Below are positions 1 through 64,000 of a DNA stretch of 64,000 bases, one piece after another. The stretch lies in contig NZ_LT906463.1 of the NCBI RefSeq assembly GCF_900186995.1, forward strand, positions 1,116,001-1,180,000, read 5' to 3'. Position 1 is the stretch's first letter. Every line of letters starts with the position of its first letter. Made by a program: the position numbers and the translations under genes. The notes below the pieces were generated by a model that was not told the DNA's origin, did not search any database, and was given only the letters and a program-made list of their open reading frames with translations. This DNA comes from Haemophilus pittmaniae (lineage in GTDB: Bacteria > Pseudomonadota > Gammaproteobacteria > Enterobacterales > Pasteurellaceae).

Positions 1-797
1 TTCCAATTGATATTATATTCAGAGAGCCAATTTAGGAATCGTCCACCAATAAAAACTATTGGTACTGTGATTAAAAGAATGCAAAATATAGTCATAATAG
101 AAAAAGAAGTCCATTTTGATATTCTTTTTTTAGATAATAGATTTTCAAATCCTTTAGATAAGCCAACAAAGTTAAAACCAATTTTTTGCTCCTCTAATTT
201 ACTTGCCAAAGTTTTTACTTTTTCTTCTTTTTCAAATAAAAGACTTTTTAAATTTTCCGTTTCTAATTTTATCTTACCATCAATATTATTTAATTTTTCT
301 TCAGCTTCTTTAACTTTATCCTCATAATTTGAAAATGCTTGGGGAAATATATGTCCAAGATAGTTATTTATCACATCTATATCGAATCCACCAGTAATTA
401 AATTGTTCAGCCTATGAGGATAATTATCTTCACTAATAAATTCCTTAGCCTCATTCTTAAAACGATACCAAATTTCATTAAGTAAACGATCACTTTTTCC
501 TGCTCTTTCCTCTGTTAGAATATATTCTCTTAAAAATCTACCGCAGGCTAAATATAATGCATTAGAAATACCATCAGGACTAATATTTTCTTCAGATATA
601 TGACTTATAACCTTGTCTGTACTAAACGGACAATTATTAATCCATTTATCTAAATTTTCTTTTATATTTTCTAAGATAGATAAACAAAACTTTAATTTCT
701 TATTATTTTTTCTATCTTGCTCAGATAGTGATTTATTAAGTTCCTGTAATCTTTGATAGGTTAAGTCAATCTGTCTTCTTGTTATATCGGTTAGCAT
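1..797 (-). CDS. Partial accessory protein, coiled coil plus membrane segment
   Basis: An uninterrupted minus-strand frame starts at ATG 797 (MLTDITRRQIDL) and runs off the left edge, giving about 265 residues without a stop. I do not recognise the family. The N-terminal part (about residues 1-155) is polar and probably helical. Residues about 160-215 are Lys/Glu-rich with coiled-coil character, and a hydrophobic stretch near 236-255 (CILLITVPIVFIGG) looks like a transmembrane helix. The gene is much more AT-rich than hisB upstream and sits where hisH would be expected in a Pasteurellaceae his operon, about 90 nt after hisB on the same strand. It is probably an acquired accessory gene. Whether hisH and the rest follow lies outside the window. 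The frame is certain; the function is unknown. Confidence 0.7.
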   Translation of the reverse strand, partial: MLTDITRRQIDLTYQRLQELNKSLSEQDRKNNKKLKFCLSILENIKENLDKWINNCPFSTDKVISHISEENISPDGISNALYLACGRFLREYILTEERAGKSDRLLNEIWYRFKNEAKEFISEDNYPHRLNNLITGGFDIDVINNYLGHIFPQAFSNYEDKVKEAEEKLNNIDGKIKLETENLKSLLFEKEEKVKTLASKLEEQKIGFNFVGLSKGFENLLSKKRISKWTSFSIMTIFCILLITVPIVFIGGRFLNWLSEYNINW

Positions 798-841
798 AAT
801 CCAGCCTTATATAAAAATTAATTTTATTACATAAAATATCT

Positions 842-877
842 CCGTGAACTAACGACAAACTCAGCAACAGTTCACGG
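842..877. repeat. Inverted repeat downstream of hisB
   Basis: A perfect 9-bp inverted repeat, CCGTGAACT (842-850) and AGTTCACGG (869-877), is separated by 18 nt. It lies in the gap between the hisB stop and the partial accessory gene. It can form a hairpin but has no T-run, so it is not a standard terminator. It may mark the junction of the inserted DNA. Confidence 0.5.
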
Positions 878-886
878 CAACTGCTA

Positions 887-1975
887 TTATAATATGCCCT
901 TACTACTCGGCAATTCATTCCCCTCAATCCTCACCGCCTGTCTCAACGTACGTCCAAACACCTTAAACAGGCTTTCAATTTTGTGGTGGTCGTTGTCGCC
1001 GGTGGCTTTGAGGTGGAGCGTAGCGAGCAGCGAGAATGCCAGAGATTGGAAAAAATGCTCGGTGAGTTCGGTGCTGAAATCGCCGACTTTATCGCGTTTG
1101 AAGCGGGCAGAGAATTTGATCCACGGGCGACCGGATAAATCTAAGGCACATTCGGCGCGGCATTCATCCATCGGGAGCACAAAGCCAAAGCGGGCGATGC
1201 CGCGTTTGTCGCCAAGGGCTTGTTTTAATGCTTGACCGAGGGCTAGGGCGGTATCTTCCACGGTGTGATGTTCATCGATCCACAAATCGCCGTTGCATTG
1301 TACGTTCATGCGGAATCCACCGTGAGTGGCGATTTGGTCAAGCATATGGTCGAAGAAACCAACGCCGGTTTTGATATCGTTAACCCCAGTTTCATCCAGC
1401 CATACTTGCACTTTAATATCGGTTTCTTTGGTTTTACGCACCACTTCAGCAAAACGAGGTGGACGGTTGCCGATGTTACTTACCGCTTCGCCCAATAATT
1501 TTTCAGCAATCAATTCCCAAGGCATTTGTTGCGGATGGTATTGAATGGCGCGAATGCCTAAATTTTCGGCTAATTGCACATCGGTTGCCCGATCGCCAAT
1601 GACAAAAGAACGCGCAGGATCGAATAATTTCTTCTCAATATATTTTTTAAGCAGCTTGGTTTGCGGTTTGCGGCATTGGCAATGATCTTCCGGTTTGTGT
1701 GGGCAAATCAGCACATCATCAAACTCAATCCCCTGTGATTTGAATAACGCCATCATCGCATTATGTGGTTTATCAAAATCTGCTTGTGGAAAAGAGTCCG
1801 TTCCCAAGCCATCTTGGTTTGAGACCATCACAAAACGGTATTTTTCTTTCAGTTTCAGCATTGCCGGAATGACGTTCGGCTCGAATTTAAGTTTTTCAAG
1901 GCTATCAATTTGAAAATCAGTTTTCGGCTCATCAATCAAGGTACCGTCGCGATCAATGAAAAGAATAGGTTGCAT
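887..1975 (-). CDS. hisB: Bifunctional histidinol-phosphatase / imidazoleglycerol-phosphate dehydratase
   Basis: It catalyses two steps of histidine synthesis: dehydration of imidazoleglycerol phosphate and dephosphorylation of histidinol phosphate. Residues 1-165 form the HAD phosphatase domain, with the catalytic D8-x-D10-G-T motif and a cysteine/histidine zinc loop ([11 protein letters not shown]). Residues from about 175 form the dehydratase domain, with the metal-binding HHTVEDTA and DHHKIES motifs. The length of 362 residues and the ending ELPSSKG are typical of the enterobacterial/Pasteurellaceae fusion. The start at 1975 is preceded by AGGAGAA. It is the last intact his gene in the window, 60 nt after hisC. 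Confidence 0.97.
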
Positions 1976-2005
1976 GGGCTGTTCTCCTGTTTATTTGCTA
2001 TCTTG

Positions 2006-2030
2006 GGCTTCCCCGCCGGCAGCGGGAGCC
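2006..2030 (-). other. GC-rich hairpin between hisC and hisB
   Basis: On the minus strand GGCT-CCCGC pairs with GCGGG-(GA)-AGCC across a TGCCG loop, giving nine base pairs with a 2-nt bulge. It lies between the hisC stop and the hisB ribosome-binding site and is GC-rich for this DNA. There is no T-run, so an mRNA-processing or stability hairpin is more likely than a terminator. The role is inferred. Confidence 0.5.
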
Positions 2031-2035
2031 ATGTA

Positions 2036-4281
<2,246 letters not shown>

Positions 4282-4291
4282 ATAGACAACC

Positions 4292-5605
4292 TCAACTATC
4301 TATTTTAGAAGGAACTTTCTCATATTGAATAATATTCGCCAAACGAATCGATACTGCCATTTTGTGCGCATCCAGCTGCTCTGCTTGTGCCATCAATTCC
4401 ACGGTTTCGGCTAAGTCTTTGAAACCTTGTGGGGTGAGTTCCTGCACGGTCATCCGTTTGCTGAAATCTGCTAAACCAAGACTAGAGTAGGTTTTGGTAT
4501 AGCCATAGGTCGGCAATACGTGGTTGGTACCGCTGGCGTAATCGCCCATGCTTTCCGGGCTGAACGCCCCTAAGAAGATCGAACCGGCATTATCCAATTC
4601 GGGCAAGAGTGCGCGGGCGTTTTGGGTTTGTACGATTAAGTGTTCCGGTGCGTATTCATTGCTGATTGCTACGGCTTGCGCCAAGCTTTCGGCAATAAAA
4701 ATACGGCTGTGCCCAAGGGCTTTGCTGGCGGTTTCAGCACGTGGTAAACGCGCTAGTTGGCGGGTAATAGCCTGTTTGGTTTGCGCAGCTAATTGCGCAT
4801 TGGTGGTGACTAAGATCACTTGGCTGTCAGCGCCATGTTCGGCTTGGGAAAGCAGATCGCTGGCGACAAATTCTGGATCTGCCGTTTCATCAGCAATAAC
4901 TAATACTTCCGATGGCCCAGCTGGCATATCAATAGCAGTACCATTTTGCACCACTTGGCGTTTGGCCTCAGTCACAAAGGCATTACCCGGGCCAAAAATT
5001 TTATCGACCTTAGCCACTGTTTCGGTGCCTTGTGCCATGGCAAAAATGGCTTGTGCACCGCCCACCGCATAAATGGTTTCCACGCCACATAGTTGTGCGG
5101 TGTAAAGAATTTCATCGGCAATTGGTGGTGGGGAGCACAACACAATTTTTTTACAGCCGGCAATTTTTGCCGGAATCGCTAACATCAAAACAGTCGAGAA
5201 TAATGGTGCTGAACCGCCCGGAATGTATAGTCCCACGCGGGAAATCGGACGGGTAACGACTTGGCAGCGCACGCCGGCTAGGGTTTCGATGTCGATTTCT
5301 TGATTTTGTTGTGCCTTGTGGAAGGCTTCAATATTGGCTTTTGCCAGTTGAATCGCTTGCGCGAGCGCTGGGGAAATTCGAGCGCTAGCTGCGGCAATTT
5401 CCTCAGGAGAGACAACAAGGCTTGTCAGTTTTACTTTGTCGAATTTTTCGCACAATTCAAACAATGCGTTATCGCCGTTTTGCGTAACGTTTTCACGAAT
5501 GGCATCCACCGCCTGTTTAATGCTTTCACCAACTTTTTGTGCCGGACGGGCAAGCGCTTGGCGTTTTTCTTCTTGAGTTAAGTTATTCCAGATTAAAGTT
5601 TGCAT
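4292..5605 (-). CDS. hisD: Histidinol dehydrogenase
   Basis: This zinc enzyme carries out the final two NAD-dependent oxidations of histidinol to histidine. Family motifs are clear: [44 protein letters not shown] and GTNHVLPT. The length of 437 is slightly above the usual 427-434, because the C-terminus carries an extra [16 protein letters not shown] tail. That tail may have been added when the neighbouring accessory gene was inserted (inference). It starts 54 nt after hisG. Confidence 0.97.
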
Positions 5606-5659
5606 TGCCTATTTCCTCTTATTTAATTTTCCTTTCCCGTAAATGGAAGCAAGATTGGG

Positions 5660-6559
5660 TTATTCCATCATCTTCTCTATTGGTAACACCAAAATTGAAC
5701 TAGCTCCGATGGCTTTTAGTTGCTCCATGGTTTCCCAGAACAGATTTTCTTGGCTGACAACGTGCATCGCAACTTTCGTGCTATCACTCGCTAATGGCAA
5801 AATGGTTGGATTTTCAACTCCAGGGAGTAGCGCTGTAATTTGTGTCAGTTTATCCTTTGGTGCATGCAGCATAATGTATTTGGATTCAGAGGCTTGTTGC
5901 ACACCTTGGATGCGGGTTAGCAAGCGGTCAACTAGTGCTTGTTTTTCTGCATCAAGTGGTTCGGCACGTTGAATTAAGCAGGCTTTAGAACGATAAATCA
6001 CTTCGACTTCTTTTAAACCGTTGGCTTCTAAGGTTGCGCCAGACGAGACTAAATCGCAAATTGCCGCGGCTAGTCCGGCACTTGGGGCAACTTCTACCGA
6101 GCCATTCAGTAAACAATTTTTAAAAGGAACGCCTTGTTGTTGCATATAGCGGCGTAAAAGGTGTGGATAGGAAGTGGCGATGCGTTGATTAGCAAGGGTT
6201 TGTACGCCGTTGTAAGTTTGGTCACGGTCAATGGCGAGGGAAAGGCGACAGCCTCCGAAGTCTAATTGGCGTAGTTTTTTGTAGGCGATGGTTTCGCCAG
6301 CTGCCAAGCGACCAAGCTCTTCTTCTTCCAAGACATTTTCACCGATGATACCTAAGTCTACGACTCCGTCAAAAATCAACCCAGGGATATCGTCATCACG
6401 CACACGCAGGATTTCAATCGGTAGGTTTTCCGAATAGGCGATAAGTCGTTGTTCATTCCAATTGATTTTTATCCCGCATTGTTTGAGTAGGGCTGCGCAA
6501 TCTTGGCTTAAACGGCCTTTTTTCTGTAAGGCGATTTTGAGTCGGTTTTGTGTTTGCAT
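5660..6559 (-). CDS. hisG: ATP phosphoribosyltransferase (long form)
   Basis: It is the first enzyme of histidine synthesis, joining ATP and PRPP to give phosphoribosyl-ATP. At 299 residues it is the long, homohexameric form, with a C-terminal regulatory domain that binds histidine for feedback inhibition. The N-terminus [11 protein letters not shown] and the region [22 protein letters not shown] are characteristic; the PRPP loop is around [20 protein letters not shown] residues 170-190. It is the first structural gene of the operon, 40 nt after the attenuator, so its transcription depends on leader translation. Confidence 0.97.
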
Positions 6560-6592
6560 ATAAATATCCTCTGTAAAAATTATTGATGTGAA

Positions 6593-6632
6593 ATAGAAAA
6601 AGCCCTCGAAGGTGCGAACCTTCGAGGGCTTT
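6593..6632 (-). terminator. his operon attenuator (intrinsic terminator)
   Basis: A perfect 13-bp stem, AGCCCTCGAAGGT / ACCTTCGAGGGCT with a 4-nt loop (6601-6630), is followed on the minus strand by a T-run. It lies between the His-rich leader peptide and hisG, as in classical his attenuation. Confidence 0.92.
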
Positions 6633-6656
6633 ACGAGATTTTTTTCTCAGCGACTC

Positions 6657-6740
6657 TTATCTGTTTTTCAGGTAGCACCAAACGCTTGAATGTGAATTCA
6701 AGTGGTGGTGATGATAGCGACGGTTACCTAAAAAAATCAT
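6657..6740 (-). CDS. hisL: his operon leader peptide
   Basis: A 27-codon minus-strand ORF starts at ATG 6740 and contains four consecutive histidine codons plus a fifth nearby (RRYHHHHLNSH). It is followed 25 nt later by the strong terminator stem. Histidine shortage should stall ribosomes at the His run and favour antitermination, as in enterobacterial hisL. The sequence outside the His run differs from the E. coli peptide, as expected for this family. Confidence 0.9.
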   Translation of the reverse strand: MIFLGNRRYHHHHLNSHSSVWCYLKNR

Positions 6741-6774
6741 TTTTGAGCCTTATCTAAAAATAGAACTGGGCTTG

Positions 6775-6803
6775 ACTATACTGAAGGATAAGTGTTGGCG
6801 CAA
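6775..6803 (-). promoter_or_regulatory. Predicted sigma70 promoter of the his operon
   Basis: On the minus strand, TTGCGC (6803-6798) and TATAGT (6780-6775) are separated by 17 bp and lie 35 bp upstream of hisL. Four of six and five of six positions match the consensus. No other gene could use it. Confidence 0.65.
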
Positions 6804-6837
6804 GCCCAAAAAGAAAAAAATTTAATTGATGTATTTT

Positions 6838-8049
6838 TTATTGATCAAGATCATGAATTGCTTGGGCGCAGGCAAAAGCCGAACTCCAGGCCCATTGGAA
6901 ATTGTAACCGCCGAGCCAGCCGGTTACATCCAATACTTCACCGATAAAGAACAATCCCTCGATATCCTTTGCTTGCATGGTTTTAGAGGACAGCGCATGA
7001 GTGTCCACACCGCCTGCAGTGACTTCAGCGGTACGATATCCTTCGGTTCCATTTGGCGTGAAGTGCCATTGATGAATTAATTGGGCGATATTTTCCATAC
7101 GCGTATTGCTGAGATTCGCTAAGGTTTCATCTTGTAATAGACCGACTTCCAGCCAGAGTTCGACTAATTTTTTTGGCAACAAACGTCCCAGTAGGGTCTT
7201 CAATTGGAGTTTTGGTGTGTTGCTTTTGCCTTGTTTTATTTCTTCAATAATCGAATGATGCGGCAGGAGATCGATTACAAGGTGTTGATTCGGCTGCCAA
7301 TAATTGGAAATTTGCAAAACAGCCGGGCCGGAAATGCCACGGTGGGTAAAAAGCATTTGGTTGGTAAAGGATTGGTCGCATTGGGCTTGAATCGTTACAG
7401 GTAAACTAATTCCGGCTAAGCAGACCAGAAATTTATCGGCTTCTCGATAGGTAAAGGGAACTAAGGCAGCGCGCGGTGGAATAACCTTTATGGCAAATTG
7501 TTCCGCTAATTGATACCCCAAGGGAGTCGCACCTAACCCCGGCATGGAAAGTCCACCGCTGGCAACAACTAAATTACGGCAATACCAAGATTGTCCATTG
7601 ATTTGTAATTGAAAACGGGCATTTTCGTGCCCCACTAGCCGCTGGACGGATTCAACGCTTGAGCGTAATTGAATATGTACGCCATTTGCAGCACATTCCT
7701 GTTGTAGCATAGCGACGATATCTTGAGCGCCATTATCGCAGAAGAGTTGCCCCAGTTCTTTTTCATGGTAAGGAATGCCATGCTCTGCCACCTTCGCGAT
7801 AAAATCCCACTGATTAAAGCGGCTTAACGCCGATTTGACAAAATGTGGGTTTTGGCTGAGGTAATTTGCGGCGGAAACATCTAAATTGGTGAAATTGCAA
7901 AAACCGCCGCCGGACATCAGAATTTTACGGCCGATTTTTTTGCCGTTATCAAAAACACTAACTTGTTGCCCAAGTTTGCCCAATTGTGCGGCACAGAACA
8001 AACCTGCTGCACCGGCGCCAATAATAATGGTTGGAATAAAGTTCGTCAT
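6838..8049 (-). CDS. NAD(P)/FAD-dependent oxidoreductase, YhiN/HI0933 family
   Basis: A flavoprotein of the HI0933-like family, with an N-terminal Rossmann FAD-binding motif (TIIIGAGAAGLFCAAQLG) and a C-terminal GGYNFQWAWSSAFACAQA segment closing the FAD site. The physiological substrate is unknown. I place the start at ATG 8049 (MTNFIPT), because the upstream in-frame ATG at 8073 lies inside a perfect palindrome and adds residues before the conserved beta strand. That gives 403 residues, in the usual range. It follows the DUF799 lipoprotein gene on the same strand. Confidence 0.88.
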   Translation of the reverse strand: MTNFIPTIIIGAGAAGLFCAAQLGKLGQQVSVFDNGKKIGRKILMSGGGFCNFTNLDVSAANYLSQNPHFVKSALSRFNQWDFIAKVAEHGIPYHEKELGQLFCDNGAQDIVAMLQQECAANGVHIQLRSSVESVQRLVGHENARFQLQINGQSWYCRNLVVASGGLSMPGLGATPLGYQLAEQFAIKVIPPRAALVPFTYREADKFLVCLAGISLPVTIQAQCDQSFTNQMLFTHRGISGPAVLQISNYWQPNQHLVIDLLPHHSIIEEIKQGKSNTPKLQLKTLLGRLLPKKLVELWLEVGLLQDETLANLSNTRMENIAQLIHQWHFTPNGTEGYRTAEVTAGGVDTHALSSKTMQAKDIEGLFFIGEVLDVTGWLGGYNFQWAWSSAFACAQAIHDLDQ

Positions 8050-8061
8050 AGCAATGTGATA

Positions 8062-8084
8062 ACGGTATCCCATTGGGATACCGT
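8062..8084. other. Perfect palindrome between lipoprotein and flavoprotein genes
   Basis: ACGGTATCCC and GGGATACCGT form a perfect 10-bp inverted repeat around ATT. There is no T-run on the minus strand, so it is either a weak hairpin or an operator-like site for the flavoprotein gene. Confidence 0.45.
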
Positions 8085-8097
8085 GTGTTTGGAAAGA

Positions 8098-8769
8098 TTA
8101 TTTTTTATTGAATTGTGGATCTTGCCCATAATTCGGGTGATATGGCCCGTAAAGCAGGTCGCCTTGCTGACCCGAAGCATCCAACATACGGCCGGTGGCA
8201 ATGGCGGAGACCTTAAAGCCTTTATCGGAAATATTGTTAGCAATCTGTTTTACTACCGCCGCAATCATAGCAAAAATAGCACCGTTATTGTTGTTACGGT
8301 TGGAATCATCCGCGTATGCTGCACCTTCCCATAAGGTTTTTTGGCTGCGTAAGTCCACCAATTTTCCCCGTACTTTAACTTTAGTCACACTATCAAAGAT
8401 TTGGTAGTTAACGCCATATTCTTCCACATTGATGTATAACACCGCATCAGCACCGAAAATTTGTTGCAATTTTTGTGGGTTAACATTGTGGATTTCTTGC
8501 GCTTGGGTTAAGCCGTTATGTTTAAAGGTTTCACTTACCAGCGCTGGAGGGAACACGTAGTAACCGCTTTCCGCCAATGGGTAAATCGTATTCGCTAATA
8601 CCGCTGAGGATGCTTTGACTTCATTTGTGGTATCGGTTGGCGGTAATACCAAAATTGAACGCGGTTTGCTTTCTAAATAATTGGTATAGTCATAAGCCGT
8701 TTTCTTACCTGCACAAGCAGATAGCAACATTGCCCCTAAAATGATGCATAAAGAGGAATATTTTTTCAT
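8098..8769 (-). CDS. DUF799 (GNA1162-like) lipoprotein
   Basis: A 223-residue predicted lipoprotein with signal peptide and lipobox (MLLSACAG, Cys at about 19). The body matches the DUF799/GNA1162 type (SILVLPPTD, NVEEYGVNY and KTLWEG segments), which has a TolB-N-like fold in known members. It is the third gene of a CsgG-DUF4810-DUF799 set, overlapping the preceding gene by 4 nt. The same trio occurs in Neisseria and several Proteobacteria, and an outer-membrane assembly or secretion-related complex has been proposed. The molecular role is not established. Confidence 0.85.
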   Translation of the reverse strand: MKKYSSLCIILGAMLLSACAGKKTAYDYTNYLESKPRSILVLPPTDTTNEVKASSAVLANTIYPLAESGYYVFPPALVSETFKHNGLTQAQEIHNVNPQKLQQIFGADAVLYINVEEYGVNYQIFDSVTKVKVRGKLVDLRSQKTLWEGAAYADDSNRNNNNGAIFAMIAAVVKQIANNISDKGFKVSAIATGRMLDASGQQGDLLYGPYHPNYGQDPQFNKK

Positions 8770-9167
8770 TTTGAGGCTCCTTTGGCGTTGTTAGTTTTCG
8801 TGCTTTGTACAGGAGCGTTTTTTGTTCCCTTATTCAGCAAAAAGTTAATGAACTGGGCCGATTCTGGGTAAAGTTGGCTTTCTTTTTGATAGGCTTCGTG
8901 CATTTTGCCTAAGTCACCGGTTTGTCCATAAAGCAGACCTAGCTGTGCATACAAACCCGGAGGAACTTTGCTGTTACCGGCGGTTTGGATAATTTTTTGT
9001 AATTGCTGAATTTGTTCTTGTGGATCGCCTTCTTGGTTAATCGATTGATAAACCGATTCCGTATAAGCGCCTTCCGTTCCCCAAGCATAAATATTTTGGC
9101 GGGGAGAGGAACAGGCGCAAAGGATTAGCGCTGTAGCCGTAATGGCAAACAGTTGTAATTTTTTCAT
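8766..9167 (-). CDS. DUF4810 lipoprotein
   Basis: A small 133-residue lipoprotein with signal peptide and lipobox (ALILCACSS). The sequence YAWGTEGAYTESVYQ and a TPR-like middle (LYAQLGLLYGQTGDLGKMHEAYQKE) fit DUF4810. The C-terminus is a low-complexity Lys/Asn/Thr tail. It is the middle gene of the trio, 23 nt after the CsgG-like gene and overlapping the DUF799 gene by 4 nt, so the three are very likely co-translated. Confidence 0.85.
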   Translation of the reverse strand: MKKLQLFAITATALILCACSSPRQNIYAWGTEGAYTESVYQSINQEGDPQEQIQQLQKIIQTAGNSKVPPGLYAQLGLLYGQTGDLGKMHEAYQKESQLYPESAQFINFLLNKGTKNAPVQSTKTNNAKGASK

Positions 9168-9190
9168 ATTGGTTCCTTAGTTTTATTTTA

Positions 9191-9862
9191 TTAATTTGCA
9201 GGTTTCCATTGTCCGGATTCCACACCGGCCACTAAGTGATTGACCGCTTCACGAATGGCCAAGTCGAGTACTTTCCCATTGAGTGTGGAGTCGTAACCGG
9301 AAGTACCGCCAAAGCCCAATACTTCACGATTCGACAGCGCGAATTCTCCGGCACCTTGAACGGCATAAACGACTTCGGAGGTTTGTACATTCACTACGTT
9401 TAATGTCACTTTGGCGTAGGCAACTTGTTGCTTACCTTTACCTAGGATGCCGAATAATTGTTGGTCGCCAACGGTTTTTCGGCCAAATTCCGTAACATCC
9501 CCGGTAATGATGTAGTTTGCGCCTTTAATCGTTTGTTTTTTCCCTTTGATTTTGGACTCGGTTGCCGTTTCGCTCATATTGGTACGATCTAGCACGGTAA
9601 AGCGACCGGATTGTTGTAAGTTGGCAACAAGGATGGTTTTAGCCTGATTACCTAACTGATTGTTGTTATCTGAAAATACACCATTTTGGTAGCTGGAACG
9701 ATTATCAAATTTGCCTACGGAGATAGGGGATTTGACACCGTTATAAACGGTGTTGTAAGAGTTCACTTTAGGGCTTTCTAACACTTTAGAACTTTCAGTT
9801 GCACAACCGGTTAAGCCTAATGAAAGAAGAGTCGCTGCGGCGATAGGAAGTAGTTTTTTCAT
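9191..9862 (-). CDS. CsgG/HfaB-family lipoprotein
   Basis: A 223-residue lipoprotein (lipobox LGLTGCAT) of the CsgG/HfaB family. Typical segments are SPISVGKFDNRS, GRFTVLDRTNM, GANYIITGDVTEFG and the C-terminal LAIREAVNHLVAGV. CsgG forms the outer-membrane export pore for curli in E. coli. This protein is shorter and comes with DUF4810 and DUF799 partners rather than csgA/B/E/F, so a curli role is unlikely. It is the first gene of the trio, preceded by about 130 bp of AT-rich DNA that should hold the promoter. Confidence 0.87.
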   Translation of the reverse strand: MKKLLPIAAATLLSLGLTGCATESSKVLESPKVNSYNTVYNGVKSPISVGKFDNRSSYQNGVFSDNNNQLGNQAKTILVANLQQSGRFTVLDRTNMSETATESKIKGKKQTIKGANYIITGDVTEFGRKTVGDQQLFGILGKGKQQVAYAKVTLNVVNVQTSEVVYAVQGAGEFALSNREVLGFGGTSGYDSTLNGKVLDLAIREAVNHLVAGVESGQWKPAN

Positions 9863-9987
9863 AATGTACCTTTTTGCAATAATAAAAATCGGCCAATTCT
9901 AAATTCTTTTTTTATAAAAATCATCTAAGTGATTAAAAAATATTATTTTTTTGTCATTAATTAATTTTTTAATTGGTATCTCTTCAA

Positions 9988-10029
9988 TAAAAAAATGCCG
10001 CTAAAACGAGCAGTTTTAGCGGCATTTAT
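9988..10029 (-). terminator. Intrinsic terminator of miaB
   Basis: A perfect 11-bp stem, GCCGCTAAAAC / GTTTTAGCGGC (9997-10023), with a 5-nt loop is followed on the minus strand by a T-run. It sits directly after the miaB stop. Confidence 0.9.
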
Positions 10030-10035
10030 TTTTTC

Positions 10036-11460
10036 TTAGCCGTGGTAACGTCCGACGCCGAGTTCGTCTTCCTTACGGGTTCGGTTCATTACCTCTTGTG
10101 GGGATTGGGCAATCCGTAATCCCATTTGGTCTTCGGTGCGTACCACATCGCCACGTAAAGAATTGGTGTAAACATCAGTGATTTTAATATCCACGAATTT
10201 ACCAATCATATCCGGTGAGCCTTGGAAGTTCACAATGCGGTTATTTTCGGTACGGCCGGTCAATTCCATAATGTCTTTCTTCGATGGGCCTTCCACCAAA
10301 ACACGTTGTTCTGTACCCAGCATACGGCGACTATATTGCGCGGCTTGTTGGTTGATGCGCTCCTGCAATAGATAAAGACGTTGTTTCTTCTCTTCTTCGC
10401 TTACATCATCGGGCATATCGGCAGCCGGTGTGCCTGGGCGCGCAGAATAGATGAAACTAAAGCTCATATCAAAATTCACTTGTGCGATCAGGTTCATGGT
10501 TTGTTCGAATTCTTCATTGGTTTCCCCCGGGAAGCCGACAATGAAATCTGAGCTGATTTGGATATTTGGACGCACTGCACGTAATTTACGAATGATCGAT
10601 TTATATTCCAATGCGGTATGGCCGCGTTTCATCATCGTTAAAATGCGATCCGAACCCGCCTGCACCGGTAAATGTACGAAATCCACGAGTTCCGGTGTAT
10701 CGCGATACACTTCGATAATATCATCGGTAAATTCAATGGGGTGACTAGTGGTAAAACGCAGACGATCGATACCATCAATGGAAGCGACCAGGCGCAATAA
10801 TTCAGCAAAGGTACAAATGCCACCATCAAAGGTTGGGCCGCGATAGGCGTTGACATTTTGGCCTAATAAATTAATTTCACGTACCCCTTGCTCGGCAAGT
10901 TGGGCAATTTCAAATAACACATCATCTACCGGGCGGCTGACTTCTTCACCTCGGGTGTAAGGGACGACGCAATAGGTACAATATTTATTGCAACCTTCCA
11001 TAATTGAAACGAAGGCAGTTGGGCCTTCGGCACGCGGTTCCGGTAGACGGTCAAATTTCTCAATTTCCGGGAAACTGACATCTACCACAGAGCTTTTGCC
11101 ACCGCGAATTTGATTAATCATTTCCGGTAAGCGGTGTAAGGTTTGTGGGCCAAATACGATATCCACATAAGGCGCACGTTGACGAATATGTTCACCTTCC
11201 TGAGAGGCTACACAGCCCCCCACACCAATGACTAAATCGGGATTACGTTTTTTTAATTCTTTCCAGCGACCTAATTGATGGAATACTTTTTCCTGCGCTT
11301 TTTCGCGAATGGAGCAGGTATTCAGAAGCAACACATCCGCTTCTTCCGGAACTTCGGTTAATTCCAAGCCGTGGGTATTTAACAACAGATCCGCCATCTT
11401 GGATGAATCGTATTCGTTCATCTGGCAGCCCCAGGTTTTGATATGTAATTTTTGCGTCAT
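10036..11460 (-). CDS. miaB: tRNA-2-methylthio-N6-isopentenyladenosine(37) synthase
   Basis: This radical-SAM methylthiotransferase adds a methylthio group to i6A37 of tRNAs reading UNN codons. It shows the N-terminal UPF0004 domain with [13 protein letters not shown], the radical-SAM cluster motif [17 protein letters not shown] (Cx3Cx2C) and a C-terminal TRAM domain. The frame opens further upstream (11535), but ATG 11460 begins [13 protein letters not shown] exactly as in homologues, giving 474 residues. It is a single-gene unit with its own terminator. Confidence 0.97.
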
Positions 11461-11569
11461 TTGCTTGTCACTATAATTGAGTCTAAAAAATGGTCGGCTA
11501 TTGTACAGATTTGCGCTCCCTCTGGCCAGTAGCAATGCGGGATTTACCTCTTTCTGAGCAGAAATCTGA

Positions 11570-11648
11570 TTTTTAAATCAATCCTAATAAAATCAATGGG
11601 TTACGTGCTATTTTTCAGAAAACTCTGGAAACTGACCGGGCGTTTAGT
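11570..11648 (-). repeat. Dispersed 3'-end element, copy 1
   Basis: An approximately 80-bp element containing TTGATTTTATTAG and AAACGCCC (minus orientation) lies between the ffh terminator and miaB. The CGCCC end faces the ffh 3' end. See the finding on the nine-copy family. Confidence 0.85.
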
Positions 11649-11649
11649 T

Positions 11650-11690
11650 AAAAAATTTTGCCCGCGTCAGAGTGGGCGCGGGCAAAAGTA
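11650..11690 (-). terminator. Intrinsic terminator of ffh
   Basis: GCCCGCG / CGCGGGC (11660-11683) forms a GC-rich stem followed on the minus strand by AAAATTTTTT. It lies 25 nt after the ffh stop, immediately before repeat copy 1. Confidence 0.85.
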
Positions 11691-11708
11691 TTTTCCGTCA
11701 GCACAGGG

Positions 11709-13097
11709 TTAGCGTTTAAACATCCCGCCAAGACCGCCTAATCCGCCCATGCCACCGCCCATCAGGCCTTGCATACCGCGCATCATTTTGGCCATGCCAC
11801 CTTTGCGCATTTTTTTCATCATGCGTTGCATTTCATCGAACTGTTTCAACAATTTGTTGACATCCTGCACTTGCGTACCGGAGCCCAAGGCAATACGACG
11901 ACGGCGAGAGCCTTTGATAATTTCCGGACGGGCACGTTCTTTTAGGGTCATGGAGTTGATGATTGCTTCCATTTTCAGGAACATTTTATCATCCACTTGA
12001 TTTTTAACGTGATCCGGCAGATTTTTCGCCCCCGGCAATTTTTCCAACATGGACATCATACCGCCCATTTTTTTCATTTCACGCAGCTGGTCGCGGAAAT
12101 CCTCTAAGGTGAAATCATCGCCTTTTTTGAATTTCTGCGCCATTTTTTCGGCTTTTTCTCTATCGACAGAACGTTCCAAGTCTTCGATCAAGGAAAGTAC
12201 ATCGCCCATACCTAAAATACGGGAAGCAACGCGATCCGGATGGAATGGTTCAAGGGCATCGGTTTTTTCACCTACCCCAAGGAATTTGATCGGTTTCCCG
12301 GTGATTTGACGAATTGACAAGGCCGCACCACCACGAGCATCACCATCGACTTTGGTTAAGATAACCCCGGTAAGCGGTAAGGCTTCATTGAAAGCTTTGG
12401 CCGTATTGGCGGCATCCTGACCGGTCATCGCATCCACGGTAAACAGGGTTTCGATTGGATTTAATGCAGCATGTACCTGCTTGATTTCCTCCATCATTTC
12501 GCCATCGACATGTAAACGACCCGCGGTATCGACGATAAGCACATCATAGAATTTTAGTTTTGCATTGGCCAATGCGGCTTTGACGATATCAACCGGTTTT
12601 TGCTGAACATCAGATGGGAAGAAATCCGCACCTACTGATTGGGCGAGGGTTTCTAATTGTTTAATCGCCGCCGGGCGGTAAACGTCGGCGGAAACAACCA
12701 AGACTTTCTTCTTTTGGCGTTCGCGTAGGAATTTGGCTAATTTCCCGACACTAGTGGTTTTACCCGCCCCTTGCAAACCGGCCATTAAAATGACTGCCGG
12801 TGGTTGAGTGGCCAGATTCAAGGTTTCATTGGCTTCACCCATCGCATGTTCTAATTGTTGGCGGACAATTTTTAGAAATTCCTGACCCGGTGTTAGGCTT
12901 TTGTTTACCTCTTCACCAAGTGCGCTTTCCTTCACTTTGGCGATAAAGTCGCGCACCACCGGCAAAGCAACGTCTGCTTCTAATAAAGCCATACGCACTT
13001 CGCGTAGGGTTTCTTTAATATTATCTTCCGTTAAGCGACCTTTCCCACTGATGTTGCGCAGGGTTTTAGAGAGGCGATCCGATAAATTTTCAAACAT
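11709..13097 (-). CDS. ffh: Signal recognition particle GTPase Ffh
   Basis: The SRP54 homologue binds 4.5S RNA and signal sequences and delivers ribosomes to FtsY. N-domain at 1-90; G-domain with GLQGAGKTTSVGKLA (G1), DTAGRLHVD (G3) and TKVDGDARGG (G4); then a methionine-rich M-domain from about 330, with MKKMGGMMSMLEKLPG and the RRRRIALGSGT RNA-binding region. The 462-residue length and the Gly/Met-rich tail are normal. It is divergent from ypjD, the same ffh-ypjD-corB arrangement as in enterobacteria. Confidence 0.98.
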   Translation of the reverse strand: MFENLSDRLSKTLRNISGKGRLTEDNIKETLREVRMALLEADVALPVVRDFIAKVKESALGEEVNKSLTPGQEFLKIVRQQLEHAMGEANETLNLATQPPAVILMAGLQGAGKTTSVGKLAKFLRERQKKKVLVVSADVYRPAAIKQLETLAQSVGADFFPSDVQQKPVDIVKAALANAKLKFYDVLIVDTAGRLHVDGEMMEEIKQVHAALNPIETLFTVDAMTGQDAANTAKAFNEALPLTGVILTKVDGDARGGAALSIRQITGKPIKFLGVGEKTDALEPFHPDRVASRILGMGDVLSLIEDLERSVDREKAEKMAQKFKKGDDFTLEDFRDQLREMKKMGGMMSMLEKLPGAKNLPDHVKNQVDDKMFLKMEAIINSMTLKERARPEIIKGSRRRRIALGSGTQVQDVNKLLKQFDEMQRMMKKMRKGGMAKMMRGMQGLMGGGMGGLGGLGGMFKR

Positions 13098-13235
13098 ATT
13101 TATTCCGTTTTGAGCTCAAAATTGCGCTGATTATACCGAAATTCCGTCATTTTTCATCAATTCCAAGAAAATTATGGCAGGCCTTGGAAAAGATAGGCTA
13201 GAATGGGCGAACCTTTATTCCTGAGATTGCTTATT

Positions 13236-14018
13236 ATGTGGTTTGCTATTCTTTCGATTATTTTTTATGTGGCGGCATTGTTATGGATCGTGCCGTTTTT
13301 ATTGTATGGTGGAAATGCTTCCAAGCATAAAACCGGACTGTTTCTTACTGCGTTTGCGGCCTTATTATGTCATTTGATTAGCATTATGCCGGTATTGGAA
13401 AATTTAGCGGAAGGACAGTCTTTCACCTTGTTGCAAATCGGTTCGTTAATGAGCGTAATCATTGCGCTGTTAGCTACGTTAGCCATGTTTTATGTATCGA
13501 CCATGTGGCTGGTGTTGCCGATTGTGTATGCCTTTACCATAGTTAATTTAATTGCTGCAACCTTTGTGCCGGGGCATATCATTTCATTATTAAGCCAAGA
13601 CAGTTCTATGCTATTTCATATTGGCTTATCCATTTTTACCTATGCGGTGTGTTTTATTGCCACATTGTATGCGGTGCAGTTTGTATGGCTAGATCGTCGT
13701 TTGAAGGCGCGTAAGCTGTCATTTTCTAATGCGGTACCGCCGTTGATGTTGGTGGAGCGACATTTCTTTTGTTTATTTGCCGCCGGTGAAGTCTTATTGA
13801 CCTGTACCCTGATTTCCGGCACCTATCATTTGCTACAAGCGGTGACTCTGGAAAATCTGCATAAAGCGATTTTTTCTTTTTTAGCTTGGATTCTATTCGG
13901 CGTGGCTTGTTTTGGCCGCTGGCGCTTGGGCTGGCGAGGAAAAAAGATGATTATTTATGCAATTTCAGGTATCATCTTGCTCACTATTGGCTATTTCGGT
14001 AGTCGTTTAATTGATTAA
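13236..14018 (+). CDS. ypjD: YpjD-type CcsA/HemX-family membrane protein
   Basis: An eight-helix inner-membrane protein of the cytochrome-c-assembly (CcsA/HemX-like) family. The start at ATG 13236 (MWFAILSIIFYVAALLWIVPF) begins directly with the first membrane helix; the in-frame ATG at 13203 would add an unconserved prefix. Residues HIGLSIFTYAVCFIATLYAVQF and the conserved histidines fit E. coli YpjD. The exact function is not established. It precedes corB, as in E. coli. An uptake-like ACAAGCGGT lies at 13835. Confidence 0.88.
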   Translation: MWFAILSIIFYVAALLWIVPFLLYGGNASKHKTGLFLTAFAALLCHLISIMPVLENLAEGQSFTLLQIGSLMSVIIALLATLAMFYVSTMWLVLPIVYAFTIVNLIAATFVPGHIISLLSQDSSMLFHIGLSIFTYAVCFIATLYAVQFVWLDRRLKARKLSFSNAVPPLMLVERHFFCLFAAGEVLLTCTLISGTYHLLQAVTLENLHKAIFSFLAWILFGVACFGRWRLGWRGKKMIIYAISGIILLTIGYFGSRLID

Positions 14019-14035
14019 ACATCAGTTGTAAGCAT

Positions 14036-14062
14036 AAGGCGAACCAGGGTTCGCCTTTTGTT
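14036..14062 (+). terminator. Terminator after ypjD
   Basis: AAGGCGAACC and GGTTCGCCTT form a compact hairpin followed by TTGTT, 17 nt after the ypjD stop. Confidence 0.7.
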
Positions 14063-14118
14063 ATCGGGGCAATGCCCTAGTGCATTTGCCGATTATTTAC
14101 CAACAAAAGGATTTCCTC

Positions 14119-15384
14119 TTGGACAGTATCCCCCTTAGTACGTTATTTATCATTCTTATTGCCTGTTTGGTGATTTCTGCTTATTTCTCCGGTTCCGAAA
14201 CGGGACTGCTTTCCCTCAATAAATACCGCTTGCGCTTTCTCAGTGGGCAGGGGAATCGTGGTGCGCAAAAAGCCGAAAAATTGTTGGAAAAACCCGATAC
14301 CTTGTTAAGCTTTATCTTAATTTTCAATAACTTGGTAAATATTATGGCCTCCTCCTTGGCCACCATTATCGGGATGCGCCTATATGGTGATGCAGGGGTG
14401 GCGATTGCTACCGGTGCGCTGACTTTTGTGATGTTGCTATTTTCTGAAATTTTCCCGAAAACCGTTGCCGCGATGCATCCGGAAAAGGTGTCATTTATTT
14501 CCAGCCATGTGTTGACGGTAGTGATTAAGATTTTCTATCCGATCGTTTTAGCAATGAATATTTTAACCAAATCCCTAATGCGGATGGTCGGGCTGAAGCC
14601 GGAAATGCAACAGCAGGTAATTAGTAGCGAAGAGTTGCGTTCTATCGTAACCGAAGCCGGTGCAGCGACGCCGGATGAACAGCATCCGCAAATGTTGCTA
14701 TCCATTTTGGATATGGAAAATGTGACGGTGGACGATATTATGGTGCCGCGCAACGAAATCGGTGGGATCGATATTGATGATGATTGGAAGGCCATTATGC
14801 GCCAGCTCAATCATGCCGCCCACAACCGTATTGTGCTTTATAAGGGCAGCATGGATGAAAATGTACTTGGGATTTTACGCGTGCGGGAAGCATTCCGTTT
14901 GCTATTGGAAAAAAATGAATTTACCAAGGAAACCTTAATCCGCGCTGCCGATGAAGTCTATTTCGTCCCTGAAGGCACGGCGTTAAAAACACAATTGGCT
15001 AATTTCCGAGCCAATAAAGAGCGTTTAGGGTTAGTCGTAGATGAGTATGGTGACATCAAAGGTCTGATTACGCTTGAAGATATTTTGGAGGAAATTGTTG
15101 GTGATTTCACCACATCAAACGCACCGACTATTGAGGAGGAAGTTACCCAACAATCGGACGGTTCCATGATTATTGAAGGTTCTACCAATCTACGTGATTT
15201 GAACAAAATGTTCGGTTGGAATTTGGATACGGAAGATGCTCGTACTTTTAATGGTTATATTTTGGAACATTTGGAAGATATTCCAAACGAAGGCACCGTA
15301 TGCGAAATTGACGGATTACAAATTACCATTTTAGAAGTGGCCGATAATATGATTAAACAGGCAAAAGTGGTAAAAATAGCCTGA
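14119..15384 (+). CDS. corB: CNNM/CorB-family transporter-associated protein (HlyC/CorC type)
   Basis: A 421-residue membrane protein with an N-terminal CNNM domain (DUF21; three or four helices, SAYFSGSETGLLSLNKYRLR), two CBS domains (about 190-310) and a CorC/HlyC C-terminal domain (GTVCEIDGLQITILEV). The family is linked to Mg2+/Co2+ efflux or homeostasis. I choose a TTG start at 14119, which has AAAGGA 8 nt upstream and matches E. coli YfjD/CorB length; the ATG at 14080 has no clear ribosome-binding site and overlaps the ypjD terminator region. Confidence 0.88.
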   Translation: MDSIPLSTLFIILIACLVISAYFSGSETGLLSLNKYRLRFLSGQGNRGAQKAEKLLEKPDTLLSFILIFNNLVNIMASSLATIIGMRLYGDAGVAIATGALTFVMLLFSEIFPKTVAAMHPEKVSFISSHVLTVVIKIFYPIVLAMNILTKSLMRMVGLKPEMQQQVISSEELRSIVTEAGAATPDEQHPQMLLSILDMENVTVDDIMVPRNEIGGIDIDDDWKAIMRQLNHAAHNRIVLYKGSMDENVLGILRVREAFRLLLEKNEFTKETLIRAADEVYFVPEGTALKTQLANFRANKERLGLVVDEYGDIKGLITLEDILEEIVGDFTTSNAPTIEEEVTQQSDGSMIIEGSTNLRDLNKMFGWNLDTEDARTFNGYILEHLEDIPNEGTVCEIDGLQITILEVADNMIKQAKVVKIA

Positions 15385-15391
15385 TTTTTGG

Positions 15392-15471
15392 GTTTTTAAA
15401 TCAACTCCTTATAAATCAATAGGTTAGCTGTTAAAATTTAAAAAACTCTGAAAAACAAAGCCGCGTTTGGA
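15392..15471 (-). repeat. Dispersed 3'-end element, copy 2 (degenerate)
   Basis: The minus orientation contains CAGAGTTTTT, CTATTGATTTATAAGGAGTTG and TTTAAAAA segments that align with the other copies. The CGCCC end is degraded to AAACGCGG. It sits between corB and the convergent NCS2 permease gene. Confidence 0.7.
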
Positions 15472-15490
15472 GACAAACACGGCTTTTATT
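15457..15490 (+). terminator. Intrinsic terminator of corB
   Basis: AAAGCCGCGTTTG and CAAACACGGCTTTT form a stem with a GAGA loop, followed by TATTTTGG. It overlaps the end of repeat copy 2. Confidence 0.85.
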
Positions 15491-15501
15491 TTGGTTAAAA
15501 T

Positions 15502-15526
15502 AAAAACGCCCTAATGGGCGTTTTAT
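15502..15526 (-). terminator. Terminator of the NCS2 permease gene
   Basis: AAAACGCCC / GGGCGTTTT is a perfect 9-bp stem with a 4-nt loop; T-rich sequence follows on the minus strand. The arm resembles the CGCCC terminus of the dispersed element. Confidence 0.8.
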
Positions 15527-15533
15527 GCTTGCT

Positions 15534-16847
15534 TTAGTCGTTTTCTACCGATTCGGTCTTATCTTGTGGCAGAACCAAATTGAGGATTAAGGCCAACAAG
15601 GAACCAACGGTGATACCCGAACCTAATACTTCCTTAAAGAAATGTGGCAGTTTGTCGAGTAATTCCGGACGGGTAGTGACCGCTAAACCACAGCCGATGG
15701 AGATCGCAATAATCAAGCCATTACGTTTGCTGCGAGCCACCTTATCCAACATTTGAATACCCGCGGCAATGATCATAGCGAACATCATTAGTCCTGCACC
15801 GCCCAATACCGGCAACGGAATTGAGACGATCAATGCACCGAATACCGGGAAGAGTCCGGCTAAGGCGAGAAGTACGCCGGTTAATGCCACCACATGACGG
15901 CTGGCAACGCCGGTGAGGGAAATCACGCCGATATTTTGTGAGAAAGATGAGAATGGTGTGGTCGACATAATGGCCGCCAAGGCAGACCCCAAACCATCGG
16001 CTAATACGCCGCCGCGTAAGTGTTTACCGGTGATTTCCGTTTGTGTGGCATTCCCCAGCGCCAAGAAGTTACCGCTAGATTCCACGATAGTCACTAAATA
16101 GGCAATCGACATTCCGATAATCCCGGAAATTGGGAAGGATAGGCCAAAATGTAATGGTTGAGGGATAGCGAAGACTTGTGCCGCATGTACACCTTCAAAA
16201 CTTACCCAACCCATAGCTAGGCACACCACATAGCCAGTCATCATTCCAATGACGATGGCGGCAGCGGAGAAAATGCCTTTTCCCCATTGCACTAATGTCA
16301 CCACAATGATTAAAACAAAGCTGGCCATCATCAGGTTTTCCGGGGTGGCGTAGTTGGCATCTCCGCGTTGACCACCGGCAAACCAGTCAACAGCAACCGG
16401 AATTAGGCTGAGACCAATCATCATGACTACGGTACCGGTGACGATGGGTGGGAATAGTTTACGAATGTAAGGCATAAAGAAGCTACCGATAATCATCACT
16501 AAGGAGCCGACTAAGGAGGCGCCTAAAATACCGGAAATGCCATATTCACTAAAACCGATGGCTAATGCCGCGGCAACGAAGGTAAAGCTGGTTCCCATCA
16601 CGCTTGGTAGGCGAATTCCAACAGGCCCCAAGCCTTTACATTGAATGATGGTGACTACGCCGGAAATCAGGAGGGCGGCGTTGACGAGAGTAACCGTATC
16701 GGCGGTGGGGAGTTTGAGTACGTTACCGATAACCAAGGGCACAGCGATGATACCGCCGAGGGCAGCCAGGAGGTGTTGAGCGGCTAAAAGTAGGCTTAAA
16801 CCGAAGGGTGGTTTGTCTTCCACCGTATAAAGCAGGTTGTTGTTCAT
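15534..16847 (-). CDS. NCS2-family xanthine/uracil-type permease
   Basis: A 437-residue, roughly 12-14-helix nucleobase:cation symporter. Family signatures are QHLLAALGG near residue 24, TIVESSGNFLALG and SSFSQNIGVISLTGVASR. The QNIGV motif and ESSGNFLA segment are closer to the purine (xanthine/urate; XanP/UacT-like) branch than to UraA, which is encoded separately at 35.4 kb. The substrate cannot be fixed from sequence alone. It is a single gene with its own terminator. Confidence 0.85.
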   Translation of the reverse strand: MNNNLLYTVEDKPPFGLSLLLAAQHLLAALGGIIAVPLVIGNVLKLPTADTVTLVNAALLISGVVTIIQCKGLGPVGIRLPSVMGTSFTFVAAALAIGFSEYGISGILGASLVGSLVMIIGSFFMPYIRKLFPPIVTGTVVMMIGLSLIPVAVDWFAGGQRGDANYATPENLMMASFVLIIVVTLVQWGKGIFSAAAIVIGMMTGYVVCLAMGWVSFEGVHAAQVFAIPQPLHFGLSFPISGIIGMSIAYLVTIVESSGNFLALGNATQTEITGKHLRGGVLADGLGSALAAIMSTTPFSSFSQNIGVISLTGVASRHVVALTGVLLALAGLFPVFGALIVSIPLPVLGGAGLMMFAMIIAAGIQMLDKVARSKRNGLIIAISIGCGLAVTTRPELLDKLPHFFKEVLGSGITVGSLLALILNLVLPQDKTESVEND

Positions 16848-16922
16848 GAAGGTTCCTCATTTTTAAAGTGGGCGGATTATACGCATTTGTCCGCCTTTAG
16901 GCAAACGATTGCTAAAAAGTTT

Positions 16923-17001
16923 GTTTTTAAGTCAATGTCAATAAAATCAATGGGTTATATTCTATTTTCGGAAAAACTTTTATTTTCGAGGGGGCATTTT
17001 T
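16923..17001 (-). repeat. Dispersed 3'-end element, copy 3
   Basis: It carries CCCATTGATTTTATTG and AAAGTTTTTCC (minus orientation) with a slightly altered CGCCC end (ATGCCCCC). It lies between the sodA terminator and the permease start, with the GCCC end facing sodA. Confidence 0.8.
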
Positions 17002-17038
17002 ATGGGGGAAGGAGGGGAATGGGAACTACAAGTAAAAG

Positions 17039-17064
17039 AAAAGGCGGTCGAAACCGCCTTTAGC
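17039..17064 (-). terminator. Intrinsic terminator of sodA
   Basis: AAAGGCGGT / ACCGCCTTT around TCG(A) forms a stem followed on the minus strand by TTCTTTT, 15 nt after the sodA stop. Confidence 0.82.
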
Positions 17065-17078
17065 ATGTATATTGGAGC

Positions 17079-17732
17079 TTATTTTGCCGGGCAGCTGCAA
17101 TCAGCTACTTTTTTGGCGGCAAAACGTTCTGCCACGAAATCCCAGTTCACCACGTTCCAGAACTCTTTGATGTAGTCTGGACGACGGTTTTGGAATTTCA
17201 AGTAGTAAGCGTGTTCCCAAACGTCTAAACCAAGTAGTGGGAAACCTGCACAGCCAGCGATTTCTACGCCCATTAATGGGGAATCTTGGTTTGCTGTAGA
17301 AACAACGGATAATTTGCCGTCTTTATTGATCACTAACCAAGCCCAACCTGAACCGAAACGGGTTGCTGCTGCTTTTTCAAATTCTGCTTTGAAGGCATCA
17401 ACGGAACCAAAATCACGTTCGATAGCTGCTTTTAGTTCGCCTTGTAATTGGGTGCCTTTTTTCAAGGATTTCCAAAATAGGCTGTGGTTGGCATGGCCAC
17501 CTGCATTGTTGCGCAATGCAGTACGTTTGTCGGCCGGGATTTTATCCAATTGGGAAATCAATTGGCCTGAACACATTTCAGAAAATTCTGCCGGTAAGGT
17601 TTCTAACACCGCATTAGCGTTATTAACATAAGCTTGATGGTGTTTAGTATGGTGAATTTCCATGGTTAACGCATCGAAATGCGGTTCAAGTGCATCGTAG
17701 GCGTAGCCTAATTCCGGGAGAGTGTAAGCCAT
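17079..17732 (-). CDS. sodA: Superoxide dismutase [Mn/Fe family]
   Basis: It dismutates superoxide in the cytoplasm. The N-terminus [30 protein letters not shown] and the metal-binding [18 protein letters not shown] are those of Mn-type SodA; GSGWAWLV is also conserved. The 217 residues include a C-terminal extension of about ten residues with two cysteines ([11 protein letters not shown]) beyond the E. coli end. The 5' region contains a 9-bp hairpin just before the ribosome-binding site (about 17762-17784), and the gene stands alone. Confidence 0.97.
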
Positions 17733-17761
17733 AATATTCGTTCCTCTATTTTATGAGTGAA

Positions 17762-17784
17762 GCTCCATGGAAAGTCCGTGGAGC
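17762..17784 (-). other. Hairpin in the sodA 5' leader
   Basis: GCTCCATGG and CCGTGGAGC pair (9 bp, including one G-U) across a 5-nt loop, about 30 nt upstream of the sodA start. It has no T-run. A role in mRNA stability or translation is possible but unproven. Confidence 0.4.
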
Positions 17785-17966
17785 GCTAAAGCGGAGCCAT
17801 AGTAACAAAAAAGCAAATACTTGATCAGTCTATCTTGCGCTTTTTTGTTAATTTCTGTAATAGGGGAAACTTTGTCTTAAATCAAAAAAACGACCTTTCT
17901 ATATATTTTCTACGCCTAAATAGTTACGCCTAAATTGCCTGAAAAGGTCGCCAAAATTTTCCCTTA

Positions 17967-17975
17967 TGCTAGAAT
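17967..17975 (+). promoter_or_regulatory. Predicted extended -10 promoter of the ccm operon
   Basis: TGCTAGAAT is an extended -10 element (TG-n-TAGAAT) about 42 bp before the ccmA start. No good -35 is visible, as is usual for extended -10 promoters. Confidence 0.45.
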
Positions 17976-18016
17976 ACCGCCCGTTTTTTGTTCTGTAATT
18001 TTGCCCCTTATTTACT

Positions 18017-18661
18017 ATGACCTATCAATTAAATCTGCAGGAACTGGCTTGCCAACGGGGCGAGCAACCATTATTTTCTGGACTCTCTTGGGAGTTTGGC
18101 GTGGAGTCACTGACGCAAATTGAAGGACATAATGGGATTGGTAAAACCAGCTTGTTGCGGATTATGGCGGGGCTGGCTCAACCTGTGACAGGACAAGTGA
18201 ATTGGAATGGTCGGGATATTCGTCGCCAACGCGAAGAGTATGCGGCCAATTTGTTGTATTTAGGGCACTATTCTGGGATTAAACCGGAACTGACGCCTTG
18301 GGAGAATTTGCGTTTTTATCAGCAGGTGAGCGCTGCCCGCCAAGGTGATGAAGTGCTGTGGGATGTTTTGGAAAAGGTCGGTTTGTTAGGCCGGGAAGAT
18401 TTACCAGCCGGGCAATTGTCTGCTGGACAACAAAAGCGCATTGCGTTGGCGCGTCTTTGGTTATCGCAAGCACCATTATGGATTTTAGACGAGCCCTTTA
18501 CTGCGATTGATAAGCATGGGGTGCAAATATTGACCCGATTGTTTGAGGCTCATGCCGAACAAGGTGGAATAGTGATTTTGACCAGCCACCAGGATATTCC
18601 AAGCGAGAAATTGGAAAAATTAAACTTAGCCCATTTTAAAAGCCGCACGGAGAGCCAATGA
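18017..18661 (+). CDS. ccmA: Heme exporter ATP-binding protein CcmA
   Basis: The ABC ATPase of the CcmABCD complex, which uses ATP to release holo-CcmE from CcmC during cytochrome c maturation. Walker A is GHNGIGKTS, the signature is QLSAGQQKR and Walker B is [12 protein letters not shown]. The 214-residue length is normal. It is the first gene of an apparently complete ccmABCDEFGHI operon whose genes overlap or abut. Confidence 0.97.
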
Positions 18662-19323
18662 TTTTTAGGCAGATTATTCGACGGGAGCTGCTTATAGCCA
18701 CCCGTAAACAGGCGGAGATTTTAAATCCGTTGTGGTTTTTCTTGATCGTTATTACCCTATTCCCTTTAGTGATTGGTCCAGATCCGAAACTGCTTTCACG
18801 CATTGCACCGGGGGTGGCTTGGGTGGCGGCGTTATTGTCGGCGTTGCTTTCCTTTGAACGATTATTTCGCGACGATTATATCGATGGTTCGTTGGAACAG
18901 TTGATGTTAACCGCTCAACCTTTGGCGCTGACAGCCTTGGCGAAAGTCATTGCACATTGGTTGTTAACCGGGTTGCCATTGATTTTGCTTTCACCGATTG
19001 CCGCCTTGTTGCTTTCCTTGGAGATCAATATTTGGTGGGCTTTAGTGCTGACTTTATTACTGGGAACACCAATTTTAAGTTGCCTGGGGGCAATCGGCGT
19101 GGCGTTAACCGTCGGTTTACGTAAAGGCGGCGTGTTATTGAGTTTGTTGGTATTGCCGTTATTTATTCCGGTATTGATTTTTGCTTCGGCGATTTTAGAT
19201 GCGGCCGCGTTAAATTTATCCTATGCCGGCCAATTGGCAATTTTGGCTGCGATGACTGTTGCTGCCGTGACTTTTACCCCGTTTGCAATTGCCGCTGCAT
19301 TGCGGATTAGCGTAGATAATTAG
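18658..19323 (+). CDS. ccmB: Heme exporter membrane protein CcmB
   Basis: A 221-residue, six-helix inner-membrane partner of Ccm[27 protein letters not shown] and the following hydrophobic segments are typical, as is [19 protein letters not shown]. It overlaps ccmA by 4 nt (ATGA), which implies translational coupling. Its role in the Ccm system is to form the ABC module with CcmA. Confidence 0.97.
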
Positions 19324-19353
19324 TTTTTTTATTTTTGTGTGAAGGACCTTTTT

Positions 19354-20094
19354 ATGTGGAAGTGGTTACACCCTTATGCCAAACATGAAACCCAGTATCA
19401 TTTATGTGGGAAATTAAGTCCGTGGTTTGCGGGCATTTCCTTGTTACTGTTAGCCGTTGGGATTGTGTGGGGCTTGGCCTACGCACCAGCGGATTACCAA
19501 CAGGGCAATAGTTTCCGTATCATGTATGTGCATGTACCGGCGGCTATTTGGTCGATGGGGGTTTATGGTTCGATGGCAGTAGCGGCGATCATTGCCTTAG
19601 TATGGCAAATTAAAGCGGCTCATCTTTCCATGATTGCAATGGCTCCAGTTGGTGCGATGTTTACCTTCTTGGCACTGGTTACCGGTGCTATTTGGGGAAA
19701 ACCAATGTGGGGGACTTGGTGGGTTTGGGATGCCCGTTTAACCGCTGAATTGATTTTATTTTTCCTGTATATCGGTGTATTGGCACTTTATTCAGCCTTT
19801 GCAGACCGTTCCGTTGGTGCAAAAGCCGCGGGGATTTTATGTATCGTTGGGGTGATTAATTTACCGATCATTCATTTCTCTGTGGAATGGTGGAATACCC
19901 TGCATCAAGGCGCCAGTATCACTAAGTTTGAGAAACCTTCTATCGCAACACCGATGTTAATTCCATTGATTTTATGTATTTTCGGTTTCTTATTCTTATC
20001 CATTTGGTTCACCTTGGTACGTTATCGTGTTGAATTGCTAAAAGAAGACAGTAGACGTCCTTGGGTGAAAGAGTTAGCCGCAAAATTGCAATAG
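19354..20094 (+). CDS. ccmC: Heme-handling protein CcmC
   Basis: An inner-membrane protein that delivers heme to the periplasmic chaperone CcmE. It carries the tryptophan-rich WWD motif (WGTWWVWDARLTAEL) and flanking histidines that coordinate heme, with six helices. The GTG-initiated extension from 19339 overlaps the ribosome-binding site GAAGGA, so ATG 19354 (MWKWLHPYAKHE) is the likely start, giving 246 residues. Confidence 0.96.
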   Translation: MWKWLHPYAKHETQYHLCGKLSPWFAGISLLLLAVGIVWGLAYAPADYQQGNSFRIMYVHVPAAIWSMGVYGSMAVAAIIALVWQIKAAHLSMIAMAPVGAMFTFLALVTGAIWGKPMWGTWWVWDARLTAELILFFLYIGVLALYSAFADRSVGAKAAGILCIVGVINLPIIHFSVEWWNTLHQGASITKFEKPSIATPMLIPLILCIFGFLFLSIWFTLVRYRVELLKEDSRRPWVKELAAKLQ

Positions 20095-20120
20095 TTTGAT
20101 TATTTTTGAGGGAGTGGAAA

Positions 20121-20324
20121 ATGTTTTTCCAGAGTTGGAGTGATTTTATCAATATGGGCGGCTACGGCTTTTATGTCTGGCTTAGTTATGGAATTAGCTT
20201 GGTCGCATTAGTGATTTTGGCCGTACAAAGCAAACGAGCTCGTCAGGCCGTATTACGTAATGTGTTACGTGAAACCCAACGGGAAGTTCGTCTACAGCAG
20301 TCAAATAAGGGACAAACACTATGA
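20121..20324 (+). CDS. ccmD: Heme exporter small membrane protein CcmD
   Basis: A 67-residue single-helix protein needed to release holo-CcmE from CcmABC. The sequence [22 protein letters not shown] followed by a basic cytoplasmic tail is typical. The start at ATG 20121 has GAGGGAG upstream. It overlaps ccmE by 4 nt. Confidence 0.92.
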
Positions 20325-20857
20325 ATCCAAGACGTAAATCCCGCTTATCTTTAATTGTTTTTGTGCTGCTCGGTATTTCAATTGCAACCGGCCTGGTTCT
20401 TTTTGCGCTACGCCAAAATATCGACTTATTTTATACGCCATCAGAAATTGTTAATGGTAAAAACGATGACCCTACACAAAAACCGGAAGTCGGTCAGCGT
20501 ATTCGGGTCGGTGGCATGGTAGTTGAAGGTTCGGTAGTGCGTGATCCGAAAAGTTTAAAAGTAAAATTTGATCTAGATGATATTGGGCCGTCAATTACTG
20601 TGGAATACGAAGGTATTTTGCCGGATCTATTCCGTGAAGGGCAGGGGATTGTGGCACAAGGTGTATTAAAAGAGCCTACGTTACTTGAAGCATCGGAAGT
20701 GTTGGCTAAGCACGATGAAAATTATGTTCCACCTGAATTGGGTGAGAAAATGCAAAAAGTGCATAACCCGATGGGAGTGGATCTAAAAAATGAAAGCGCA
20801 CAGGATAAACAATACAAACAAATGCAGCAAAATAACCCACAAGGCGGCGCGCAATGA
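20321..20857 (+). CDS. ccmE: Periplasmic heme chaperone CcmE
   Basis: A membrane-anchored chaperone that covalently binds heme through a histidine. The N-terminal anchor is residues 8-30, followed by a beta-barrel domain. The heme-binding H131 and conserved Y135 sit in [12 protein letters not shown]. The 178-residue length includes a Gln/Asn-rich tail. It overlaps ccmD and ccmF. Confidence 0.97.
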
Positions 20858-22803
20858 TGGCTGAATTGGGTAATTACGCCTTAGCGTTGGGCTTGGGCGT
20901 TTCGTTATTTTTAGGCGTTTTGCCATTATGGGGCGCAGCTAAGGGCAATAATCAATTAATGACATTAGCCCGCCCGTTAACAATGGCGCTTTTTCTTTGC
21001 TTATCCATTGCGTTTGGTGCGCTATTTTACCTGTTTGCGGTGAATGATTTCTCCGTGCAATACGTGGTTAATAACTCCAATACCCAATTACCATTGTATT
21101 ACCGCTTATCGGCTGTTTGGGGCTCCCATGAAGGTTCCTTATTATTATGGATTTGGTTACTTTCCCTATGGAGTGCAGCAGTCGCTCTATTAAGTCGTCA
21201 TTTGCCACAAGAAGCGGTTGCTCGAGTATTAGGTATTATGGGCTTGATTAGCATCGGTTTCATACTGTTTGTGCTATTTACCTCTAATCCGTTTAATCGT
21301 ACTTTCCCAGATTTTCCTGTGGACGGTCGAGAACTAAATCCAATGTTGCAGGATATTGGTTTAATTTTCCATCCACCGTTATTGTATATGGGCTATGTGG
21401 GATTTTCCGTGGCTTTTGCATTTGCAATTGCTTCGTTAATGACCGGTAAATTGGATTCAGCTTGGGCTCGTTGGTCACGCCCTTGGACGATGGCTGCTTG
21501 GGTCTTTTTAACTATCGGTATTGTGTTAGGGTCTTGGTGGGCTTATTACGAGCTTGGCTGGGGCGGCTGGTGGTTCTGGGATCCGGTAGAAAATTCTTCC
21601 TTTATGCCATGGTTGGCCGGTACTGCTTTAATTCACTCCTTAGCGGTTACTGAAAAACGGGGATCATTTAAAGCCTGGACGGTCCTTCTTGCGATCTTGG
21701 CATTTTCCCTTTCCTTGTTAGGTACGTTCTTAGTTCGTTCCGGTATTTTGGTGTCGGTGCATGCTTTTGCGGCAGATCCAACCCGAGGGCTGTATATTTT
21801 AGCCTATTTAGTTATCGTTATCGGCGGTTCTTTGGCTCTTTATGCCTACAAAGGTAACCAAATTCGTTCGCGCGATAATGCGGAAAAATATTCCCGTGAA
21901 AGTATGCTGTTATTGAATAATATTTTGCTCATGACAGCACTGAGTGTGGTGTTTTTAGGCACCTTATTGCCACTGGTACACAAGCAGTTGGGTTTAGGGA
22001 CTATTTCAATAGGTGCACCTTTTTTTGATCAAATGTTCCTGATTATCATGACACCTTTTGCTTTGTTATTGGGCATTGGGCCATTAGTAAAATGGCGTCG
22101 TGATCAATTTTCAGCAATCCGTACGCCGGTTGTAGTCAGTGTGATTTTAATGGCTATTGGTGGTTTTGCTTTACCTTATTGGCTACAAGATAGAATCACC
22201 TTAAGTGCGGTGCTGGGCACCATGATGACGCTGATTATTGTGTTGCTCAGTCTTTATGAAATGCAGCAGCGGGCAACTCATCGTGAAGGTTTTTTTAAGG
22301 GGATAACGAAACTTTCCCGTTCCCATTGGGGCATGATTTTGGCTCACCTCGGTATTGCGATGACTGTATGGGGCATAGCATTTAGTCAGAATTACAGCGT
22401 GGAACGCGATGTGCGTATGAAAGTCGGGGATAGTGTTGAGATCGCTGATTACACCTTCACTTTTAGTGGAGTACATGATGCCAATGGACCAAATTACTTG
22501 GGAGGGCTGGCGCAGATTGATGTTACTCACGATGGGCAACTGGAAGCTACCCTTAAGGCAGAAAAACGTTTTTATACGGTAAGTAAAATGTCGATGACGG
22601 AAGCCGCTATTGATTGGGGATTAACCCGTGACCTGTATGTGGCTCTTGGGGAAAAACTCGATGATAATTCCTGGGCATTGCGGCTATATTATAAGCCGTT
22701 CATTCGCTGGATTTGGTTGGGCGGACTGTTTATGGCATTAGGTGGCTTGTTGTGTATGTTTGACCGTCGTTATCGTTTTAGTAAATTGGTTCGTCAATCC
22801 TAA
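20854..22803 (+). CDS. ccmF: Heme lyase subunit CcmF
   Basis: A 649-residue multi-helix membrane protein that ligates heme from CcmE to apocytochrome c with CcmH/I. It carries the WWD motif [19 protein letters not shown] and a large periplasmic domain near the C-terminus. It overlaps the ccmE stop by 4 nt; ATG 20857 is an alternative start. An exact uptake sequence AAGTGCGGT lies inside the gene at 22203. Confidence 0.97.
22203..22211 (+). repeat. Haemophilus-type DNA uptake sequence core
   Basis: Exact AAGTGCGGT within ccmF. One of four exact cores found by eye in the window. Confidence 0.8.
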
Positions 22804-22819
22804 TTAAGATTTGAATACT

Positions 22820-23365
22820 ATGAATAAAAAACTGCTTATCCCTTTAATTGTTTTTCTAGCAATTGCGTTGACATTTTTAGTGCAATTAGGCCGTAACGCG
22901 CAAGGCGAAGATCCTAAAGCATTGGAATCGGCGCTGGTTGGTCAACCGGTACCAATGAAAACCTTAAACGATTTGTTAGAAAATAAAAGCTACGGGAATG
23001 AAATTTTCAAACAGGGCAAACCGATTCTATTGAATGTTTGGGCAACTTGGTGCCCAACCTGCTATGCAGAGCATCAATATTTAAATCAATTAGCCCAACA
23101 AGGCGTAACCATCATAGGTTTGGATTACAAAGATGAATCTGTAAAAGCAGTGAAATGGCTACGTGATTTAGGTAATCCTTATAAACTGGTTTTAAAAGAT
23201 GAAAAGGGTTCTTTCGGCTTGGATTTAGGCGTTTATGGCGCACCGGAAACTTTTGTTATTGATGGCAATGGGATTATTCATTATCGCTTGGCCGGAGATG
23301 TGAATGAAAAGGTATGGAATGAAACCCTTAAACCTTTATATGACAAACTGGCGGAGGTGAAATAA
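22820..23365 (+). CDS. ccmG: Thiol:disulfide interchange protein CcmG/DsbE
   Basis: A periplasmic membrane-anchored thioredoxin-like protein that keeps apocytochrome c thiols reduced for heme attachment. The active site is C78-P-T-C81 (NVWATWCPTC), after an N-terminal anchor at residues 5-22. The start is ATG 22820 (MNKKLLIPL); the upstream TTG would add three residues. The 181-residue length is normal. Its stop overlaps the ccmH start. Confidence 0.96.
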   Translation: MNKKLLIPLIVFLAIALTFLVQLGRNAQGEDPKALESALVGQPVPMKTLNDLLENKSYGNEIFKQGKPILLNVWATWCPTCYAEHQYLNQLAQQGVTIIGLDYKDESVKAVKWLRDLGNPYKLVLKDEKGSFGLDLGVYGAPETFVIDGNGIIHYRLAGDVNEKVWNETLKPLYDKLAEVK

Positions 23366-23829
23366 TGATAAAAGCCGCTATTTTTGCCACCGTGTTATTA
23401 GCTTCTTCCGTTGCTGGTGCAGCAATTGATGCATTGAGCTTTAGCTCCCCCCAACAGGAAGCAGATTATCACAGCCTTACCGAAGGATTACGTTGCCCAC
23501 AATGTCAAAACAATAACATTGCTGATTCGAATGCGACTGTTGCTGTAGATATGCGCGGTAAAGTATTTGAATTGTTACAGGAAGGAAAATCCAAAGAGCA
23601 AGTTGTGGATTATATGGTGCAACGCTATGGCCATTTCGTTACTTACGATCCACCGATTACTGCGGCAACCTGGGTGTTATGGGCGGCTCCGATAGTATTG
23701 CTATTAGGCGGTGTGGCATGGTTATTCAGAAGTAAAAAACGATCACCGACAGAGTCTGAACTCCAAACGGTTTTAGATGATTCGGAACAAAGCCGATTAA
23801 ATGAATTATTAAAGGAAAAGGATAAGTAA
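23365..23829 (+). CDS. ccmH: Cytochrome c maturation protein CcmH
   Basis: A 154-residue periplasmic thioreductase with a cleavable signal peptide, the redox motif LRCPQCQNNNIADSNA and a C-terminal membrane helix (WVLWAAPIVLLLGGVAWLF). It reduces the CxxCH motif of apocytochrome c. Unlike E. coli CcmH it lacks the fused TPR domain, which is encoded separately as ccmI next door. Start and stop overlap the neighbouring genes. Confidence 0.95.
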   Translation: MIKAAIFATVLLASSVAGAAIDALSFSSPQQEADYHSLTEGLRCPQCQNNNIADSNATVAVDMRGKVFELLQEGKSKEQVVDYMVQRYGHFVTYDPPITAATWVLWAAPIVLLLGGVAWLFRSKKRSPTESELQTVLDDSEQSRLNELLKEKDK

Positions 23830-24752
23830 TGAATTTGCCATTAATTGCGGTGCTGTTGACCATCATCGTTGCTGTCATTGGTTTTTATCCACTATTAGGT
23901 AAGGGCAAGAAAAAAGCCCAAACACAACGTGATGAATTAAATAAGGCTTTGTATTTTTCCCGTTTAAAAGAAATTGATGAGGATGATGCGCAAGGCTTGG
24001 TTGAGAATGCCACAACACTGAAAAGTGAATTACAAAAAACCTTATTGGAAGATATTCCACAGAGCCAAGCGCCTGCGGTAATTGAAGATAAACGTTATGG
24101 TAAACTTTGGTTTATTGCCGGGTTACTGTCCTTGTTTATTATTGGGGGCTTGGCATATTTTCCAGTCGGTGCTTGGCAGGCGGAAAGTATGATGGATAAG
24201 ACCTATCAAAAATTGCCTTATTTCCTCGAACGCATGAAGGAAGAAGATACCAAACCAATGACTGAGGCTGAAATGGAACAATTTGCCGTTGCCTTACGTA
24301 TGGATTTACAAAAAGATCCGAAAAATGCCAAAAATTGGTGGTTATTAGGACAACTGGGGATGAATTTAGGCAATGGTCGTTTGGCTTATGATAGCTATCA
24401 ACAGGCGGCTAAGCGGGAACCTGAGAATTTGCAGTATAAATTGTCGTATGCAAAGGTCCTAATGTATTCCGAAGATCCAACGGATAAAGCTCAGGGTAGT
24501 GATTTATTGCGTGAAGTGATTCGCCAGGATCATACGAATTTCGATGCGCTAAGTTTATTGGCTTTCCGTTATTTTGAGACGGAGGACTATAAAATGGCCG
24601 CAGTCACTTGGGCTATGATGTTACGTTTGATTCCTGCTGATGATGAACGAGTGCCGCTGATTGAAAAAAGTATTCGGGCGGCTCGTGATGCCTTGGCTTT
24701 ACAGGAAGAAGAAAAGGCGAGAAGCATCACTCCGGAAAAAGCACAGCAATAA
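23829..24752 (+). CDS. ccmI: Cytochrome c maturation protein CcmI
   Basis: A 307-residue protein with an N-terminal membrane helix, a second helix near 95-115 (FIAGLLSLFIIGGLAYF) and TPR repeats from about 150 (NAKNWWLLGQLGMNLGNGRLAYDSYQQA). In the Ccm system it holds apocytochrome c for the CcmF/H heme lyase. It overlaps both neighbours by one base (TAATG). It ends the ccm genes; the next gene is coupled to it but unrelated. Confidence 0.9.
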   Translation: MNLPLIAVLLTIIVAVIGFYPLLGKGKKKAQTQRDELNKALYFSRLKEIDEDDAQGLVENATTLKSELQKTLLEDIPQSQAPAVIEDKRYGKLWFIAGLLSLFIIGGLAYFPVGAWQAESMMDKTYQKLPYFLERMKEEDTKPMTEAEMEQFAVALRMDLQKDPKNAKNWWLLGQLGMNLGNGRLAYDSYQQAAKREPENLQYKLSYAKVLMYSEDPTDKAQGSDLLREVIRQDHTNFDALSLLAFRYFETEDYKMAAVTWAMMLRLIPADDERVPLIEKSIRAARDALALQEEEKARSITPEKAQQ

Positions 24753-25147
24753 TGGCAACACCGCTTCAAGGATTCCATCATATTGCGATTATCGCTTCTG
24801 ATTATGCGCGTTCTAAATCTTTTTATGTAGATATTTTAGGGGCGCAGATCTTGACGGAAACCTATCGCGCTGAGCGGCAAAGTTATAAATTAGACTTACG
24901 TTTTGCCGACGGTTCTCAGCTTGAGCTTTTTTCTTTTCCAAATCCGCCTCCGCGAGCGAGTTATCCTGAGGCTTGCGGGTTACGGCATTTGGCATTTAAG
25001 ACCACAGATATTGGGCAGGCAGTGGCTTATTTTACAACTCGCGGAATTGTCTGCGAGCCGTTACAGGTTGATGAATTAACGGGAATGCAGTACACTTTTC
25101 TGCGTGATCCTGACGATCTTCCCATTGAACTTTATCAGGTAGATTGA
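24752..25147 (+). CDS. VOC-family (glyoxalase-like) metalloprotein
   Basis: A 131-residue single-domain vicinal-oxygen-chelate protein, similar to E. coli YaeR / GloA2. HHIAIIASDYARSKSFYVDILG and the C-terminal YTFLRDPDDLPIELYQ are typical, with candidate metal ligands at H10, E-containing RLELF-like and C-terminal E positions. The substrate is unknown. Its start overlaps the ccmI stop (TAATG), so it is co-transcribed with the ccm operon. Confidence 0.88.
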   Translation: MATPLQGFHHIAIIASDYARSKSFYVDILGAQILTETYRAERQSYKLDLRFADGSQLELFSFPNPPPRASYPEACGLRHLAFKTTDIGQAVAYFTTRGIVCEPLQVDELTGMQYTFLRDPDDLPIELYQVD

Positions 25148-25163
25148 TACTTAAGGAATAATT

Positions 25164-25697
25164 ATGGTTCAGTCCTTCTATCGTCATTGGCTTTCAGCCT
25201 TTGCCGTTTCATGCTTTTCCGTATCGGTATTAGCAGTGAATAACGGGACCAGCTATGTGGTCGATGGGGCCAAAAAACAAGTAAACCAGGCCGGATTGTC
25301 TCAAAAAGACATTCGCGAATTGGCAAATAGTGTTGAGTTTGAAGTTTACAATTTGAGCGAGGAAGGTTCCTCTCGCTCTATTTTTATTTCCGGAGCTGGC
25401 GTTTGTCATGGTTTCGTGAGTAGAAATGGCGTAGATCTAACTAATACCACTAATTATTATGTTACGCCGGATAATGAGGACGAGTATTACGGCGGGATTG
25501 TCGGTGCAACGATTTATCAAAAAGGAAAATCGCGTAACGTTCAATATGTTCCGGTGTATTCTGTCAGTGACCCGAAAAAAATGAAAGAAATTCGGGAACA
25601 GGAAGCCAGAGAGGGTAAAAATACGCACGAACGGGCACAGCCTCAACTGGATGAAGCAAAAGATACGCTTAATCGTATTATTTGTATTAAGGAGTAA
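25164..25697 (+). CDS. Secreted protein of unknown function
   Basis: A 177-residue protein with a likely Sec signal peptide (MVQSFYRHWLSAFAVSCFSVSVLA) and no lipobox. The mature part is polar, with two cysteines (GVCHGF and IICIKE) that could form a disulfide, and a Lys/Glu-rich region near 125-165. I do not recognise the family. It follows the VOC gene by 16 nt and precedes a small lipoprotein gene by 2 nt, so the two small envelope genes probably work together. Confidence 0.75.
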   Translation: MVQSFYRHWLSAFAVSCFSVSVLAVNNGTSYVVDGAKKQVNQAGLSQKDIRELANSVEFEVYNLSEEGSSRSIFISGAGVCHGFVSRNGVDLTNTTNYYVTPDNEDEYYGGIVGATIYQKGKSRNVQYVPVYSVSDPKKMKEIREQEAREGKNTHERAQPQLDEAKDTLNRIICIKE

Positions 25698-25699
25698 GT

Positions 25700-25996
25700 A
25701 TGAAAAAAATACTTTGTGCTATTGTCGCGACCTTCTACCTAAGCGCTTGTACTGCACCGCAACCAGCCACACCGAGCCAACCGGTATATGACATGCGCGC
25801 AGTACAGCGCTATCAAAACCAAGTTGCCAGTGGCCATACGGTTTCAGCCAAGGATAAAGCCCGTGTAGCACAGCAAGGTGAAGATCCGATGCCAATGAAT
25901 CGTAGTGACAATCGAACCAAATATTCACGTGGCGGTGTGTATACGCCGGTAGTCGTACCAACCATTGGACTCGGATACCATCGTCATCGTTGGTAA
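25700..25996 (+). CDS. Small lipoprotein of unknown function
   Basis: A 98-residue protein with a lipoprotein signal (FYLSACTA, Cys at about 17), a Pro/Thr-rich linker and a C-terminus of VVPTIGLGYHRHRW. The His/Arg-rich end could bind metal or heme, but nothing confirms this. It is immediately downstream of the secreted protein and followed by a strong terminator. Confidence 0.75.
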   Translation: MKKILCAIVATFYLSACTAPQPATPSQPVYDMRAVQRYQNQVASGHTVSAKDKARVAQQGEDPMPMNRSDNRTKYSRGGVYTPVVVPTIGLGYHRHRW

Positions 25997-26011
25997 ATCA
26001 AGCCAGCTATT

Positions 26012-26050
26012 AAAAACGGCAGCGCTAATAAATTGCGCTGCCGTTTTTGT
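26012..26050 (+). terminator. Intrinsic terminator of the lipoprotein gene
   Basis: AAAACGGCAGCGC / GCGCTGCCGTTTT with a 9-nt loop, followed by TTGTTTTT. The A-run on the other side makes it potentially bidirectional for rlmM. Confidence 0.9.
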
Positions 26051-26128
26051 TTTTTACTTAATGCTAATAAAATCAATGATTTACGCGCTGTTTTGGTAAA
26101 AGCTTTGAAATCCGATAGGGCGTTTTAA
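26050..26128 (-). repeat. Dispersed 3'-end element, copy 4
   Basis: In minus orientation it starts TTAAAACGCCC and contains TCATTGATTTTATTAG. Its CGCCC end supplies the TAA stop codon of rlmM (26125-26127). Confidence 0.88.
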
Positions 26129-27213
26129 GAATTCAACAAGCGAATATGCACAGTGATTTCTTCGCGATCGTGATAAAGCTGCTTGGCCTGTAAACGGAAG
26201 GGAATTTCCGCATTTTGCAGACGGTCGCGTAGTAAATCAAAACAACGTTGCACTTCCAAGTAGCGTTTTTTCATCGGTAGTTTCAAGTTAAAAATAGTTT
26301 CCCGACACCAACCATTGACTAACCATTTGGCAATTAGCTCGGCAATGCGAATTGGTTGTTCCACCATATCGCAAACCAACCAATCAATTTGCTGACGTTT
26401 GGGCGGTTGAAACTTAAAACCATCCTCAGGGCAATGTTCAATACGCCCGGTTTCATGCAAACTATCCGCCATTTTGCCGTGATCTACCGCATAAACAAAT
26501 AGCCCACGTTTTACCAACTGATAGGTCCAGCCGCCTGGACAGGCTCCTAAATCCACACCACGCATATTTTCATTAAGCCGTTTGGCTTCTTCTTGGCGAG
26601 GGATAAAGGTTAAAATTGCTTCTTCCAATTTTAAGGTAGAGCGGCTTGGCGCTTCGGCCGGGAACTTCAGACGCGGAATGCCCATAAAGTAAGGTGCATG
26701 ATTATCAGCATAGGAATAACCCACATAGCAGGCATTGGATGCGATAAAGAAAACATGCAGAACCATACCTTGGTGCGGTAGGCCTTTTAACCAACCTTGA
26801 TTCTTTAAGCGTTGGCGCAACGGCACCGTGAGTTTACGGCAGAGAGTAGATAGCTCTTTAGCCTCATTGGTATCGGCGGTTTCCAACCAAAGCTCGCTGG
26901 CTTTTTGCAGATTGAGGCGTTGATGGAGCACTTGATACTGCGCCAAAATTGGACTGATGCGATCCGTTGGATCGAGATTTTGTAGCAAATCACTGACGAC
27001 AATCAGTTGGCGGATAAAAATCAATTCGTTAAAAGGTAATTGACGGGCCAATTGATCGGCCTCGCCGGGTTGATAGCATTCAAAAATCACATAAGCGCTA
27101 TTATCGATTACGCGAGCAAAACCAAAAACACCTAGTTCGGCGGCTTTAGCGTTAATTTCTGCTGCGGCTTCTTTTTCAAAACCACTGCGGCAATAAAGGG
27201 CTAATTTATTCAT
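26125..27213 (-). CDS. rlmM: 23S rRNA 2'-O-ribose C2498 methyltransferase
   Basis: A 362-residue SAM-dependent methyltransferase with an N-terminal THUMP-like domain and a C-terminal Rossmann domain. The SAM site [15 protein letters not shown], the catalytic-type segment [11 protein letters not shown] and the K in [10 protein letters not shown] fit RlmM/YgdE. It overlaps the gcvA 3' end by 8 nt. Its stop codon lies inside repeat copy 4. Confidence 0.96.
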
Positions 27214-28099
27214 TTTCTTTATATTTTATTGAGTTAATGATCCAACTGCGAAAAGCCTGGATAGGTTTGTCATCTAAGCGATCTAAGTGATTGACCACAT
27301 AAAAGGTTTTAGGATCGCGTAGTTGGGTTTGGTAGGCAATTTGCAGATGGCCTTGATCGATTTCCTGCTGCGCCAATAATTGGTTAGCCAGCACAATGCC
27401 TTGACCATGTATCGCCGCCTGCAGCGCCATAAACGTATGGCTAAATAGTGGTCCTTGTTGGATATTCAGTTCATCCAAGCCTAAATGCGAGGTCATTGCT
27501 CGCCAGTTATCACGGGTATGGGTGTGAATGAGCGTATGTTTAGTCAAATCGGAAGGTTGTTCGATAGGACTCTCTTGGAGTAATTTGGGGGAAGCTAAGA
27601 TGAGAAGATTTTCTTCACCAAGACGATCAACCTGCAGATTCTCCCAGTGACCTTTTCCATAATAGATTGCAATATCAATTTCTTTGCCGAGTAGGCCTTC
27701 ATCCTGATCCATTCCTTCAATACGAACTTCTATTTCCGGATGCAGTTGGTTAAATTCACTTAAATGTGGGATAAGCCATTGGCTGCCAAAGGTTTGTGGT
27801 ACGCTAATAGTAAGGTGCGGATTACTTTTTAGGCTCAATAAGCGTTCTGTCGCTTCATTCAGACGGCGTAGAATCTTATTGATATCGGCAAAATAAACTT
27901 TGCCAAATTCGGTTAGCTCTAGGGAACGATTTTTACGAATAAAAAGAGTAACGCCTAAGAAATCTTCTAATAATTTAATTTGATGGCTGACTGCAGCCTG
28001 GGTAACAAAGAGTTCATCAGCCGCTTTTGTAAAACTCAAATGACGTGCAGCAGATTCGAAGGATTTCAGTGAATTCAAGGGAGGCAATCGTTTATACAT
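27206..28099 (-). CDS. gcvA: LysR-family glycine cleavage regulator GcvA
   Basis: A 297-residue LysR-type regulator with an N-terminal winged helix ([29 protein letters not shown]) and a C-terminal effector domain. In enterobacteria GcvA senses glycine and activates gcvTHP and the small RNA GcvB. The divergent GcvB RNA immediately upstream supports the assignment, as does the downstream rlmM, the same neighbour as in E. coli. The start at 28099 begins [15 protein letters not shown]. Confidence 0.95.
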
Positions 28100-28188
28100 A
28101 AATTTATTTTGGCCAATTAACCGTTTTTCCAGGGGGTTATGGGGTTTTCGGATTAGTTTTTTTTATATCTAGAATAAGAAATCGTCAC

Positions 28189-28217
28189 TTGTCGGAGCAC
28201 TTCCTTATCCCTACAAT
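28189..28217 (+). promoter_or_regulatory. Predicted GcvB promoter
   Basis: TTGTCG (28189-28194) and TACAAT (28212-28217) are separated by 17 bp. A start near 28224 coincides with the 5' arm of the first GcvB stem-loop. It is divergent from gcvA, so GcvA may act here. Confidence 0.6.
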
Positions 28218-28223
28218 GCGCGC

Positions 28224-28400
28224 ATACTTTAGGTTGATTCTTATGTGTTAATGAATTTCAGACTTAAGTATGATGTTGTGTTTGCATATAGTTCGGGCAA
28301 CCGAACGGGAGTAACCTCTTGTTACTCTTCTTACTTCCTGTATATTATTTTAAACCTTTTGGTTAAACGTCACATTTTCACGAATGTGGCGTTTTTTTTT
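28224..28400 (+). ncRNA. gcvB: GcvB small regulatory RNA
   Basis: No ORF fills the 440 bp between gcvA and ilvE. The plus strand contains the GcvB hallmarks: a 5' stem-loop (ATACTTTAG with CTTAAGTAT), the GU-rich seed GATGTTGTGTTTGCATAT (R1-like), a second hairpin (GAGTAACCTCTTGTTACTC), the conserved CTTCTTACTTCCTGTATAT segment and a final terminator (CGTCACATT/AATGTGGCG plus a T-run). GcvB pairs with many amino-acid transport and synthesis mRNAs with Hfq. The 5' end is inferred from the promoter and the stem. The divergent gcvA is the expected partner. Confidence 0.9.
28366..28400 (+). terminator. Rho-independent terminator of GcvB
   Basis: CGTCACATT pairs with AATGTGGCG (one G-U) across a 6-nt loop, followed by ten T residues. 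Confidence 0.92.
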
Positions 28401-28541
28401 CGCCTGCCATTCTAACATAGAGATTTCTTAATTGAGCTCAAATTTTACCGGATTAATAGATTTTTCGGTTTTCATCCCGTCTTGAATGGTGTAGATTAAA
28501 CCCCGTTTTATTTCATCTCATTCAGTATTAAAGGAAGCAAA

Positions 28542-29558
28542 ATGAAAGACTTAGACTGGAAAAACCTCGGCTTTGGATATATTAAAACCGATTTTCGTTT
28601 CATCGCCCATTGGAAAGATGGTAAATGGGATGAGGGAAGCCTCACCACAGATAGCACCTTGCATATTCACGAAGGCTCAACCGCATTACATTATGGTCAA
28701 CAGTGTTTTGAAGGTCTAAAAGCCTACCGTTGCAAAGACGGTTCAATCAATCTTTTCCGTCCGGATCAAAATGCTAAACGTATGCAGCATACTTGTGATC
28801 GTTTGTTAATGCCACAAGTGCCGACGGAAATGTTTATTAGAGCTTGTAAGGAAGTAGTTAAAGCCAATGAACAATGGCTTGCACCTTATGGTTCAGGAGC
28901 AACGTTATATCTTCGTCCGTTTGTTATCGGGGTTGGTGAAAATATTGGTGTTCGTCCAGCACCGGAATACATTTTCAGTGTATTTGCTTGCCCGGTGGGG
29001 GCCTATTTTAAAGGTGGTTTGAAACCGTCTAATTTCTTGGTTACCGATTATGACCGTGCTGCACCACAAGGCACTGGTGGCGTAAAAGTTGGTGGAAACT
29101 ATGCTGCTAGCTTATTGCCACATGAATTGGCTGCTGAGCGTAAATTCGCCGATGCGATTTATCTTGATCCCAAAACGCATACTAAAATTGAAGAAGTGGG
29201 AGCGGCGAATTTCTTCGGAATTACCAAAGATAACCAATTTATCACACCACTTTCACCGTCAATTTTACCGAGTATCACTAAATATTCTTTATTGTATTTA
29301 GCAAAAGAGCGTTTAGGCATGGAAACTATTGAGGGCGATATTTATATCAATGAATTGGATAAATTTACCGAGGCGGGCGCTTGTGGTACAGCCGCGGTAA
29401 TTTCACCAATTGGAGGTATTCAATATGGTGATGATTTCCATGTGTTCTACTCTGAAACCGAAGTCGGGCCGGTAACGAAACGTCTCTATGATGAACTTAC
29501 TGGAATTCAATTTGGCGATGTTGAAGCACCAGAAGGCTGGATTGTTAAAGTTGCCTAG
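28542..29558 (+). CDS. ilvE: Branched-chain-amino-acid aminotransferase
   Basis: A 338-residue PLP fold-type IV aminotransferase for the last step of valine, leucine and isoleucine synthesis. The PLP lysine K182 lies in [14 protein letters not shown], with [11 protein letters not shown] and [14 protein letters not shown] downstream. It matches the long ilvE form found in Pasteurellaceae rather than the 309-residue E. coli form. It is preceded by AAAGGAAG, stands alone with its own terminator, and lies just downstream of GcvB. Confidence 0.95.
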
Positions 29559-29586
29559 TTTTTAAACTAAATTTTCTATAAAAATC

Positions 29587-29626
29587 AATGCGGGACAGAA
29601 TTTAGGTTTTGTTCCGTATTTTTTCT
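29587..29626 (+). terminator. Intrinsic terminator of ilvE
   Basis: ATGCGGGACA pairs with TGTTCCGTAT (two G-U pairs), followed by TTTTTCTC. Confidence 0.75.
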
Positions 29627-29730
29627 CTTGGAAGTGTGATGGAGATCTCATTCTTGAAAATCGGTTTTTCAGAGATTGACTAAAATCCCCTATAATCCCA
29701 GCAATTTTTACAATTGAAAAAGAGGAATTT

Positions 29731-30732
29731 ATGAAAACATTGAGTGAGTTTATTGTTGAACGTCAAGCGGAATATCCGAATGCCAAAGGGGAATTGAGTG
29801 GCATTTTGTCTTCGCTTCAGTTATTAGCAAAAATTATTCATCGTGACATTAATAAAGCTGGATTAACCAACATTTTAGGCCAATCTGGTGTTGAAAACGT
29901 ACAGGGCGAAAGCCAAATGAAATTGGATTTATTTGCCCACAATACTATGAAAGCCGCCTTGATGGCGCGTGAGGAAGTGGCCGGTTTTGCTTCCGAAGAG
30001 GAGGAAAGCTTTATTGCCTTCGATACGGAACGCGGTCGCAATGCTAAATATGTAATTCTTACCGATCCGCTTGATGGTTCTTCAAATATCGATGTGAATG
30101 TTTCCGTCGGTACCATTTTCTCTATTTACCGCCGTATTTCTCCAATTGGAACACCGGTTGTGTTAGAAGATTTTATGCAACCGGGCAATAAACAGGTTGC
30201 CGCCGGTTATATCGTTTATGGTTCTTCCACAATGTTGGTGTATACCACGGGTAACGGTGTGAACGGTTTTACTTATGATCCGTCAATTGGTACTTTCTGT
30301 CTTTCCCATGAAAATATGCAAATGCCGAAGGAAGGTAAGATTTATTCGATTAACGAAGGACAATATTTAAAATTCCCAATGGGGGTTAAAAAATACATTA
30401 AATATTGCCAAGAAGAAGATAAAGCGACTCAACGTCCTTATGTTTCCCGTTATATCGGTTCATTGGTAGCAGATTTTCATCGTAATCTATTGAAAGGTGG
30501 GATTTATATTTATCCGAGCGCAACAACCTATCCTGAAGGCAAATTACGACTATTATATGAAGGTAATCCGATGGCCTTCTTAGCTGAACAGGCTGGTGGT
30601 ATTGCTTCTGATGGTTATCGTCGTATTTTAGACATCCAACCTTCCGCGCTACATCAACGCATACCGTTATTTGTCGGTTCGGAAAAAATGGTACAAAAAG
30701 CCCAAGAAATGATGGAACAATTCAAAGAATAA
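29731..30732 (+). CDS. fbp: Fructose-1,6-bisphosphatase class I
   Basis: A gluconeogenic enzyme that hydrolyses fructose-1,6-bisphosphate. The metal-binding [21 protein letters not shown], the EEEES near residue 90 and [21 protein letters not shown] are characteristic. The 333 residues are normal. RBS AAGAGGAA. A site resembling a CRP box (TGTGATGGAGATCTCA, 29635-29650) lies about 80 bp upstream but has a mismatch in the right arm. Confidence 0.97.
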
Positions 30733-30742
30733 TTCCTCATGG

Positions 30743-30773
30743 CAAAAACCTCCGCATGCGGAGGTTTTTTTAT
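30743..30773 (+). terminator. Intrinsic terminator of fbp
   Basis: AAAACCTCCGC / GCGGAGGTTTT with a 2-nt loop (ATGC core), followed by a T-run. Confidence 0.9.
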
Positions 30774-30810
30774 ACGCCAAAGATTGATGATAAAGACTAA
30801 ATTTTAGATA

Positions 30811-30834
30811 TAAAAAAAGCCGCTTATTGCGACT
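30811..30834 (-). terminator. Terminator of the tRNA cluster
   Basis: On the minus strand GTCGC / GCGGC with an AATAA loop is followed by seven T residues, 27 nt after the last tRNA. Confidence 0.75.
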
Positions 30835-30849
30835 ATTCTTTGAATTTGT

Positions 30850-30863
30850 GGATATTTAAATGG
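30850..30863 (+). repeat. 14-bp direct repeat, copy at the leuZ 3' end
   Basis: GGATATTTAAATGG, identical to 31143-31156. This copy includes the CCA-encoding end of tRNA-Leu. Confidence 0.8.
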
Positions 30864-30947
30864 TGCCCGAAGCCAGACTTGAACTGGCACGCCTCGAAAG
30901 GCGAGGGATTTTAAATCCCTTGTGTCTACCGATTCCACCACTCGGGC
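30861..30947 (-). tRNA. leuZ: tRNA-Leu (UAA)
   Basis: An 87-nt cloverleaf with a long variable arm. The 5' acceptor strand is GCCCGAG, the anticodon stem AGGGA/TCCCT encloses TTTAAAA (anticodon TAA), the T-arm carries GTTCAAG, and the CCA is encoded. It is the third and last tRNA of a Gly-Cys-Leu cluster in the same order as E. coli glyW-cysT-leuZ. Confidence 0.95.
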
Positions 30948-30967
30948 AGTAACAACTTATGTTGTAA

Positions 30968-31041
30968 TGGAGGCGTGTCCCGGAGTCGAACCGAGCTACA
31001 TGGATTTGCAATCCAGTGCATAACCGCTTTGCTAACACGCC
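30968..31041 (-). tRNA. cysT: tRNA-Cys (GCA)
   Basis: A 74-nt tRNA with acceptor GGCGTGT/ACACGCC, anticodon loop TTGCAAA (GCA), discriminator T and encoded CCA. It lies 20 nt upstream of tRNA-Leu on the minus strand and 3 nt after tRNA-Gly. Confidence 0.96.
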
Positions 31042-31044
31042 ATT

Positions 31045-31120
<76 letters not shown>

Positions 31121-31135
31121 AAAAAAGTAGTGCGC

Positions 31136-31163
31136 ATTTTACGGATATTTAAATGGCTGTCAA
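31136..31163 (-). promoter_or_regulatory. Promoter of the Gly-Cys-Leu tRNA cluster
   Basis: On the minus strand a perfect TTGACA (31163-31158) and TAAAAT (31141-31136) are 16 bp apart. They are followed by a GC-rich discriminator (GCGCAC) typical of stringently controlled stable-RNA promoters. The remaining 387 bp up to metB hold this promoter, a 14-bp direct repeat, a near-uptake sequence (AAGTGCGAC) and repeat copy 5; I see no gene there. Confidence 0.82.
31143..31156 (+). repeat. 14-bp direct repeat, copy in the tRNA promoter
   Basis: GGATATTTAAATGG, identical to 30850-30863. It falls in the spacer of the tRNA promoter, so the two copies bracket the tRNA cluster. Confidence 0.8.
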
Positions 31164-31379
31164 TTAGCATTTCCGCAAAAAAAGTGCGACTGTCGAAAAA
31201 ACCTCCGTTTCCCGATTTTCCCTACGCATAAATGCCTTGTTGAGGGGGAAATGGCAAATTCCCCTTTGCACCCCGAACGCTTTGTGCCAAAATTGTGGCG
31301 TTTTTATAAAATGCCCGGTAGCGTTAGGGGCACTTCTTGAACGCGTTGTAGTGAATTCGGCGATTTCTTCGTTTTTAAA

Positions 31380-31452
31380 CAACTTCTAATAAAATCAATG
31401 ACTTAGCTCTTATTTTTGATAAAACTCGAAAAAATGCGATGGCGTTTTCGTG
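31380..31452 (-). repeat. Dispersed 3'-end element, copy 5
   Basis: In minus orientation it contains AAAACGCCA, CGAGTTTTATC and AGTCATTGATTTTATTAG. It lies between the divergent tRNA cluster and the metB-like gene. It is the only copy whose CGCC end faces a gene's 5' side. Confidence 0.85.
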
Positions 31453-31507
31453 TGCGTGGAAGTGTGGCCCAGCCAGACGAGGCAGACAAATATTTCTTGA
31501 GGTAAAC

Positions 31508-32617
31508 ATGACAACAACATATCAAATCGATACTTTACTTGCTCAAGCGGGCAATCGTAGTGATGCTCCGACCGGTGCAGTTTCTGCGCCGATTTATTTA
31601 TCGACCGCCTACGGCCATCATGGCATCGGTGAAAGCACCGGTTATGATTATACCCGTACTAAGAATCCGACCCGTACGGTATTGGAAGACACTATTGCTA
31701 AATTAGAAAATGGCGATCGTGGTTTTGCTTTTTCTTCCGGTATGGCAGCTATTCAAGTTCTGATGACACTATTTACTGCACCCGATGAGTGGATTGTTGG
31801 TAGTGATGTATACGGTGGGACTTATCGTTTGTTGGATTTTGCCTATAAAAATAATAATGGCGTTAAACCGGTTTATGTAAATACCGCCGATTTAGCGGCA
31901 ATTGAAGGCGCGATTAATGCCAATACCAAAGCGATCTTTATTGAAACACCATCCAATCCATTGATGGAAGAATGCGATTTACAAGCGATTGCCACTTTAG
32001 CTAAAAAACATCAATTGTTATTAATTGCCGATAATACATTTTTAACACCGGTGTTGTCCCGTCCATTGGATTTAGGGGCCGATTTGGTGATTCACAGCGG
32101 TACCAAATACATTGCCGGCCACAATGATGCATTGGTTGGTCTGATTGTGGCTAAAGGTCAAGCGTTATGCGATCGAATTGCCTATATTCAAAATGGGGCA
32201 GGGGCGGTACTTTCGCCATTTGATTCGTGGCTAACGATTCGTGGGATGAAGACCTTGGCGTTGCGTATGGAACGTCATCAATCGAATGCCCGTCAAGTGG
32301 CCGAGTTTTTGGCGGCGCAACCACAAGTCGATAGCGTACTTTATCCAAATAAGGGGGGAATGTTGTCTTTCCGTTTGAAGGATGAAGCTTGGGTTAACAC
32401 ATTTTTGAAAGCGATTAAATTGATCACCTTTGCTGAGAGCTTGGGGGGAACGGAAAGTTTTATTACTTATCCGGCTACCCAAACCCATATGGATATTCCA
32501 GAGGCTGAACGGGTTGCACGCGGTATTACCAATAATCTGTTACGTTTTTCTGTCGGATTGGAAAATATTGAAGATATCAAAGCGGATTTAGCACAGGCAT
32601 TGGCTCAGTTGAAATAA
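31508..32617 (+). CDS. metB: Cys/Met-metabolism PLP enzyme, cystathionine gamma-synthase-like
   Basis: A 369-residue PLP-dependent gamma-family enzyme. The PLP lysine is in HSGTKYIAGHNDALVG; DYTRTKNPTRT, FSSGMAAIQ and ADNTFLTPVLSRPLDLGADLVIHS are conserved. Pasteurellaceae homologues are usually annotated as cystathionine gamma-synthase; a lyase role cannot be excluded from sequence. The start is ATG 31508 (MTTTYQIDTLLAQAG) with GAGGTAAAC upstream; the frame opens 69 nt earlier inside repeat copy 5. ldhA follows by 22 nt. Confidence 0.85.
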   Translation: MTTTYQIDTLLAQAGNRSDAPTGAVSAPIYLSTAYGHHGIGESTGYDYTRTKNPTRTVLEDTIAKLENGDRGFAFSSGMAAIQVLMTLFTAPDEWIVGSDVYGGTYRLLDFAYKNNNGVKPVYVNTADLAAIEGAINANTKAIFIETPSNPLMEECDLQAIATLAKKHQLLLIADNTFLTPVLSRPLDLGADLVIHSGTKYIAGHNDALVGLIVAKGQALCDRIAYIQNGAGAVLSPFDSWLTIRGMKTLALRMERHQSNARQVAEFLAAQPQVDSVLYPNKGGMLSFRLKDEAWVNTFLKAIKLITFAESLGGTESFITYPATQTHMDIPEAERVARGITNNLLRFSVGLENIEDIKADLAQALAQLK

Positions 32618-32638
32618 CGTTAAATTTCGGAGGTCAGG

Positions 32639-33634
32639 ATGAAAGTCGCGGTTTACAGTACGAAAAGTTACGATCGTAAATATTTAGAATTAATCAATGC
32701 AAAATATGCATTGGATTTGGAATTCTTCGATTTTATGTTGAGCGAAAGGACGGCCAAAATGGCTGAGCATTGCCAAGCTGTGTGTATTTTTGTTAACGAT
32801 GATGGTAGTCGTAAGGTATTGGAAAAACTGGCGGCGATGGGGGTAAAAATTATTGCGCTGCGTTGCGCCGGTTTTAATAATGTTGATTTGCAAGCAGCTG
32901 AGGAATTGGGGCTAACCGTAGTGCGTGTGCCCGCTTATTCTCCAGAAGCCGTTGCCGAGCATACAGTAGCCTTAATGATGACGTTAAATCGCCGTATTCA
33001 CCGCGCTTATCAACGCACCCGTGAAGCCAATTTTTCGTTAGAAGGATTGATTGGATTTAATATGCACGGGCGTACCGTTGGGGTGATTGGAACCGGTAAA
33101 ATTGGCGTGGCGGTAATGCGTATTTTACGTGGCTTTGGCATGCATATTCTGGCCTATGATCCATTTAAAAATCCGCTAGCTGAGGAATTGGGAGCACAAT
33201 ATGTGGAACTGGATGAACTATATCATCGTTCCCATGTTATCAGTTTGCATTGCCCGGCAACTCCGGAAAACTACCATTTGTTGAATCGAGATGCTTTCTC
33301 CAAAATGAAAGATGGTGTAATGATCATCAATACCAGCCGTGGTAGTTTAATTGATACTCAAGCAGCGATCGATGCCTTAAAACAACGGAAAATTGGTGCC
33401 TTGGGGATGGATGTTTATGAAAATGAACGGGATTTATTTTTTGAGGATAAATCCAACGAGGTGGTGCAAGATGATGTATTCCGCCGCCTTTCCTCTTGCC
33501 ATAACGTGTTGATTACCGGCCATCAAGCCTTTTTAACGGAAGAGGCATTGACCGCAATTGCAGATGTGACATTGGCTAATATCTACCAAGTTGCACAGGG
33601 TAAGGATTGTCAAAATAAGGTAAAAGCCGTTTAA
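32639..33634 (+). CDS. ldhA: D-lactate dehydrogenase (fermentative)
   Basis: A 331-residue NAD-dependent D-2-hydroxyacid dehydrogenase that reduces pyruvate to D-lactate. The Rossmann motif GVIGTGKIGVAVMRIL, the catalytic Arg in INTSRGSLIDT, the Glu in ENERDLFFE-type region and the catalytic His in ITGHQAFLTEEAL are present. RBS GGAGG. It is 22 nt after the metB-like gene and may share its transcript. Confidence 0.95.
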   Translation: MKVAVYSTKSYDRKYLELINAKYALDLEFFDFMLSERTAKMAEHCQAVCIFVNDDGSRKVLEKLAAMGVKIIALRCAGFNNVDLQAAEELGLTVVRVPAYSPEAVAEHTVALMMTLNRRIHRAYQRTREANFSLEGLIGFNMHGRTVGVIGTGKIGVAVMRILRGFGMHILAYDPFKNPLAEELGAQYVELDELYHRSHVISLHCPATPENYHLLNRDAFSKMKDGVMIINTSRGSLIDTQAAIDALKQRKIGALGMDVYENERDLFFEDKSNEVVQDDVFRRLSSCHNVLITGHQAFLTEEALTAIADVTLANIYQVAQGKDCQNKVKAV

Positions 33635-33738
33635 GATTTTAACAATCAAACCAATTTGTGGCGGGGCACAATCCTTGTGATATGATGTGCCCCGTTTATT
33701 CACAGGCGATAAGCCGAAAGCAAAATAAGGAAAAAAAC

Positions 33739-34062
33739 ATGAGTGAAGTATTACATATCAATGATGCTGAATTTGATGCACAGGTCATTAAGTCCGATAT
33801 TCCCGTTTTAGTCGATTTCTGGGCGCCTTGGTGTGGTCCTTGTAAAATGATTGCCCCGGTATTAGATGAATTGGCACCGGCTTATGCGGGTAAAGTGAAA
33901 ATCGTTAAAGTTAATGTGGATGAGAACCAAGTGACTCCGGCACAATTCGGCGTTCGTAGTATCCCAACTTTATTATTATTCAAAGATGGTCAATTGGTGG
34001 CAACTCAAGTTGGTGCATTACCAAAAGGTCAATTGGCTGCATTTATTAATCAGCACATCTAA
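33739..34062 (+). CDS. trxA: Thioredoxin 1
   Basis: A 107-residue thioredoxin with the classical active site W-C32-G-P-C35-K, cis-Pro in [13 protein letters not shown] and full family length. The frame opens at 33658, but ATG 33739 ([12 protein letters not shown]) with AAGGA upstream matches homologues. A short gap to ldhA suggests its own promoter. Confidence 0.97.
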
Positions 34063-34070
34063 TCAATAAT

Positions 34071-34105
34071 AAAACGGCTGCCGGATAAAATGGCAGCCGT
34101 TGTTC
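34071..34105 (+). terminator. Intrinsic terminator of trxA
   Basis: AACGGCTGCC / GGCAGCCGTT with a 9-nt loop, followed by GTTCTTTTC. Confidence 0.82.
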
Positions 34106-34258
34106 TTTTCTGGCAAGTGGCAGAATTGCTTTTTACCATTGATATTCCAGCCAAAATCCGTCTTATTGGGCGGGCGATTTACCCTCTATTTAGTATGGTG
34201 ATAGCTTCTTAAAGGACTATACTAAAAATATTCATCTCTCTTTTTCTTTTTTGTTGTC

Positions 34259-34597
34259 ATGACTGAAAATCCTTTCTATGCCCGTTGGTCAACTCAGGGT
34301 AATACTCTTTGTTTAGGCCATTGGATTATCAACTATAAAGGCCTACCACTCACCCTTCCGCTAGAGCGTAGTGAAAAAGATATGGGCACCAATAATATTT
34401 ATAATTTTATGGATCCTGAAGATGAGCTTTATCGCGAAGGCTTAGAAGAAGACGACTGGATTGTCGAAAATATTGATTGGCTTTCCGATGTATTTATTAC
34501 CCATGATATTCCCTTAGAAGAAATGCTCTTTCGCGCCTTTTATCAAGCGGTAAATAAAGAAGACTGGCGCTGTGGCAGTTGTGGTGGTTGTATCTAA
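34259..34597 (+). CDS. Acidic protein with C-terminal Cys-rich tail, unknown function
   Basis: A 112-residue soluble protein that I cannot assign. It is strongly acidic (NFMDPEDELYREGLEEDDW), has several Trp residues and ends with RCGSCGGCI, a CxxCxxC cluster at the very C-terminus that could bind a metal or serve as a redox site. The start at ATG 34259 follows an AT-rich region. It lies between trxA and upp as a single gene; the compact, conserved-looking core argues for a real protein. Confidence 0.72.
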   Translation: MTENPFYARWSTQGNTLCLGHWIINYKGLPLTLPLERSEKDMGTNNIYNFMDPEDELYREGLEEDDWIVENIDWLSDVFITHDIPLEEMLFRAFYQAVNKEDWRCGSCGGCI

Positions 34598-34691
34598 TTG
34601 CCAATATTTATTTTTTTCTACTCTATATTTTTCATGCATTCTAGGCTAGAATTCGCCGATTTGTTTTTTGAACGGTAAAAAGGAGCAGAAC

Positions 34692-35318
34692 ATGAAATTA
34701 GTCGAAGTCAAACATCCCCTCGTTAAACATAAAATCGGCGTAATGCGTGAAGCCGATATCGACACGAAAAAATTCCGTGAGCTGGCAACCGAAGTCGGCA
34801 GTCTCCTCACCTACGAAGCGACTGCCGATTTGGAAACGGAAAAAGTGACCATTGAAGGCTGGAACGGCCCGGTTGAAGTGGACCGTATCAAAGGCAAAAA
34901 AGTGACCGTAGTACCAATTTTACGGGCCGGTCTCGGTATGATGGATGGTGTATTGGAGCATATTCCAAGCGCTCGTATCAGTGTTGTGGGGATTTATCGT
35001 AATGAAGAAACCTTAGAACCAGTGCCTTATTTCCAAAAACTAGCGAGTGATTTGGAAGAACGTTTGGCTATCGTGGTTGACCCAATGTTGGCCACCGGCG
35101 GTTCAATGATTTCTACCATTGATTTATTAAAAGCCAAAGGCTGCCAACATATCAAAGTATTGGTATTGGTTGCTGCGCCTGAAGGTATTAAGGCTCTGGA
35201 AAAAGCCCATCCGGATATCGAACTGTATTGCGCTGCAATCGATGATCATTTAAATGAACACGGCTACATCATTCCTGGTTTGGGGGATGCGGGCGATAAG
35301 ATTTTCGGGACGAAATAA
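34692..35318 (+). CDS. upp: Uracil phosphoribosyltransferase
   Basis: A pyrimidine salvage enzyme making UMP from uracil and PRPP. The PRPP loop [20 protein letters not shown] and the C-terminal [18 protein letters not shown] are diagnostic. The start is ATG 34692 ([16 protein letters not shown]) with AGGAGCAG upstream; the TTG at 34668 would add eight residues. It precedes uraA, but a terminator lies between them. Confidence 0.97.
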
Positions 35319-35330
35319 TTTCCCTTAACC

Positions 35331-35359
35331 TAAGACGGCATTGATTGCCGTCTTTTTTC
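35331..35359 (+). terminator. Intrinsic terminator of upp
   Basis: AAGACGGCA / TGCCGTCTT around TTGAT, followed by TTTTCGG. Confidence 0.82.
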
Positions 35360-35380
35360 GGTGCGTGAAAACATTAACCG

Positions 35381-35389
35381 ACCGCACTT
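35381..35389 (-). repeat. Haemophilus-type DNA uptake sequence core
   Basis: Exact ACCGCACTT (reverse of AAGTGCGGT), followed by TT, in the upp-uraA gap. Confidence 0.8.
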
Positions 35390-35420
35390 TTAGTTAATTC
35401 AAACAGAGAGTTGAAACTTC

Positions 35421-36665
35421 ATGACTACAAATCAACAAAACGCACCTGAAGTGCAAAGTGTCGGTAAGCAGGCTTTTGTCGGCTTACAAATGTTATTCGT
35501 GGCCTTTGGCGCCTTGGTTCTTGTGCCGTTAATTACCGGCTTGGATTCCAATACCGCCTTACTGACCGCCGGTATCGGCACCCTCTTATTCCAATTGTGT
35601 ACCGGTAAACAGGTACCCATTTTCTTGGCATCTTCCTTTGCCTTTATTGCTCCAATTCAATATGGCGTACAAACCTGGGGGATTCCAACCACAATGGGGG
35701 GCTTGGCTTGCGCGGGTATCGTCTACTTAGGTTTGTCCACCTTAGTCAAATTGCGGGGTAGTGCGGCCTTAGAACGTCTATTCCCACCGGTAGTAGTTGG
35801 ACCGGTGATCATTATTATCGGGATGGGCTTAGCGCCGGTCGCGGTAGATATGGCCTTGGGTAAAAATAGTGCCTACGCTTATAACGATGCGGTGCTGGTA
35901 TCTATGGTTACTTTAATCACCACTTTATCGGTGGCAGTATTTGCTAAAGGCATGATGAAACTAATTCCAATTATGTTCGGGATTGCCGTTGGCTATATTC
36001 TTTGCCTATGCTTAGGGTTGATTAATTTCCAACCTCTCTATGATGCACCTTGGTTCGCCTTACCGAAATTAACCAAACCGGAATTTAATTTGGAAGCCAT
36101 CCTCTATATGTTACCGATTGCCATTGCACCGGCGGTAGAGCACGTTGGCGGAATCATGGCGATTAGTTCGGTGACGGGTAAAGATTTCCTTAAAAAACCG
36201 GGATTACATCGCACCTTATTAGGGGATGGTGTGGCTACTGCGGCGGCATCCTTAGTTGGTGGTCCTCCAAACACCACCTATGCAGAGGTGACAGGGGCGG
36301 TTATGCTAACCCGTAACTTTAATCCGAACATTATGACTTGGGCGGCCGTTTGGGCGATTGCGATTTCTTTCTGCGGTAAAGTTGGTGCCTTTTTAAGTAC
36401 TATTCCAACCATTGTGATGGGGGGGATTATGATGTTGGTATTCGGCTCAATTGCGGTAGTCGGGATGAGTACCTTAATTAAGGGCAAAGTAGATGTGACC
36501 GAACCACGCAATCTATGCATTATCTCCGTTGTAATGACCTTCGGAATCGGTAACATGTTCGTAAACGTTGGAGATGCGGTTTCACTTAAGGGCATTAGCC
36601 TATGTGCGATTGTTGCCATCGTATTGAACCTGATTTTGCCAAAAGCTAAAAATCAAGTAGAATAA
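35421..36665 (+). CDS. uraA: Uracil permease UraA (NCS2 family)
   Basis: A 414-residue nucleobase:proton symporter. AVEHVGGIMAISSVTGKDFLKKPGLHRTLLGDG and GGPPNTTYAEVTGAVMLTRNF carry the uracil-binding glutamates of the UraA branch, and about 14 helices are present. Its partner upp, which traps imported uracil, is immediately upstream. It is followed by hda, the same order as in H. influenzae. Confidence 0.95.
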   Translation: MTTNQQNAPEVQSVGKQAFVGLQMLFVAFGALVLVPLITGLDSNTALLTAGIGTLLFQLCTGKQVPIFLASSFAFIAPIQYGVQTWGIPTTMGGLACAGIVYLGLSTLVKLRGSAALERLFPPVVVGPVIIIIGMGLAPVAVDMALGKNSAYAYNDAVLVSMVTLITTLSVAVFAKGMMKLIPIMFGIAVGYILCLCLGLINFQPLYDAPWFALPKLTKPEFNLEAILYMLPIAIAPAVEHVGGIMAISSVTGKDFLKKPGLHRTLLGDGVATAAASLVGGPPNTTYAEVTGAVMLTRNFNPNIMTWAAVWAIAISFCGKVGAFLSTIPTIVMGGIMMLVFGSIAVVGMSTLIKGKVDVTEPRNLCIISVVMTFGIGNMFVNVGDAVSLKGISLCAIVAIVLNLILPKAKNQVE

Positions 36666-36679
36666 GCGCCGCTTAAAGG

Positions 36680-36712
36680 AGAGGGTTAAATGCCGATTTA
36701 ACCCTTTTTTAT
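36680..36712 (+). terminator. Intrinsic terminator of uraA
   Basis: GGGTTAAAT and ATTTAACCC form a stem followed by TTTTTTATTT, 20 nt after the uraA stop. Confidence 0.82.
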
Positions 36713-36723
36713 TTCACTCAGAG

Positions 36724-37425
36724 ATGAAGTTTATTGTGCCTCAACAGCTTTCCCTGCCCATTCAACAAATTGACAGCGACACTTTGGCGAATTTTGATGG
36801 AGCCAATAATGCGCTATTGCTTAATTCCTTACAGCAAAAAGCATCAGACCAGCACTTTTTCTACTTGTGGGGCGCAGCCGGTACCGGAAAAACCCATTTA
36901 TTACGTGGGCTCAGCAACGATTATTTAAATCAGGGGCTGTCTGCAATTTATGTGCCCTTGAGTAAATCGCGTTATTTTTCGCCGGCGGTATTGGATAATT
37001 TAGAAAACCAACAGCTGGTTTGTTTGGATGATGTACAGCAGGTAGTTGGGCAGAGTGATTGGGAAATTGCGCTCTTTGATCTATTTAACCGTATCAAAGC
37101 TAATCAGCAAACCCGTTTATTGGTAGCAGCCGATTGTTCGCCAAATGCCTTGCCGGTGCAATTGCCGGATTTAGCATCCAGACTGAAATGGGGCGAGGCT
37201 TACCAATTAATCCCGCTCAGCGATGCACAAAAACTGGCTTGGCTACAGCAAAATGCCCACCAACGCGGCATTGTATTGCCGGAAGAAACCGCCCATTTTC
37301 TATTTAATCGCCTGGATCGCGATATGGCCACACTCAAAGCGACACTCGAGCAACTTGATCAAGCCTCTTTGCAGGCCAAACGCAATCTCACCATTCCCTT
37401 CGTGAAGTCTATTTTGGCGCTTTAA
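36724..37425 (+). CDS. hda: DnaA regulatory inactivator Hda
   Basis: A 233-residue AAA+ protein related to DnaA domain III. With the beta clamp it promotes hydrolysis of DnaA-ATP after initiation. Visible are an N-terminal clamp-binding-type motif (QQLSLPI), Walker A GAAGTGKTHLL, Walker B VCLDDVQ and a sensor-2 region in RDMATLKATLEQLD. The ribosome-binding site is weak. Its TAA stop (37423-37425) lies inside the TTTAAACGCCCC end of repeat copy 6. Confidence 0.94.
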   Translation: MKFIVPQQLSLPIQQIDSDTLANFDGANNALLLNSLQQKASDQHFFYLWGAAGTGKTHLLRGLSNDYLNQGLSAIYVPLSKSRYFSPAVLDNLENQQLVCLDDVQQVVGQSDWEIALFDLFNRIKANQQTRLLVAADCSPNALPVQLPDLASRLKWGEAYQLIPLSDAQKLAWLQQNAHQRGIVLPEETAHFLFNRLDRDMATLKATLEQLDQASLQAKRNLTIPFVKSILAL

Positions 37426-37500
37426 ACGCCCCTTCAAAATCAAGAGTTTTATCAAAAATCAACTGTAAGTTATTGATTTTATTGGTATTCACCTAAAAAT
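37421..37500 (+). repeat. Dispersed 3'-end element, copy 6
   Basis: It begins TTTAAACGCCCC and contains AGTTTTATC and GTTATTGATTTTATTGG. It supplies the hda stop codon and fills the hda-yhhQ convergent gap. Confidence 0.9.
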
Positions 37501-38193
37501 CTATTTCCCGGCCAATTTTTGCAAACGCACCAGTAAAACATTCAATAAAACGCCATAAGCAGGCACGAATAGCAACATACCAATTAATAATTTAAACAAA
37601 TAATCGACAAACCCCAATTGCATCCAATTTTCAGCCATAAAAGGATCGCTACTTTGATAGAAGGCAACGCCAAAGAACATAAGCGTATCGGCAGCTGAAC
37701 CAAAAATCATCGAACAACTCGGTGCTACCCACCAAATTGCCAATTGGCGTAATTTATTGAATACCAACACATCCAGTAATTGACCGAATACATAAGCGCA
37801 GAAGCTGGCGAAGGCGATACGGAAAACGAATAGATTAAATTCCTCAAGTACGCCCAGCCCTTGATATTGTCCATTGGAAAAAATGACCGATATTACATAG
37901 CTAACGATTAATGCCGGCAACATCACCCAATGAATAATGCGGCGAGCACTGGTTGCCCCAAAAATCCGCACAGTTAAATCGGTAGCCAAGAAAATAAATG
38001 GAAAAGTTAAGGTGCCCCAGGTGCTATGAAAAGAGAAATCCTCAAGGGCACCAAAACGTTGTAGCGGCACATGGATTTCAAAGGGAATTTGCACAAAATA
38101 ATTACTGGCTGCAATGATAAAAATGTGGAAAAAACAAAGAATAAACAGCGCATTACGCTTTTGTTGATGGGTAAAAATAAATGTTTTTTGCAT
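37501..38193 (-). CDS. yhhQ: Queuosine precursor transporter (YhhQ/QueT family)
   Basis: A 230-residue, six-helix inner-membrane protein of the DUF165/vitamin-transporter-like family that imports preQ0/preQ1. FHSTWGTLTFPFIFLATDLTVRIFG and SYVISVIFSNG closely match E. coli YhhQ. The start at ATG 38193 (MQKTFIFTHQQKR) matches homologues; the frame's earlier ATG (38262) would run through the preQ1 riboswitch. The regulatory RNA upstream supports the function. Confidence 0.93.
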   Translation of the reverse strand: MQKTFIFTHQQKRNALFILCFFHIFIIAASNYFVQIPFEIHVPLQRFGALEDFSFHSTWGTLTFPFIFLATDLTVRIFGATSARRIIHWVMLPALIVSYVISVIFSNGQYQGLGVLEEFNLFVFRIAFASFCAYVFGQLLDVLVFNKLRQLAIWWVAPSCSMIFGSAADTLMFFGVAFYQSSDPFMAENWMQLGFVDYLFKLLIGMLLFVPAYGVLLNVLLVRLQKLAGK

Positions 38194-38201
38194 AGTTTTA
38201 A

Positions 38202-38240
38202 TCCTTTTTGAATGTGTAAAGACGGGGTGAGGGAACCCGT
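38202..38240 (-). promoter_or_regulatory. preQ1-I-type riboswitch upstream of yhhQ
   Basis: The minus-strand leader reads ACGGG-TTCCCTCA-C-CCCGT followed by an A-rich tail ending AAAAAGGA. This fits the preQ1-I fold: stem P1 (ACGGG/CCCGT), a loop L1 containing TTCC, a C before the 3' arm as the ligand contact, and a pseudoknot between L1 UCC and GGA of the ribosome-binding site. The GGA sits 8 nt before the yhhQ ATG, so preQ1 binding would hide it and repress transport. I infer the class from the fold and the gene; exact consensus matching was not run. Confidence 0.72.
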
Positions 38241-38333
38241 GAAAGCGCGCGATTTTACGCAAATAGCGATGAATTGCAATAAAAAATTTGTTTATGTGAT
38301 GGAACTTATTGAAAAACGAAGAAATGCTTTACC

Positions 38334-38370
38334 TTGACAGATGACATAAAAAATAACGATAATAATTATC
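38334..38370 (+). promoter_or_regulatory. hemR promoter with overlapping Fur box
   Basis: TTGACA (38334-38339) and GATAAT (38358-38363) are 18 bp apart. The -10 lies inside GATAATAATTATC (38358-38370), a nearly perfect Fur-box half-site pair. Iron-loaded Fur would block the promoter directly. Confidence 0.82.
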
Positions 38371-38395
38371 AGTTATTTTATGGTGAGGTGTTTAT

Positions 38396-40390
38396 ATGAA
38401 AAAAATGAAATTCACGTTGCTGCCGTTGGCGGCTTTTGTGGCCTTTAATGTACAGGCTACGGAGAGCAATGAACAGTTGGATACTATTGATGTGGTGAGT
38501 GATAACTATTCACCACAGGTATCAAATGTGGCAGCCAAAGGGGTTGTAAAGGTACGTCAGGCAACAAAAATGTCGGATGTATTACGCGGAGTACCTGGCG
38601 TGAATGTCAATGGTGGTCGGTCAGTCGTTGAACGCTACAATATTCGTGGTGTCAGCGAAGAATATTTAACTGTCGCAGTGGATGGTGCCCGTCAGGATGG
38701 TTATTCCTTCCACCATAGCGGTAACTACGGTATCGATCCGGAAATTTTGAAACGGGTGGATATTGATGTCGGGGCTAATTCCGTGGCAACCGGTGCCGGC
38801 TCCTTAGGTGGTTCGATTAAATTTGAAACCGTTGATGCGGCCGATATGCTAGAAGAAGGGCAAAACTTTGGCGGTAAAGTAAAATATGGTTGGGGCAGTA
38901 ATGGTAATTCCCATCAAGCTACCGCCACATTGTACGGTCGTACCGGTGGTTGGGATTTATTGGGGTATTTTAACTATCGTCATCAAATTAATGGGACAGA
39001 CGGCAATGGTTTGAAAAACCAAAATAAAGGTCATTTGCAAAATTACTTACTCAAAGCCAAATACAATATTAGCCCAGAACAATGGGTAAAAATTTCTGCC
39101 GAACGTTACCATAATACAGCCTTGAGCTGTTTCCGTGCTAATTTCGGTATGTGTTTGGGCGATGTGCCACAACCGGGACAACGAGGTTACACAGAGGCCT
39201 CCCATGGCAAGGCTTATACCGGTATTGAGCGCCGTACTTATACATTGGCTTATGGCTATAAACCGACCAATAATAAATTAGTTGATCTAAAGGCCAACGT
39301 ATATAGCACAGAAAATGAAAGTTCTTCTATGGGTTCTCCAAAAACCAATGTGAAAACCGTTGGCGGTATGTTATCCAACCGCTCTTTATTTGATTTAGGG
39401 GCAACTTCCCATAATCTGTTGGCTGGTGTTGAATATTATAAAACCACCGCATTGCGTTATGGTGGTAGTGATACCAATCGCCGAACCCGCGTTGTGACCC
39501 AGCGTCCAGATTACGAGCAACGCGCCTATAGCACTTCCGTTTACTTAGAAGATGCGATCGCGTTAGGAAATTTCATTGTGACTCCGGGAGTACGTTTTGA
39601 CCACTTCAAAGCGGATTACATTGATTTCAGTAAAACGTACCATCGCTTCTCAAAAGCCTTGGGCTTGAAATACTTCATCACCGATGATTTGTTGGTATTT
39701 GGTAATTACACCGAATTATTTAGAGGTCCGGGATTTGGTGAGCTTGCTTTAGTGGCTCCGGGGCGTTATACCGCCGGTTTAGAGGCAACTCGTGGGGATA
39801 ATAAAGAAGCCGGTTTTAACTATGCAAAGGATAATCTGTTCCATAAGGATGATTCATTCTCCATTACGGCAAAATATTTCCATACCGATTATGACAATAT
39901 CACTCAAAGCGTAACTAATCCGAATGGTGGCGGTAGTATTTATGCCAACTTAGGCAAGGTGGTGTTAAAAGGTGTGGAAGCGTCTGCAAAATATCGTATT
40001 GATAATTTGTCTGCCTCCATCACCTATGCCCGTGCGCGTAGTAAACAAAAAGACGATCATAATTACACCGCATTCCCGGATGCCGGAGATCGCTATACTT
40101 TTGGTTTGAATTATTACATTCCGTCTGCGCAAGTGGATTTAGGCTGGAATACCATGTTGGTACGTAAAGTCTATGAACACAAAGCAACCGGTGATACGCT
40201 GAAAGAAAGCTATGCGGTGAGCAATGCTTATGTTAGCTGGGCGCCACAACAGGTGAAAGGCCTTGAGCTCACATTTGGTATCGATAATATCTTTAATCGA
40301 GCTTATAAAGACCAAAGTACGCAATACTATGGTGCGGTGGATTATGATCCGGGCCGTAACTACAAATTATCCGTATCTTATAAATTCTAA
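38396..40390 (+). CDS. TonB-dependent heme/hemoglobin receptor, HemR-like
   Basis: A 664-residue outer-membrane receptor with a cleaved signal peptide, a TonB box region (EQLDTIDVVSD), a plug domain (MSDVLRGVPGVNVNGGRS, YNIRGVSEEYLTVAVDGARQDG) and a 22-strand barrel ending in SVSYKF. The plug resembles the heme/hemoglobin receptor group (HemR, TdhA). The barrel carries FRAPGFGEL-like sequence (FRGPGFGEL), part of the FRAP/NPNL heme-receptor signature. Exact ligand unproven. Fur-box control and a terminator-flanked single gene fit iron acquisition. Confidence 0.88.
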   Translation: MKKMKFTLLPLAAFVAFNVQATESNEQLDTIDVVSDNYSPQVSNVAAKGVVKVRQATKMSDVLRGVPGVNVNGGRSVVERYNIRGVSEEYLTVAVDGARQDGYSFHHSGNYGIDPEILKRVDIDVGANSVATGAGSLGGSIKFETVDAADMLEEGQNFGGKVKYGWGSNGNSHQATATLYGRTGGWDLLGYFNYRHQINGTDGNGLKNQNKGHLQNYLLKAKYNISPEQWVKISAERYHNTALSCFRANFGMCLGDVPQPGQRGYTEASHGKAYTGIERRTYTLAYGYKPTNNKLVDLKANVYSTENESSSMGSPKTNVKTVGGMLSNRSLFDLGATSHNLLAGVEYYKTTALRYGGSDTNRRTRVVTQRPDYEQRAYSTSVYLEDAIALGNFIVTPGVRFDHFKADYIDFSKTYHRFSKALGLKYFITDDLLVFGNYTELFRGPGFGELALVAPGRYTAGLEATRGDNKEAGFNYAKDNLFHKDDSFSITAKYFHTDYDNITQSVTNPNGGGSIYANLGKVVLKGVEASAKYRIDNLSASITYARARSKQKDDHNYTAFPDAGDRYTFGLNYYIPSAQVDLGWNTMLVRKVYEHKATGDTLKESYAVSNAYVSWAPQQVKGLELTFGIDNIFNRAYKDQSTQYYGAVDYDPGRNYKLSVSYKF

Positions 40391-40409
40391 GAGCGGTTTG
40401 GGCTTATGC

Positions 40410-40443
40410 AATGCGGTCGGCAATCAGTCGGCCGCATTTTTTA
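40410..40443 (+). terminator. Terminator of the heme receptor gene
   Basis: AATGCGGTCG pairs with CGGCCGCATT (one G-U), followed by TTTTATT. Confidence 0.8.
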
Positions 40444-40537
40444 TTCGGCAAAGTCAATCGCATTGATATATAGCAATTGTGATGGCTTTTCGGCAGAATA
40501 GCTGCTGATAATTTCATATCAAGTAAGGATCAATATT

Positions 40538-41908
40538 ATGAGCAAACATTACGATTATATTGCCATTGGCGGCGGTAGCGGCGGTATCGCATCTATCAAT
40601 CGTGCAGCCAGTTATGGCAAAAAATGTGCCATTGTCGAAGCTAAACATTTGGGCGGAACCTGCGCGAACGTTGGTTGTGTACCGAAAAAAGTGATGTTTT
40701 ACGGGGCTCAAATCGCAGAAGCTATTCATCGCTATGCCCCTTCCTATGGCTTTGATGTGGATGTAAAAGGTTTTGATTTTGCCAAATTGATAGAAAGCCG
40801 CGAAGCATATATTGGCCGCATTCATCAATCCTATAACAATGTATTGACGAAAAATAATGTGGACGTATATGCGGGATTCGGTCGTTTTATCGATAAAAAT
40901 ACCATCGAAGTGAGCTATGAGGATGGTCGTAAGGAACAAATTACTGCGGATCATATTTTAATTGCCACCGGAGGCCGTCCAAGCCGTCCAGCCATTGAAG
41001 GTCAGGAATACGGTATTGATTCCAACGGTTTCTTCGCGTTGCGTGAATTACCAAAACGGGTTGCAATTAGCGGCGCAGGCTATATTGCTGTGGAATTGGC
41101 GGGCGTAGTAAATAGTTTAGGGGCGGAAACCCATTTAGTAGTACGTCGCCATGCCCCAATTCGTAATTTCGACCCAATGGTAGTGGATACCTTGGTGGAA
41201 GTGTTAGAACAGGATGGCATTCATTTGCATAAACATTCCACTATTCAAAAAGTGGTGAAGAATGCCGATGGTAGCCTAAATCTATATTTTGATGATGAAC
41301 GTCAAATTACCGTAGACTGTCTGATTTGGGCAATTGGTCGTGAACCGGCAACCGATACTATCGGTTTGGATAATGTCGGGGTTGAAACCAATGCTCGTGG
41401 CTTTATCAAAACCGATAAATTCCAAAATACCAATGTTCCAGGCATTTATGCAGTGGGAGACATTATTGAGGGCGGTATTGAGCTGACTCCGGTAGCTGTC
41501 GCGGCAGGTCGTCGTTTATCGGAACGCTTGTTTAACGGCAAACCAAACGAACATTTGGATTATGATTTGGTACCTTCCGTGGTATTTAGTCATCCGCCAA
41601 TTGGTACTGTGGGTTTAAGCGAGCCACAAGCTATCGAAAAATACGGTGAGAAAAATGTGAAAGTGTATAAATCCTCTTTCACAGCGATGTACACGGCGGT
41701 TACCGAACATCGTCAACCTTGTCGAATGAAATTGGTTTGTGTGGGTCCGCAGGAAAAAATTGTTGGTTTACATGGTATTGGCTTTGGTGTGGATGAAATG
41801 ATCCAAGGCTTTGCTGTGGCAATCAAAATGGGCGCAACAAAAGCCGATTTTGATAATACCGTGGCGATTCACCCGACCGGTTCGGAAGAATTCGTTACCA
41901 TGCGTTAA
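40538..41908 (+). CDS. gor: Glutathione reductase
   Basis: A 456-residue FAD/NADPH disulfide reductase that regenerates [20 protein letters not shown] binds FAD, the redox cysteines are in [30 protein letters not shown] binds NADPH with [12 protein letters not shown], and [12 protein letters not shown] carries the catalytic His-Glu pair at the interface. It is a single gene with a good terminator. Confidence 0.97.
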
Positions 41909-41917
41909 TGGATGGAA

Positions 41918-41957
41918 AATTAAAAAAGCAGACGAAATGAAATGTCTGCTTTTTTAT
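41918..41957 (+). terminator. Intrinsic terminator of gor
   Basis: AAAAAGCAGAC / GTCTGCTTTTT with a 9-nt loop, followed by a T-run. Confidence 0.88.
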
Positions 41958-41969
41958 TGCCTATGTATA

Positions 41970-42050
41970 ATTTAAACGCCCTAATGAACATCAGAGTTTT
42001 TCCAAAAATAGAATGTAAGCTATTGATTTTATTAGAGTTGATTTTAAAAT
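41970..42050 (+). repeat. Dispersed 3'-end element, copy 7
   Basis: It starts TTTAAACGCCC and contains CAGAGTTTTTCC and GCTATTGATTTTATTAG. It fills the convergent gap between the gor terminator and tesB, with the CGCCC end towards gor. Confidence 0.9.
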
Positions 42051-42052
42051 GG

Positions 42053-42913
42053 CTATGGTGCAAAGCGAATTAGCCCTTCTTGCTGGGTGGTGGCAATTAG
42101 AGTGCCATCTTGGGCGAAAATCTGTCCGCGCGCTAGGCCGCGCCCACCGGAGGCATTGTTGCTTTGTAAGGCATGTAGATGCCAATTGTGCAAATTAAAC
42201 GGACGGTGGAACCAAATGCTGTGATCAATGGTGGCCACTTTCATACCTTTTTGTAAAAAGCCTTTACCATGCGGATGAAGCGCGGTCAGAATACAGTGGA
42301 AATCGGAAAAATAGGCTAAAAGACATTGCTGTGTTGGTAAATCCAACGGTGCTTCGCCATTGGTTTTAAACCAAGCATATTGTTCCGGTGGCAAGATGCG
42401 GCCATCAAACGGATTGTTTAAATATTGGCTGTGAACCTCGAATGGACGTTCTTGAGCAAATTTTTCGCTAAGGCTATCCGGCAGAGTTTGTGCTACTTTT
42501 AACATCATCTCATGTTCATTGATAAATTGCTCCGGTCCGGCGACTTGTGGCATTGCGGATTGATGCTCAAATCCCTCTTCCGGCATTTGGAAGGAGGCTG
42601 TGACATGGCAAATGACGCTCTTATGTTGGATCGCCTTTACTCGCAATGCTGAGAAGCTACGTCCTTCCCGCAGGGTTTCCACATCATAGATAATCGGATA
42701 ATGGCTGTCACCAGGCGCTAAAAAGTAGGCATGGCAGGAGTGTAGCACACGGTCTACCGGAGCAACCTGCATGGCGGCGGAAAGCGATTGTGCTACCACT
42801 TGCCCACCAAATACTTGGCGAAAACCTAAGTCTTCACTGGCACCACGAAATAGCAGATCATCAATTTTTTCCAGTTTTAACAGTTCGATGAGTTGATTTA
42901 ATTTATCCGACAT
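42053..42913 (-). CDS. tesB: Acyl-CoA thioesterase II
   Basis: A 286-residue double-hotdog thioesterase that hydrolyses acyl-CoAs. FRGASEDLGFRQVFGGQVVAQSLSAAMQ and SLDHSIWFHRP-like sequence (TIDHSIWFHRPFNLHNW) are family landmarks. The start is ATG 42913 (MSDKLNQLIELLKLEKID) with AAGGAAAAAGCG upstream; the earlier ATG at 42937 would overlap the ribosome-binding region. Confidence 0.95.
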   Translation of the reverse strand: MSDKLNQLIELLKLEKIDDLLFRGASEDLGFRQVFGGQVVAQSLSAAMQVAPVDRVLHSCHAYFLAPGDSHYPIIYDVETLREGRSFSALRVKAIQHKSVICHVTASFQMPEEGFEHQSAMPQVAGPEQFINEHEMMLKVAQTLPDSLSEKFAQERPFEVHSQYLNNPFDGRILPPEQYAWFKTNGEAPLDLPTQQCLLAYFSDFHCILTALHPHGKGFLQKGMKVATIDHSIWFHRPFNLHNWHLHALQSNNASGGRGLARGQIFAQDGTLIATTQQEGLIRFAP

Positions 42914-42939
42914 CGCTTTTTCCTTTTTATAAAACAAAA

Positions 42940-42963
42940 AGACCGCATCGAAATGCGGTCGGG
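42940..42963 (-). terminator. Intrinsic terminator of ychF
   Basis: GACCGCATT / AATGCGGTC (loop TCG) followed on the minus strand by TTTTTGTTTT, 8 nt after the ychF stop. Confidence 0.8.
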
Positions 42964-42970
42964 AGAGATT

Positions 42971-44062
42971 TTAGACGTTGAATCGGAAGTGCATTACATC
43001 ACCATCTTGGACGATGTAGTCTTTACCTTCCAAACGCCATTTACCGGCTTCTTTAGCACCATTTTCACCTTTGAATTGGATGAAGTCATCGTAAGCAATC
43101 ACTTCTGCGCGGATGAAGCCTTTTTCAAAGTCTGTGTGGATTACAGCGGCAGCTTTAGGGGCGGTTGCGCCAACAGAAACTGTCCATGCACGCACTTCTT
43201 TCACGCCGGCAGTAAAGTAGGTTTGAAGATTTAATAACGCATAACCTGCGCGGATAACACGGTTTAAACCCGGTTCTTCAATGCCAAGATCCTGCAAGAA
43301 TTCGATTTTTTCATCATCGTCAAGCTCAGCAATTTCTGCTTCAATCGCCGCACATACAGGCACCACAACGGAACCTTCTTTTTCTGCATATTCGCGCACT
43401 TTGTCTAAATATGGGTTATTTTCAAAGCCATCTTCATTCACGTTCGCGATATACATGGTCGGTTTTAAAGTTAGGAAGTTATAGCTTTTGATGGCTAATA
43501 ATTCATCTTTATCCAATGCCACAGAACGGATCATACCTGCTTCGGAAAGTACCGGAAGGATTTTTTCCATCACCGAAAGCTCAAATTTTGCATCTTTATC
43601 GCCACCTTTAGCACGTTTTTGCAAACGTTGAATGGCGCGCTCACAGCTGTCTAGGTCGGCTAGGGCTAATTCGGTATTGATGGTTTCGATATCATTTAAT
43701 GGATCGATTTTACCTGCAACATGCACGATGTCGTCATTTTCAAAGCAACGCACTACATGGCCGATAGCATCGGTTTCGCGGATATTAGCTAAGAATTTAT
43801 TGCCCAAACCTTCGCCTTTACTGGCTCCCGCCACCAAACCTGCAATATCGACGAATTCCATGGTGGTAGGTAAGACGCGTTCCGGCTTAACGATTTCCGC
43901 TAAGGCATCTAAACGCGGATCCGGCATAGGCACCACACCGGTATTTGGTTCGATGGTACAGAATGGATAGTTAGCCGCTTCGATACCGGCTTTGGTTAAA
44001 GCATTAAAAAGAGTTGATTTGCCGACGTTGGGTAGGCCGACGATACCACATTTGAATCCCAT
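42971..44062 (-). CDS. ychF: Redox-regulated ATPase YchF (Obg family)
   Basis: A 363-residue P-loop NTPase of the Obg family that prefers ATP. G1 [17 protein letters not shown]3 DIAGLV, the altered G4 NVNE (instead of NKxD) and a C-terminal TGS-like domain ([27 protein letters not shown]) are all present. It normally sits next to pth; here a lipoprotein gene separates the two. Confidence 0.96.
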
Positions 44063-44083
44063 TATGTTTTCCTATTTGTTTGA

Positions 44084-44671
44084 TTAGTTGCATTTTTTAT
44101 ATGGTATGTCTTTACCGTATTTAGCTTGAATTCTAGAATCCTCATTTGAGGTTTCTGGAATTAATTCATAAATATACAATCTGCAATGATTATTTGTTTC
44201 ACCATAGCGAAGTTCGTAATCTTTTCCTGCCTCTGGAGTGAATTCCCCTACAATTTGGCAACTTTCATAGTATCCAGGTCCATAGCCCGTCGTAAAGTGG
44301 TTACCGTTGATTACTACAGGAGTGTTTGCGGTAAGGATTTCTTCGCTAAAATAAATGACATCGTTATAACTAGAGCGATTTAGTCTTTCAATACTTGTAG
44401 CTGTGAGTGGAATCCCTATCGTTGTATTTTTCAATGTTTTTCTTGGCAATCCATTATAAAAACGATTGGCATATACCTTGTTATCTGAATAGTCTTGACA
44501 AGTTTTTCCTTTAAATATTTTTGTCCCTTTTTGTGCTGCTGAATTGTAAATTCGAATACGGGCATCTGTTTTAGGATCATAATCAACGCTGTTCTTGACT
44601 AGAACAGCTTTTGCAGAACAACCTGAGAGCACGATCATAGCAGAAATCAAAAAGAATAGATTTTTTTTCAC
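44084..44671 (-). CDS. AT-rich lipoprotein of unknown function between pth and ychF
   Basis: A 195-residue predicted lipoprotein (lipobox MIVLSGCSA). The mature part has four cysteines (KTCQDYS, ESCQIVG, NHCRLY and KKCN) that could form two disulfides. I do not recognise the family. Base composition is more AT-rich than the flanking pth and ychF genes. It begins 9 nt after pth and ends 21 nt before ychF on the same strand, splitting a gene pair that is adjacent in most gamma-proteobacteria. It is probably a late addition. Confidence 0.78.
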   Translation of the reverse strand: MKKNLFFLISAMIVLSGCSAKAVLVKNSVDYDPKTDARIRIYNSAAQKGTKIFKGKTCQDYSDNKVYANRFYNGLPRKTLKNTTIGIPLTATSIERLNRSSYNDVIYFSEEILTANTPVVINGNHFTTGYGPGYYESCQIVGEFTPEAGKDYELRYGETNNHCRLYIYELIPETSNEDSRIQAKYGKDIPYKKCN

Positions 44672-44680
44672 TATATAATC

Positions 44681-45265
44681 CTAAATTTTAAATGAATTTA
44701 ATCGATTAGTGGCTTTTACCATACCTTCTTTAAACAGCAATTCGATACAATCTGTCGCTTCGTCTAAAGCTTTGTCGAGCGCTTCTCTTTCTGCGGGAGC
44801 GGGTTTGTTAAGGACAAAACCGGAAACTAAATCACGGTGTCCAGGGTGGCCAATGCCAATGCGTACGCGATAGAAATTGTTACTGTTAGCAAGCTGTGCC
44901 ACGATATCTTTTAAACCATTGTGACCGCCATGTCCGCCGCCTTGTTTGAGTTTGACGGTGCCGGGTGGTAAATCGAGTTCATCGTGCAAGACTAAAATCT
45001 CTTCAGGTTTAATGCGATAAAAATTAGCCAGCGCCCCAACGGCTTTACCGCTTAAATTCATAAAGGTGGTCGGCACTAAAAAACGCACTTCTTTACCGTT
45101 AATCAACGTTTTTCCCACATAGCCGAAGAATTTATTTTCTGCGTTGAGCGAAACATTAAAGCGACGAGCTAAACGCTCAATCAACCATTCACCTGCGTTG
45201 TGGCGGGTTTCCGCATATTTATCGCCAGGGTTTCCCAACCCCACGATGAGTTTAATTTCTGACAT
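44681..45265 (-). CDS. pth: Peptidyl-tRNA hydrolase
   Basis: A 194-residue hydrolase that recycles peptidyl-tRNA released from stalled ribosomes. [22 protein letters not shown] contains the catalytic His, with [30 protein letters not shown] and [12 protein letters not shown] as further motifs. Standard length. It is the first gene of a pth-lipoprotein-ychF transcription unit. Confidence 0.97.
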
Positions 45266-45524
45266 GTCGCGTAGATTTGTAAAAAAATGGAGGCGTATTG
45301 TAGCGAAAAAGGGCTAATTTCTCAATCATCGCAGTAAAGAACCCATATTTTGAGTTAGGTTGTACTTGATGAAACCCGACGAGTTAATAAAATTTATGCT
45401 ATTTAAACGTTTGGCTTTCTTTTTTGTAAAAGAAATGTAAAATTCGGCAACGTTTTAAATATGACCCATATTTAAGATGTGTTTCCAACCTAGCCAACCT
45501 CTTTGGGCAATTAGGGTAAAAACA

Positions 45525-45656
45525 AAAAAGCTGAAACGCTTTTTTTAATAAGTAGCGAGTCAAATGCCCCATGGCGTCTGTTTTTTAGAAACAGAAAGTT
45601 TAGGCTTCCCGCAAGGCACCCGACTTATTTTTTTCACCTCTTTTAGAAGGTTTTAA
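45525..45656 (+). ncRNA. Candidate structured leader RNA of dat-ddc
   Basis: The 394-bp gap before dat has no conventional gene. Its last part folds into a possible multibranched RNA: AATAAGT (45547-45553) can pair with ACTTATT (45623-45629), enclosing hairpins GCC-CCAT-GGC, CTGTTT-TTTAG-AAACAG and GCTT..AAGGC. A weak A/T-rich hairpin with T-run (AAAAAAGC-TGAAAC-GCTTTTTT, 45524-45546) precedes it. The shape suggests a regulatory leader, but I cannot match it to a known riboswitch class. Earlier parts of the gap (45266-45520) show nothing I can interpret beyond AT-rich promoter-like sequence. Confidence 0.35.
45564..45656 (+). CDS. Possible 30-codon leader ORF before dat
   Basis: ATG 45564 opens a frame of 30 codons (MPHGVCFLETESLGF...) that ends with TAA 3 nt before the dat ATG and spans the foldable leader. 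The in-frame AGAAGG near its end is also the dat ribosome-binding site, so its translation would be coupled to dat. The upstream GAG is a weak start signal and an open frame this short can occur by chance. Low confidence. Confidence 0.25.
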   Translation: MPHGVCFLETESLGFPQGTRLIFFTSFRRF

Positions 45657-45659
45657 TCA

Positions 45660-47024
45660 ATGACAATTACCACTCCTGTAAAAGCAATTCTTGCTTCCAA
45701 TAAACACTTTTTAGATCGCCAAGATGCAATGGAATCAAACGTTCGTAGCTATCCGCGTAAATTACCGTTTGCTTATGAAAAAGCAGAAGGTTGCTGGGTT
45801 ACTGACGTTGAAGGCAACAAATACCTTGATTTCTTAGCCGGTGCTGGCACTTTAGCATTAGGGCATAATCACCCTGTGTTAATGCAGGCGATTCGTGATG
45901 TGTTAGATAGCGGTTTGCCTTTACACACACTGGATTTAACCACCCCATTAAAAGATGCATTCACTGAAGAATTATTGTCGTTCTTCCCGAAAGATGAATA
46001 CATTTTACAATTCACTGGCCCATCAGGCGCAGATGCAAATGAAGCGGCAATTAAATTAGCGAAAACTTATACTGGTCGTGGTAACGTGATCGCGTTCTCT
46101 GGCGGTTTCCATGGTATGACTCATGGTGCATTATCACTAACGGGTAACTTAAGTGCGAAAAGTGCTGTGCAAAACTTAATGCCAGGCGTGCAATTCTTAC
46201 CTTATCCGCACGAATACCGTTGTCCATTTGGCATTGGTGGCGAAGCGGGTGCAAAAGCAGTTGAACATTACTTTGAACACTTTATTGAAGATGTTGAAAG
46301 CGGTGTGGTAAAACCAGCTGCGGTAATTTTAGAAGCAATTCAAGGCGAAGGTGGTGTTGTGCCAGCGCCAATTAGCTTCTTACAAAAAGTCCGTGAAGTA
46401 ACCCAAAAACATGGCATTTTAATGATCGTAGATGAAGTACAAGCGGGATTCTGTCGTTCAGGTAAAATGTTTGCGTTTGAACATGCAGGCATTCAACCAG
46501 ATATCGTTGTGATGTCAAAAGCGGTAGGCGGTAGCTTGCCATTAGCCGTGCTTGCAATCAAAAAAGAATTTGATGCTTGGCAACCAGCAGGCCATACCGG
46601 TACTTTCCGTGGTAACCAATTAGCAATGGCAACAGGTTATGCTTCACTAAAAATCATGCGTAATGAAAACTTAGCGCAAAATGCTAAAGAACGTGGCGAG
46701 TACTTAACCAATGCATTACGCGAATTAAGCAAAGAATATCCATGTATCGGTAACGTGCGTGGTAAAGGCTTAATGATGGGGATTGATATTGTTGATGAAC
46801 GTCAAGCCAAAGATGCCACAGGCGCATACCCACAAGATGGCGAACTTGCGGTCGCTATCCAAAAAGCCTGCTTTAATAATAAATTATTGTTAGAGCGTGG
46901 CGGACGTGGCGGTAACGTTGTGCGTGTACTTTGTGCGGTAAACATCAATCAAGCAGAATGTGAAGAGTTTATTAAACGCTTTAAACAATCTGTTGTAGAT
47001 GCATTAAAAGCCGTACGTGGTTAA
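45660..47024 (+). CDS. dat: Diaminobutyrate--2-oxoglutarate aminotransferase
   Basis: A 454-residue class III PLP aminotransferase that makes L-2,4-diaminobutyrate from aspartate semialdehyde. [47 protein letters not shown] and the PLP lysine in [19 protein letters not shown] are diagnostic. With ddc downstream it forms the 1,3-diaminopropane pathway known in Haemophilus and Acinetobacter. Good AGAAGG ribosome-binding site. Confidence 0.95.
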
Positions 47025-47077
47025 TCAAGATCGGTCAGATTTTGCAAATGTTTTGCGAAATTTGACTGCTTGTGTTC

Positions 47078-47107
47078 CCCCCCTCTTTGTCAAAGAGGGG
47101 AATTTTT
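47078..47107 (+). terminator. Terminator-like hairpin between dat and ddc
   Basis: CCCCTCTTT / AAAGAGGGG (9 bp, 3-nt loop) is followed by AATTTTTT and then directly by the ddc ribosome-binding site. It probably reduces, rather than abolishes, read-through into ddc. Confidence 0.8.
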
Positions 47108-47116
47108 TAGGAAAGA

Positions 47117-48658
47117 ATGGCTATGTCAGATCTTAAACAACATAAACAATCCCTTTTTTGTCGCAATGAGCAGTCGATTAAAGACTATGAAAATGCGATG
47201 AATAAAGCCGTGCAAGCGGTTTCAAATTGGTTGAAAAACGACAAAATGTACACGGGTGGCTCAATCAAACAAATGCGTACTTTGATTGATGGATTCAAAC
47301 CAAGCCAAGCTGGCGTAGGCGTAGAAAATGCGCTGGATCACCTCGTTGAAATTTTCTTAAATCCAAGTTTAAAAGTACATCACCCCCATTCATTGGCACA
47401 TTTACATTGCCCAACGATGGTCACTAGCCAAATTGCAGAAGTGTTAATCAATGCCACAAACCAATCTATGGACTCTTGGGATCAAAGCCCGGCTGGTTCA
47501 ATTATGGAAGAGCATTTGATTGATTGGTTACGCCAAAAAGTAGGCTATGGGCAAGGCACTTCTGGGGTGTTTACCTCGGGCGGTACGCAGTCTAACTTAA
47601 TGGGCGTATTATTAGCACGCGATTGGGCGATTGCGAATCACTGGAAAAATGAAGATGGCTCAGAATGGTCGGCGCAACGCGATGGTATTCCAGTTGATGC
47701 GATGAAGAAAGTCAAAGTTATTTGTTCAGAGAATGCGCATTTTTCTGTGCAAAAAAATATGGCGATGATGGGAATGGGCTTCCAATCTGTGGTTACCGTG
47801 CCATCGAATGCCAATGCACAAATGGATGTCAATGCGCTTGAACAAACTTTGGCGCAATTAAAAGCAGAAGGTAAGATAGTTGCTTGTATCGTGGCGACGG
47901 CAGGTACCACCGATGCAGGTGCGATTGATGATCTAAAAGCGATTCGCAAACTGGCTGATAAATACCAAGCATGGTTACACGTTGATGCCGCTTGGGGCGG
48001 TGCGTTATTGCTTTCTCAAGAATTCCGTCATTTCTTAGATGGCATTGAGCTAACGGATTCGATTACACTTGATTTTCATAAGCACTTCTTCCAAACCATT
48101 TCTTGTGGGGCATTCTTGCTTAAAGATCAAGCGAACTATCGCTTTATCGACTACAAAGCAGATTACCTCAATTCAGAATATGATGAAGAGCACGGCGTAC
48201 CAAACTTAGTGGCAAAATCTCTACAAACAACACGTCGTTTTGATGCCTTAAAATTATGGTTTACCGTGGAAGCATTAGGCGAAGAACTCTACGCTTCAAT
48301 GATTGACCATGGTGTTAAATTGACTAAAGAAGTAGAAGGTTATATCAATGAAGCCGAAGAGTTAGAAATGCTCGTGCCAACGCAGTTCGCATCAGTGCTA
48401 TTCCGAGTCGTGCCAAAAGGCTATCCAGCAGAATTTTTAGATGCCTTAAACCAAAATGTGGCGGATGAACTCTTTGCTCGTGGTGAAGCGAATATTGGTG
48501 TTACTAAAGTTGGCGATAAACAATCGCTGAAAATGACGACATTAAGCCCGATTGCTACGCTTGAAAACGTAAAAGCATTGTTGGCGCAAGTCTTAGCTGA
48601 AGCAAACCGCATTAAAGATGCGATTGCAAACGGCACCTACGTACCACCGATTGACTAG
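47117..48658 (+). CDS. ddc: L-2,4-diaminobutyrate decarboxylase
   Basis: A 513-residue group II PLP decarboxylase giving 1,3-diaminopropane. [53 protein letters not shown] and the PLP lysine in [13 protein letters not shown] are conserved. Two ATGs are possible (47117 or 47123), with AGGA 4 or 10 nt upstream. It works with Dat upstream. Confidence 0.95.
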
Positions 48659-48703
48659 TTCTTTTATAGGAGGAAAAGGCCGATTTAAACGGTCTTTTCT
48701 TTT

Positions 48704-49120
48704 TTATAGTATAAGTATTAGAACTCCACTTAAGATTAATAAGCTTCCCATGATTAATTTCATACTTAAAGGTTCGCCTAATAAAACTACGCCTAAAATA
48801 ATGGCAATGACCACACTGAGTTTATCAATGGGCGCAACCCAAGAGGCGGGTGCCATTTGTAACGCGCGATAATAGCAAAGCCAAGATAGACCCGTAGCAA
48901 CACCAGAAAGAATTAAAAAGGTGAGTGGTTTTGCCGCTATATGTTGTGGCAATTGCCATTCATTGCGGGCGCTAATGATGCCGGCAGTCACGAAGAGAAT
49001 CACAATAGTGCGGATAAAGGTAGCAAGGTTGCTATTAATGCCTTCCACACCTAGTTTGCCGAGAATGGCGGTGAGTCCAGCAAAAAATGCCGAGCCGGCG
49101 GCAAATACGAGCCAATTCAT
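48704..49120 (-). CDS. EamA-type small transporter protein
   Basis: A 138-residue membrane protein containing one EamA (DMT) domain of about five helices (MNWLVFAAGSAFFAGLTAILGKLGVEGINS, SGVATGLSWLCYYRALQMAP, ILGVVLLGEPLSMKLIMGSLLILSGVLI). Single-domain members may work as dimers; the substrate is unknown. RBS AAGGAGAAAACC. It converges with ddc and is divergent from rnfH. Confidence 0.85.
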   Translation of the reverse strand: MNWLVFAAGSAFFAGLTAILGKLGVEGINSNLATFIRTIVILFVTAGIISARNEWQLPQHIAAKPLTFLILSGVATGLSWLCYYRALQMAPASWVAPIDKLSVVIAIILGVVLLGEPLSMKLIMGSLLILSGVLILIL

Positions 49121-49184
49121 GGTTTTCTCCTTTTTCGGTTAAGGCGTGTATAATACGCCAAATTTTTTTGATGCTAAACCAATC

Positions 49185-49490
49185 ATGAGCCAAATCCATA
49201 TTCAAATTGCCTATGCGCTGCCGGATCGTTATTACTTAAAGTCCTTTCAGGTGGAAGAAGGCACAATGCTACAAACAGCGATTTTACAATCGGGTATTTT
49301 GAGTCAATTCAGCGAAATTGATTTACGCCAGAATAAAGTCGGCATTTATGCGCGCCCGGCCAAGTTGACCGATCCCTTGAAGGATGGCGATCGCGTTGAG
49401 ATTTATCGACCACTACTGGCGGATCCGAAGGAAATTCGTCGTAAACGAGCTACCGAGCAAGCGAAAGCTGCGAAGGAAAAGTCCCTCTAA
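49185..49490 (+). CDS. rnfH: RnfH-family protein (ubiquitin-like)
   Basis: A 101-residue protein of the RnfH/UPF0125 family with a beta-grasp fold. IHIQIAYALPDRYYLKSFQVEEGTMLQTAILQSGIL and DRVEIYRPLLADPKEIRRKRA are typical. In many gamma-proteobacteria it follows ratA; here ratA is absent nearby. The start is ATG 49185 (MSQIHIQ); the frame opens 39 nt earlier. Its TAA stop lies inside the TAAACGCCCC end of repeat copy 8. Confidence 0.9.
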   Translation: MSQIHIQIAYALPDRYYLKSFQVEEGTMLQTAILQSGILSQFSEIDLRQNKVGIYARPAKLTDPLKDGDRVEIYRPLLADPKEIRRKRATEQAKAAKEKSL

Positions 49491-49567
49491 ACGCCCCTAT
49501 GAAAATCAAAGTTTTGCTAAAAACCGATGCTAAGTCATTGATTTTATTAGGGTTGCTTTAAAAATAA
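49488..49567 (+). repeat. Dispersed 3'-end element, copy 8
   Basis: It starts TAAACGCCCC and has AAGTTTTGC and GTCATTGATTTTATTAG. The arms AAAATCAA and TTGATTTT pair perfectly. It supplies the rnfH stop codon and fills the gap to roxA. Confidence 0.92.
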
Positions 49568-49607
49568 AAATTTATCCATTTTTTCATTTGTTATCAAGGA
49601 GTTAACC

Positions 49608-50807
49608 ATGACTTCATATTGCCTGCCAAAAGATCTTACCCCCGAAGTGTTTCTACGCGACTATTGGCAGAAAAAGCCGTTAATTATTCGCAATGGTTTG
49701 CCGGAAATTGTCGGTCAATTTGAGCCGGACGACATTATCGAATTGGCGCAAGGTGAAGAGGTGACGGCCCGTTTAGTGAAAACCTTTTCAGAGGATAATT
49801 GGAAGGTATTTTTCAGCCCTTTATCGGCAGAGGATTTTGCGGATGTGCCGGAAAAATGGTCGGTATTGGTACAAAACCTAGAGCAATGGAGTACGGAATT
49901 GGGGCTGCTTTGGAATAAGTTTGGGTTTATTCCACAATGGCAGCGTGACGATATTATGGTGTCCTATGCACCTAAGGGAGGCTCGGTCGGTAAACATTAT
50001 GATGAATATGATGTGTTCTTGGTGCAAGGTTATGGTCACCGTCGCTGGCAATTAGGCAAATGGTGTGATTCCTCCACGGAATTTAAACCGAATCAACCGA
50101 TTCGTATTTTTGACGATATGGGGGAATTGGTCATCGATGAGGTGATGAATCCTGGCGATATTCTTTATATTCCGGCACGCATGGCGCATTACGGGGTGGC
50201 AGAAGATGATTGTTTAACCTTTTCTTTTGGCTTGCGTTATCCGAATTTAGCGGACATTTTCGAGCATGTGAATAAGGCATTTTGCCATCAGGATCCCGAG
50301 TTAAATTTAAGCGAATTCCAATTGCCGTTGCGCTTAACGCAAGCGGAGCAGAGCACGGGCAAATTGGCAGATGAAAATATTCAGGCGATGAAAAAACAAT
50401 TTTTAGCGAAATTGGCCGAGTCAGAAGCCTTTGATAAGCTATTCAAGCAAGCGGTGGCCGGCACAGTCAGTTCACGCCGTTATGAAATGTTACTGTCCGA
50501 TGAAATGTCTGATCCTGACGAAGTGCGGTCAATTTTAGAAGAGGAACAAGGTGTGTTAATGCAGGACAATAACTGCAAATTGCTTTACACCGAAAATCCG
50601 CTCCGCATTTATGCTAATGGCGAATGGTTGGATGAGGTAAATGTGATTGAAGCCGAAGTGCTAAAACGTCTTGCGGACGGTGAAGCGCTTGATTGGGCCT
50701 TCCTTGAAGAACTGGTGAATGATACGGAAGATCCTGAAAGCACGATGGAATTATTGCTCGATTCGATTTGTAACTGGTTAGATGACGGTTGGGTGTTGAT
50801 TGAATAA
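49608..50807 (+). CDS. roxA: Ribosomal protein uL16 arginine 3-hydroxylase (RoxA/YcfD-like)
   Basis: A 399-residue JmjC-type 2-oxoglutarate/Fe(II) oxygenase. [34 protein letters not shown] carries the HxD metal ligands, with the distal His in [23 protein letters not shown]; the C-terminal part is a winged-helix/dimerisation region. It matches the E. coli YcfD family that hydroxylates L16. Its stop overlaps the xseA start (TAATG). It contains an exact uptake core at 50521. Confidence 0.93.
50521..50529 (+). repeat. Haemophilus-type DNA uptake sequence core
   Basis: Exact AAGTGCGGT inside roxA. Confidence 0.8.
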
Positions 50808-52132
50808 TGTCTGAAAACATTTACTCCGTTTCCCAATTAAACAGCGCAGCTCGGCAAATGCTGGAAGGGAATTTTTCACAGATTTGGCTCACCGGTGAAA
50901 TTTCCAATTTCACTCAACCAGTGTCGGGACATTGGTATTTGACCTTAAAAGATGAGAATGCCCAAGTGCGTGGCGCGATGTTCCGTATGAAAAATTTGCG
51001 GGTGGGATTTCGTCCGCAAAATGGTATGCAGGTGTTAGTGCGGGCGAATGTCAGTCTGTATGAACCACGCGGCGATTATCAACTGATTATCGAATCCATG
51101 CACCCTGCGGGGGAAGGCTTGTTGCAACAGCAATTTGAAGCGCTAAAAATGAAATTGGCGGCAGAAGGGCTGTTTGCACAAAATTTGAAGAAAAGTTTAC
51201 CGCACTTTGCTAAAGCAGTAGGTATTGTTACGTCTTCTACCGGAGCAGCATTACAGGATATTCTGCATATTTTAGCGCGCCGAGATCCAAGCTTAAAAGT
51301 TGTGATCTATCCAACCGCCGTTCAAGGGAAAGAGGCGACGGCTGAAATCGTGCAAATGATTGAGCTGGCAAATGCCCGCCAAGAGGTGGATGTATTAATC
51401 GTGGGGCGTGGCGGCGGTTCATTGGAAGACCTTTGGTGTTTTAATGAAGAAGATGTTGCCCGTGCTATTTTTCGTTCCAATTTGCCGATTGTTAGTGCGG
51501 TCGGACATGAAACTGACGTGACTATTGCGGATTTTGTAGCGGATCTGCGCGCGCCGACACCTTCGGCAGCAGCGGAGCTTGTTAGTCGTAATCAACAGGA
51601 ATTGTTACAGCAGTTAGCATATAAGCAGCAACGCTTGGAAATGGCTTTAGATCGTATTTTTAGTCATCACCAACAGCGTTTGCAGCAGTTGCGTTTACGC
51701 CTGCAAAATCAACATCCGCAAAATCAGTTGGCAATACAAAATGCCAGAACCGAACAGCTTAATCATCGTTTAATACTTGCAATGCAGCGCCAACTGGAAA
51801 GTTCCCGGCAACAACTGACCGTGCTTGGTGCTCGTTTAACCCAAAGTCCGCTGCCTTATCGACTACAAAAACAATCACAATATTTAGCGCAGTTACAGGT
51901 GCGGTTAAATCTTGCAGGCAATCGTCAATTGACGGAGCGTCAAAACAGGTTAGCGGCATTATGTGGCAAATTAGATAGTTTAAGCCCATTAAAAGTATTG
52001 GCTCGCGGTTATTCTATTGCTGAGGATACACAAGGCCGGGCAATTGTAAGTAGCAAGCAGGTGGAAATAGGCGAAATCATTAAGACACGTTTGGCGGATG
52101 GCGAAATTATTAGTCGGGTGTGTGAACCTTAG
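50807..52132 (+). CDS. xseA: Exodeoxyribonuclease VII large subunit
   Basis: A 441-residue nuclease subunit with an N-terminal OB fold ([30 protein letters not shown]) and the catalytic core ([59 protein letters not shown]), followed by a long coiled coil. It degrades single-stranded DNA with XseB. It is translationally coupled to roxA. An uptake core lies at 51199 in reverse orientation. Confidence 0.97.
51199..51207 (-). repeat. Haemophilus-type DNA uptake sequence core
   Basis: Exact ACCGCACTT inside xseA. It lies about 0.7 kb from the core in roxA in the opposite orientation. Confidence 0.8.
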
Positions 52133-52155
52133 ATATGGTCGTTTGGTGAGAAAAT

Positions 52156-52196
52156 CCATGATGCGTAATAAAGCATCATGGGTTTTATTTTTTTTG
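52156..52196 (+). terminator. Intrinsic terminator of xseA
   Basis: CCATGATGC / GCATCATGG with an 8-nt loop, followed by TTTTATTTTTTTT. Confidence 0.88.
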
Positions 52197-52291
52197 TGAC
52201 CAAGTTCAAAATTTCAATAAAAAACGGGACTTTACGATTTTTTTGGGCCTCTTTAGCGGTATTATGCGACCGCAATATTGGGAGATTTATG

Positions 52292-52915
52292 ATGTCTGAG
52301 ATTCAACAGTTTAGTCAGCGTGATATTGAAATTTTGAATGAGGAGACCGTTTACAAAGGCTTTTTCACGCTTAAAAAAGTGCAGTTTAAACATAAACTTT
52401 TTGCCGGTGGCGAAAGTGGAGTCGTAACCCGCGAATTATTGGTGAAAGGTGCTGCATCCGCAGTGATTGCTTATGACCCGCAAGCGGATACAGTGGTATT
52501 GGTAGAACAGGTGCGTATCGGTGCTTATCAAGCCGATTCAGAACACTCACCTTGGTTACTAGAGCTTATTGCCGGGATGGTTGAAAAAGGTGAACAACCG
52601 GAAGAAGTGGCTTTACGAGAAAGCCAAGAGGAAGCAGGTGTAGAGGTTCGCAATTTAGCCCACTGCCTGAGTGTATGGGATAGTCCGGGGGGCGTATTGG
52701 AACGGATTCATTTGTTTGTAGGGCAGGTGGATAGTTCTCAGGCGAAAGGAATTCACGGACTGGCTGAAGAACATGAAGACATTCGTGTTCACGTAATAAA
52801 ACGTGAGCAGGCGTATCAATGGATGTGCGAAGGGAAAATTGATAACAGCATTGCAGTGATGGGATTGCAATGGCTTCAATTGAATTATGCTCAATTACAG
52901 CAACAATGGCTGTAA
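52292..52915 (+). CDS. nudF: ADP-ribose pyrophosphatase
   Basis: A 207-residue Nudix hydrolase that cleaves ADP-ribose to AMP and ribose-5-phosphate. The Nudix box GMVEKGEQPEEVALRESQEEAGV is complete, and LVEQVRIGAYQ and the dimerisation N-terminus match NudF. The reading frame opens far upstream; ATG 52289 and ATG 52292 are the real candidates, and 52292 sits 7 nt after GGGAG. It forms an operon with cpdA, as in E. coli. Confidence 0.93.
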   Translation: MSEIQQFSQRDIEILNEETVYKGFFTLKKVQFKHKLFAGGESGVVTRELLVKGAASAVIAYDPQADTVVLVEQVRIGAYQADSEHSPWLLELIAGMVEKGEQPEEVALRESQEEAGVEVRNLAHCLSVWDSPGGVLERIHLFVGQVDSSQAKGIHGLAEEHEDIRVHVIKREQAYQWMCEGKIDNSIAVMGLQWLQLNYAQLQQQWL

Positions 52916-52928
52916 GGGGGAGGTCTCT

Positions 52929-53756
52929 ATGTTGAGTTCGTTTGTATATCAAACAGACAAGCCTGTGGTGAGACTGCTACAAATTACTGATCCGCATTTG
53001 TTCAAGGATACGAATAAAGATTTATTGGGGATAAATACTCAGGCAAGTTTTGCCCAGGTATTAACGGAGATTCAGGCAAGCGATTTTGATTATGAGTTGA
53101 TTTTGGCTACCGGTGATTTAGTGCAGGATAGCTCCGATGAAGGCTACCGACTTTTTGTGGAAATGACATCCGGTTTAGATAAACCGCTGTTTTGGATTCC
53201 GGGGAATCATGATTTTCAACCTAAAATGGTGGAATTTTTAAATCATCACCCGATTAATCGACTTAAACATTTATTAATCGGTGATAATTGGCAAATTCTA
53301 CTTTTAGATAGTCAAGTTTCCGGTGTGCCACATGGTGAATTAAGTCAGTATCAGTTAGATTGGATTGGGGCAAAGTTAGCGCAAAATCCAAGTCGTTTCT
53401 CATTGATTGTGTTACATCATCATCTATTGCCAACAAATTCAGCCTGGCTTGATCAGCATAACTTAAGAAACTCGCAGGATTTATTAGATGTGCTTTCACC
53501 CTTTAAAAATGTGAAAGCGATTATGTATGGACATATTCATCAAGCAGTAGATGATATGTGGTTTGATTATCGGGTGATGGCGACGCCATCGACCTGTATT
53601 CAGTTTAAACCGGATAGCAATCATTTCTCCCTAGATACATTGCAACCGGGTTGGCGGGAAATTGAACTGTATAATGACGGCCACATTGAAACGCGTGTGA
53701 AACGTATCCAAGATGCGGTGTTTTTACCAAATATGCGTGAAGATGGATATGAATAA
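52929..53756 (+). CDS. cpdA: 3',5'-cyclic-AMP phosphodiesterase
   Basis: A 275-residue class III metallophosphoesterase that hydrolyses cAMP and thereby tunes CRP activity. Motifs ITDPHLF, ATGDLVQDSSDEGY, PGNHD, LHHH and GHIHQ bind the two metals. The start is ATG 52929, preceded by GGGGGAGG and just after the nudF stop. It is notable next to CRP-dependent candidates such as cstA in this window. Confidence 0.95.
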   Translation: MLSSFVYQTDKPVVRLLQITDPHLFKDTNKDLLGINTQASFAQVLTEIQASDFDYELILATGDLVQDSSDEGYRLFVEMTSGLDKPLFWIPGNHDFQPKMVEFLNHHPINRLKHLLIGDNWQILLLDSQVSGVPHGELSQYQLDWIGAKLAQNPSRFSLIVLHHHLLPTNSAWLDQHNLRNSQDLLDVLSPFKNVKAIMYGHIHQAVDDMWFDYRVMATPSTCIQFKPDSNHFSLDTLQPGWREIELYNDGHIETRVKRIQDAVFLPNMREDGYE

Positions 53757-53768
53757 GATTGGGAGATA

Positions 53769-53796
53769 AGGGGATTGATAAAATCCCCTTTCTTTT
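53769..53796 (+). terminator. Intrinsic terminator of cpdA
   Basis: AAGGGGATT / AATCCCCTT with a short loop, followed by TCTTTTTT. It lies in the cpdA-ligA convergent gap. Confidence 0.8.
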
Positions 53797-53801
53797 TTGC
53801 A

Positions 53802-54620
53802 TTATTGAGCGCTTCGCCAGTATGTTGCAAAACGGGGTTTACCGTTAGCGGTTAAGCCTCGATATTTGTAGGTAATACGACTACCAATAGGCGGTGGATT
53901 GGTTCTTTCCTGAAGATTAAAGCCAGAACCAATTTTAAATGTTCCCCGTTGATTCTCACAGGTAATTGAGCCTAGTACATTGGCAAATTGCCCCCTTCCT
54001 GGATGATGGGCGATAACAGTACATTCTTCATCATAAGTGGGTTTGAGTTTTAGAATTTGTTGACTTCGCTTGCGTTCATAAGGTGCTTCCGGATTTCTCA
54101 CAACGACACCTTCCCCACCTTTGTTTTCCACTTCTTTTAGAAATGCTTGTAGGTGGCTGTAATCTTTAATTGGAATTTGTTCAATGATTTCGATGTAAGG
54201 TGAGGGATTATCGGCTAAGTAATCCCGTAATTTTTGTAGTCTGTTTGGCAGATTACCGGGGGCATCGGGAACATCAAAAACCTGTAATTTAAGTTGTTCC
54301 CAGCCATCACCCTTAAAGGATTTAGTAATTGATGCAATTTTTTCAAATTGGTTTCGTCCACTCCATAGTTCTCCATCAATGGCAAAGGGAGGAAATTGTG
54401 CCGTAAAGTAGGCTGGTGGACTAAGGCGTTGGCCTTGTCGGCTGATTAACTCATCACCGGTCCAATATCCTCTTACACCATCAAGCTTTTCTGACATTAA
54501 CCAGCCTTCTACATTTTGATTTTGATAGGTGCCAAGTAACATTAACTCCGGATTTTGAGCTTGAACAAAGGGGGATGAAAGTGCGATAAGGCCGCCAAGT
54601 AAAAATAATCTGATTTGCAT
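53802..54620 (-). CDS. ATP-dependent DNA ligase with signal peptide
   Basis: A 272-residue minimal ATP-dependent ligase. After a Sec signal (MQIRLFLLGGLIALSSPFVQA) come the nucleotidyl lysine K45 in SEKLDGVRG, DGELW, EGVVVRNP and KLKPTYDEE, then an OB domain. H. influenzae encodes a homologous ligase; its secretion signal points to a periplasmic role, possibly on DNA entering during natural transformation (inference). The start is ATG 54620; the earlier ATG (54650) precedes the ribosome-binding site. Confidence 0.93.
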   Translation of the reverse strand: MQIRLFLLGGLIALSSPFVQAQNPELMLLGTYQNQNVEGWLMSEKLDGVRGYWTGDELISRQGQRLSPPAYFTAQFPPFAIDGELWSGRNQFEKIASITKSFKGDGWEQLKLQVFDVPDAPGNLPNRLQKLRDYLADNPSPYIEIIEQIPIKDYSHLQAFLKEVENKGGEGVVVRNPEAPYERKRSQQILKLKPTYDEECTVIAHHPGRGQFANVLGSITCENQRGTFKIGSGFNLQERTNPPPIGSRITYKYRGLTANGKPRFATYWRSAQ

Positions 54621-54792
54621 AATGTTCTCCTTTTGATTGCTGTAAAGCATAGGAAAAAGGTTTGTATTTTGAGAATGAAATGACTTTTTTTGCCTAAGGG
54701 ATCACAGATTTTATGAAATTAGTGAAGAAAACTGGATTATTAGAGTAGCCGACTATACAATGCGCCCGTTAAATTACCCAAAGGAGAAAACG

Positions 54793-55377
54793 ATGTATTT
54801 CGATCAAATTAAGGCGGAGCTTGTTGAAGCGCATAAGCTTTTGGAAACATTTATCAATGATGATAACAATATCAAATTGATTGAGCAGGCCGCGTTATTA
54901 ATTTCCGATAGTTTTAAAAATGGCGGAAAAGTACTTTCTTGTGGTAACGGTGGTTCCCATTGTGATGCGATGCACTTTGCTGAAGAGTTGACAGGGCGCT
55001 ATCGTGAAAATCGTCCAGGCTATCCGGCGATTGCAATTTCTGATGTGAGTCATTTAAGCTGTGTGAGTAATGATTTCGGTTATGATTATGTATTCTCACG
55101 TTATATCGAGGCGGTTGGAAAACCAGGAGATGTTTTGTTTGGTTTGTCCACTTCAGGAAACTCTAAAAACGTATTAAATGCAATTGAAGCCGCAAAAGCA
55201 AAAGGCATGAAAGTAATTGCTATGACCGGTAAAGATGGCGGTAAAATGGCAGGTTTAGCAGATGTTGAAATTCGAGTGCCACATTTTCGTTATGCGGATC
55301 GTACTCAAGAGATCCATATTAAAGTGATTCATATTTTGATGATGTTGATTGAATTTGAGATGGCGAAATCTGCATAG
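54793..55377 (+). CDS. gmhA: Sedoheptulose-7-phosphate isomerase
   Basis: A 194-residue SIS-domain isomerase that starts ADP-heptose synthesis for the lipooligosaccharide core. [28 protein letters not shown] and [23 protein letters not shown] are diagnostic. The start is ATG 54793 with AAGGAGAAAACG; the frame opens 33 nt earlier. A single gene with its own terminator. Confidence 0.97.
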
Positions 55378-55402
55378 ATAGCACATTGATTTTACTTTTT
55401 AG

Positions 55403-55433
55403 AAAAAATCCCAATGAATTTGGGATTTTTTTA
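55403..55433 (+). terminator. Intrinsic terminator of gmhA
   Basis: AAATCCCAA / TTGGGATTT with a TGAA-type loop, followed by a T-run. Confidence 0.88.
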
Positions 55434-55441
55434 TTTTCCCT

Positions 55442-55480
55442 ATTGCATAAATAATCATTAAACATTAATATTTATTCAGT
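55442..55480 (+). promoter_or_regulatory. Two ARG boxes (ArgR operator) upstream of artP
   Basis: Two 18-bp sites, 55442-55459 (TTGCATAAATAATCA core) and 55463-55480 (TTAATATTTATTCAG core), are exactly 3 bp apart, as in E. coli ArgR operators. Against WNTGAATWWWWATTCANW the boxes differ at two positions each. They end 24 bp before the artP start, so arginine-bound ArgR should repress the transporter. Confidence 0.78.
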
Positions 55481-55504
55481 GTTTCTATTTGGGTAGTTTT
55501 TCTA

Positions 55505-56236
55505 ATGGCAATTAGTGTAAAAAATTTAAATTTCTTCTATGGCAATAAGCAGGCATTGTTCGATATCAACTTGGATGCACAAGAAGGTGATACCGTCGTG
55601 TTATTGGGGCCGAGCGGTGCAGGTAAAAGTACTCTAATTCGAACTTTTAACTTATTAGAAGTCCCACAATCGGGTGAGTTGGCAATTGCTAATAATCACT
55701 TTGATTTATCTAATACTACGTCTAATCCAAAGGCTGTTCGTCAATTACGTCAGGATGTTGGAATGGTTTTCCAACAATATAATCTGTGGCCCCATTTAAC
55801 GGTATTGGAAAATTTGATTGAAGCGCCTAAAAAAGTATTAGGTATTTCCGATGAGGACGCTAAAAAAGAAGCATTGGAATTATTGAAAAGGTTACGTTTA
55901 GAAGAACATGCGGAGCGTTTCCCACTGCATTTGTCTGGTGGACAACAACAACGGGTAGCGATTGCGCGAGCTTTAATGATGAAACCGCAAGTTTTGTTAT
56001 TTGATGAACCGACCGCAGCGCTGGATCCGGAAATCACGGCTCAAGTTGTTGATATTATTCAAGAGTTGCAACAAACCGGAATTACTCAGGTTATTGTGAC
56101 CCATGAAGTAAATGTGGCACAGAAAGTGGCAAATAAAGTGGTTTATATGGAACAAGGCAAAATTGTTGAAATGGGCGGATCGGAATGCTTTGAACATCCT
56201 CAAACCGAACAATTTAAACAATACCTTTCACATTAA
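55505..56236 (+). CDS. artP: Arginine ABC transporter ATP-binding protein
   Basis: A 243-residue ABC ATPase: Walker [11 protein letters not shown]-loop [12 protein letters not shown], signature [14 protein letters not shown], Walker [15 protein letters not shown] and H-loop THE. It is the first gene of an artP-I-I-Q-M operon for arginine uptake behind two ARG boxes. Confidence 0.95.
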
Positions 56237-56267
56237 ATTAATTAAATAATATATAGGAAGGCACAAC

Positions 56268-56990
56268 ATGAAAAAATTATTATTAACCACGGTAATGATG
56301 GGGATAACTTTAGCGGCAAATGCTAAGGATATTATGTTTGCAACCGAGCCAAGCTACCCACCTTTTGAATTAACTAATGAAAAAAATGAATTAGTCGGTT
56401 TTGAAATTGATTTGGCCAATGCGATTTGCCAAAAAATTCAAGAGACTTGCCATTTTAAGAGTCAAAATTTTGATACGTTGATTCCGGGATTAAAACTTAA
56501 ACATTTTGATGCAGCGATGTCCGCGATTGATATTACCGAAGCTCGAGCAAAACATGTGTTGTTTTCCGATTCTTATTACGATAGTTCGGCCAGTTATATT
56601 GCTTTAAAAGGAAAATATGATTTAGCTACGGCTAAAGTAATCGGTGTGCAAACCGGTACAACTTTTCAGCAATATACGGCTAATGAAACCAAACAATATG
56701 AATCAAAATCTTATATTAATTTAAATGATGCTTTGCTTGATTTGAAAAATGGTCGAGTTGATATCATTTTTGGTGATACTGCGGTATTAGCCTATTTGAT
56801 AAAGGATGAGCCGAATATTCATTTTGTTGACGATAAAGTAACGAATAAAGAATATTTTGGCACTGGGTTAGGTATCGCATTTAATAAATCCTCAGGTGAG
56901 TTACGGGATAAGATCAACAAAGGTCTAGCTGAAGTAAAAGCTAGTGGGGAATACCAAAAAATTTACGATAAATGGATGACAATAAAGTAA
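56268..56990 (+). CDS. artI: Arginine-type periplasmic binding protein, first copy
   Basis: A 240-residue SBP family 3 protein with a signal peptide (AANA cleavage). [30 protein letters not shown] forms the start of the ligand pocket, with [20 protein letters not shown] and [19 protein letters not shown]. It is highly similar to the next gene, but it has diverged more from ordinary local codon use and is AT-richer. Both are tandem copies between artP and artQ. Confidence 0.92.
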
Positions 56991-57036
56991 TCCTTTTATT
57001 TAACAATAACTTATAGACTGAATAAGGACAAATTTT

Positions 57037-57756
57037 ATGAAAAAATTACTTTTAAGCGCGGTGTTGATGAGCTCCGCTTTTGCTGTGAATGCACAAGAAA
57101 TCACTTTTGCGATGGAGCCGAGCTACCCTCCATTCGAAACAACCAATGAAAAGGGTGAAATTGTTGGTTTTGATGTGGATGTAGCGAATGCTATTTGTAA
57201 GGAAATTCAAGCGACCTGTCATTTCAAAAGCCAAGCTTTTGATGCATTGATTCCAAGTCTAAAATCTAAACGCTTCGATGCTGCAATTTCTGCTATTGAT
57301 ATTACTGAAGCTCGTGCAAAACAAGTAGCATTTTCTAATGCATATTATGATAGTTCTGCAAGTTATGTTGCGTTAAAAGGAAAAGCGGATTTAGCTTCAG
57401 CAAAAACGGTTGGTGTTCAAAACGGAACAACCTTCCAACAATATACTGCTGCAGAAACCAAACAATATAATGCGAAATCCTACGCAAGCCTGCAAGATGC
57501 GATTTTGGACTTAAAAAATGGTCGTATTGATATCATCTTTGGGGATACCGCGGTATTAGCCGATATGATTTCAAAAGAAGCGGAAATTCAGTTTGTAGGT
57601 GATAAAGTGACCAATAAGCAATATTTTGGTAATGGCTTAGGTATTGCTGTGAATAAATCAAGCAAAGAGTTGCTCGAAAGCTTGAATAAAGGTTTAGAAA
57701 CCGTGAAAGCCAATGGCGAATACCAAAAAATCTACGATAAATGGATGACAAAATAA
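57037..57756 (+). CDS. artI: Arginine-type periplasmic binding protein, second copy
   Basis: A 239-residue SBP family 3 protein, tandem paralogue of the preceding gene. Signal peptide [35 protein letters not shown] and [19 protein letters not shown] match the first copy except at selected positions, some in the predicted pocket. Either copy could feed the same ArtQM permease; a difference in ligand (arginine versus lysine, ornithine or histidine) is possible. Confidence 0.93.
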
Positions 57757-57759
57757 TCT

Positions 57760-58431
57760 ATGTTTTATGATTATCTTACATTAATTGGACATGCAGCCCT
57801 AATGACCTTAGGGCTTGCTATTTGCTCGTTAATTGTCGGTTTATTGCTCAGTATTATTTTTACCGCCTTAGAAGCGAATAAATATGTGTTTATTGCAAAA
57901 CCAGCTTCTATTGCTATTGCTTTATTGCGTGGTTTACCGGAAATTTTAGTGGTTCTACTGATTTATTTTGGCTCAACCCAAATAGTAGAAATACTGACAG
58001 GCGAGTATATCGAATTCAGCGCTTTTGGTTGTGGTGTATTTGCATTATCTTTGATTTTTGCCTCTTATGCCTCGCAGACCTTGCGTGGAGCCATTCAGGC
58101 AATTCCAAAAGGCCAATGGGAATCCGGCGCAGCTTTAGGCCTAAGTCGCCCTTACACTTTCATTCACTTGATTATGCCACAAGTATGGAGACACGCTTTA
58201 CCAGGATTGAGTAATCAATGGTTGGTGTTGTTAAAAGATACTGCATTGGTTTCATTAATTGGTGTGGATGATTTAATGCGCCAAGCGGGCTATATCAATA
58301 CCAATACTCATGAGCCCTTTACTTGGTACGGCATTGTCGCATTGATTTATTTACTGATTACTTTAGTAAGCCAAGCTGGAATTCGTCAATTGGAAGTACG
58401 TTTTACTAAATTTGAACGGGGAGCCGAATAA
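57760..58431 (+). CDS. artQ: Arginine ABC transporter permease ArtQ
   Basis: A 223-residue polar-amino-acid permease with five helices and the ABC contact motif (GAIQAIPKGQWESGAALGLSRPYTFIHLIMPQVWR). It follows the second artI by 3 nt and its stop overlaps the artM start. Confidence 0.95.
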   Translation: MFYDYLTLIGHAALMTLGLAICSLIVGLLLSIIFTALEANKYVFIAKPASIAIALLRGLPEILVVLLIYFGSTQIVEILTGEYIEFSAFGCGVFALSLIFASYASQTLRGAIQAIPKGQWESGAALGLSRPYTFIHLIMPQVWRHALPGLSNQWLVLLKDTALVSLIGVDDLMRQAGYINTNTHEPFTWYGIVALIYLLITLVSQAGIRQLEVRFTKFERGAE

Positions 58432-59114
58432 TGTTCCAAGAGTATTTAGAAGTGATTGCTCAGGGCATCCCGACAAGTTTATTACTAACAGTAGTAGCGC
58501 TTTTTATTGCGTTTTTCTTGGCATTAGCACTAACTTTCCTGCTTTCTATCGGCAATAAGTGGGTGAAAGGAGCTGTCAATTTATACCTTGTTTTATTTAC
58601 GGGTACCCCACTTTTAGTACAATTTTTCTTAATTTATGCAGGACCAGGACAATTCAAATGGCTGGTGGATAGCCCATTTTGGGGTGTGTTCTCTAATGCT
58701 TGGTTCTGTGCTGCATTAGCTTTAGCATTGAATAGTGCAGCGTATTCAACCCAATTATTCCATGGCGCAGTAAAAGCGATCTCTAAAGGCCAGTGGGAAA
58801 GCTGCGCTGCGTTAGGTTTAAGCCGTATGCAAACCTTAAAAATTTTAATTCCTTATGCATTAAAACGCGCGCTACCTTCCTATACCAATGAGATTATCTT
58901 GGTATTTAAAGGTACGGCATTAGCTTCGACCATCACTATCATGGATATTATGGGATATGCCCGCCAACTTTATGGTACAGAATATGATGCCCTAACCATT
59001 TACGGCATTGCTGGTGGTATTTATTTGATTATTACCGGTATTGCTACACTGTTATTGCGTCAATTAGAAAACAAATTGTTGTCATTCGAACGTATCGACA
59101 GCGCAAAAGTATAA
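58431..59114 (+). CDS. artM: Arginine ABC transporter permease ArtM
   Basis: A 227-residue permease paralogous to ArtQ. The coupling helix motif GAVKAISKGQWESCAALGLSRMQTLKILIPYALKR contacts ArtP. It overlaps artQ by one base and ends the operon, with a terminator 17 nt later. Confidence 0.95.
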   Translation: MFQEYLEVIAQGIPTSLLLTVVALFIAFFLALALTFLLSIGNKWVKGAVNLYLVLFTGTPLLVQFFLIYAGPGQFKWLVDSPFWGVFSNAWFCAALALALNSAAYSTQLFHGAVKAISKGQWESCAALGLSRMQTLKILIPYALKRALPSYTNEIILVFKGTALASTITIMDIMGYARQLYGTEYDALTIYGIAGGIYLIITGIATLLLRQLENKLLSFERIDSAKV

Positions 59115-59131
59115 AACACCTTTAAACTTAG

Positions 59132-59170
59132 AAAAAAATCGGACAATTTAAAGATTGTCCGATTTTTTTA
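59132..59170 (+). terminator. Intrinsic terminator of the art operon
   Basis: AAATCGGACAATT / GATTGTCCGATTT (10 or more bp), followed by TTTTATT. Confidence 0.9.
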
Positions 59171-59232
59171 TTCGAAATTGACTTCTTTTATATTTATCAG
59201 ACCTATAATGCCAGAGTACTAAGGAGGAGCAT

Positions 59233-59943
59233 ATGAAGCCAATTTGTGTTGTTTTAACTGGGGCTGGTATCAGTGCTGAAAGTGGTATTCCTACTTTTAG
59301 AGCGGAAGATGGATTGTGGGCAGGACATAAAGTAGAAGAAGTTTGTACGCCTGAAGCCTTGCAAAAGAACCGTGCGAAAGTGCTAGATTTCTATAATCAA
59401 CGCCGTAAAAATGCAGCAGCAGCTAAGCCAAATGCTGCCCATCTCGCTTTAGTTGAGTTAGAAAAAAACTATGATGTGAGAATCATCACGCAAAATGTAG
59501 ATGATTTACATGAACGGGCGGGAAGCTCAAATGTTTTACATTTACATGGAGAATTGAATAAAGCCCGCAGTAGTTTTGATGAAAGCTATATCGTAGATTG
59601 TTTTGGCGATCAGAAATTGGAAGATAAAGATCCAAATGGGCATCCTATGCGTCCATATATTGTTTTTTTCGGTGAAATGGTGCCAATGTTAGAGCGTGCA
59701 GTGGATATCGTAGAACAAGCAGATGTGGTATTGGTAATTGGTACTTCTTTGCAAGTGTATCCTGCTAATGGCTTAGTTAATGAAGCCCCAAGAAAAGCTC
59801 CGATTTACTTGATCGATCCAAATCCCAATACAGGCTTTGTTCGTAAGCAAGTTATTGCAATCAGAGAAAAAGCGGGTGAGGGGGTGCCTAAAATAGTGGC
59901 CGAGCTGTTGGGAAAAATTCACGCTTATGGATATTCGCAATAA
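59233..59943 (+). CDS. cobB: CobB-type NAD-dependent deacylase lacking zinc cysteines
   Basis: A 236-residue sirtuin. TGAGISAESGIPTFR and TQNVDDLHERAGS bind NAD, the catalytic His is H105 in HLHGEL, and Y54/R57 in FYNQRR are the residues that favour succinyl or malonyl lysine in class III enzymes. In E. coli CobB the following module has two Cys pairs binding zinc; here the region (KARSSFDESYIVDCFGDQ...DKDPNGHPMRP) has one cysteine only (C123), so the zinc site is lost. GEMVPMLERA follows normally. It is probably still folded, but activity is uncertain. It is monocistronic. Confidence 0.9.
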   Translation: MKPICVVLTGAGISAESGIPTFRAEDGLWAGHKVEEVCTPEALQKNRAKVLDFYNQRRKNAAAAKPNAAHLALVELEKNYDVRIITQNVDDLHERAGSSNVLHLHGELNKARSSFDESYIVDCFGDQKLEDKDPNGHPMRPYIVFFGEMVPMLERAVDIVEQADVVLVIGTSLQVYPANGLVNEAPRKAPIYLIDPNPNTGFVRKQVIAIREKAGEGVPKIVAELLGKIHAYGYSQ

Positions 59944-59961
59944 GATGAATGATTACATGCG

Positions 59962-60040
59962 TTTTTAATATATATCTAATAAAATCAATAGCTTAGTTTG
60001 TATTTTTGCAAAAACTTTGTATTTCTTAGGGGCGTTTTAG
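59962..60040 (-). repeat. Dispersed 3'-end element, copy 9
   Basis: In minus orientation: CTAAAACGCCCC, AAAGTTTTTGC and GCTATTGATTTTATTAG. It supplies the TAA stop of the zinc-ribbon gene (60037-60039) and fills the convergent gap after cobB. Confidence 0.9.
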
Positions 60041-60270
60041 CGATTGACCCACCAGCCGGCAATGGCGATAACCAGGCTGAAGATTATCCCCCAAGTTAGA
60101 TGGATCTTGACTGATTGACGGTTGATTTCGGCATTTTGGGCACGGCGCTGTTCCAGCTTTTGTTTGTAGGCTTCAAGGTTGGCTTCATCAAATAGAAAAC
60201 CACAATGCGGACATTGTTTTGCTGTGGAGCTGATTTTTTTGCGGCACTCTGGGCAACGGATAAGCGACAT
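60037..60270 (-). CDS. Small zinc-ribbon membrane protein
   Basis: A 77-residue protein: a zinc ribbon (IRCPECRKKISSTAKQCPHCGFLFDEAN, two CPxC pairs), a basic/Gln-rich linker and a C-terminal transmembrane helix (WGIIFSLVIAIAGWWV). The start is ATG 60270 (MSLIRCPECRKK); the longer frame to 60324 runs into the CRP site upstream of cstA. Function unknown; many such proteins are uncharacterised. It is divergent from cstA. Confidence 0.82.
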   Translation of the reverse strand: MSLIRCPECRKKISSTAKQCPHCGFLFDEANLEAYKQKLEQRRAQNAEINRQSVKIHLTWGIIFSLVIAIAGWWVNR

Positions 60271-60325
60271 AGGATCCTTAATTGATAAAAGTCGCCATTT
60301 TAAGTCAAAAAATAGAATTGGCAAA

Positions 60326-60341
60326 TGTGATTAAGATCACA
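60326..60341 (+). promoter_or_regulatory. CRP binding site upstream of cstA
   Basis: TGTGA-TTAAGA-TCACA is a perfect CRP palindrome. It is centred about 70 bp before the predicted cstA transcription start, an appropriate class I position. Confidence 0.85.
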
Positions 60342-60368
60342 AAATAACTAAGTTGGATAAATTAAATT

Positions 60369-60396
60369 TTGGCTTTAAGAAAATTTAACATAGAAT
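60369..60396 (+). promoter_or_regulatory. Predicted cstA promoter
   Basis: TTGGCT (60369-60374) and TAGAAT (60391-60396), 16 bp apart, lie about 63 bp before the ATG. With the CRP site this suggests activation under carbon starvation. Confidence 0.55.
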
Positions 60397-60458
60397 GCGC
60401 CTAGTTCGCTCGGCATACGGCTTGGCGGCGTTTTTTGTTATTTTTTGAGGAGCTTTTT

Positions 60459-62057
60459 ATGCTGTGGTTTTTCTTTTGCGTCGCAATGCTATTGTTGGGC
60501 TATTTCGGCTATAGCAGAGTGATTGAAAAGATTTTCGTGGTTAATCCAAATCGCGTGACTCCGGCTTACACCATGAATGATGGTGTGGATTATATGCCGA
60601 TGTCTAAAACCAAGATTTGGTTAATTCAGTTGTTAAATATCGCGGGAACCGGCCCTATTTTTGGTCCGATCATGGGTGCGCTTTATGGTCCGGTGGCGAT
60701 GCTTTGGATTGTTATTGGCTGTATTTTTGCCGGTGCAGTACATGACTATTTCTGCGGAATGCTAAGTGTGCGTAATGGCGGTGCATCTATGCCTAACCTA
60801 GCAGGTAAATATTTAGGTCGTCCGGTTAAAGCATTTATTAACATCTTAGCGGTTGTACTTTTATTATTAGTGGGAGTGGTATTCGTTGCAAGTCCAGCTC
60901 AATTAATGGGTACGATTACAATGGATGTGTTCGGTGCCGCATCAGGTAGCATTTCTATTAGCAATGCAGAAGAAATCCATCAAGTAGCTGAAGCAGGTGG
61001 TATTACCGTTTGGGGTATGGATAAAGCGACTGTGATCAGTGTTTGGACTGGTATCATCTTCATTTACTATATTCTTGCGACATTACTTCCGGTTGATAAA
61101 ATCATCGGTCGTATCTACCCATTCTTCGGTGCATTATTACTCTTTATGTCTGTAGGTATGGTATATGGTTTAGTAAGTGCAGATCTTAGCTCAGCAGATC
61201 CAATTTCTTTCTATCGTTCTGTGGACGGTATGTCTTTTGAGAAATTCTTCCAAAACTTTGAAACCCGTGCAGATTTACCATTATGGCCACTCTTGTTCTT
61301 AACAATCTCTTGTGGTGCATTATCTGGTTTTCATGCAACACAAAGCCCGTTAATGGCGCGTTGTACTGAAAACGAAAAAGAAGCTCGCTTCATTTTCTAC
61401 GGTGCGATGATCGGTGAAGGTGTAATTGCATTAGTATGGTGTGCGGTTGGTTTAAGTTTCTATGATTCTTTACCAGATTTATTAGCGGCAATTAAAGCAG
61501 GTTCTCCTTCTAAAGTGGTTTATGACTCTTCTATCCACTTCTTAGGTCTTGTTGGTGGTATTTTTGCAGTGTTAGGTGTGGTTGTTCTTCCTATTACATC
61601 AGGCGATACAGCATTCCGTGCAGCACGCCTTGTTATTGCAGAATTTTTCCATTTAGAACAAAAAACCTTAGCTAAACGTTTAATTATTGCTGTGCCATTA
61701 TTCGTGGTTGGTTATATCGTATCAAAAGTGGATTTCTCTATCTTATGGCGTTACTTCACTTGGGCGAACCAAACTACTGCAATGGTTATGTTATGGACTG
61801 CAGCAGCATACTTATATCGCTATAATAAATTCCACTGGGTATGTACTATCCCTGCAGCATTTATTAGCACTGTATGTTTTACCTACCTTGCATACAATAA
61901 AATCGGTTTTGGTTTAGACTATCAATTATCTGTATATATTGGCTTCGGTTTGACTGCTCTCTGCTTGGTTCTTTTCTTCACTTTATTGAAACCATTGGGT
62001 GATCGTGATGAAGAAGCCTATGTTGATAATACGAAACAATATGCGGATTCCAAATAA
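60459..62057 (+). CDS. cstA: Carbon starvation protein A (CstA-family transporter)
   Basis: A 532-residue membrane protein of the CstA/BtsT family, linked to peptide or pyruvate uptake. NPNRVTPAYTMNDGVDYMP, LNIAGTGPIFGPIMGALYGP and GFHATQSPLMARCTENEKEAR are family hallmarks. It is shorter than E. coli CstA (about 700 residues) but covers the core helices. The start is ATG 60459 after GAGGAGC. CRP control is visible upstream; the gene uses noticeably more T-ended codons than its neighbours. Confidence 0.9.
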   Translation: MLWFFFCVAMLLLGYFGYSRVIEKIFVVNPNRVTPAYTMNDGVDYMPMSKTKIWLIQLLNIAGTGPIFGPIMGALYGPVAMLWIVIGCIFAGAVHDYFCGMLSVRNGGASMPNLAGKYLGRPVKAFINILAVVLLLLVGVVFVASPAQLMGTITMDVFGAASGSISISNAEEIHQVAEAGGITVWGMDKATVISVWTGIIFIYYILATLLPVDKIIGRIYPFFGALLLFMSVGMVYGLVSADLSSADPISFYRSVDGMSFEKFFQNFETRADLPLWPLLFLTISCGALSGFHATQSPLMARCTENEKEARFIFYGAMIGEGVIALVWCAVGLSFYDSLPDLLAAIKAGSPSKVVYDSSIHFLGLVGGIFAVLGVVVLPITSGDTAFRAARLVIAEFFHLEQKTLAKRLIIAVPLFVVGYIVSKVDFSILWRYFTWANQTTAMVMLWTAAAYLYRYNKFHWVCTIPAAFISTVCFTYLAYNKIGFGLDYQLSVYIGFGLTALCLVLFFTLLKPLGDRDEEAYVDNTKQYADSK

Positions 62058-62073
62058 TTCCTTGAAATAATTT

Positions 62074-62110
62074 AAAAACCGCTTAAGCCTAGGCTTGAGC
62101 GGTTTTTTTA
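62074..62110 (+). terminator. Intrinsic terminator of cstA
   Basis: AAAAACCGCT and AGCGGTTTTT flank an inner AGCCTAGGCT palindrome, followed by TTTATG. Confidence 0.9.
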
Positions 62111-62185
62111 TGCCTAAAGAATTTAGCAATCTTTTTTGGTGAATAACTTGCAACTTTACTGTATAACCGATAAACTTTCGCCAAA

Positions 62186-62210
62186 GTGGTGAGAAGTGGT
62201 TTTTTGTGGT
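62186..62210 (+). promoter_or_regulatory. MraZ operator: three GTGGT repeats at 10-bp spacing
   Basis: GTGGT occurs at 62186-62190, 62196-62200 and 62206-62210, on the same face of the helix and 48 bp before mraZ. MraZ proteins bind tandem TGGGN/GTGG-type repeats 10 bp apart, so autorepression of the division cluster is likely. Confidence 0.82.
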
Positions 62211-62257
62211 GAATTTTCCCCAAAACCAAATTAAATTTGTTTTCATTGGTAAGTAAA

Positions 62258-62716
62258 ATGTTTCGTGGTGCGGCAGCAATTAATTTAGATGCTAAAGGGC
62301 GGGTAGCAATTCCTACGCGCTATCGCAGCGAAATTTTAGAAAAAAACCAAGGGCAAATGGTTTGTACAGTCGATATTCGTCAACCTTGTTTATTGCTTTA
62401 TCCATTAGATGAATGGGAAAAAATTGAAGAAAAACTACTTTCTCTTTCTAACTTTGATCCTAATCAACGCCGTTTGCAACGTGTAATGTTGGGCTATGCC
62501 ACAGAATGTGAGATGGATGCTCAAGGACGAATTTTATTAAGCGGTCCATTACGCAATCACGCAAAATTAGAAAAGGCATTGATGTTGGTAGGGCAACTAA
62601 ATAAATTTGAAATTTGGAGCGAATCAGAATGGCTCGCACAAATTGATGAAGATATTGCAATTGGCGCCGGAAGCGATTTTGCGACATCAGAAGAATTAAA
62701 AATGCTGTCACTATAA
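62258..62716 (+). CDS. mraZ: Transcriptional regulator MraZ
   Basis: A 152-residue protein with two AbrB/SpoVT-like DNA-binding domains ([23 protein letters not shown] and [27 protein letters not shown]). It represses the division and cell wall cluster. The start is ATG 62258 (MFRGAAAIN), matching homologues; the frame opens 21 nt earlier. It is the first gene of mraZ-rsmH-ftsL. Confidence 0.95.
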
Positions 62717-62801
62717 AACGATATAAGAACAGCAGCACTAGCAGGATAGGCGGTGTATACCGCCCTATCTATTTAATAATTAACGATTTCATTTTTGAAT
62801 T

Positions 62802-63755
62802 ATGACTACGCCGACCTCTTTTTCAGCGCCTGAGCATATTACGGTTCTGCTTCATGAAGCAGTAGAAGGCTTGGCATTGAAGCAAGATGGTATTTATATT
62901 GATGGCACTTTTGGCCGAGGTGGCCATTCTCGTCTAATTTTATCCCAGTTATCTCCAGAAGGTCGTTTAATCGCGATTGACAGAGATCCTCGTGCAATTG
63001 CCGAAGCACAAAAAATCCAAGATTCCCGCTTTCAAATTGAACATAGTGCATTTTCTTTACTTCCTGAAATTTGTGAGAAATTAGATTTGGTCGGTAAAGT
63101 TGATGGGATTTTACTAGATCTTGGTGTCTCCTCCCCTCAGTTAGATGAAGCTGAACGTGGTTTTAGCTTTATGAAGGATGGTCCATTGGATATGCGAATG
63201 GATACCACTAAAGGTCTTTCTGCTTCACAATGGTTAGCTCAGGTTTCTGTGGAAGATTTGGCTTGGGTTTTAAAAACATTTGGTGAGGAACGCTTCGCTA
63301 AGCGGATTGCTACTGCCATTGTAGAGTTTAATAAAAATGCTACAGAATACTTAAGTCGGACATCACAACTTGCTGAGTTAATTGCTCAATCTGTTCCATT
63401 TAAAGATAAACATAAGCATCCTGCAACTCGTAGTTTTCAGGCTATCCGTATTTTTATTAATTCGGAATTAGATGAGCTCGAAAGCGTATTGAATTCTGCA
63501 TTGAATGTACTGGCACCACAAGGCCGTTTATCGATTATTAGCTTTCATTCCTTAGAAGACAGAATGGTAAAACATTTTATGCGTAAGCAAAGTCGAGGAG
63601 TAGAATTACCGAAAGGCTTACCATTACGTGAAGATCAAATTGAACGTGGTCAGAAATTAAAAATTATTGGTAAAGCAATTAAGCCAACCGATGCTGAGGT
63701 TAATGCAAACCCACGTTCTCGCAGCGCCGTATTACGTATCGCTGAAAAGGTTTAA
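62802..63755 (+). CDS. rsmH: 16S rRNA N4-methyltransferase RsmH
   Basis: A 317-residue SAM-dependent enzyme that methylates C1402 of 16S r[18 protein letters not shown] binds [36 protein letters not shown] and [19 protein letters not shown] are diagnostic. Next gene ftsL starts 2 nt after its stop. Confidence 0.97.
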
Positions 63756-63757
63756 AT

Positions 63758-64000
63758 ATGGAAAATAGTGAACGTTATCCGTTACAGCACTTATTGGTTG
63801 AAGATATTTTTTCGGCAAATAAATTAATTGTTGTACTTTTGATACTTATTTTACTTTCTGCCTTTGGCACAATTTGGATGACTCATCAAACCCGTGGATT
63901 AATTTCAGAAAATGGGCAATTGGTAGTGCAGCATCAAGCCCTAGAAAATGAATATCGCAATTTGCAATTGCAAGAAGCGACTGAAAGCGATAATACGCGG
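63758..64000 (+). CDS. ftsL: Cell division protein FtsL (partial)
   Basis: The first 81 codons of a small bitopic protein: a short cytoplasmic N-terminus ([18 protein letters not shown]), one membrane helix ([20 protein letters not shown]) and the start of a periplasmic coiled coil ([20 protein letters not shown]). It is cut by the right edge. FtsL forms the FtsQLB complex at the septum. Position after rsmH confirms the name. Confidence 0.93.

Follow-up and report, generated by a model that had tools for sequence, protein, structure and literature searches.

The window, a stretch of 64,000 nucleotides from the genome of the salivary bacterium Haemophilus pittmaniae, harbours nine copies of a dispersed, double-stranded DNA repeat of about 78-80 bp. 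All nine elements of the original prediction are present where it placed them, and all were recovered, at 38.5 to 74.4 bits, by model R1, a sequence-only covariance model trained on eight of these nine copies and 30 others. Each contains a match to the IHF consensus YAANNNNTTGATW on the same strand as the element. An Rfam search of the window at gathering scores gave five matches, none of them on an element, and we found no published description of the repeat in the open-licence literature consulted.

Copy 1 (11566..11646, minus strand, 69.0 bits) carries the IHF consensus at 11591..11603, which corresponds to model positions 47-59. Copy 2 (15390..15469, minus, 38.5 bits; IHF consensus at 15414..15426) is the most divergent of the window; it lies in a convergent gap, where a terminator-like hairpin 67-103 bases past the stop at 15384 overlaps the CGCCC end of the copy. 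It is followed by copy 3 (16920..17001, minus, 63.0 bits; IHF consensus at 16945..16957) and by copy 4 (26046..26127, minus, 64.4 bits; IHF consensus at 26071..26083), which occupies a convergent gap and abuts the stop codon of an RlmM-like gene (26125-27213, minus strand; Pfam). Copy 5 (31369..31449, minus, 65.8 bits; IHF consensus at 31393..31405) has a tRNA cluster on one side and on the other a metB-type gene, presumably encoding a cystathionine-gamma-synthase-like protein. Copy 6 (37422..37503, plus, 63.7 bits; IHF consensus at 37466..37478) fills the entire 75-bp gap between convergent Hda-like and Vut_1 genes (Pfam). Copy 7 (41972..42052, plus, 73.5 bits; IHF consensus at 42016..42028) is also in a convergent gap and abuts the stop of the right-hand gene, and copy 8 (49488..49568, plus, 74.4 bits; IHF consensus at 49531..49543) overlaps the stop codon of an RnfH-family gene (Pfam). 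Copy 9 is located at 59959..60039 (minus, 65.3 bits; IHF consensus at 59983..59995).

Abundance and genomic location

An evenly spaced genome sample of 464 kb contains 69 copies, which extrapolates to about 320 genome-wide. The 69th copy scores 37.3 bits and the next match 16.4 bits, leaving a clean gap to noise. Apart from one copy cut by a stretch edge, which was left out of the context counts, no truncated copy was found in this sample. The exact 14-base core ATTGATTTTATTRG matches the genome 194 times, against no match for the reversed control, so that the hundreds of copies anticipated from the window were correctly foreseen. Within the window, the core with at most two mismatches gave 13 matches against 2.1 expected, eight of them elements. 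We pooled 143 copies, about half of them retrieved via the exact core and 31 lacking the exact 14-mer; their mean pairwise identity is 69.5%, with many positions near random. Fifteen column pairs of this pool exceed the null, 13 of them at most three columns apart; no subfamilies are therefore visible. The elements are spread evenly along the chromosome (KS p=0.69), with one 80-kb stretch devoid of copies, and tandem pairs and arrays occur with a spacing of 91-106 bp. No replication-strand bias was detected: 188 exact-core copies out of 194 split 101 versus 87, GC skew at 21 places having been used to guess the replichore limits.

The element is nearly confined to gaps between genes; the in-gene copies fall within the signal-peptide region of an adhesin-like gene and belong to a single adhesin-like family. 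A copy is present in 28 of 50 convergent gaps, 27 of 287 co-directional gaps and 6 of 52 divergent gaps. Under an identical filter of at least 20 bp net, the proportions are 26/46 for convergent versus 27/188 for co-directional gaps (p=1.4e-8), and at 60 bp net 19/30 versus 24/141. The predicted preference for gene 3' ends is thus real and strong, and enrichment downstream of genes is present. The element also adjoins the 5S rRNA gene in all six 5S clusters, although these are partly copies of each other and represent fewer than six independent events. Convergent gaps with an element, once 78 bp are subtracted, have the same median length as those without (68.5 bp), which suggests the insertion of a unit of about 78 bp. 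The corresponding medians are unequal for co-directional gaps (161 bp net with an element versus 50 bp without). The bias towards convergent gaps could reflect tolerance, because such gaps hold no promoters.

An invariant IHF consensus with phased flanks

The IHF consensus is perfect in 143/143 pooled copies, at the same model positions as in copy 1, in 68/68 copies of the evenly spaced sample alone, and in all 31 pooled copies lacking the exact 14-mer. We estimate that an AT-rich consensus of 76 bp would contain this site by chance with a probability of perhaps 1%. The flanks, analysed on the pool minus two copies, show A/T-rich positions every 10.5-10.75 bp. This periodicity is clear on the right (3.25 against a null maximum of 1.51 in the pooled copies) and weaker on the left (1.27 against 1.02), where it is absent from the 45 copies that have a hairpin on the right (0.93 against a null maximum of 1.63). 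We rejected the possibility that the right-flank phasing is a terminator artefact, because it persists in the 96 copies where no right-hand hairpin was detected (3.15 against 1.37) and because T, not A, is enriched at its first peak. The A/T profile over positions 5-116 has no 10.5-bp peak, with peaks instead near 8 and 11.5 and a lesser one near 10; we therefore infer a DNA wrap from the flanks.

Distribution in relatives, isolates and mobile DNA

The model search retrieved no copy in ten congeners, as against about 320 here. Across 140 family genomes, searched with the model under stricter filters and with no more than 32 candidates scored in each, a single strong copy emerged; it belongs to another genus and is embedded in his-operon DNA. 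This copy was probably transferred, since the surrounding his DNA is 93.8-96.5% identical to the his genes of the window. Thirty further family genomes gave weak matches alone, of at most 26.2 bits. The exact pattern had two matches in genome_contigs, a collection from which records of the species itself were possibly excluded, both with the wrong spacing. A loose pattern retrieved 52 stretches from viral_contigs, of which one, L184, scores as a real copy by position matrix; it lies close to the contig edge, and the contig, which is prophage-like, shares 99% identity with this genome over its first 241 bases. A blastn search (E<=0.01) with a single copy gave no match among 72,556 plasmid records or 50,697 phage records, and spread by phage or plasmid was rejected on this ground.

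At the copy 5 locus, the orthologous gap of the four congeners examined contains no element (alignment A4), and the orthologous tRNA gap is about 137 bp longer here. Orthologous empty sites were on the whole of little help: one co-directional gap is larger by 46 bp in this genome rather than by 78, and synteny is missing for several gaps of the queried 20 kb. Conservation between isolates can be judged at a single locus, where the orthologous copy of an apparent second isolate is 99% identical.

Alternative explanations and a candidate DNA-topology site

The original prediction described a palindromic family strongly oriented towards gene 3' ends and proposed a role as 3'-UTR RNA, in termination or transcript stability. 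The 3'-end location agrees with this proposal, as do the nine copies out of 141 in which the CGCCC end supplies the 3' arm of a terminator-like hairpin. Against it, RNAalifold found no consensus pair in 38 copies, none of the seven pairs of the AAAATCA/TGATTTT arms showed a two-sided (compensatory) change, and only one of the nine window copies folds clearly better than its own shuffles, so that the palindromic character is unsupported. The strong orientation is not borne out either. Eight of the nine CGCCC ends were said to face a gene 3' end, a figure that becomes seven with present gene calls, and in the sample a gene 3' end faces the CGCCC end in 45 of 66 cases and the other end in 43 of 67. 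In co-directional gaps the strand split is 16 versus 14 (the 14 including two in-gene copies), as expected of random orientation. Moreover, convergent gaps commonly hold a separate terminator-like hairpin beside the element. Since there is neither conserved structure nor strand bias, a role as 3'-UTR element, terminator or small-RNA end lacks support, and we consider the RNA proposal very improbable.

The prediction also allowed for a non-autonomous mobile element. Here the element would be a MITE-like parasite that requires IHF for transposition and finds harmless insertion sites at gene 3' ends. Its dispersal fits this: copies abound here and were not found in ten congeners, length was added to convergent gaps, an adhesin-like gene was entered in its signal-peptide region, tandem pairs and arrays exist, and both orientations occur near 3' ends in co-directional gaps. 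Against it, the ends do not pair as terminal inverted repeats in 38 copies, and a search of 68 copies over 1872 boundary/length combinations revealed no target-site duplication, the best combination giving three where 0.27 were expected. The sole Y1 transposase is surrounded by its own, different REPs (GTAGGGTGGGC...), its 3.3-kb locus lacks the element core, and no autonomous relative with matching ends was found within the Y1 family. As the genome's REP core occurs within 150 bp of only 6 of 138 copies (three more in-gene copies being left out of this count), membership of the REP/RAYT systems, in which a GTAG-tagged palindrome is paired with a cognate Y1 transposase, was rejected. Decayed or otherwise truncated copies are also absent from the 464 kb, no subfamilies are visible, one copy has been kept between isolates, and convergent gaps are occupied at 0.56 versus about 0.38 expected for two independent 3' ends (our own arithmetic, from the co-directional rate of 21/101 gaps of at least 100 bp net). 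We regard this explanation as possible but rather doubtful. A DNA uptake signal replacing a lost Haemophilus-type uptake sequence was also considered. The uptake core AAGTGCGGT is reduced to 205 copies here versus 1276-1481 in each of ten congeners; among convergent gaps, 1 of 50 here has an uptake sequence and 28 have the element, as against 17 of 40 with an uptake sequence in five congeners (400-kb sample); and at the tRNA/metB gap an uptake sequence is present in the congeners, close to the place that the element takes here. The congeners' uptake sequences thus share the convergent-gap niche, but they have a 9-bp core without an IHF site, and 106 of the 253 sampled are in gaps, the remainder being in genes, whereas the element is nearly gap-confined. 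Neither AAGTGCGGT nor ACAAGCGGT occurs in the element, judging from aligned copies and base frequencies. The apparent addition as a block of about 78 bp and the small number of copies also speak against this reading, which we judge very unlikely.

Because the IHF consensus is perfect in every copy examined and most copies are at gene ends, the element probably acts in DNA folding or supercoiling and not as an RNA signal. More specifically, we give about an even chance to a dispersed, now conserved, IHF-centred DNA-topology site resembling RIB/BIME-1 but working without palindromes. The family, the IHF consensus, the flank phasing, the location, the convergent-gap length and the non-detection in congeners are what the sequence itself shows. 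Some copying mechanism would have dispersed the element during the descent of this species, and the copies would since have been kept in place. IHF may bind the invariant consensus and bend the DNA sharply, while internal A-tracts and the helically phased A/T of the flanks could allow about 160 bp of DNA to be wrapped around the complex. In convergent gaps and next to 5S rRNA genes, both places where positive supercoils would collect, the element might act locally as a topology site or as a barrier, perhaps aiding gyrase.

Among known systems, Rickettsia palindromic elements are intergenic repeats that also occur in frame within a protein gene; the present element is non-palindromic, and its in-gene copies are limited to one adhesin-like family. 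Correia elements of Neisseria are dispersed and intergenic, can bind IHF and carry an inverted repeat (PMC2649163). The present element is likewise dispersed and intergenic, with a consensus that may bind IHF, and has no inverted repeat. E. coli RIB/BIME-1 (RIP) are described as intergenic, located at 3' ends of transcription units and centred on an IHF site (PMC2817692; PMC6639932). The element resembles them in its central IHF consensus and 3'-end location; it differs in its distinct sequence, in its independence from the genome's own REPs and in lacking the two inverted REP palindromes that surround the IHF part. For gyrase, one source reports cleavage enriched downstream of rRNA operons, 10.75-bp periodicity in the flanks of the gyrase motif and, in E. 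coli, a negative correlation between gyrase and IHF sites (PMC6379681), the last of which speaks against the topology reading. BIME-2 and strong gyrase sites resemble the element in being intergenic with phased flanks of about 10.75 bp; the element lacks REPs, has an IHF-type core and is a candidate for gyrase binding.

A further proposal, which we advance tentatively and hold to be less probable, is that a palindrome-free, IHF-centred gyrase/topology site took over the niche of the uptake sequences of sister species, and so may have rewired chromosome folding within the genus; the element now occupies over half of the convergent gaps sampled and adjoins every 5S cluster. The role of BIME/RIB in E. 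coli is hard to isolate, as IHF, gyrase, palindromes and a transposase co-occur there. With its invariant IHF consensus, no palindrome, about 320 copies and none detected in ten close relatives, the present family makes possible a clean comparison between a genome that has such a system and relatives that lack it, in terms of chromosome topology, IHF binding and transcription ends.

Copy number and anatomy of the repeat

A sequence model of the element was built from a gap-free alignment of 38 copies, 30 retrieved by an exact core and 8 taken from the window (G000:C1:1116001-1180000). The H. pittmaniae genome is a single contig of 2,181,355 bases, of which 464 kb was sampled: the window, together with 20 stretches of 20 kb each at even spacing. 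Among 77 model matches, 69 scored 77.0-37.3 bits; the remaining 8, from 16.4 bits down, were treated as noise. All but one of the 69 (68/69) cover nearly the full model, the exception being cut by a stretch edge. Extrapolating this density, one element per 6.7 kb, gives about 320 copies per genome, in line with the original prediction of hundreds. A whole-genome model search matched 150 of 150 scored candidates, out of 2557 candidates. Half-decayed copies were not seen in the 464-kb search, an unusual situation for a dispersed repeat. Tandem arrays with a period of 91-94 bp occur at L031 (G000:C1:1299079, four copies) and L032 (1419102, two copies).

Read from the CGCCC end, the 68 copies share AAACGCCC (model positions 5-12), a three-base A/T block (19-21), GTTTT (27-31), AAAA (36-39), TAA-N3-ATTGATTTTATTAG (47-66), TT (69-70) and TTTAAAAA (73-80). 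Positions 47-59 read YAANNNNTTGATW, the IHF consensus. It is perfect in 143/143 copies of a pool that takes in copies fetched by the exact core, and in 68/68 copies of the evenly spaced sample; the exact 14-mer core is missing from 31 of the 143, all of which have the consensus intact. Within the same pool GTTTT is kept in 113 copies, AAAA in 122 and AACGC in 130. Mean pairwise identity among copies is 69.5%. When 435 pairs of variable columns were compared with one set of column shuffles, 15 exceeded this null; the test gave no sign of subfamilies, since 13 of the 15 pairs lie at most 3 columns apart. Judged from these sequences, the pattern is indicative of a selected protein-binding site, not of young copies of a single master.

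The element had been described as palindromic, with pairing arms. RNAalifold predicted no pair on 38 copies, the proposed arms can pair in 73% of cells and show no two-sided change, and one of the nine window copies folds at z=-3.1, the others lying between -1.6 and +0.9. An RNA element or palindrome was rejected on these three results.

Location relative to genes

Genes were called by codon usage, a few being missed. The 68 copies comprise 29 in convergent settings, 16 and 14 in the two co-directional orientations (two of the latter 14 within a gene), 6 in divergent settings and 3 at edges. The 16 to 14 strand split (p=0.86) does not sustain the strong orientation originally claimed. Elements occupy 28/50 convergent, 27/287 co-directional and 6/52 divergent gaps. 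For gaps of at least 20 bp net of the element, occupancy is 26/46 convergent versus 27/188 co-directional (p=1.4e-8), and at 60 bp or more 19/30 versus 24/141; at 60 bp net, co-directional and divergent gaps (24/141 and 6/49) do not differ (p=0.50). Copies frequently abut a stop codon: among 45 left genes, 10 have a stop that covers the element's first base or two. The other side of a convergent gap commonly carries a terminator-like hairpin.

The eight 5S genes of the genome form six clusters, which are presumed to be rRNA operons (23S was seen beside one). At four clusters the element begins about 100 bases past the 5S gene; at the other two (L135 and L136; G000:C1:567525 and 1492222) it lies between tandem 5S genes, within a longer inverted repeat. 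Some cluster ends are copies of one another.

The repeat also lies, in frame, within the signal-peptide region of a filamentous-haemagglutinin-like gene (L132:7673-16057, minus strand), and in that region of further such genes (L132 near 2281, L019 near 1451). Compared relatives have a different stretch at this position, 2-7 residues shorter.

Origin and distribution in relatives

Model searches of 10 congeners gave no match at the search thresholds, and exact-core matches number 194 in H. pittmaniae versus 1-3 per congener. Across 140 family genomes, the sole strong copy outside the H. pittmaniae genome lies in another genus' his-operon DNA, 93.8-96.5% identical to that of the window; 30 others gave only weak matches (at most 26.2 bits). 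In that other-genus genome the repeat copy stands in place of an AT-rich ORF of 391 aa that has no Pfam match and lies between hisD and hisC in the window (3106-4281, minus strand). The window also contains GcvB RNA (28208-28400) and the histidine operon leader (6594-6717).

The median length of element-carrying convergent gaps is 146.5 bp, or 68.5 bp once the element is subtracted. Element-free gaps have this same median, so the element seems to have come in as an added unit of about 78 bp; the median in five congeners is 50.5 bp. Co-directional gaps did not show such equality (161 bp net with the element versus 50 bp without), presumably because element-free gaps include many within operons. 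An orthologous tRNA gap lacks the element in four congeners. One orthologous copy was found in a 241-base stretch, 99% identical, on a prophage-bearing contig; as this prophage is missing from the same place in the H. pittmaniae genome, we take the contig to come from another isolate. Since copies in the one genome are about 30% different from one another, dispersal predates that isolate split.

The Haemophilus-type uptake sequence AAGTGCGGT has 205 copies in H. pittmaniae (4 in the window) versus 1276-1481 in each of 10 congeners, and is present in 1/50 convergent gaps versus 17/40 congener gaps. Uptake-sequence loss and repeat gain occur together in H. pittmaniae, and neither is seen in congeners; this is an association only.

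Elsewhere, the genome's only Y1 transposase (L076, G000:C1:1700561) has GTAGGGTGGGC REPs of its own and lies between restriction genes that by inspection look hsdS-like and hsdR-like; a match to a CRISPR repeat family was also noted (L128:5797-5832).

Phased flanks and a possible role at gene ends

Outside the element, A/T content oscillates with a period of 10.5-10.75 bp. Right-flank peaks fall near positions 87, 97, 108, 119 and 129, with an amplitude of 3.25 versus a null maximum of 1.51 (500 randomisations, 141 copies), and persist in the 96 copies for which no right-hand hairpin was detected (3.15 versus 1.37). The first of these peaks is richer in T than in A, and is therefore unlike the A-tract of a terminator. 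Left-flank periodicity is weaker (1.27 versus 1.02) and absent in the 45 copies where a right-hand hairpin occurs (0.93 versus 1.63). The E. coli gyrase motif likewise has phased flanks, of 10.75-bp periodicity (PMC6379681). Two points count against gyrase likeness: the A/T profile over positions 5-116 has no peak at 10.5 bp, and in E. coli gyrase sites are negatively correlated with IHF sites (PMC6379681).

Mobility without function is a serious rival explanation of the element. The element may work by analogy with RIB/BIME-1; it is not a member of that family, because it lacks the REP palindromes. According to a review (PMC6639932), HU together with gyrase, as well as IHF, is located at repeated palindromic sequences where heavily transcribed genes end. 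On sequence evidence we favour a DNA site that IHF would bend, retained at the ends of genes and next to 5S genes, places where positive supercoils gather.
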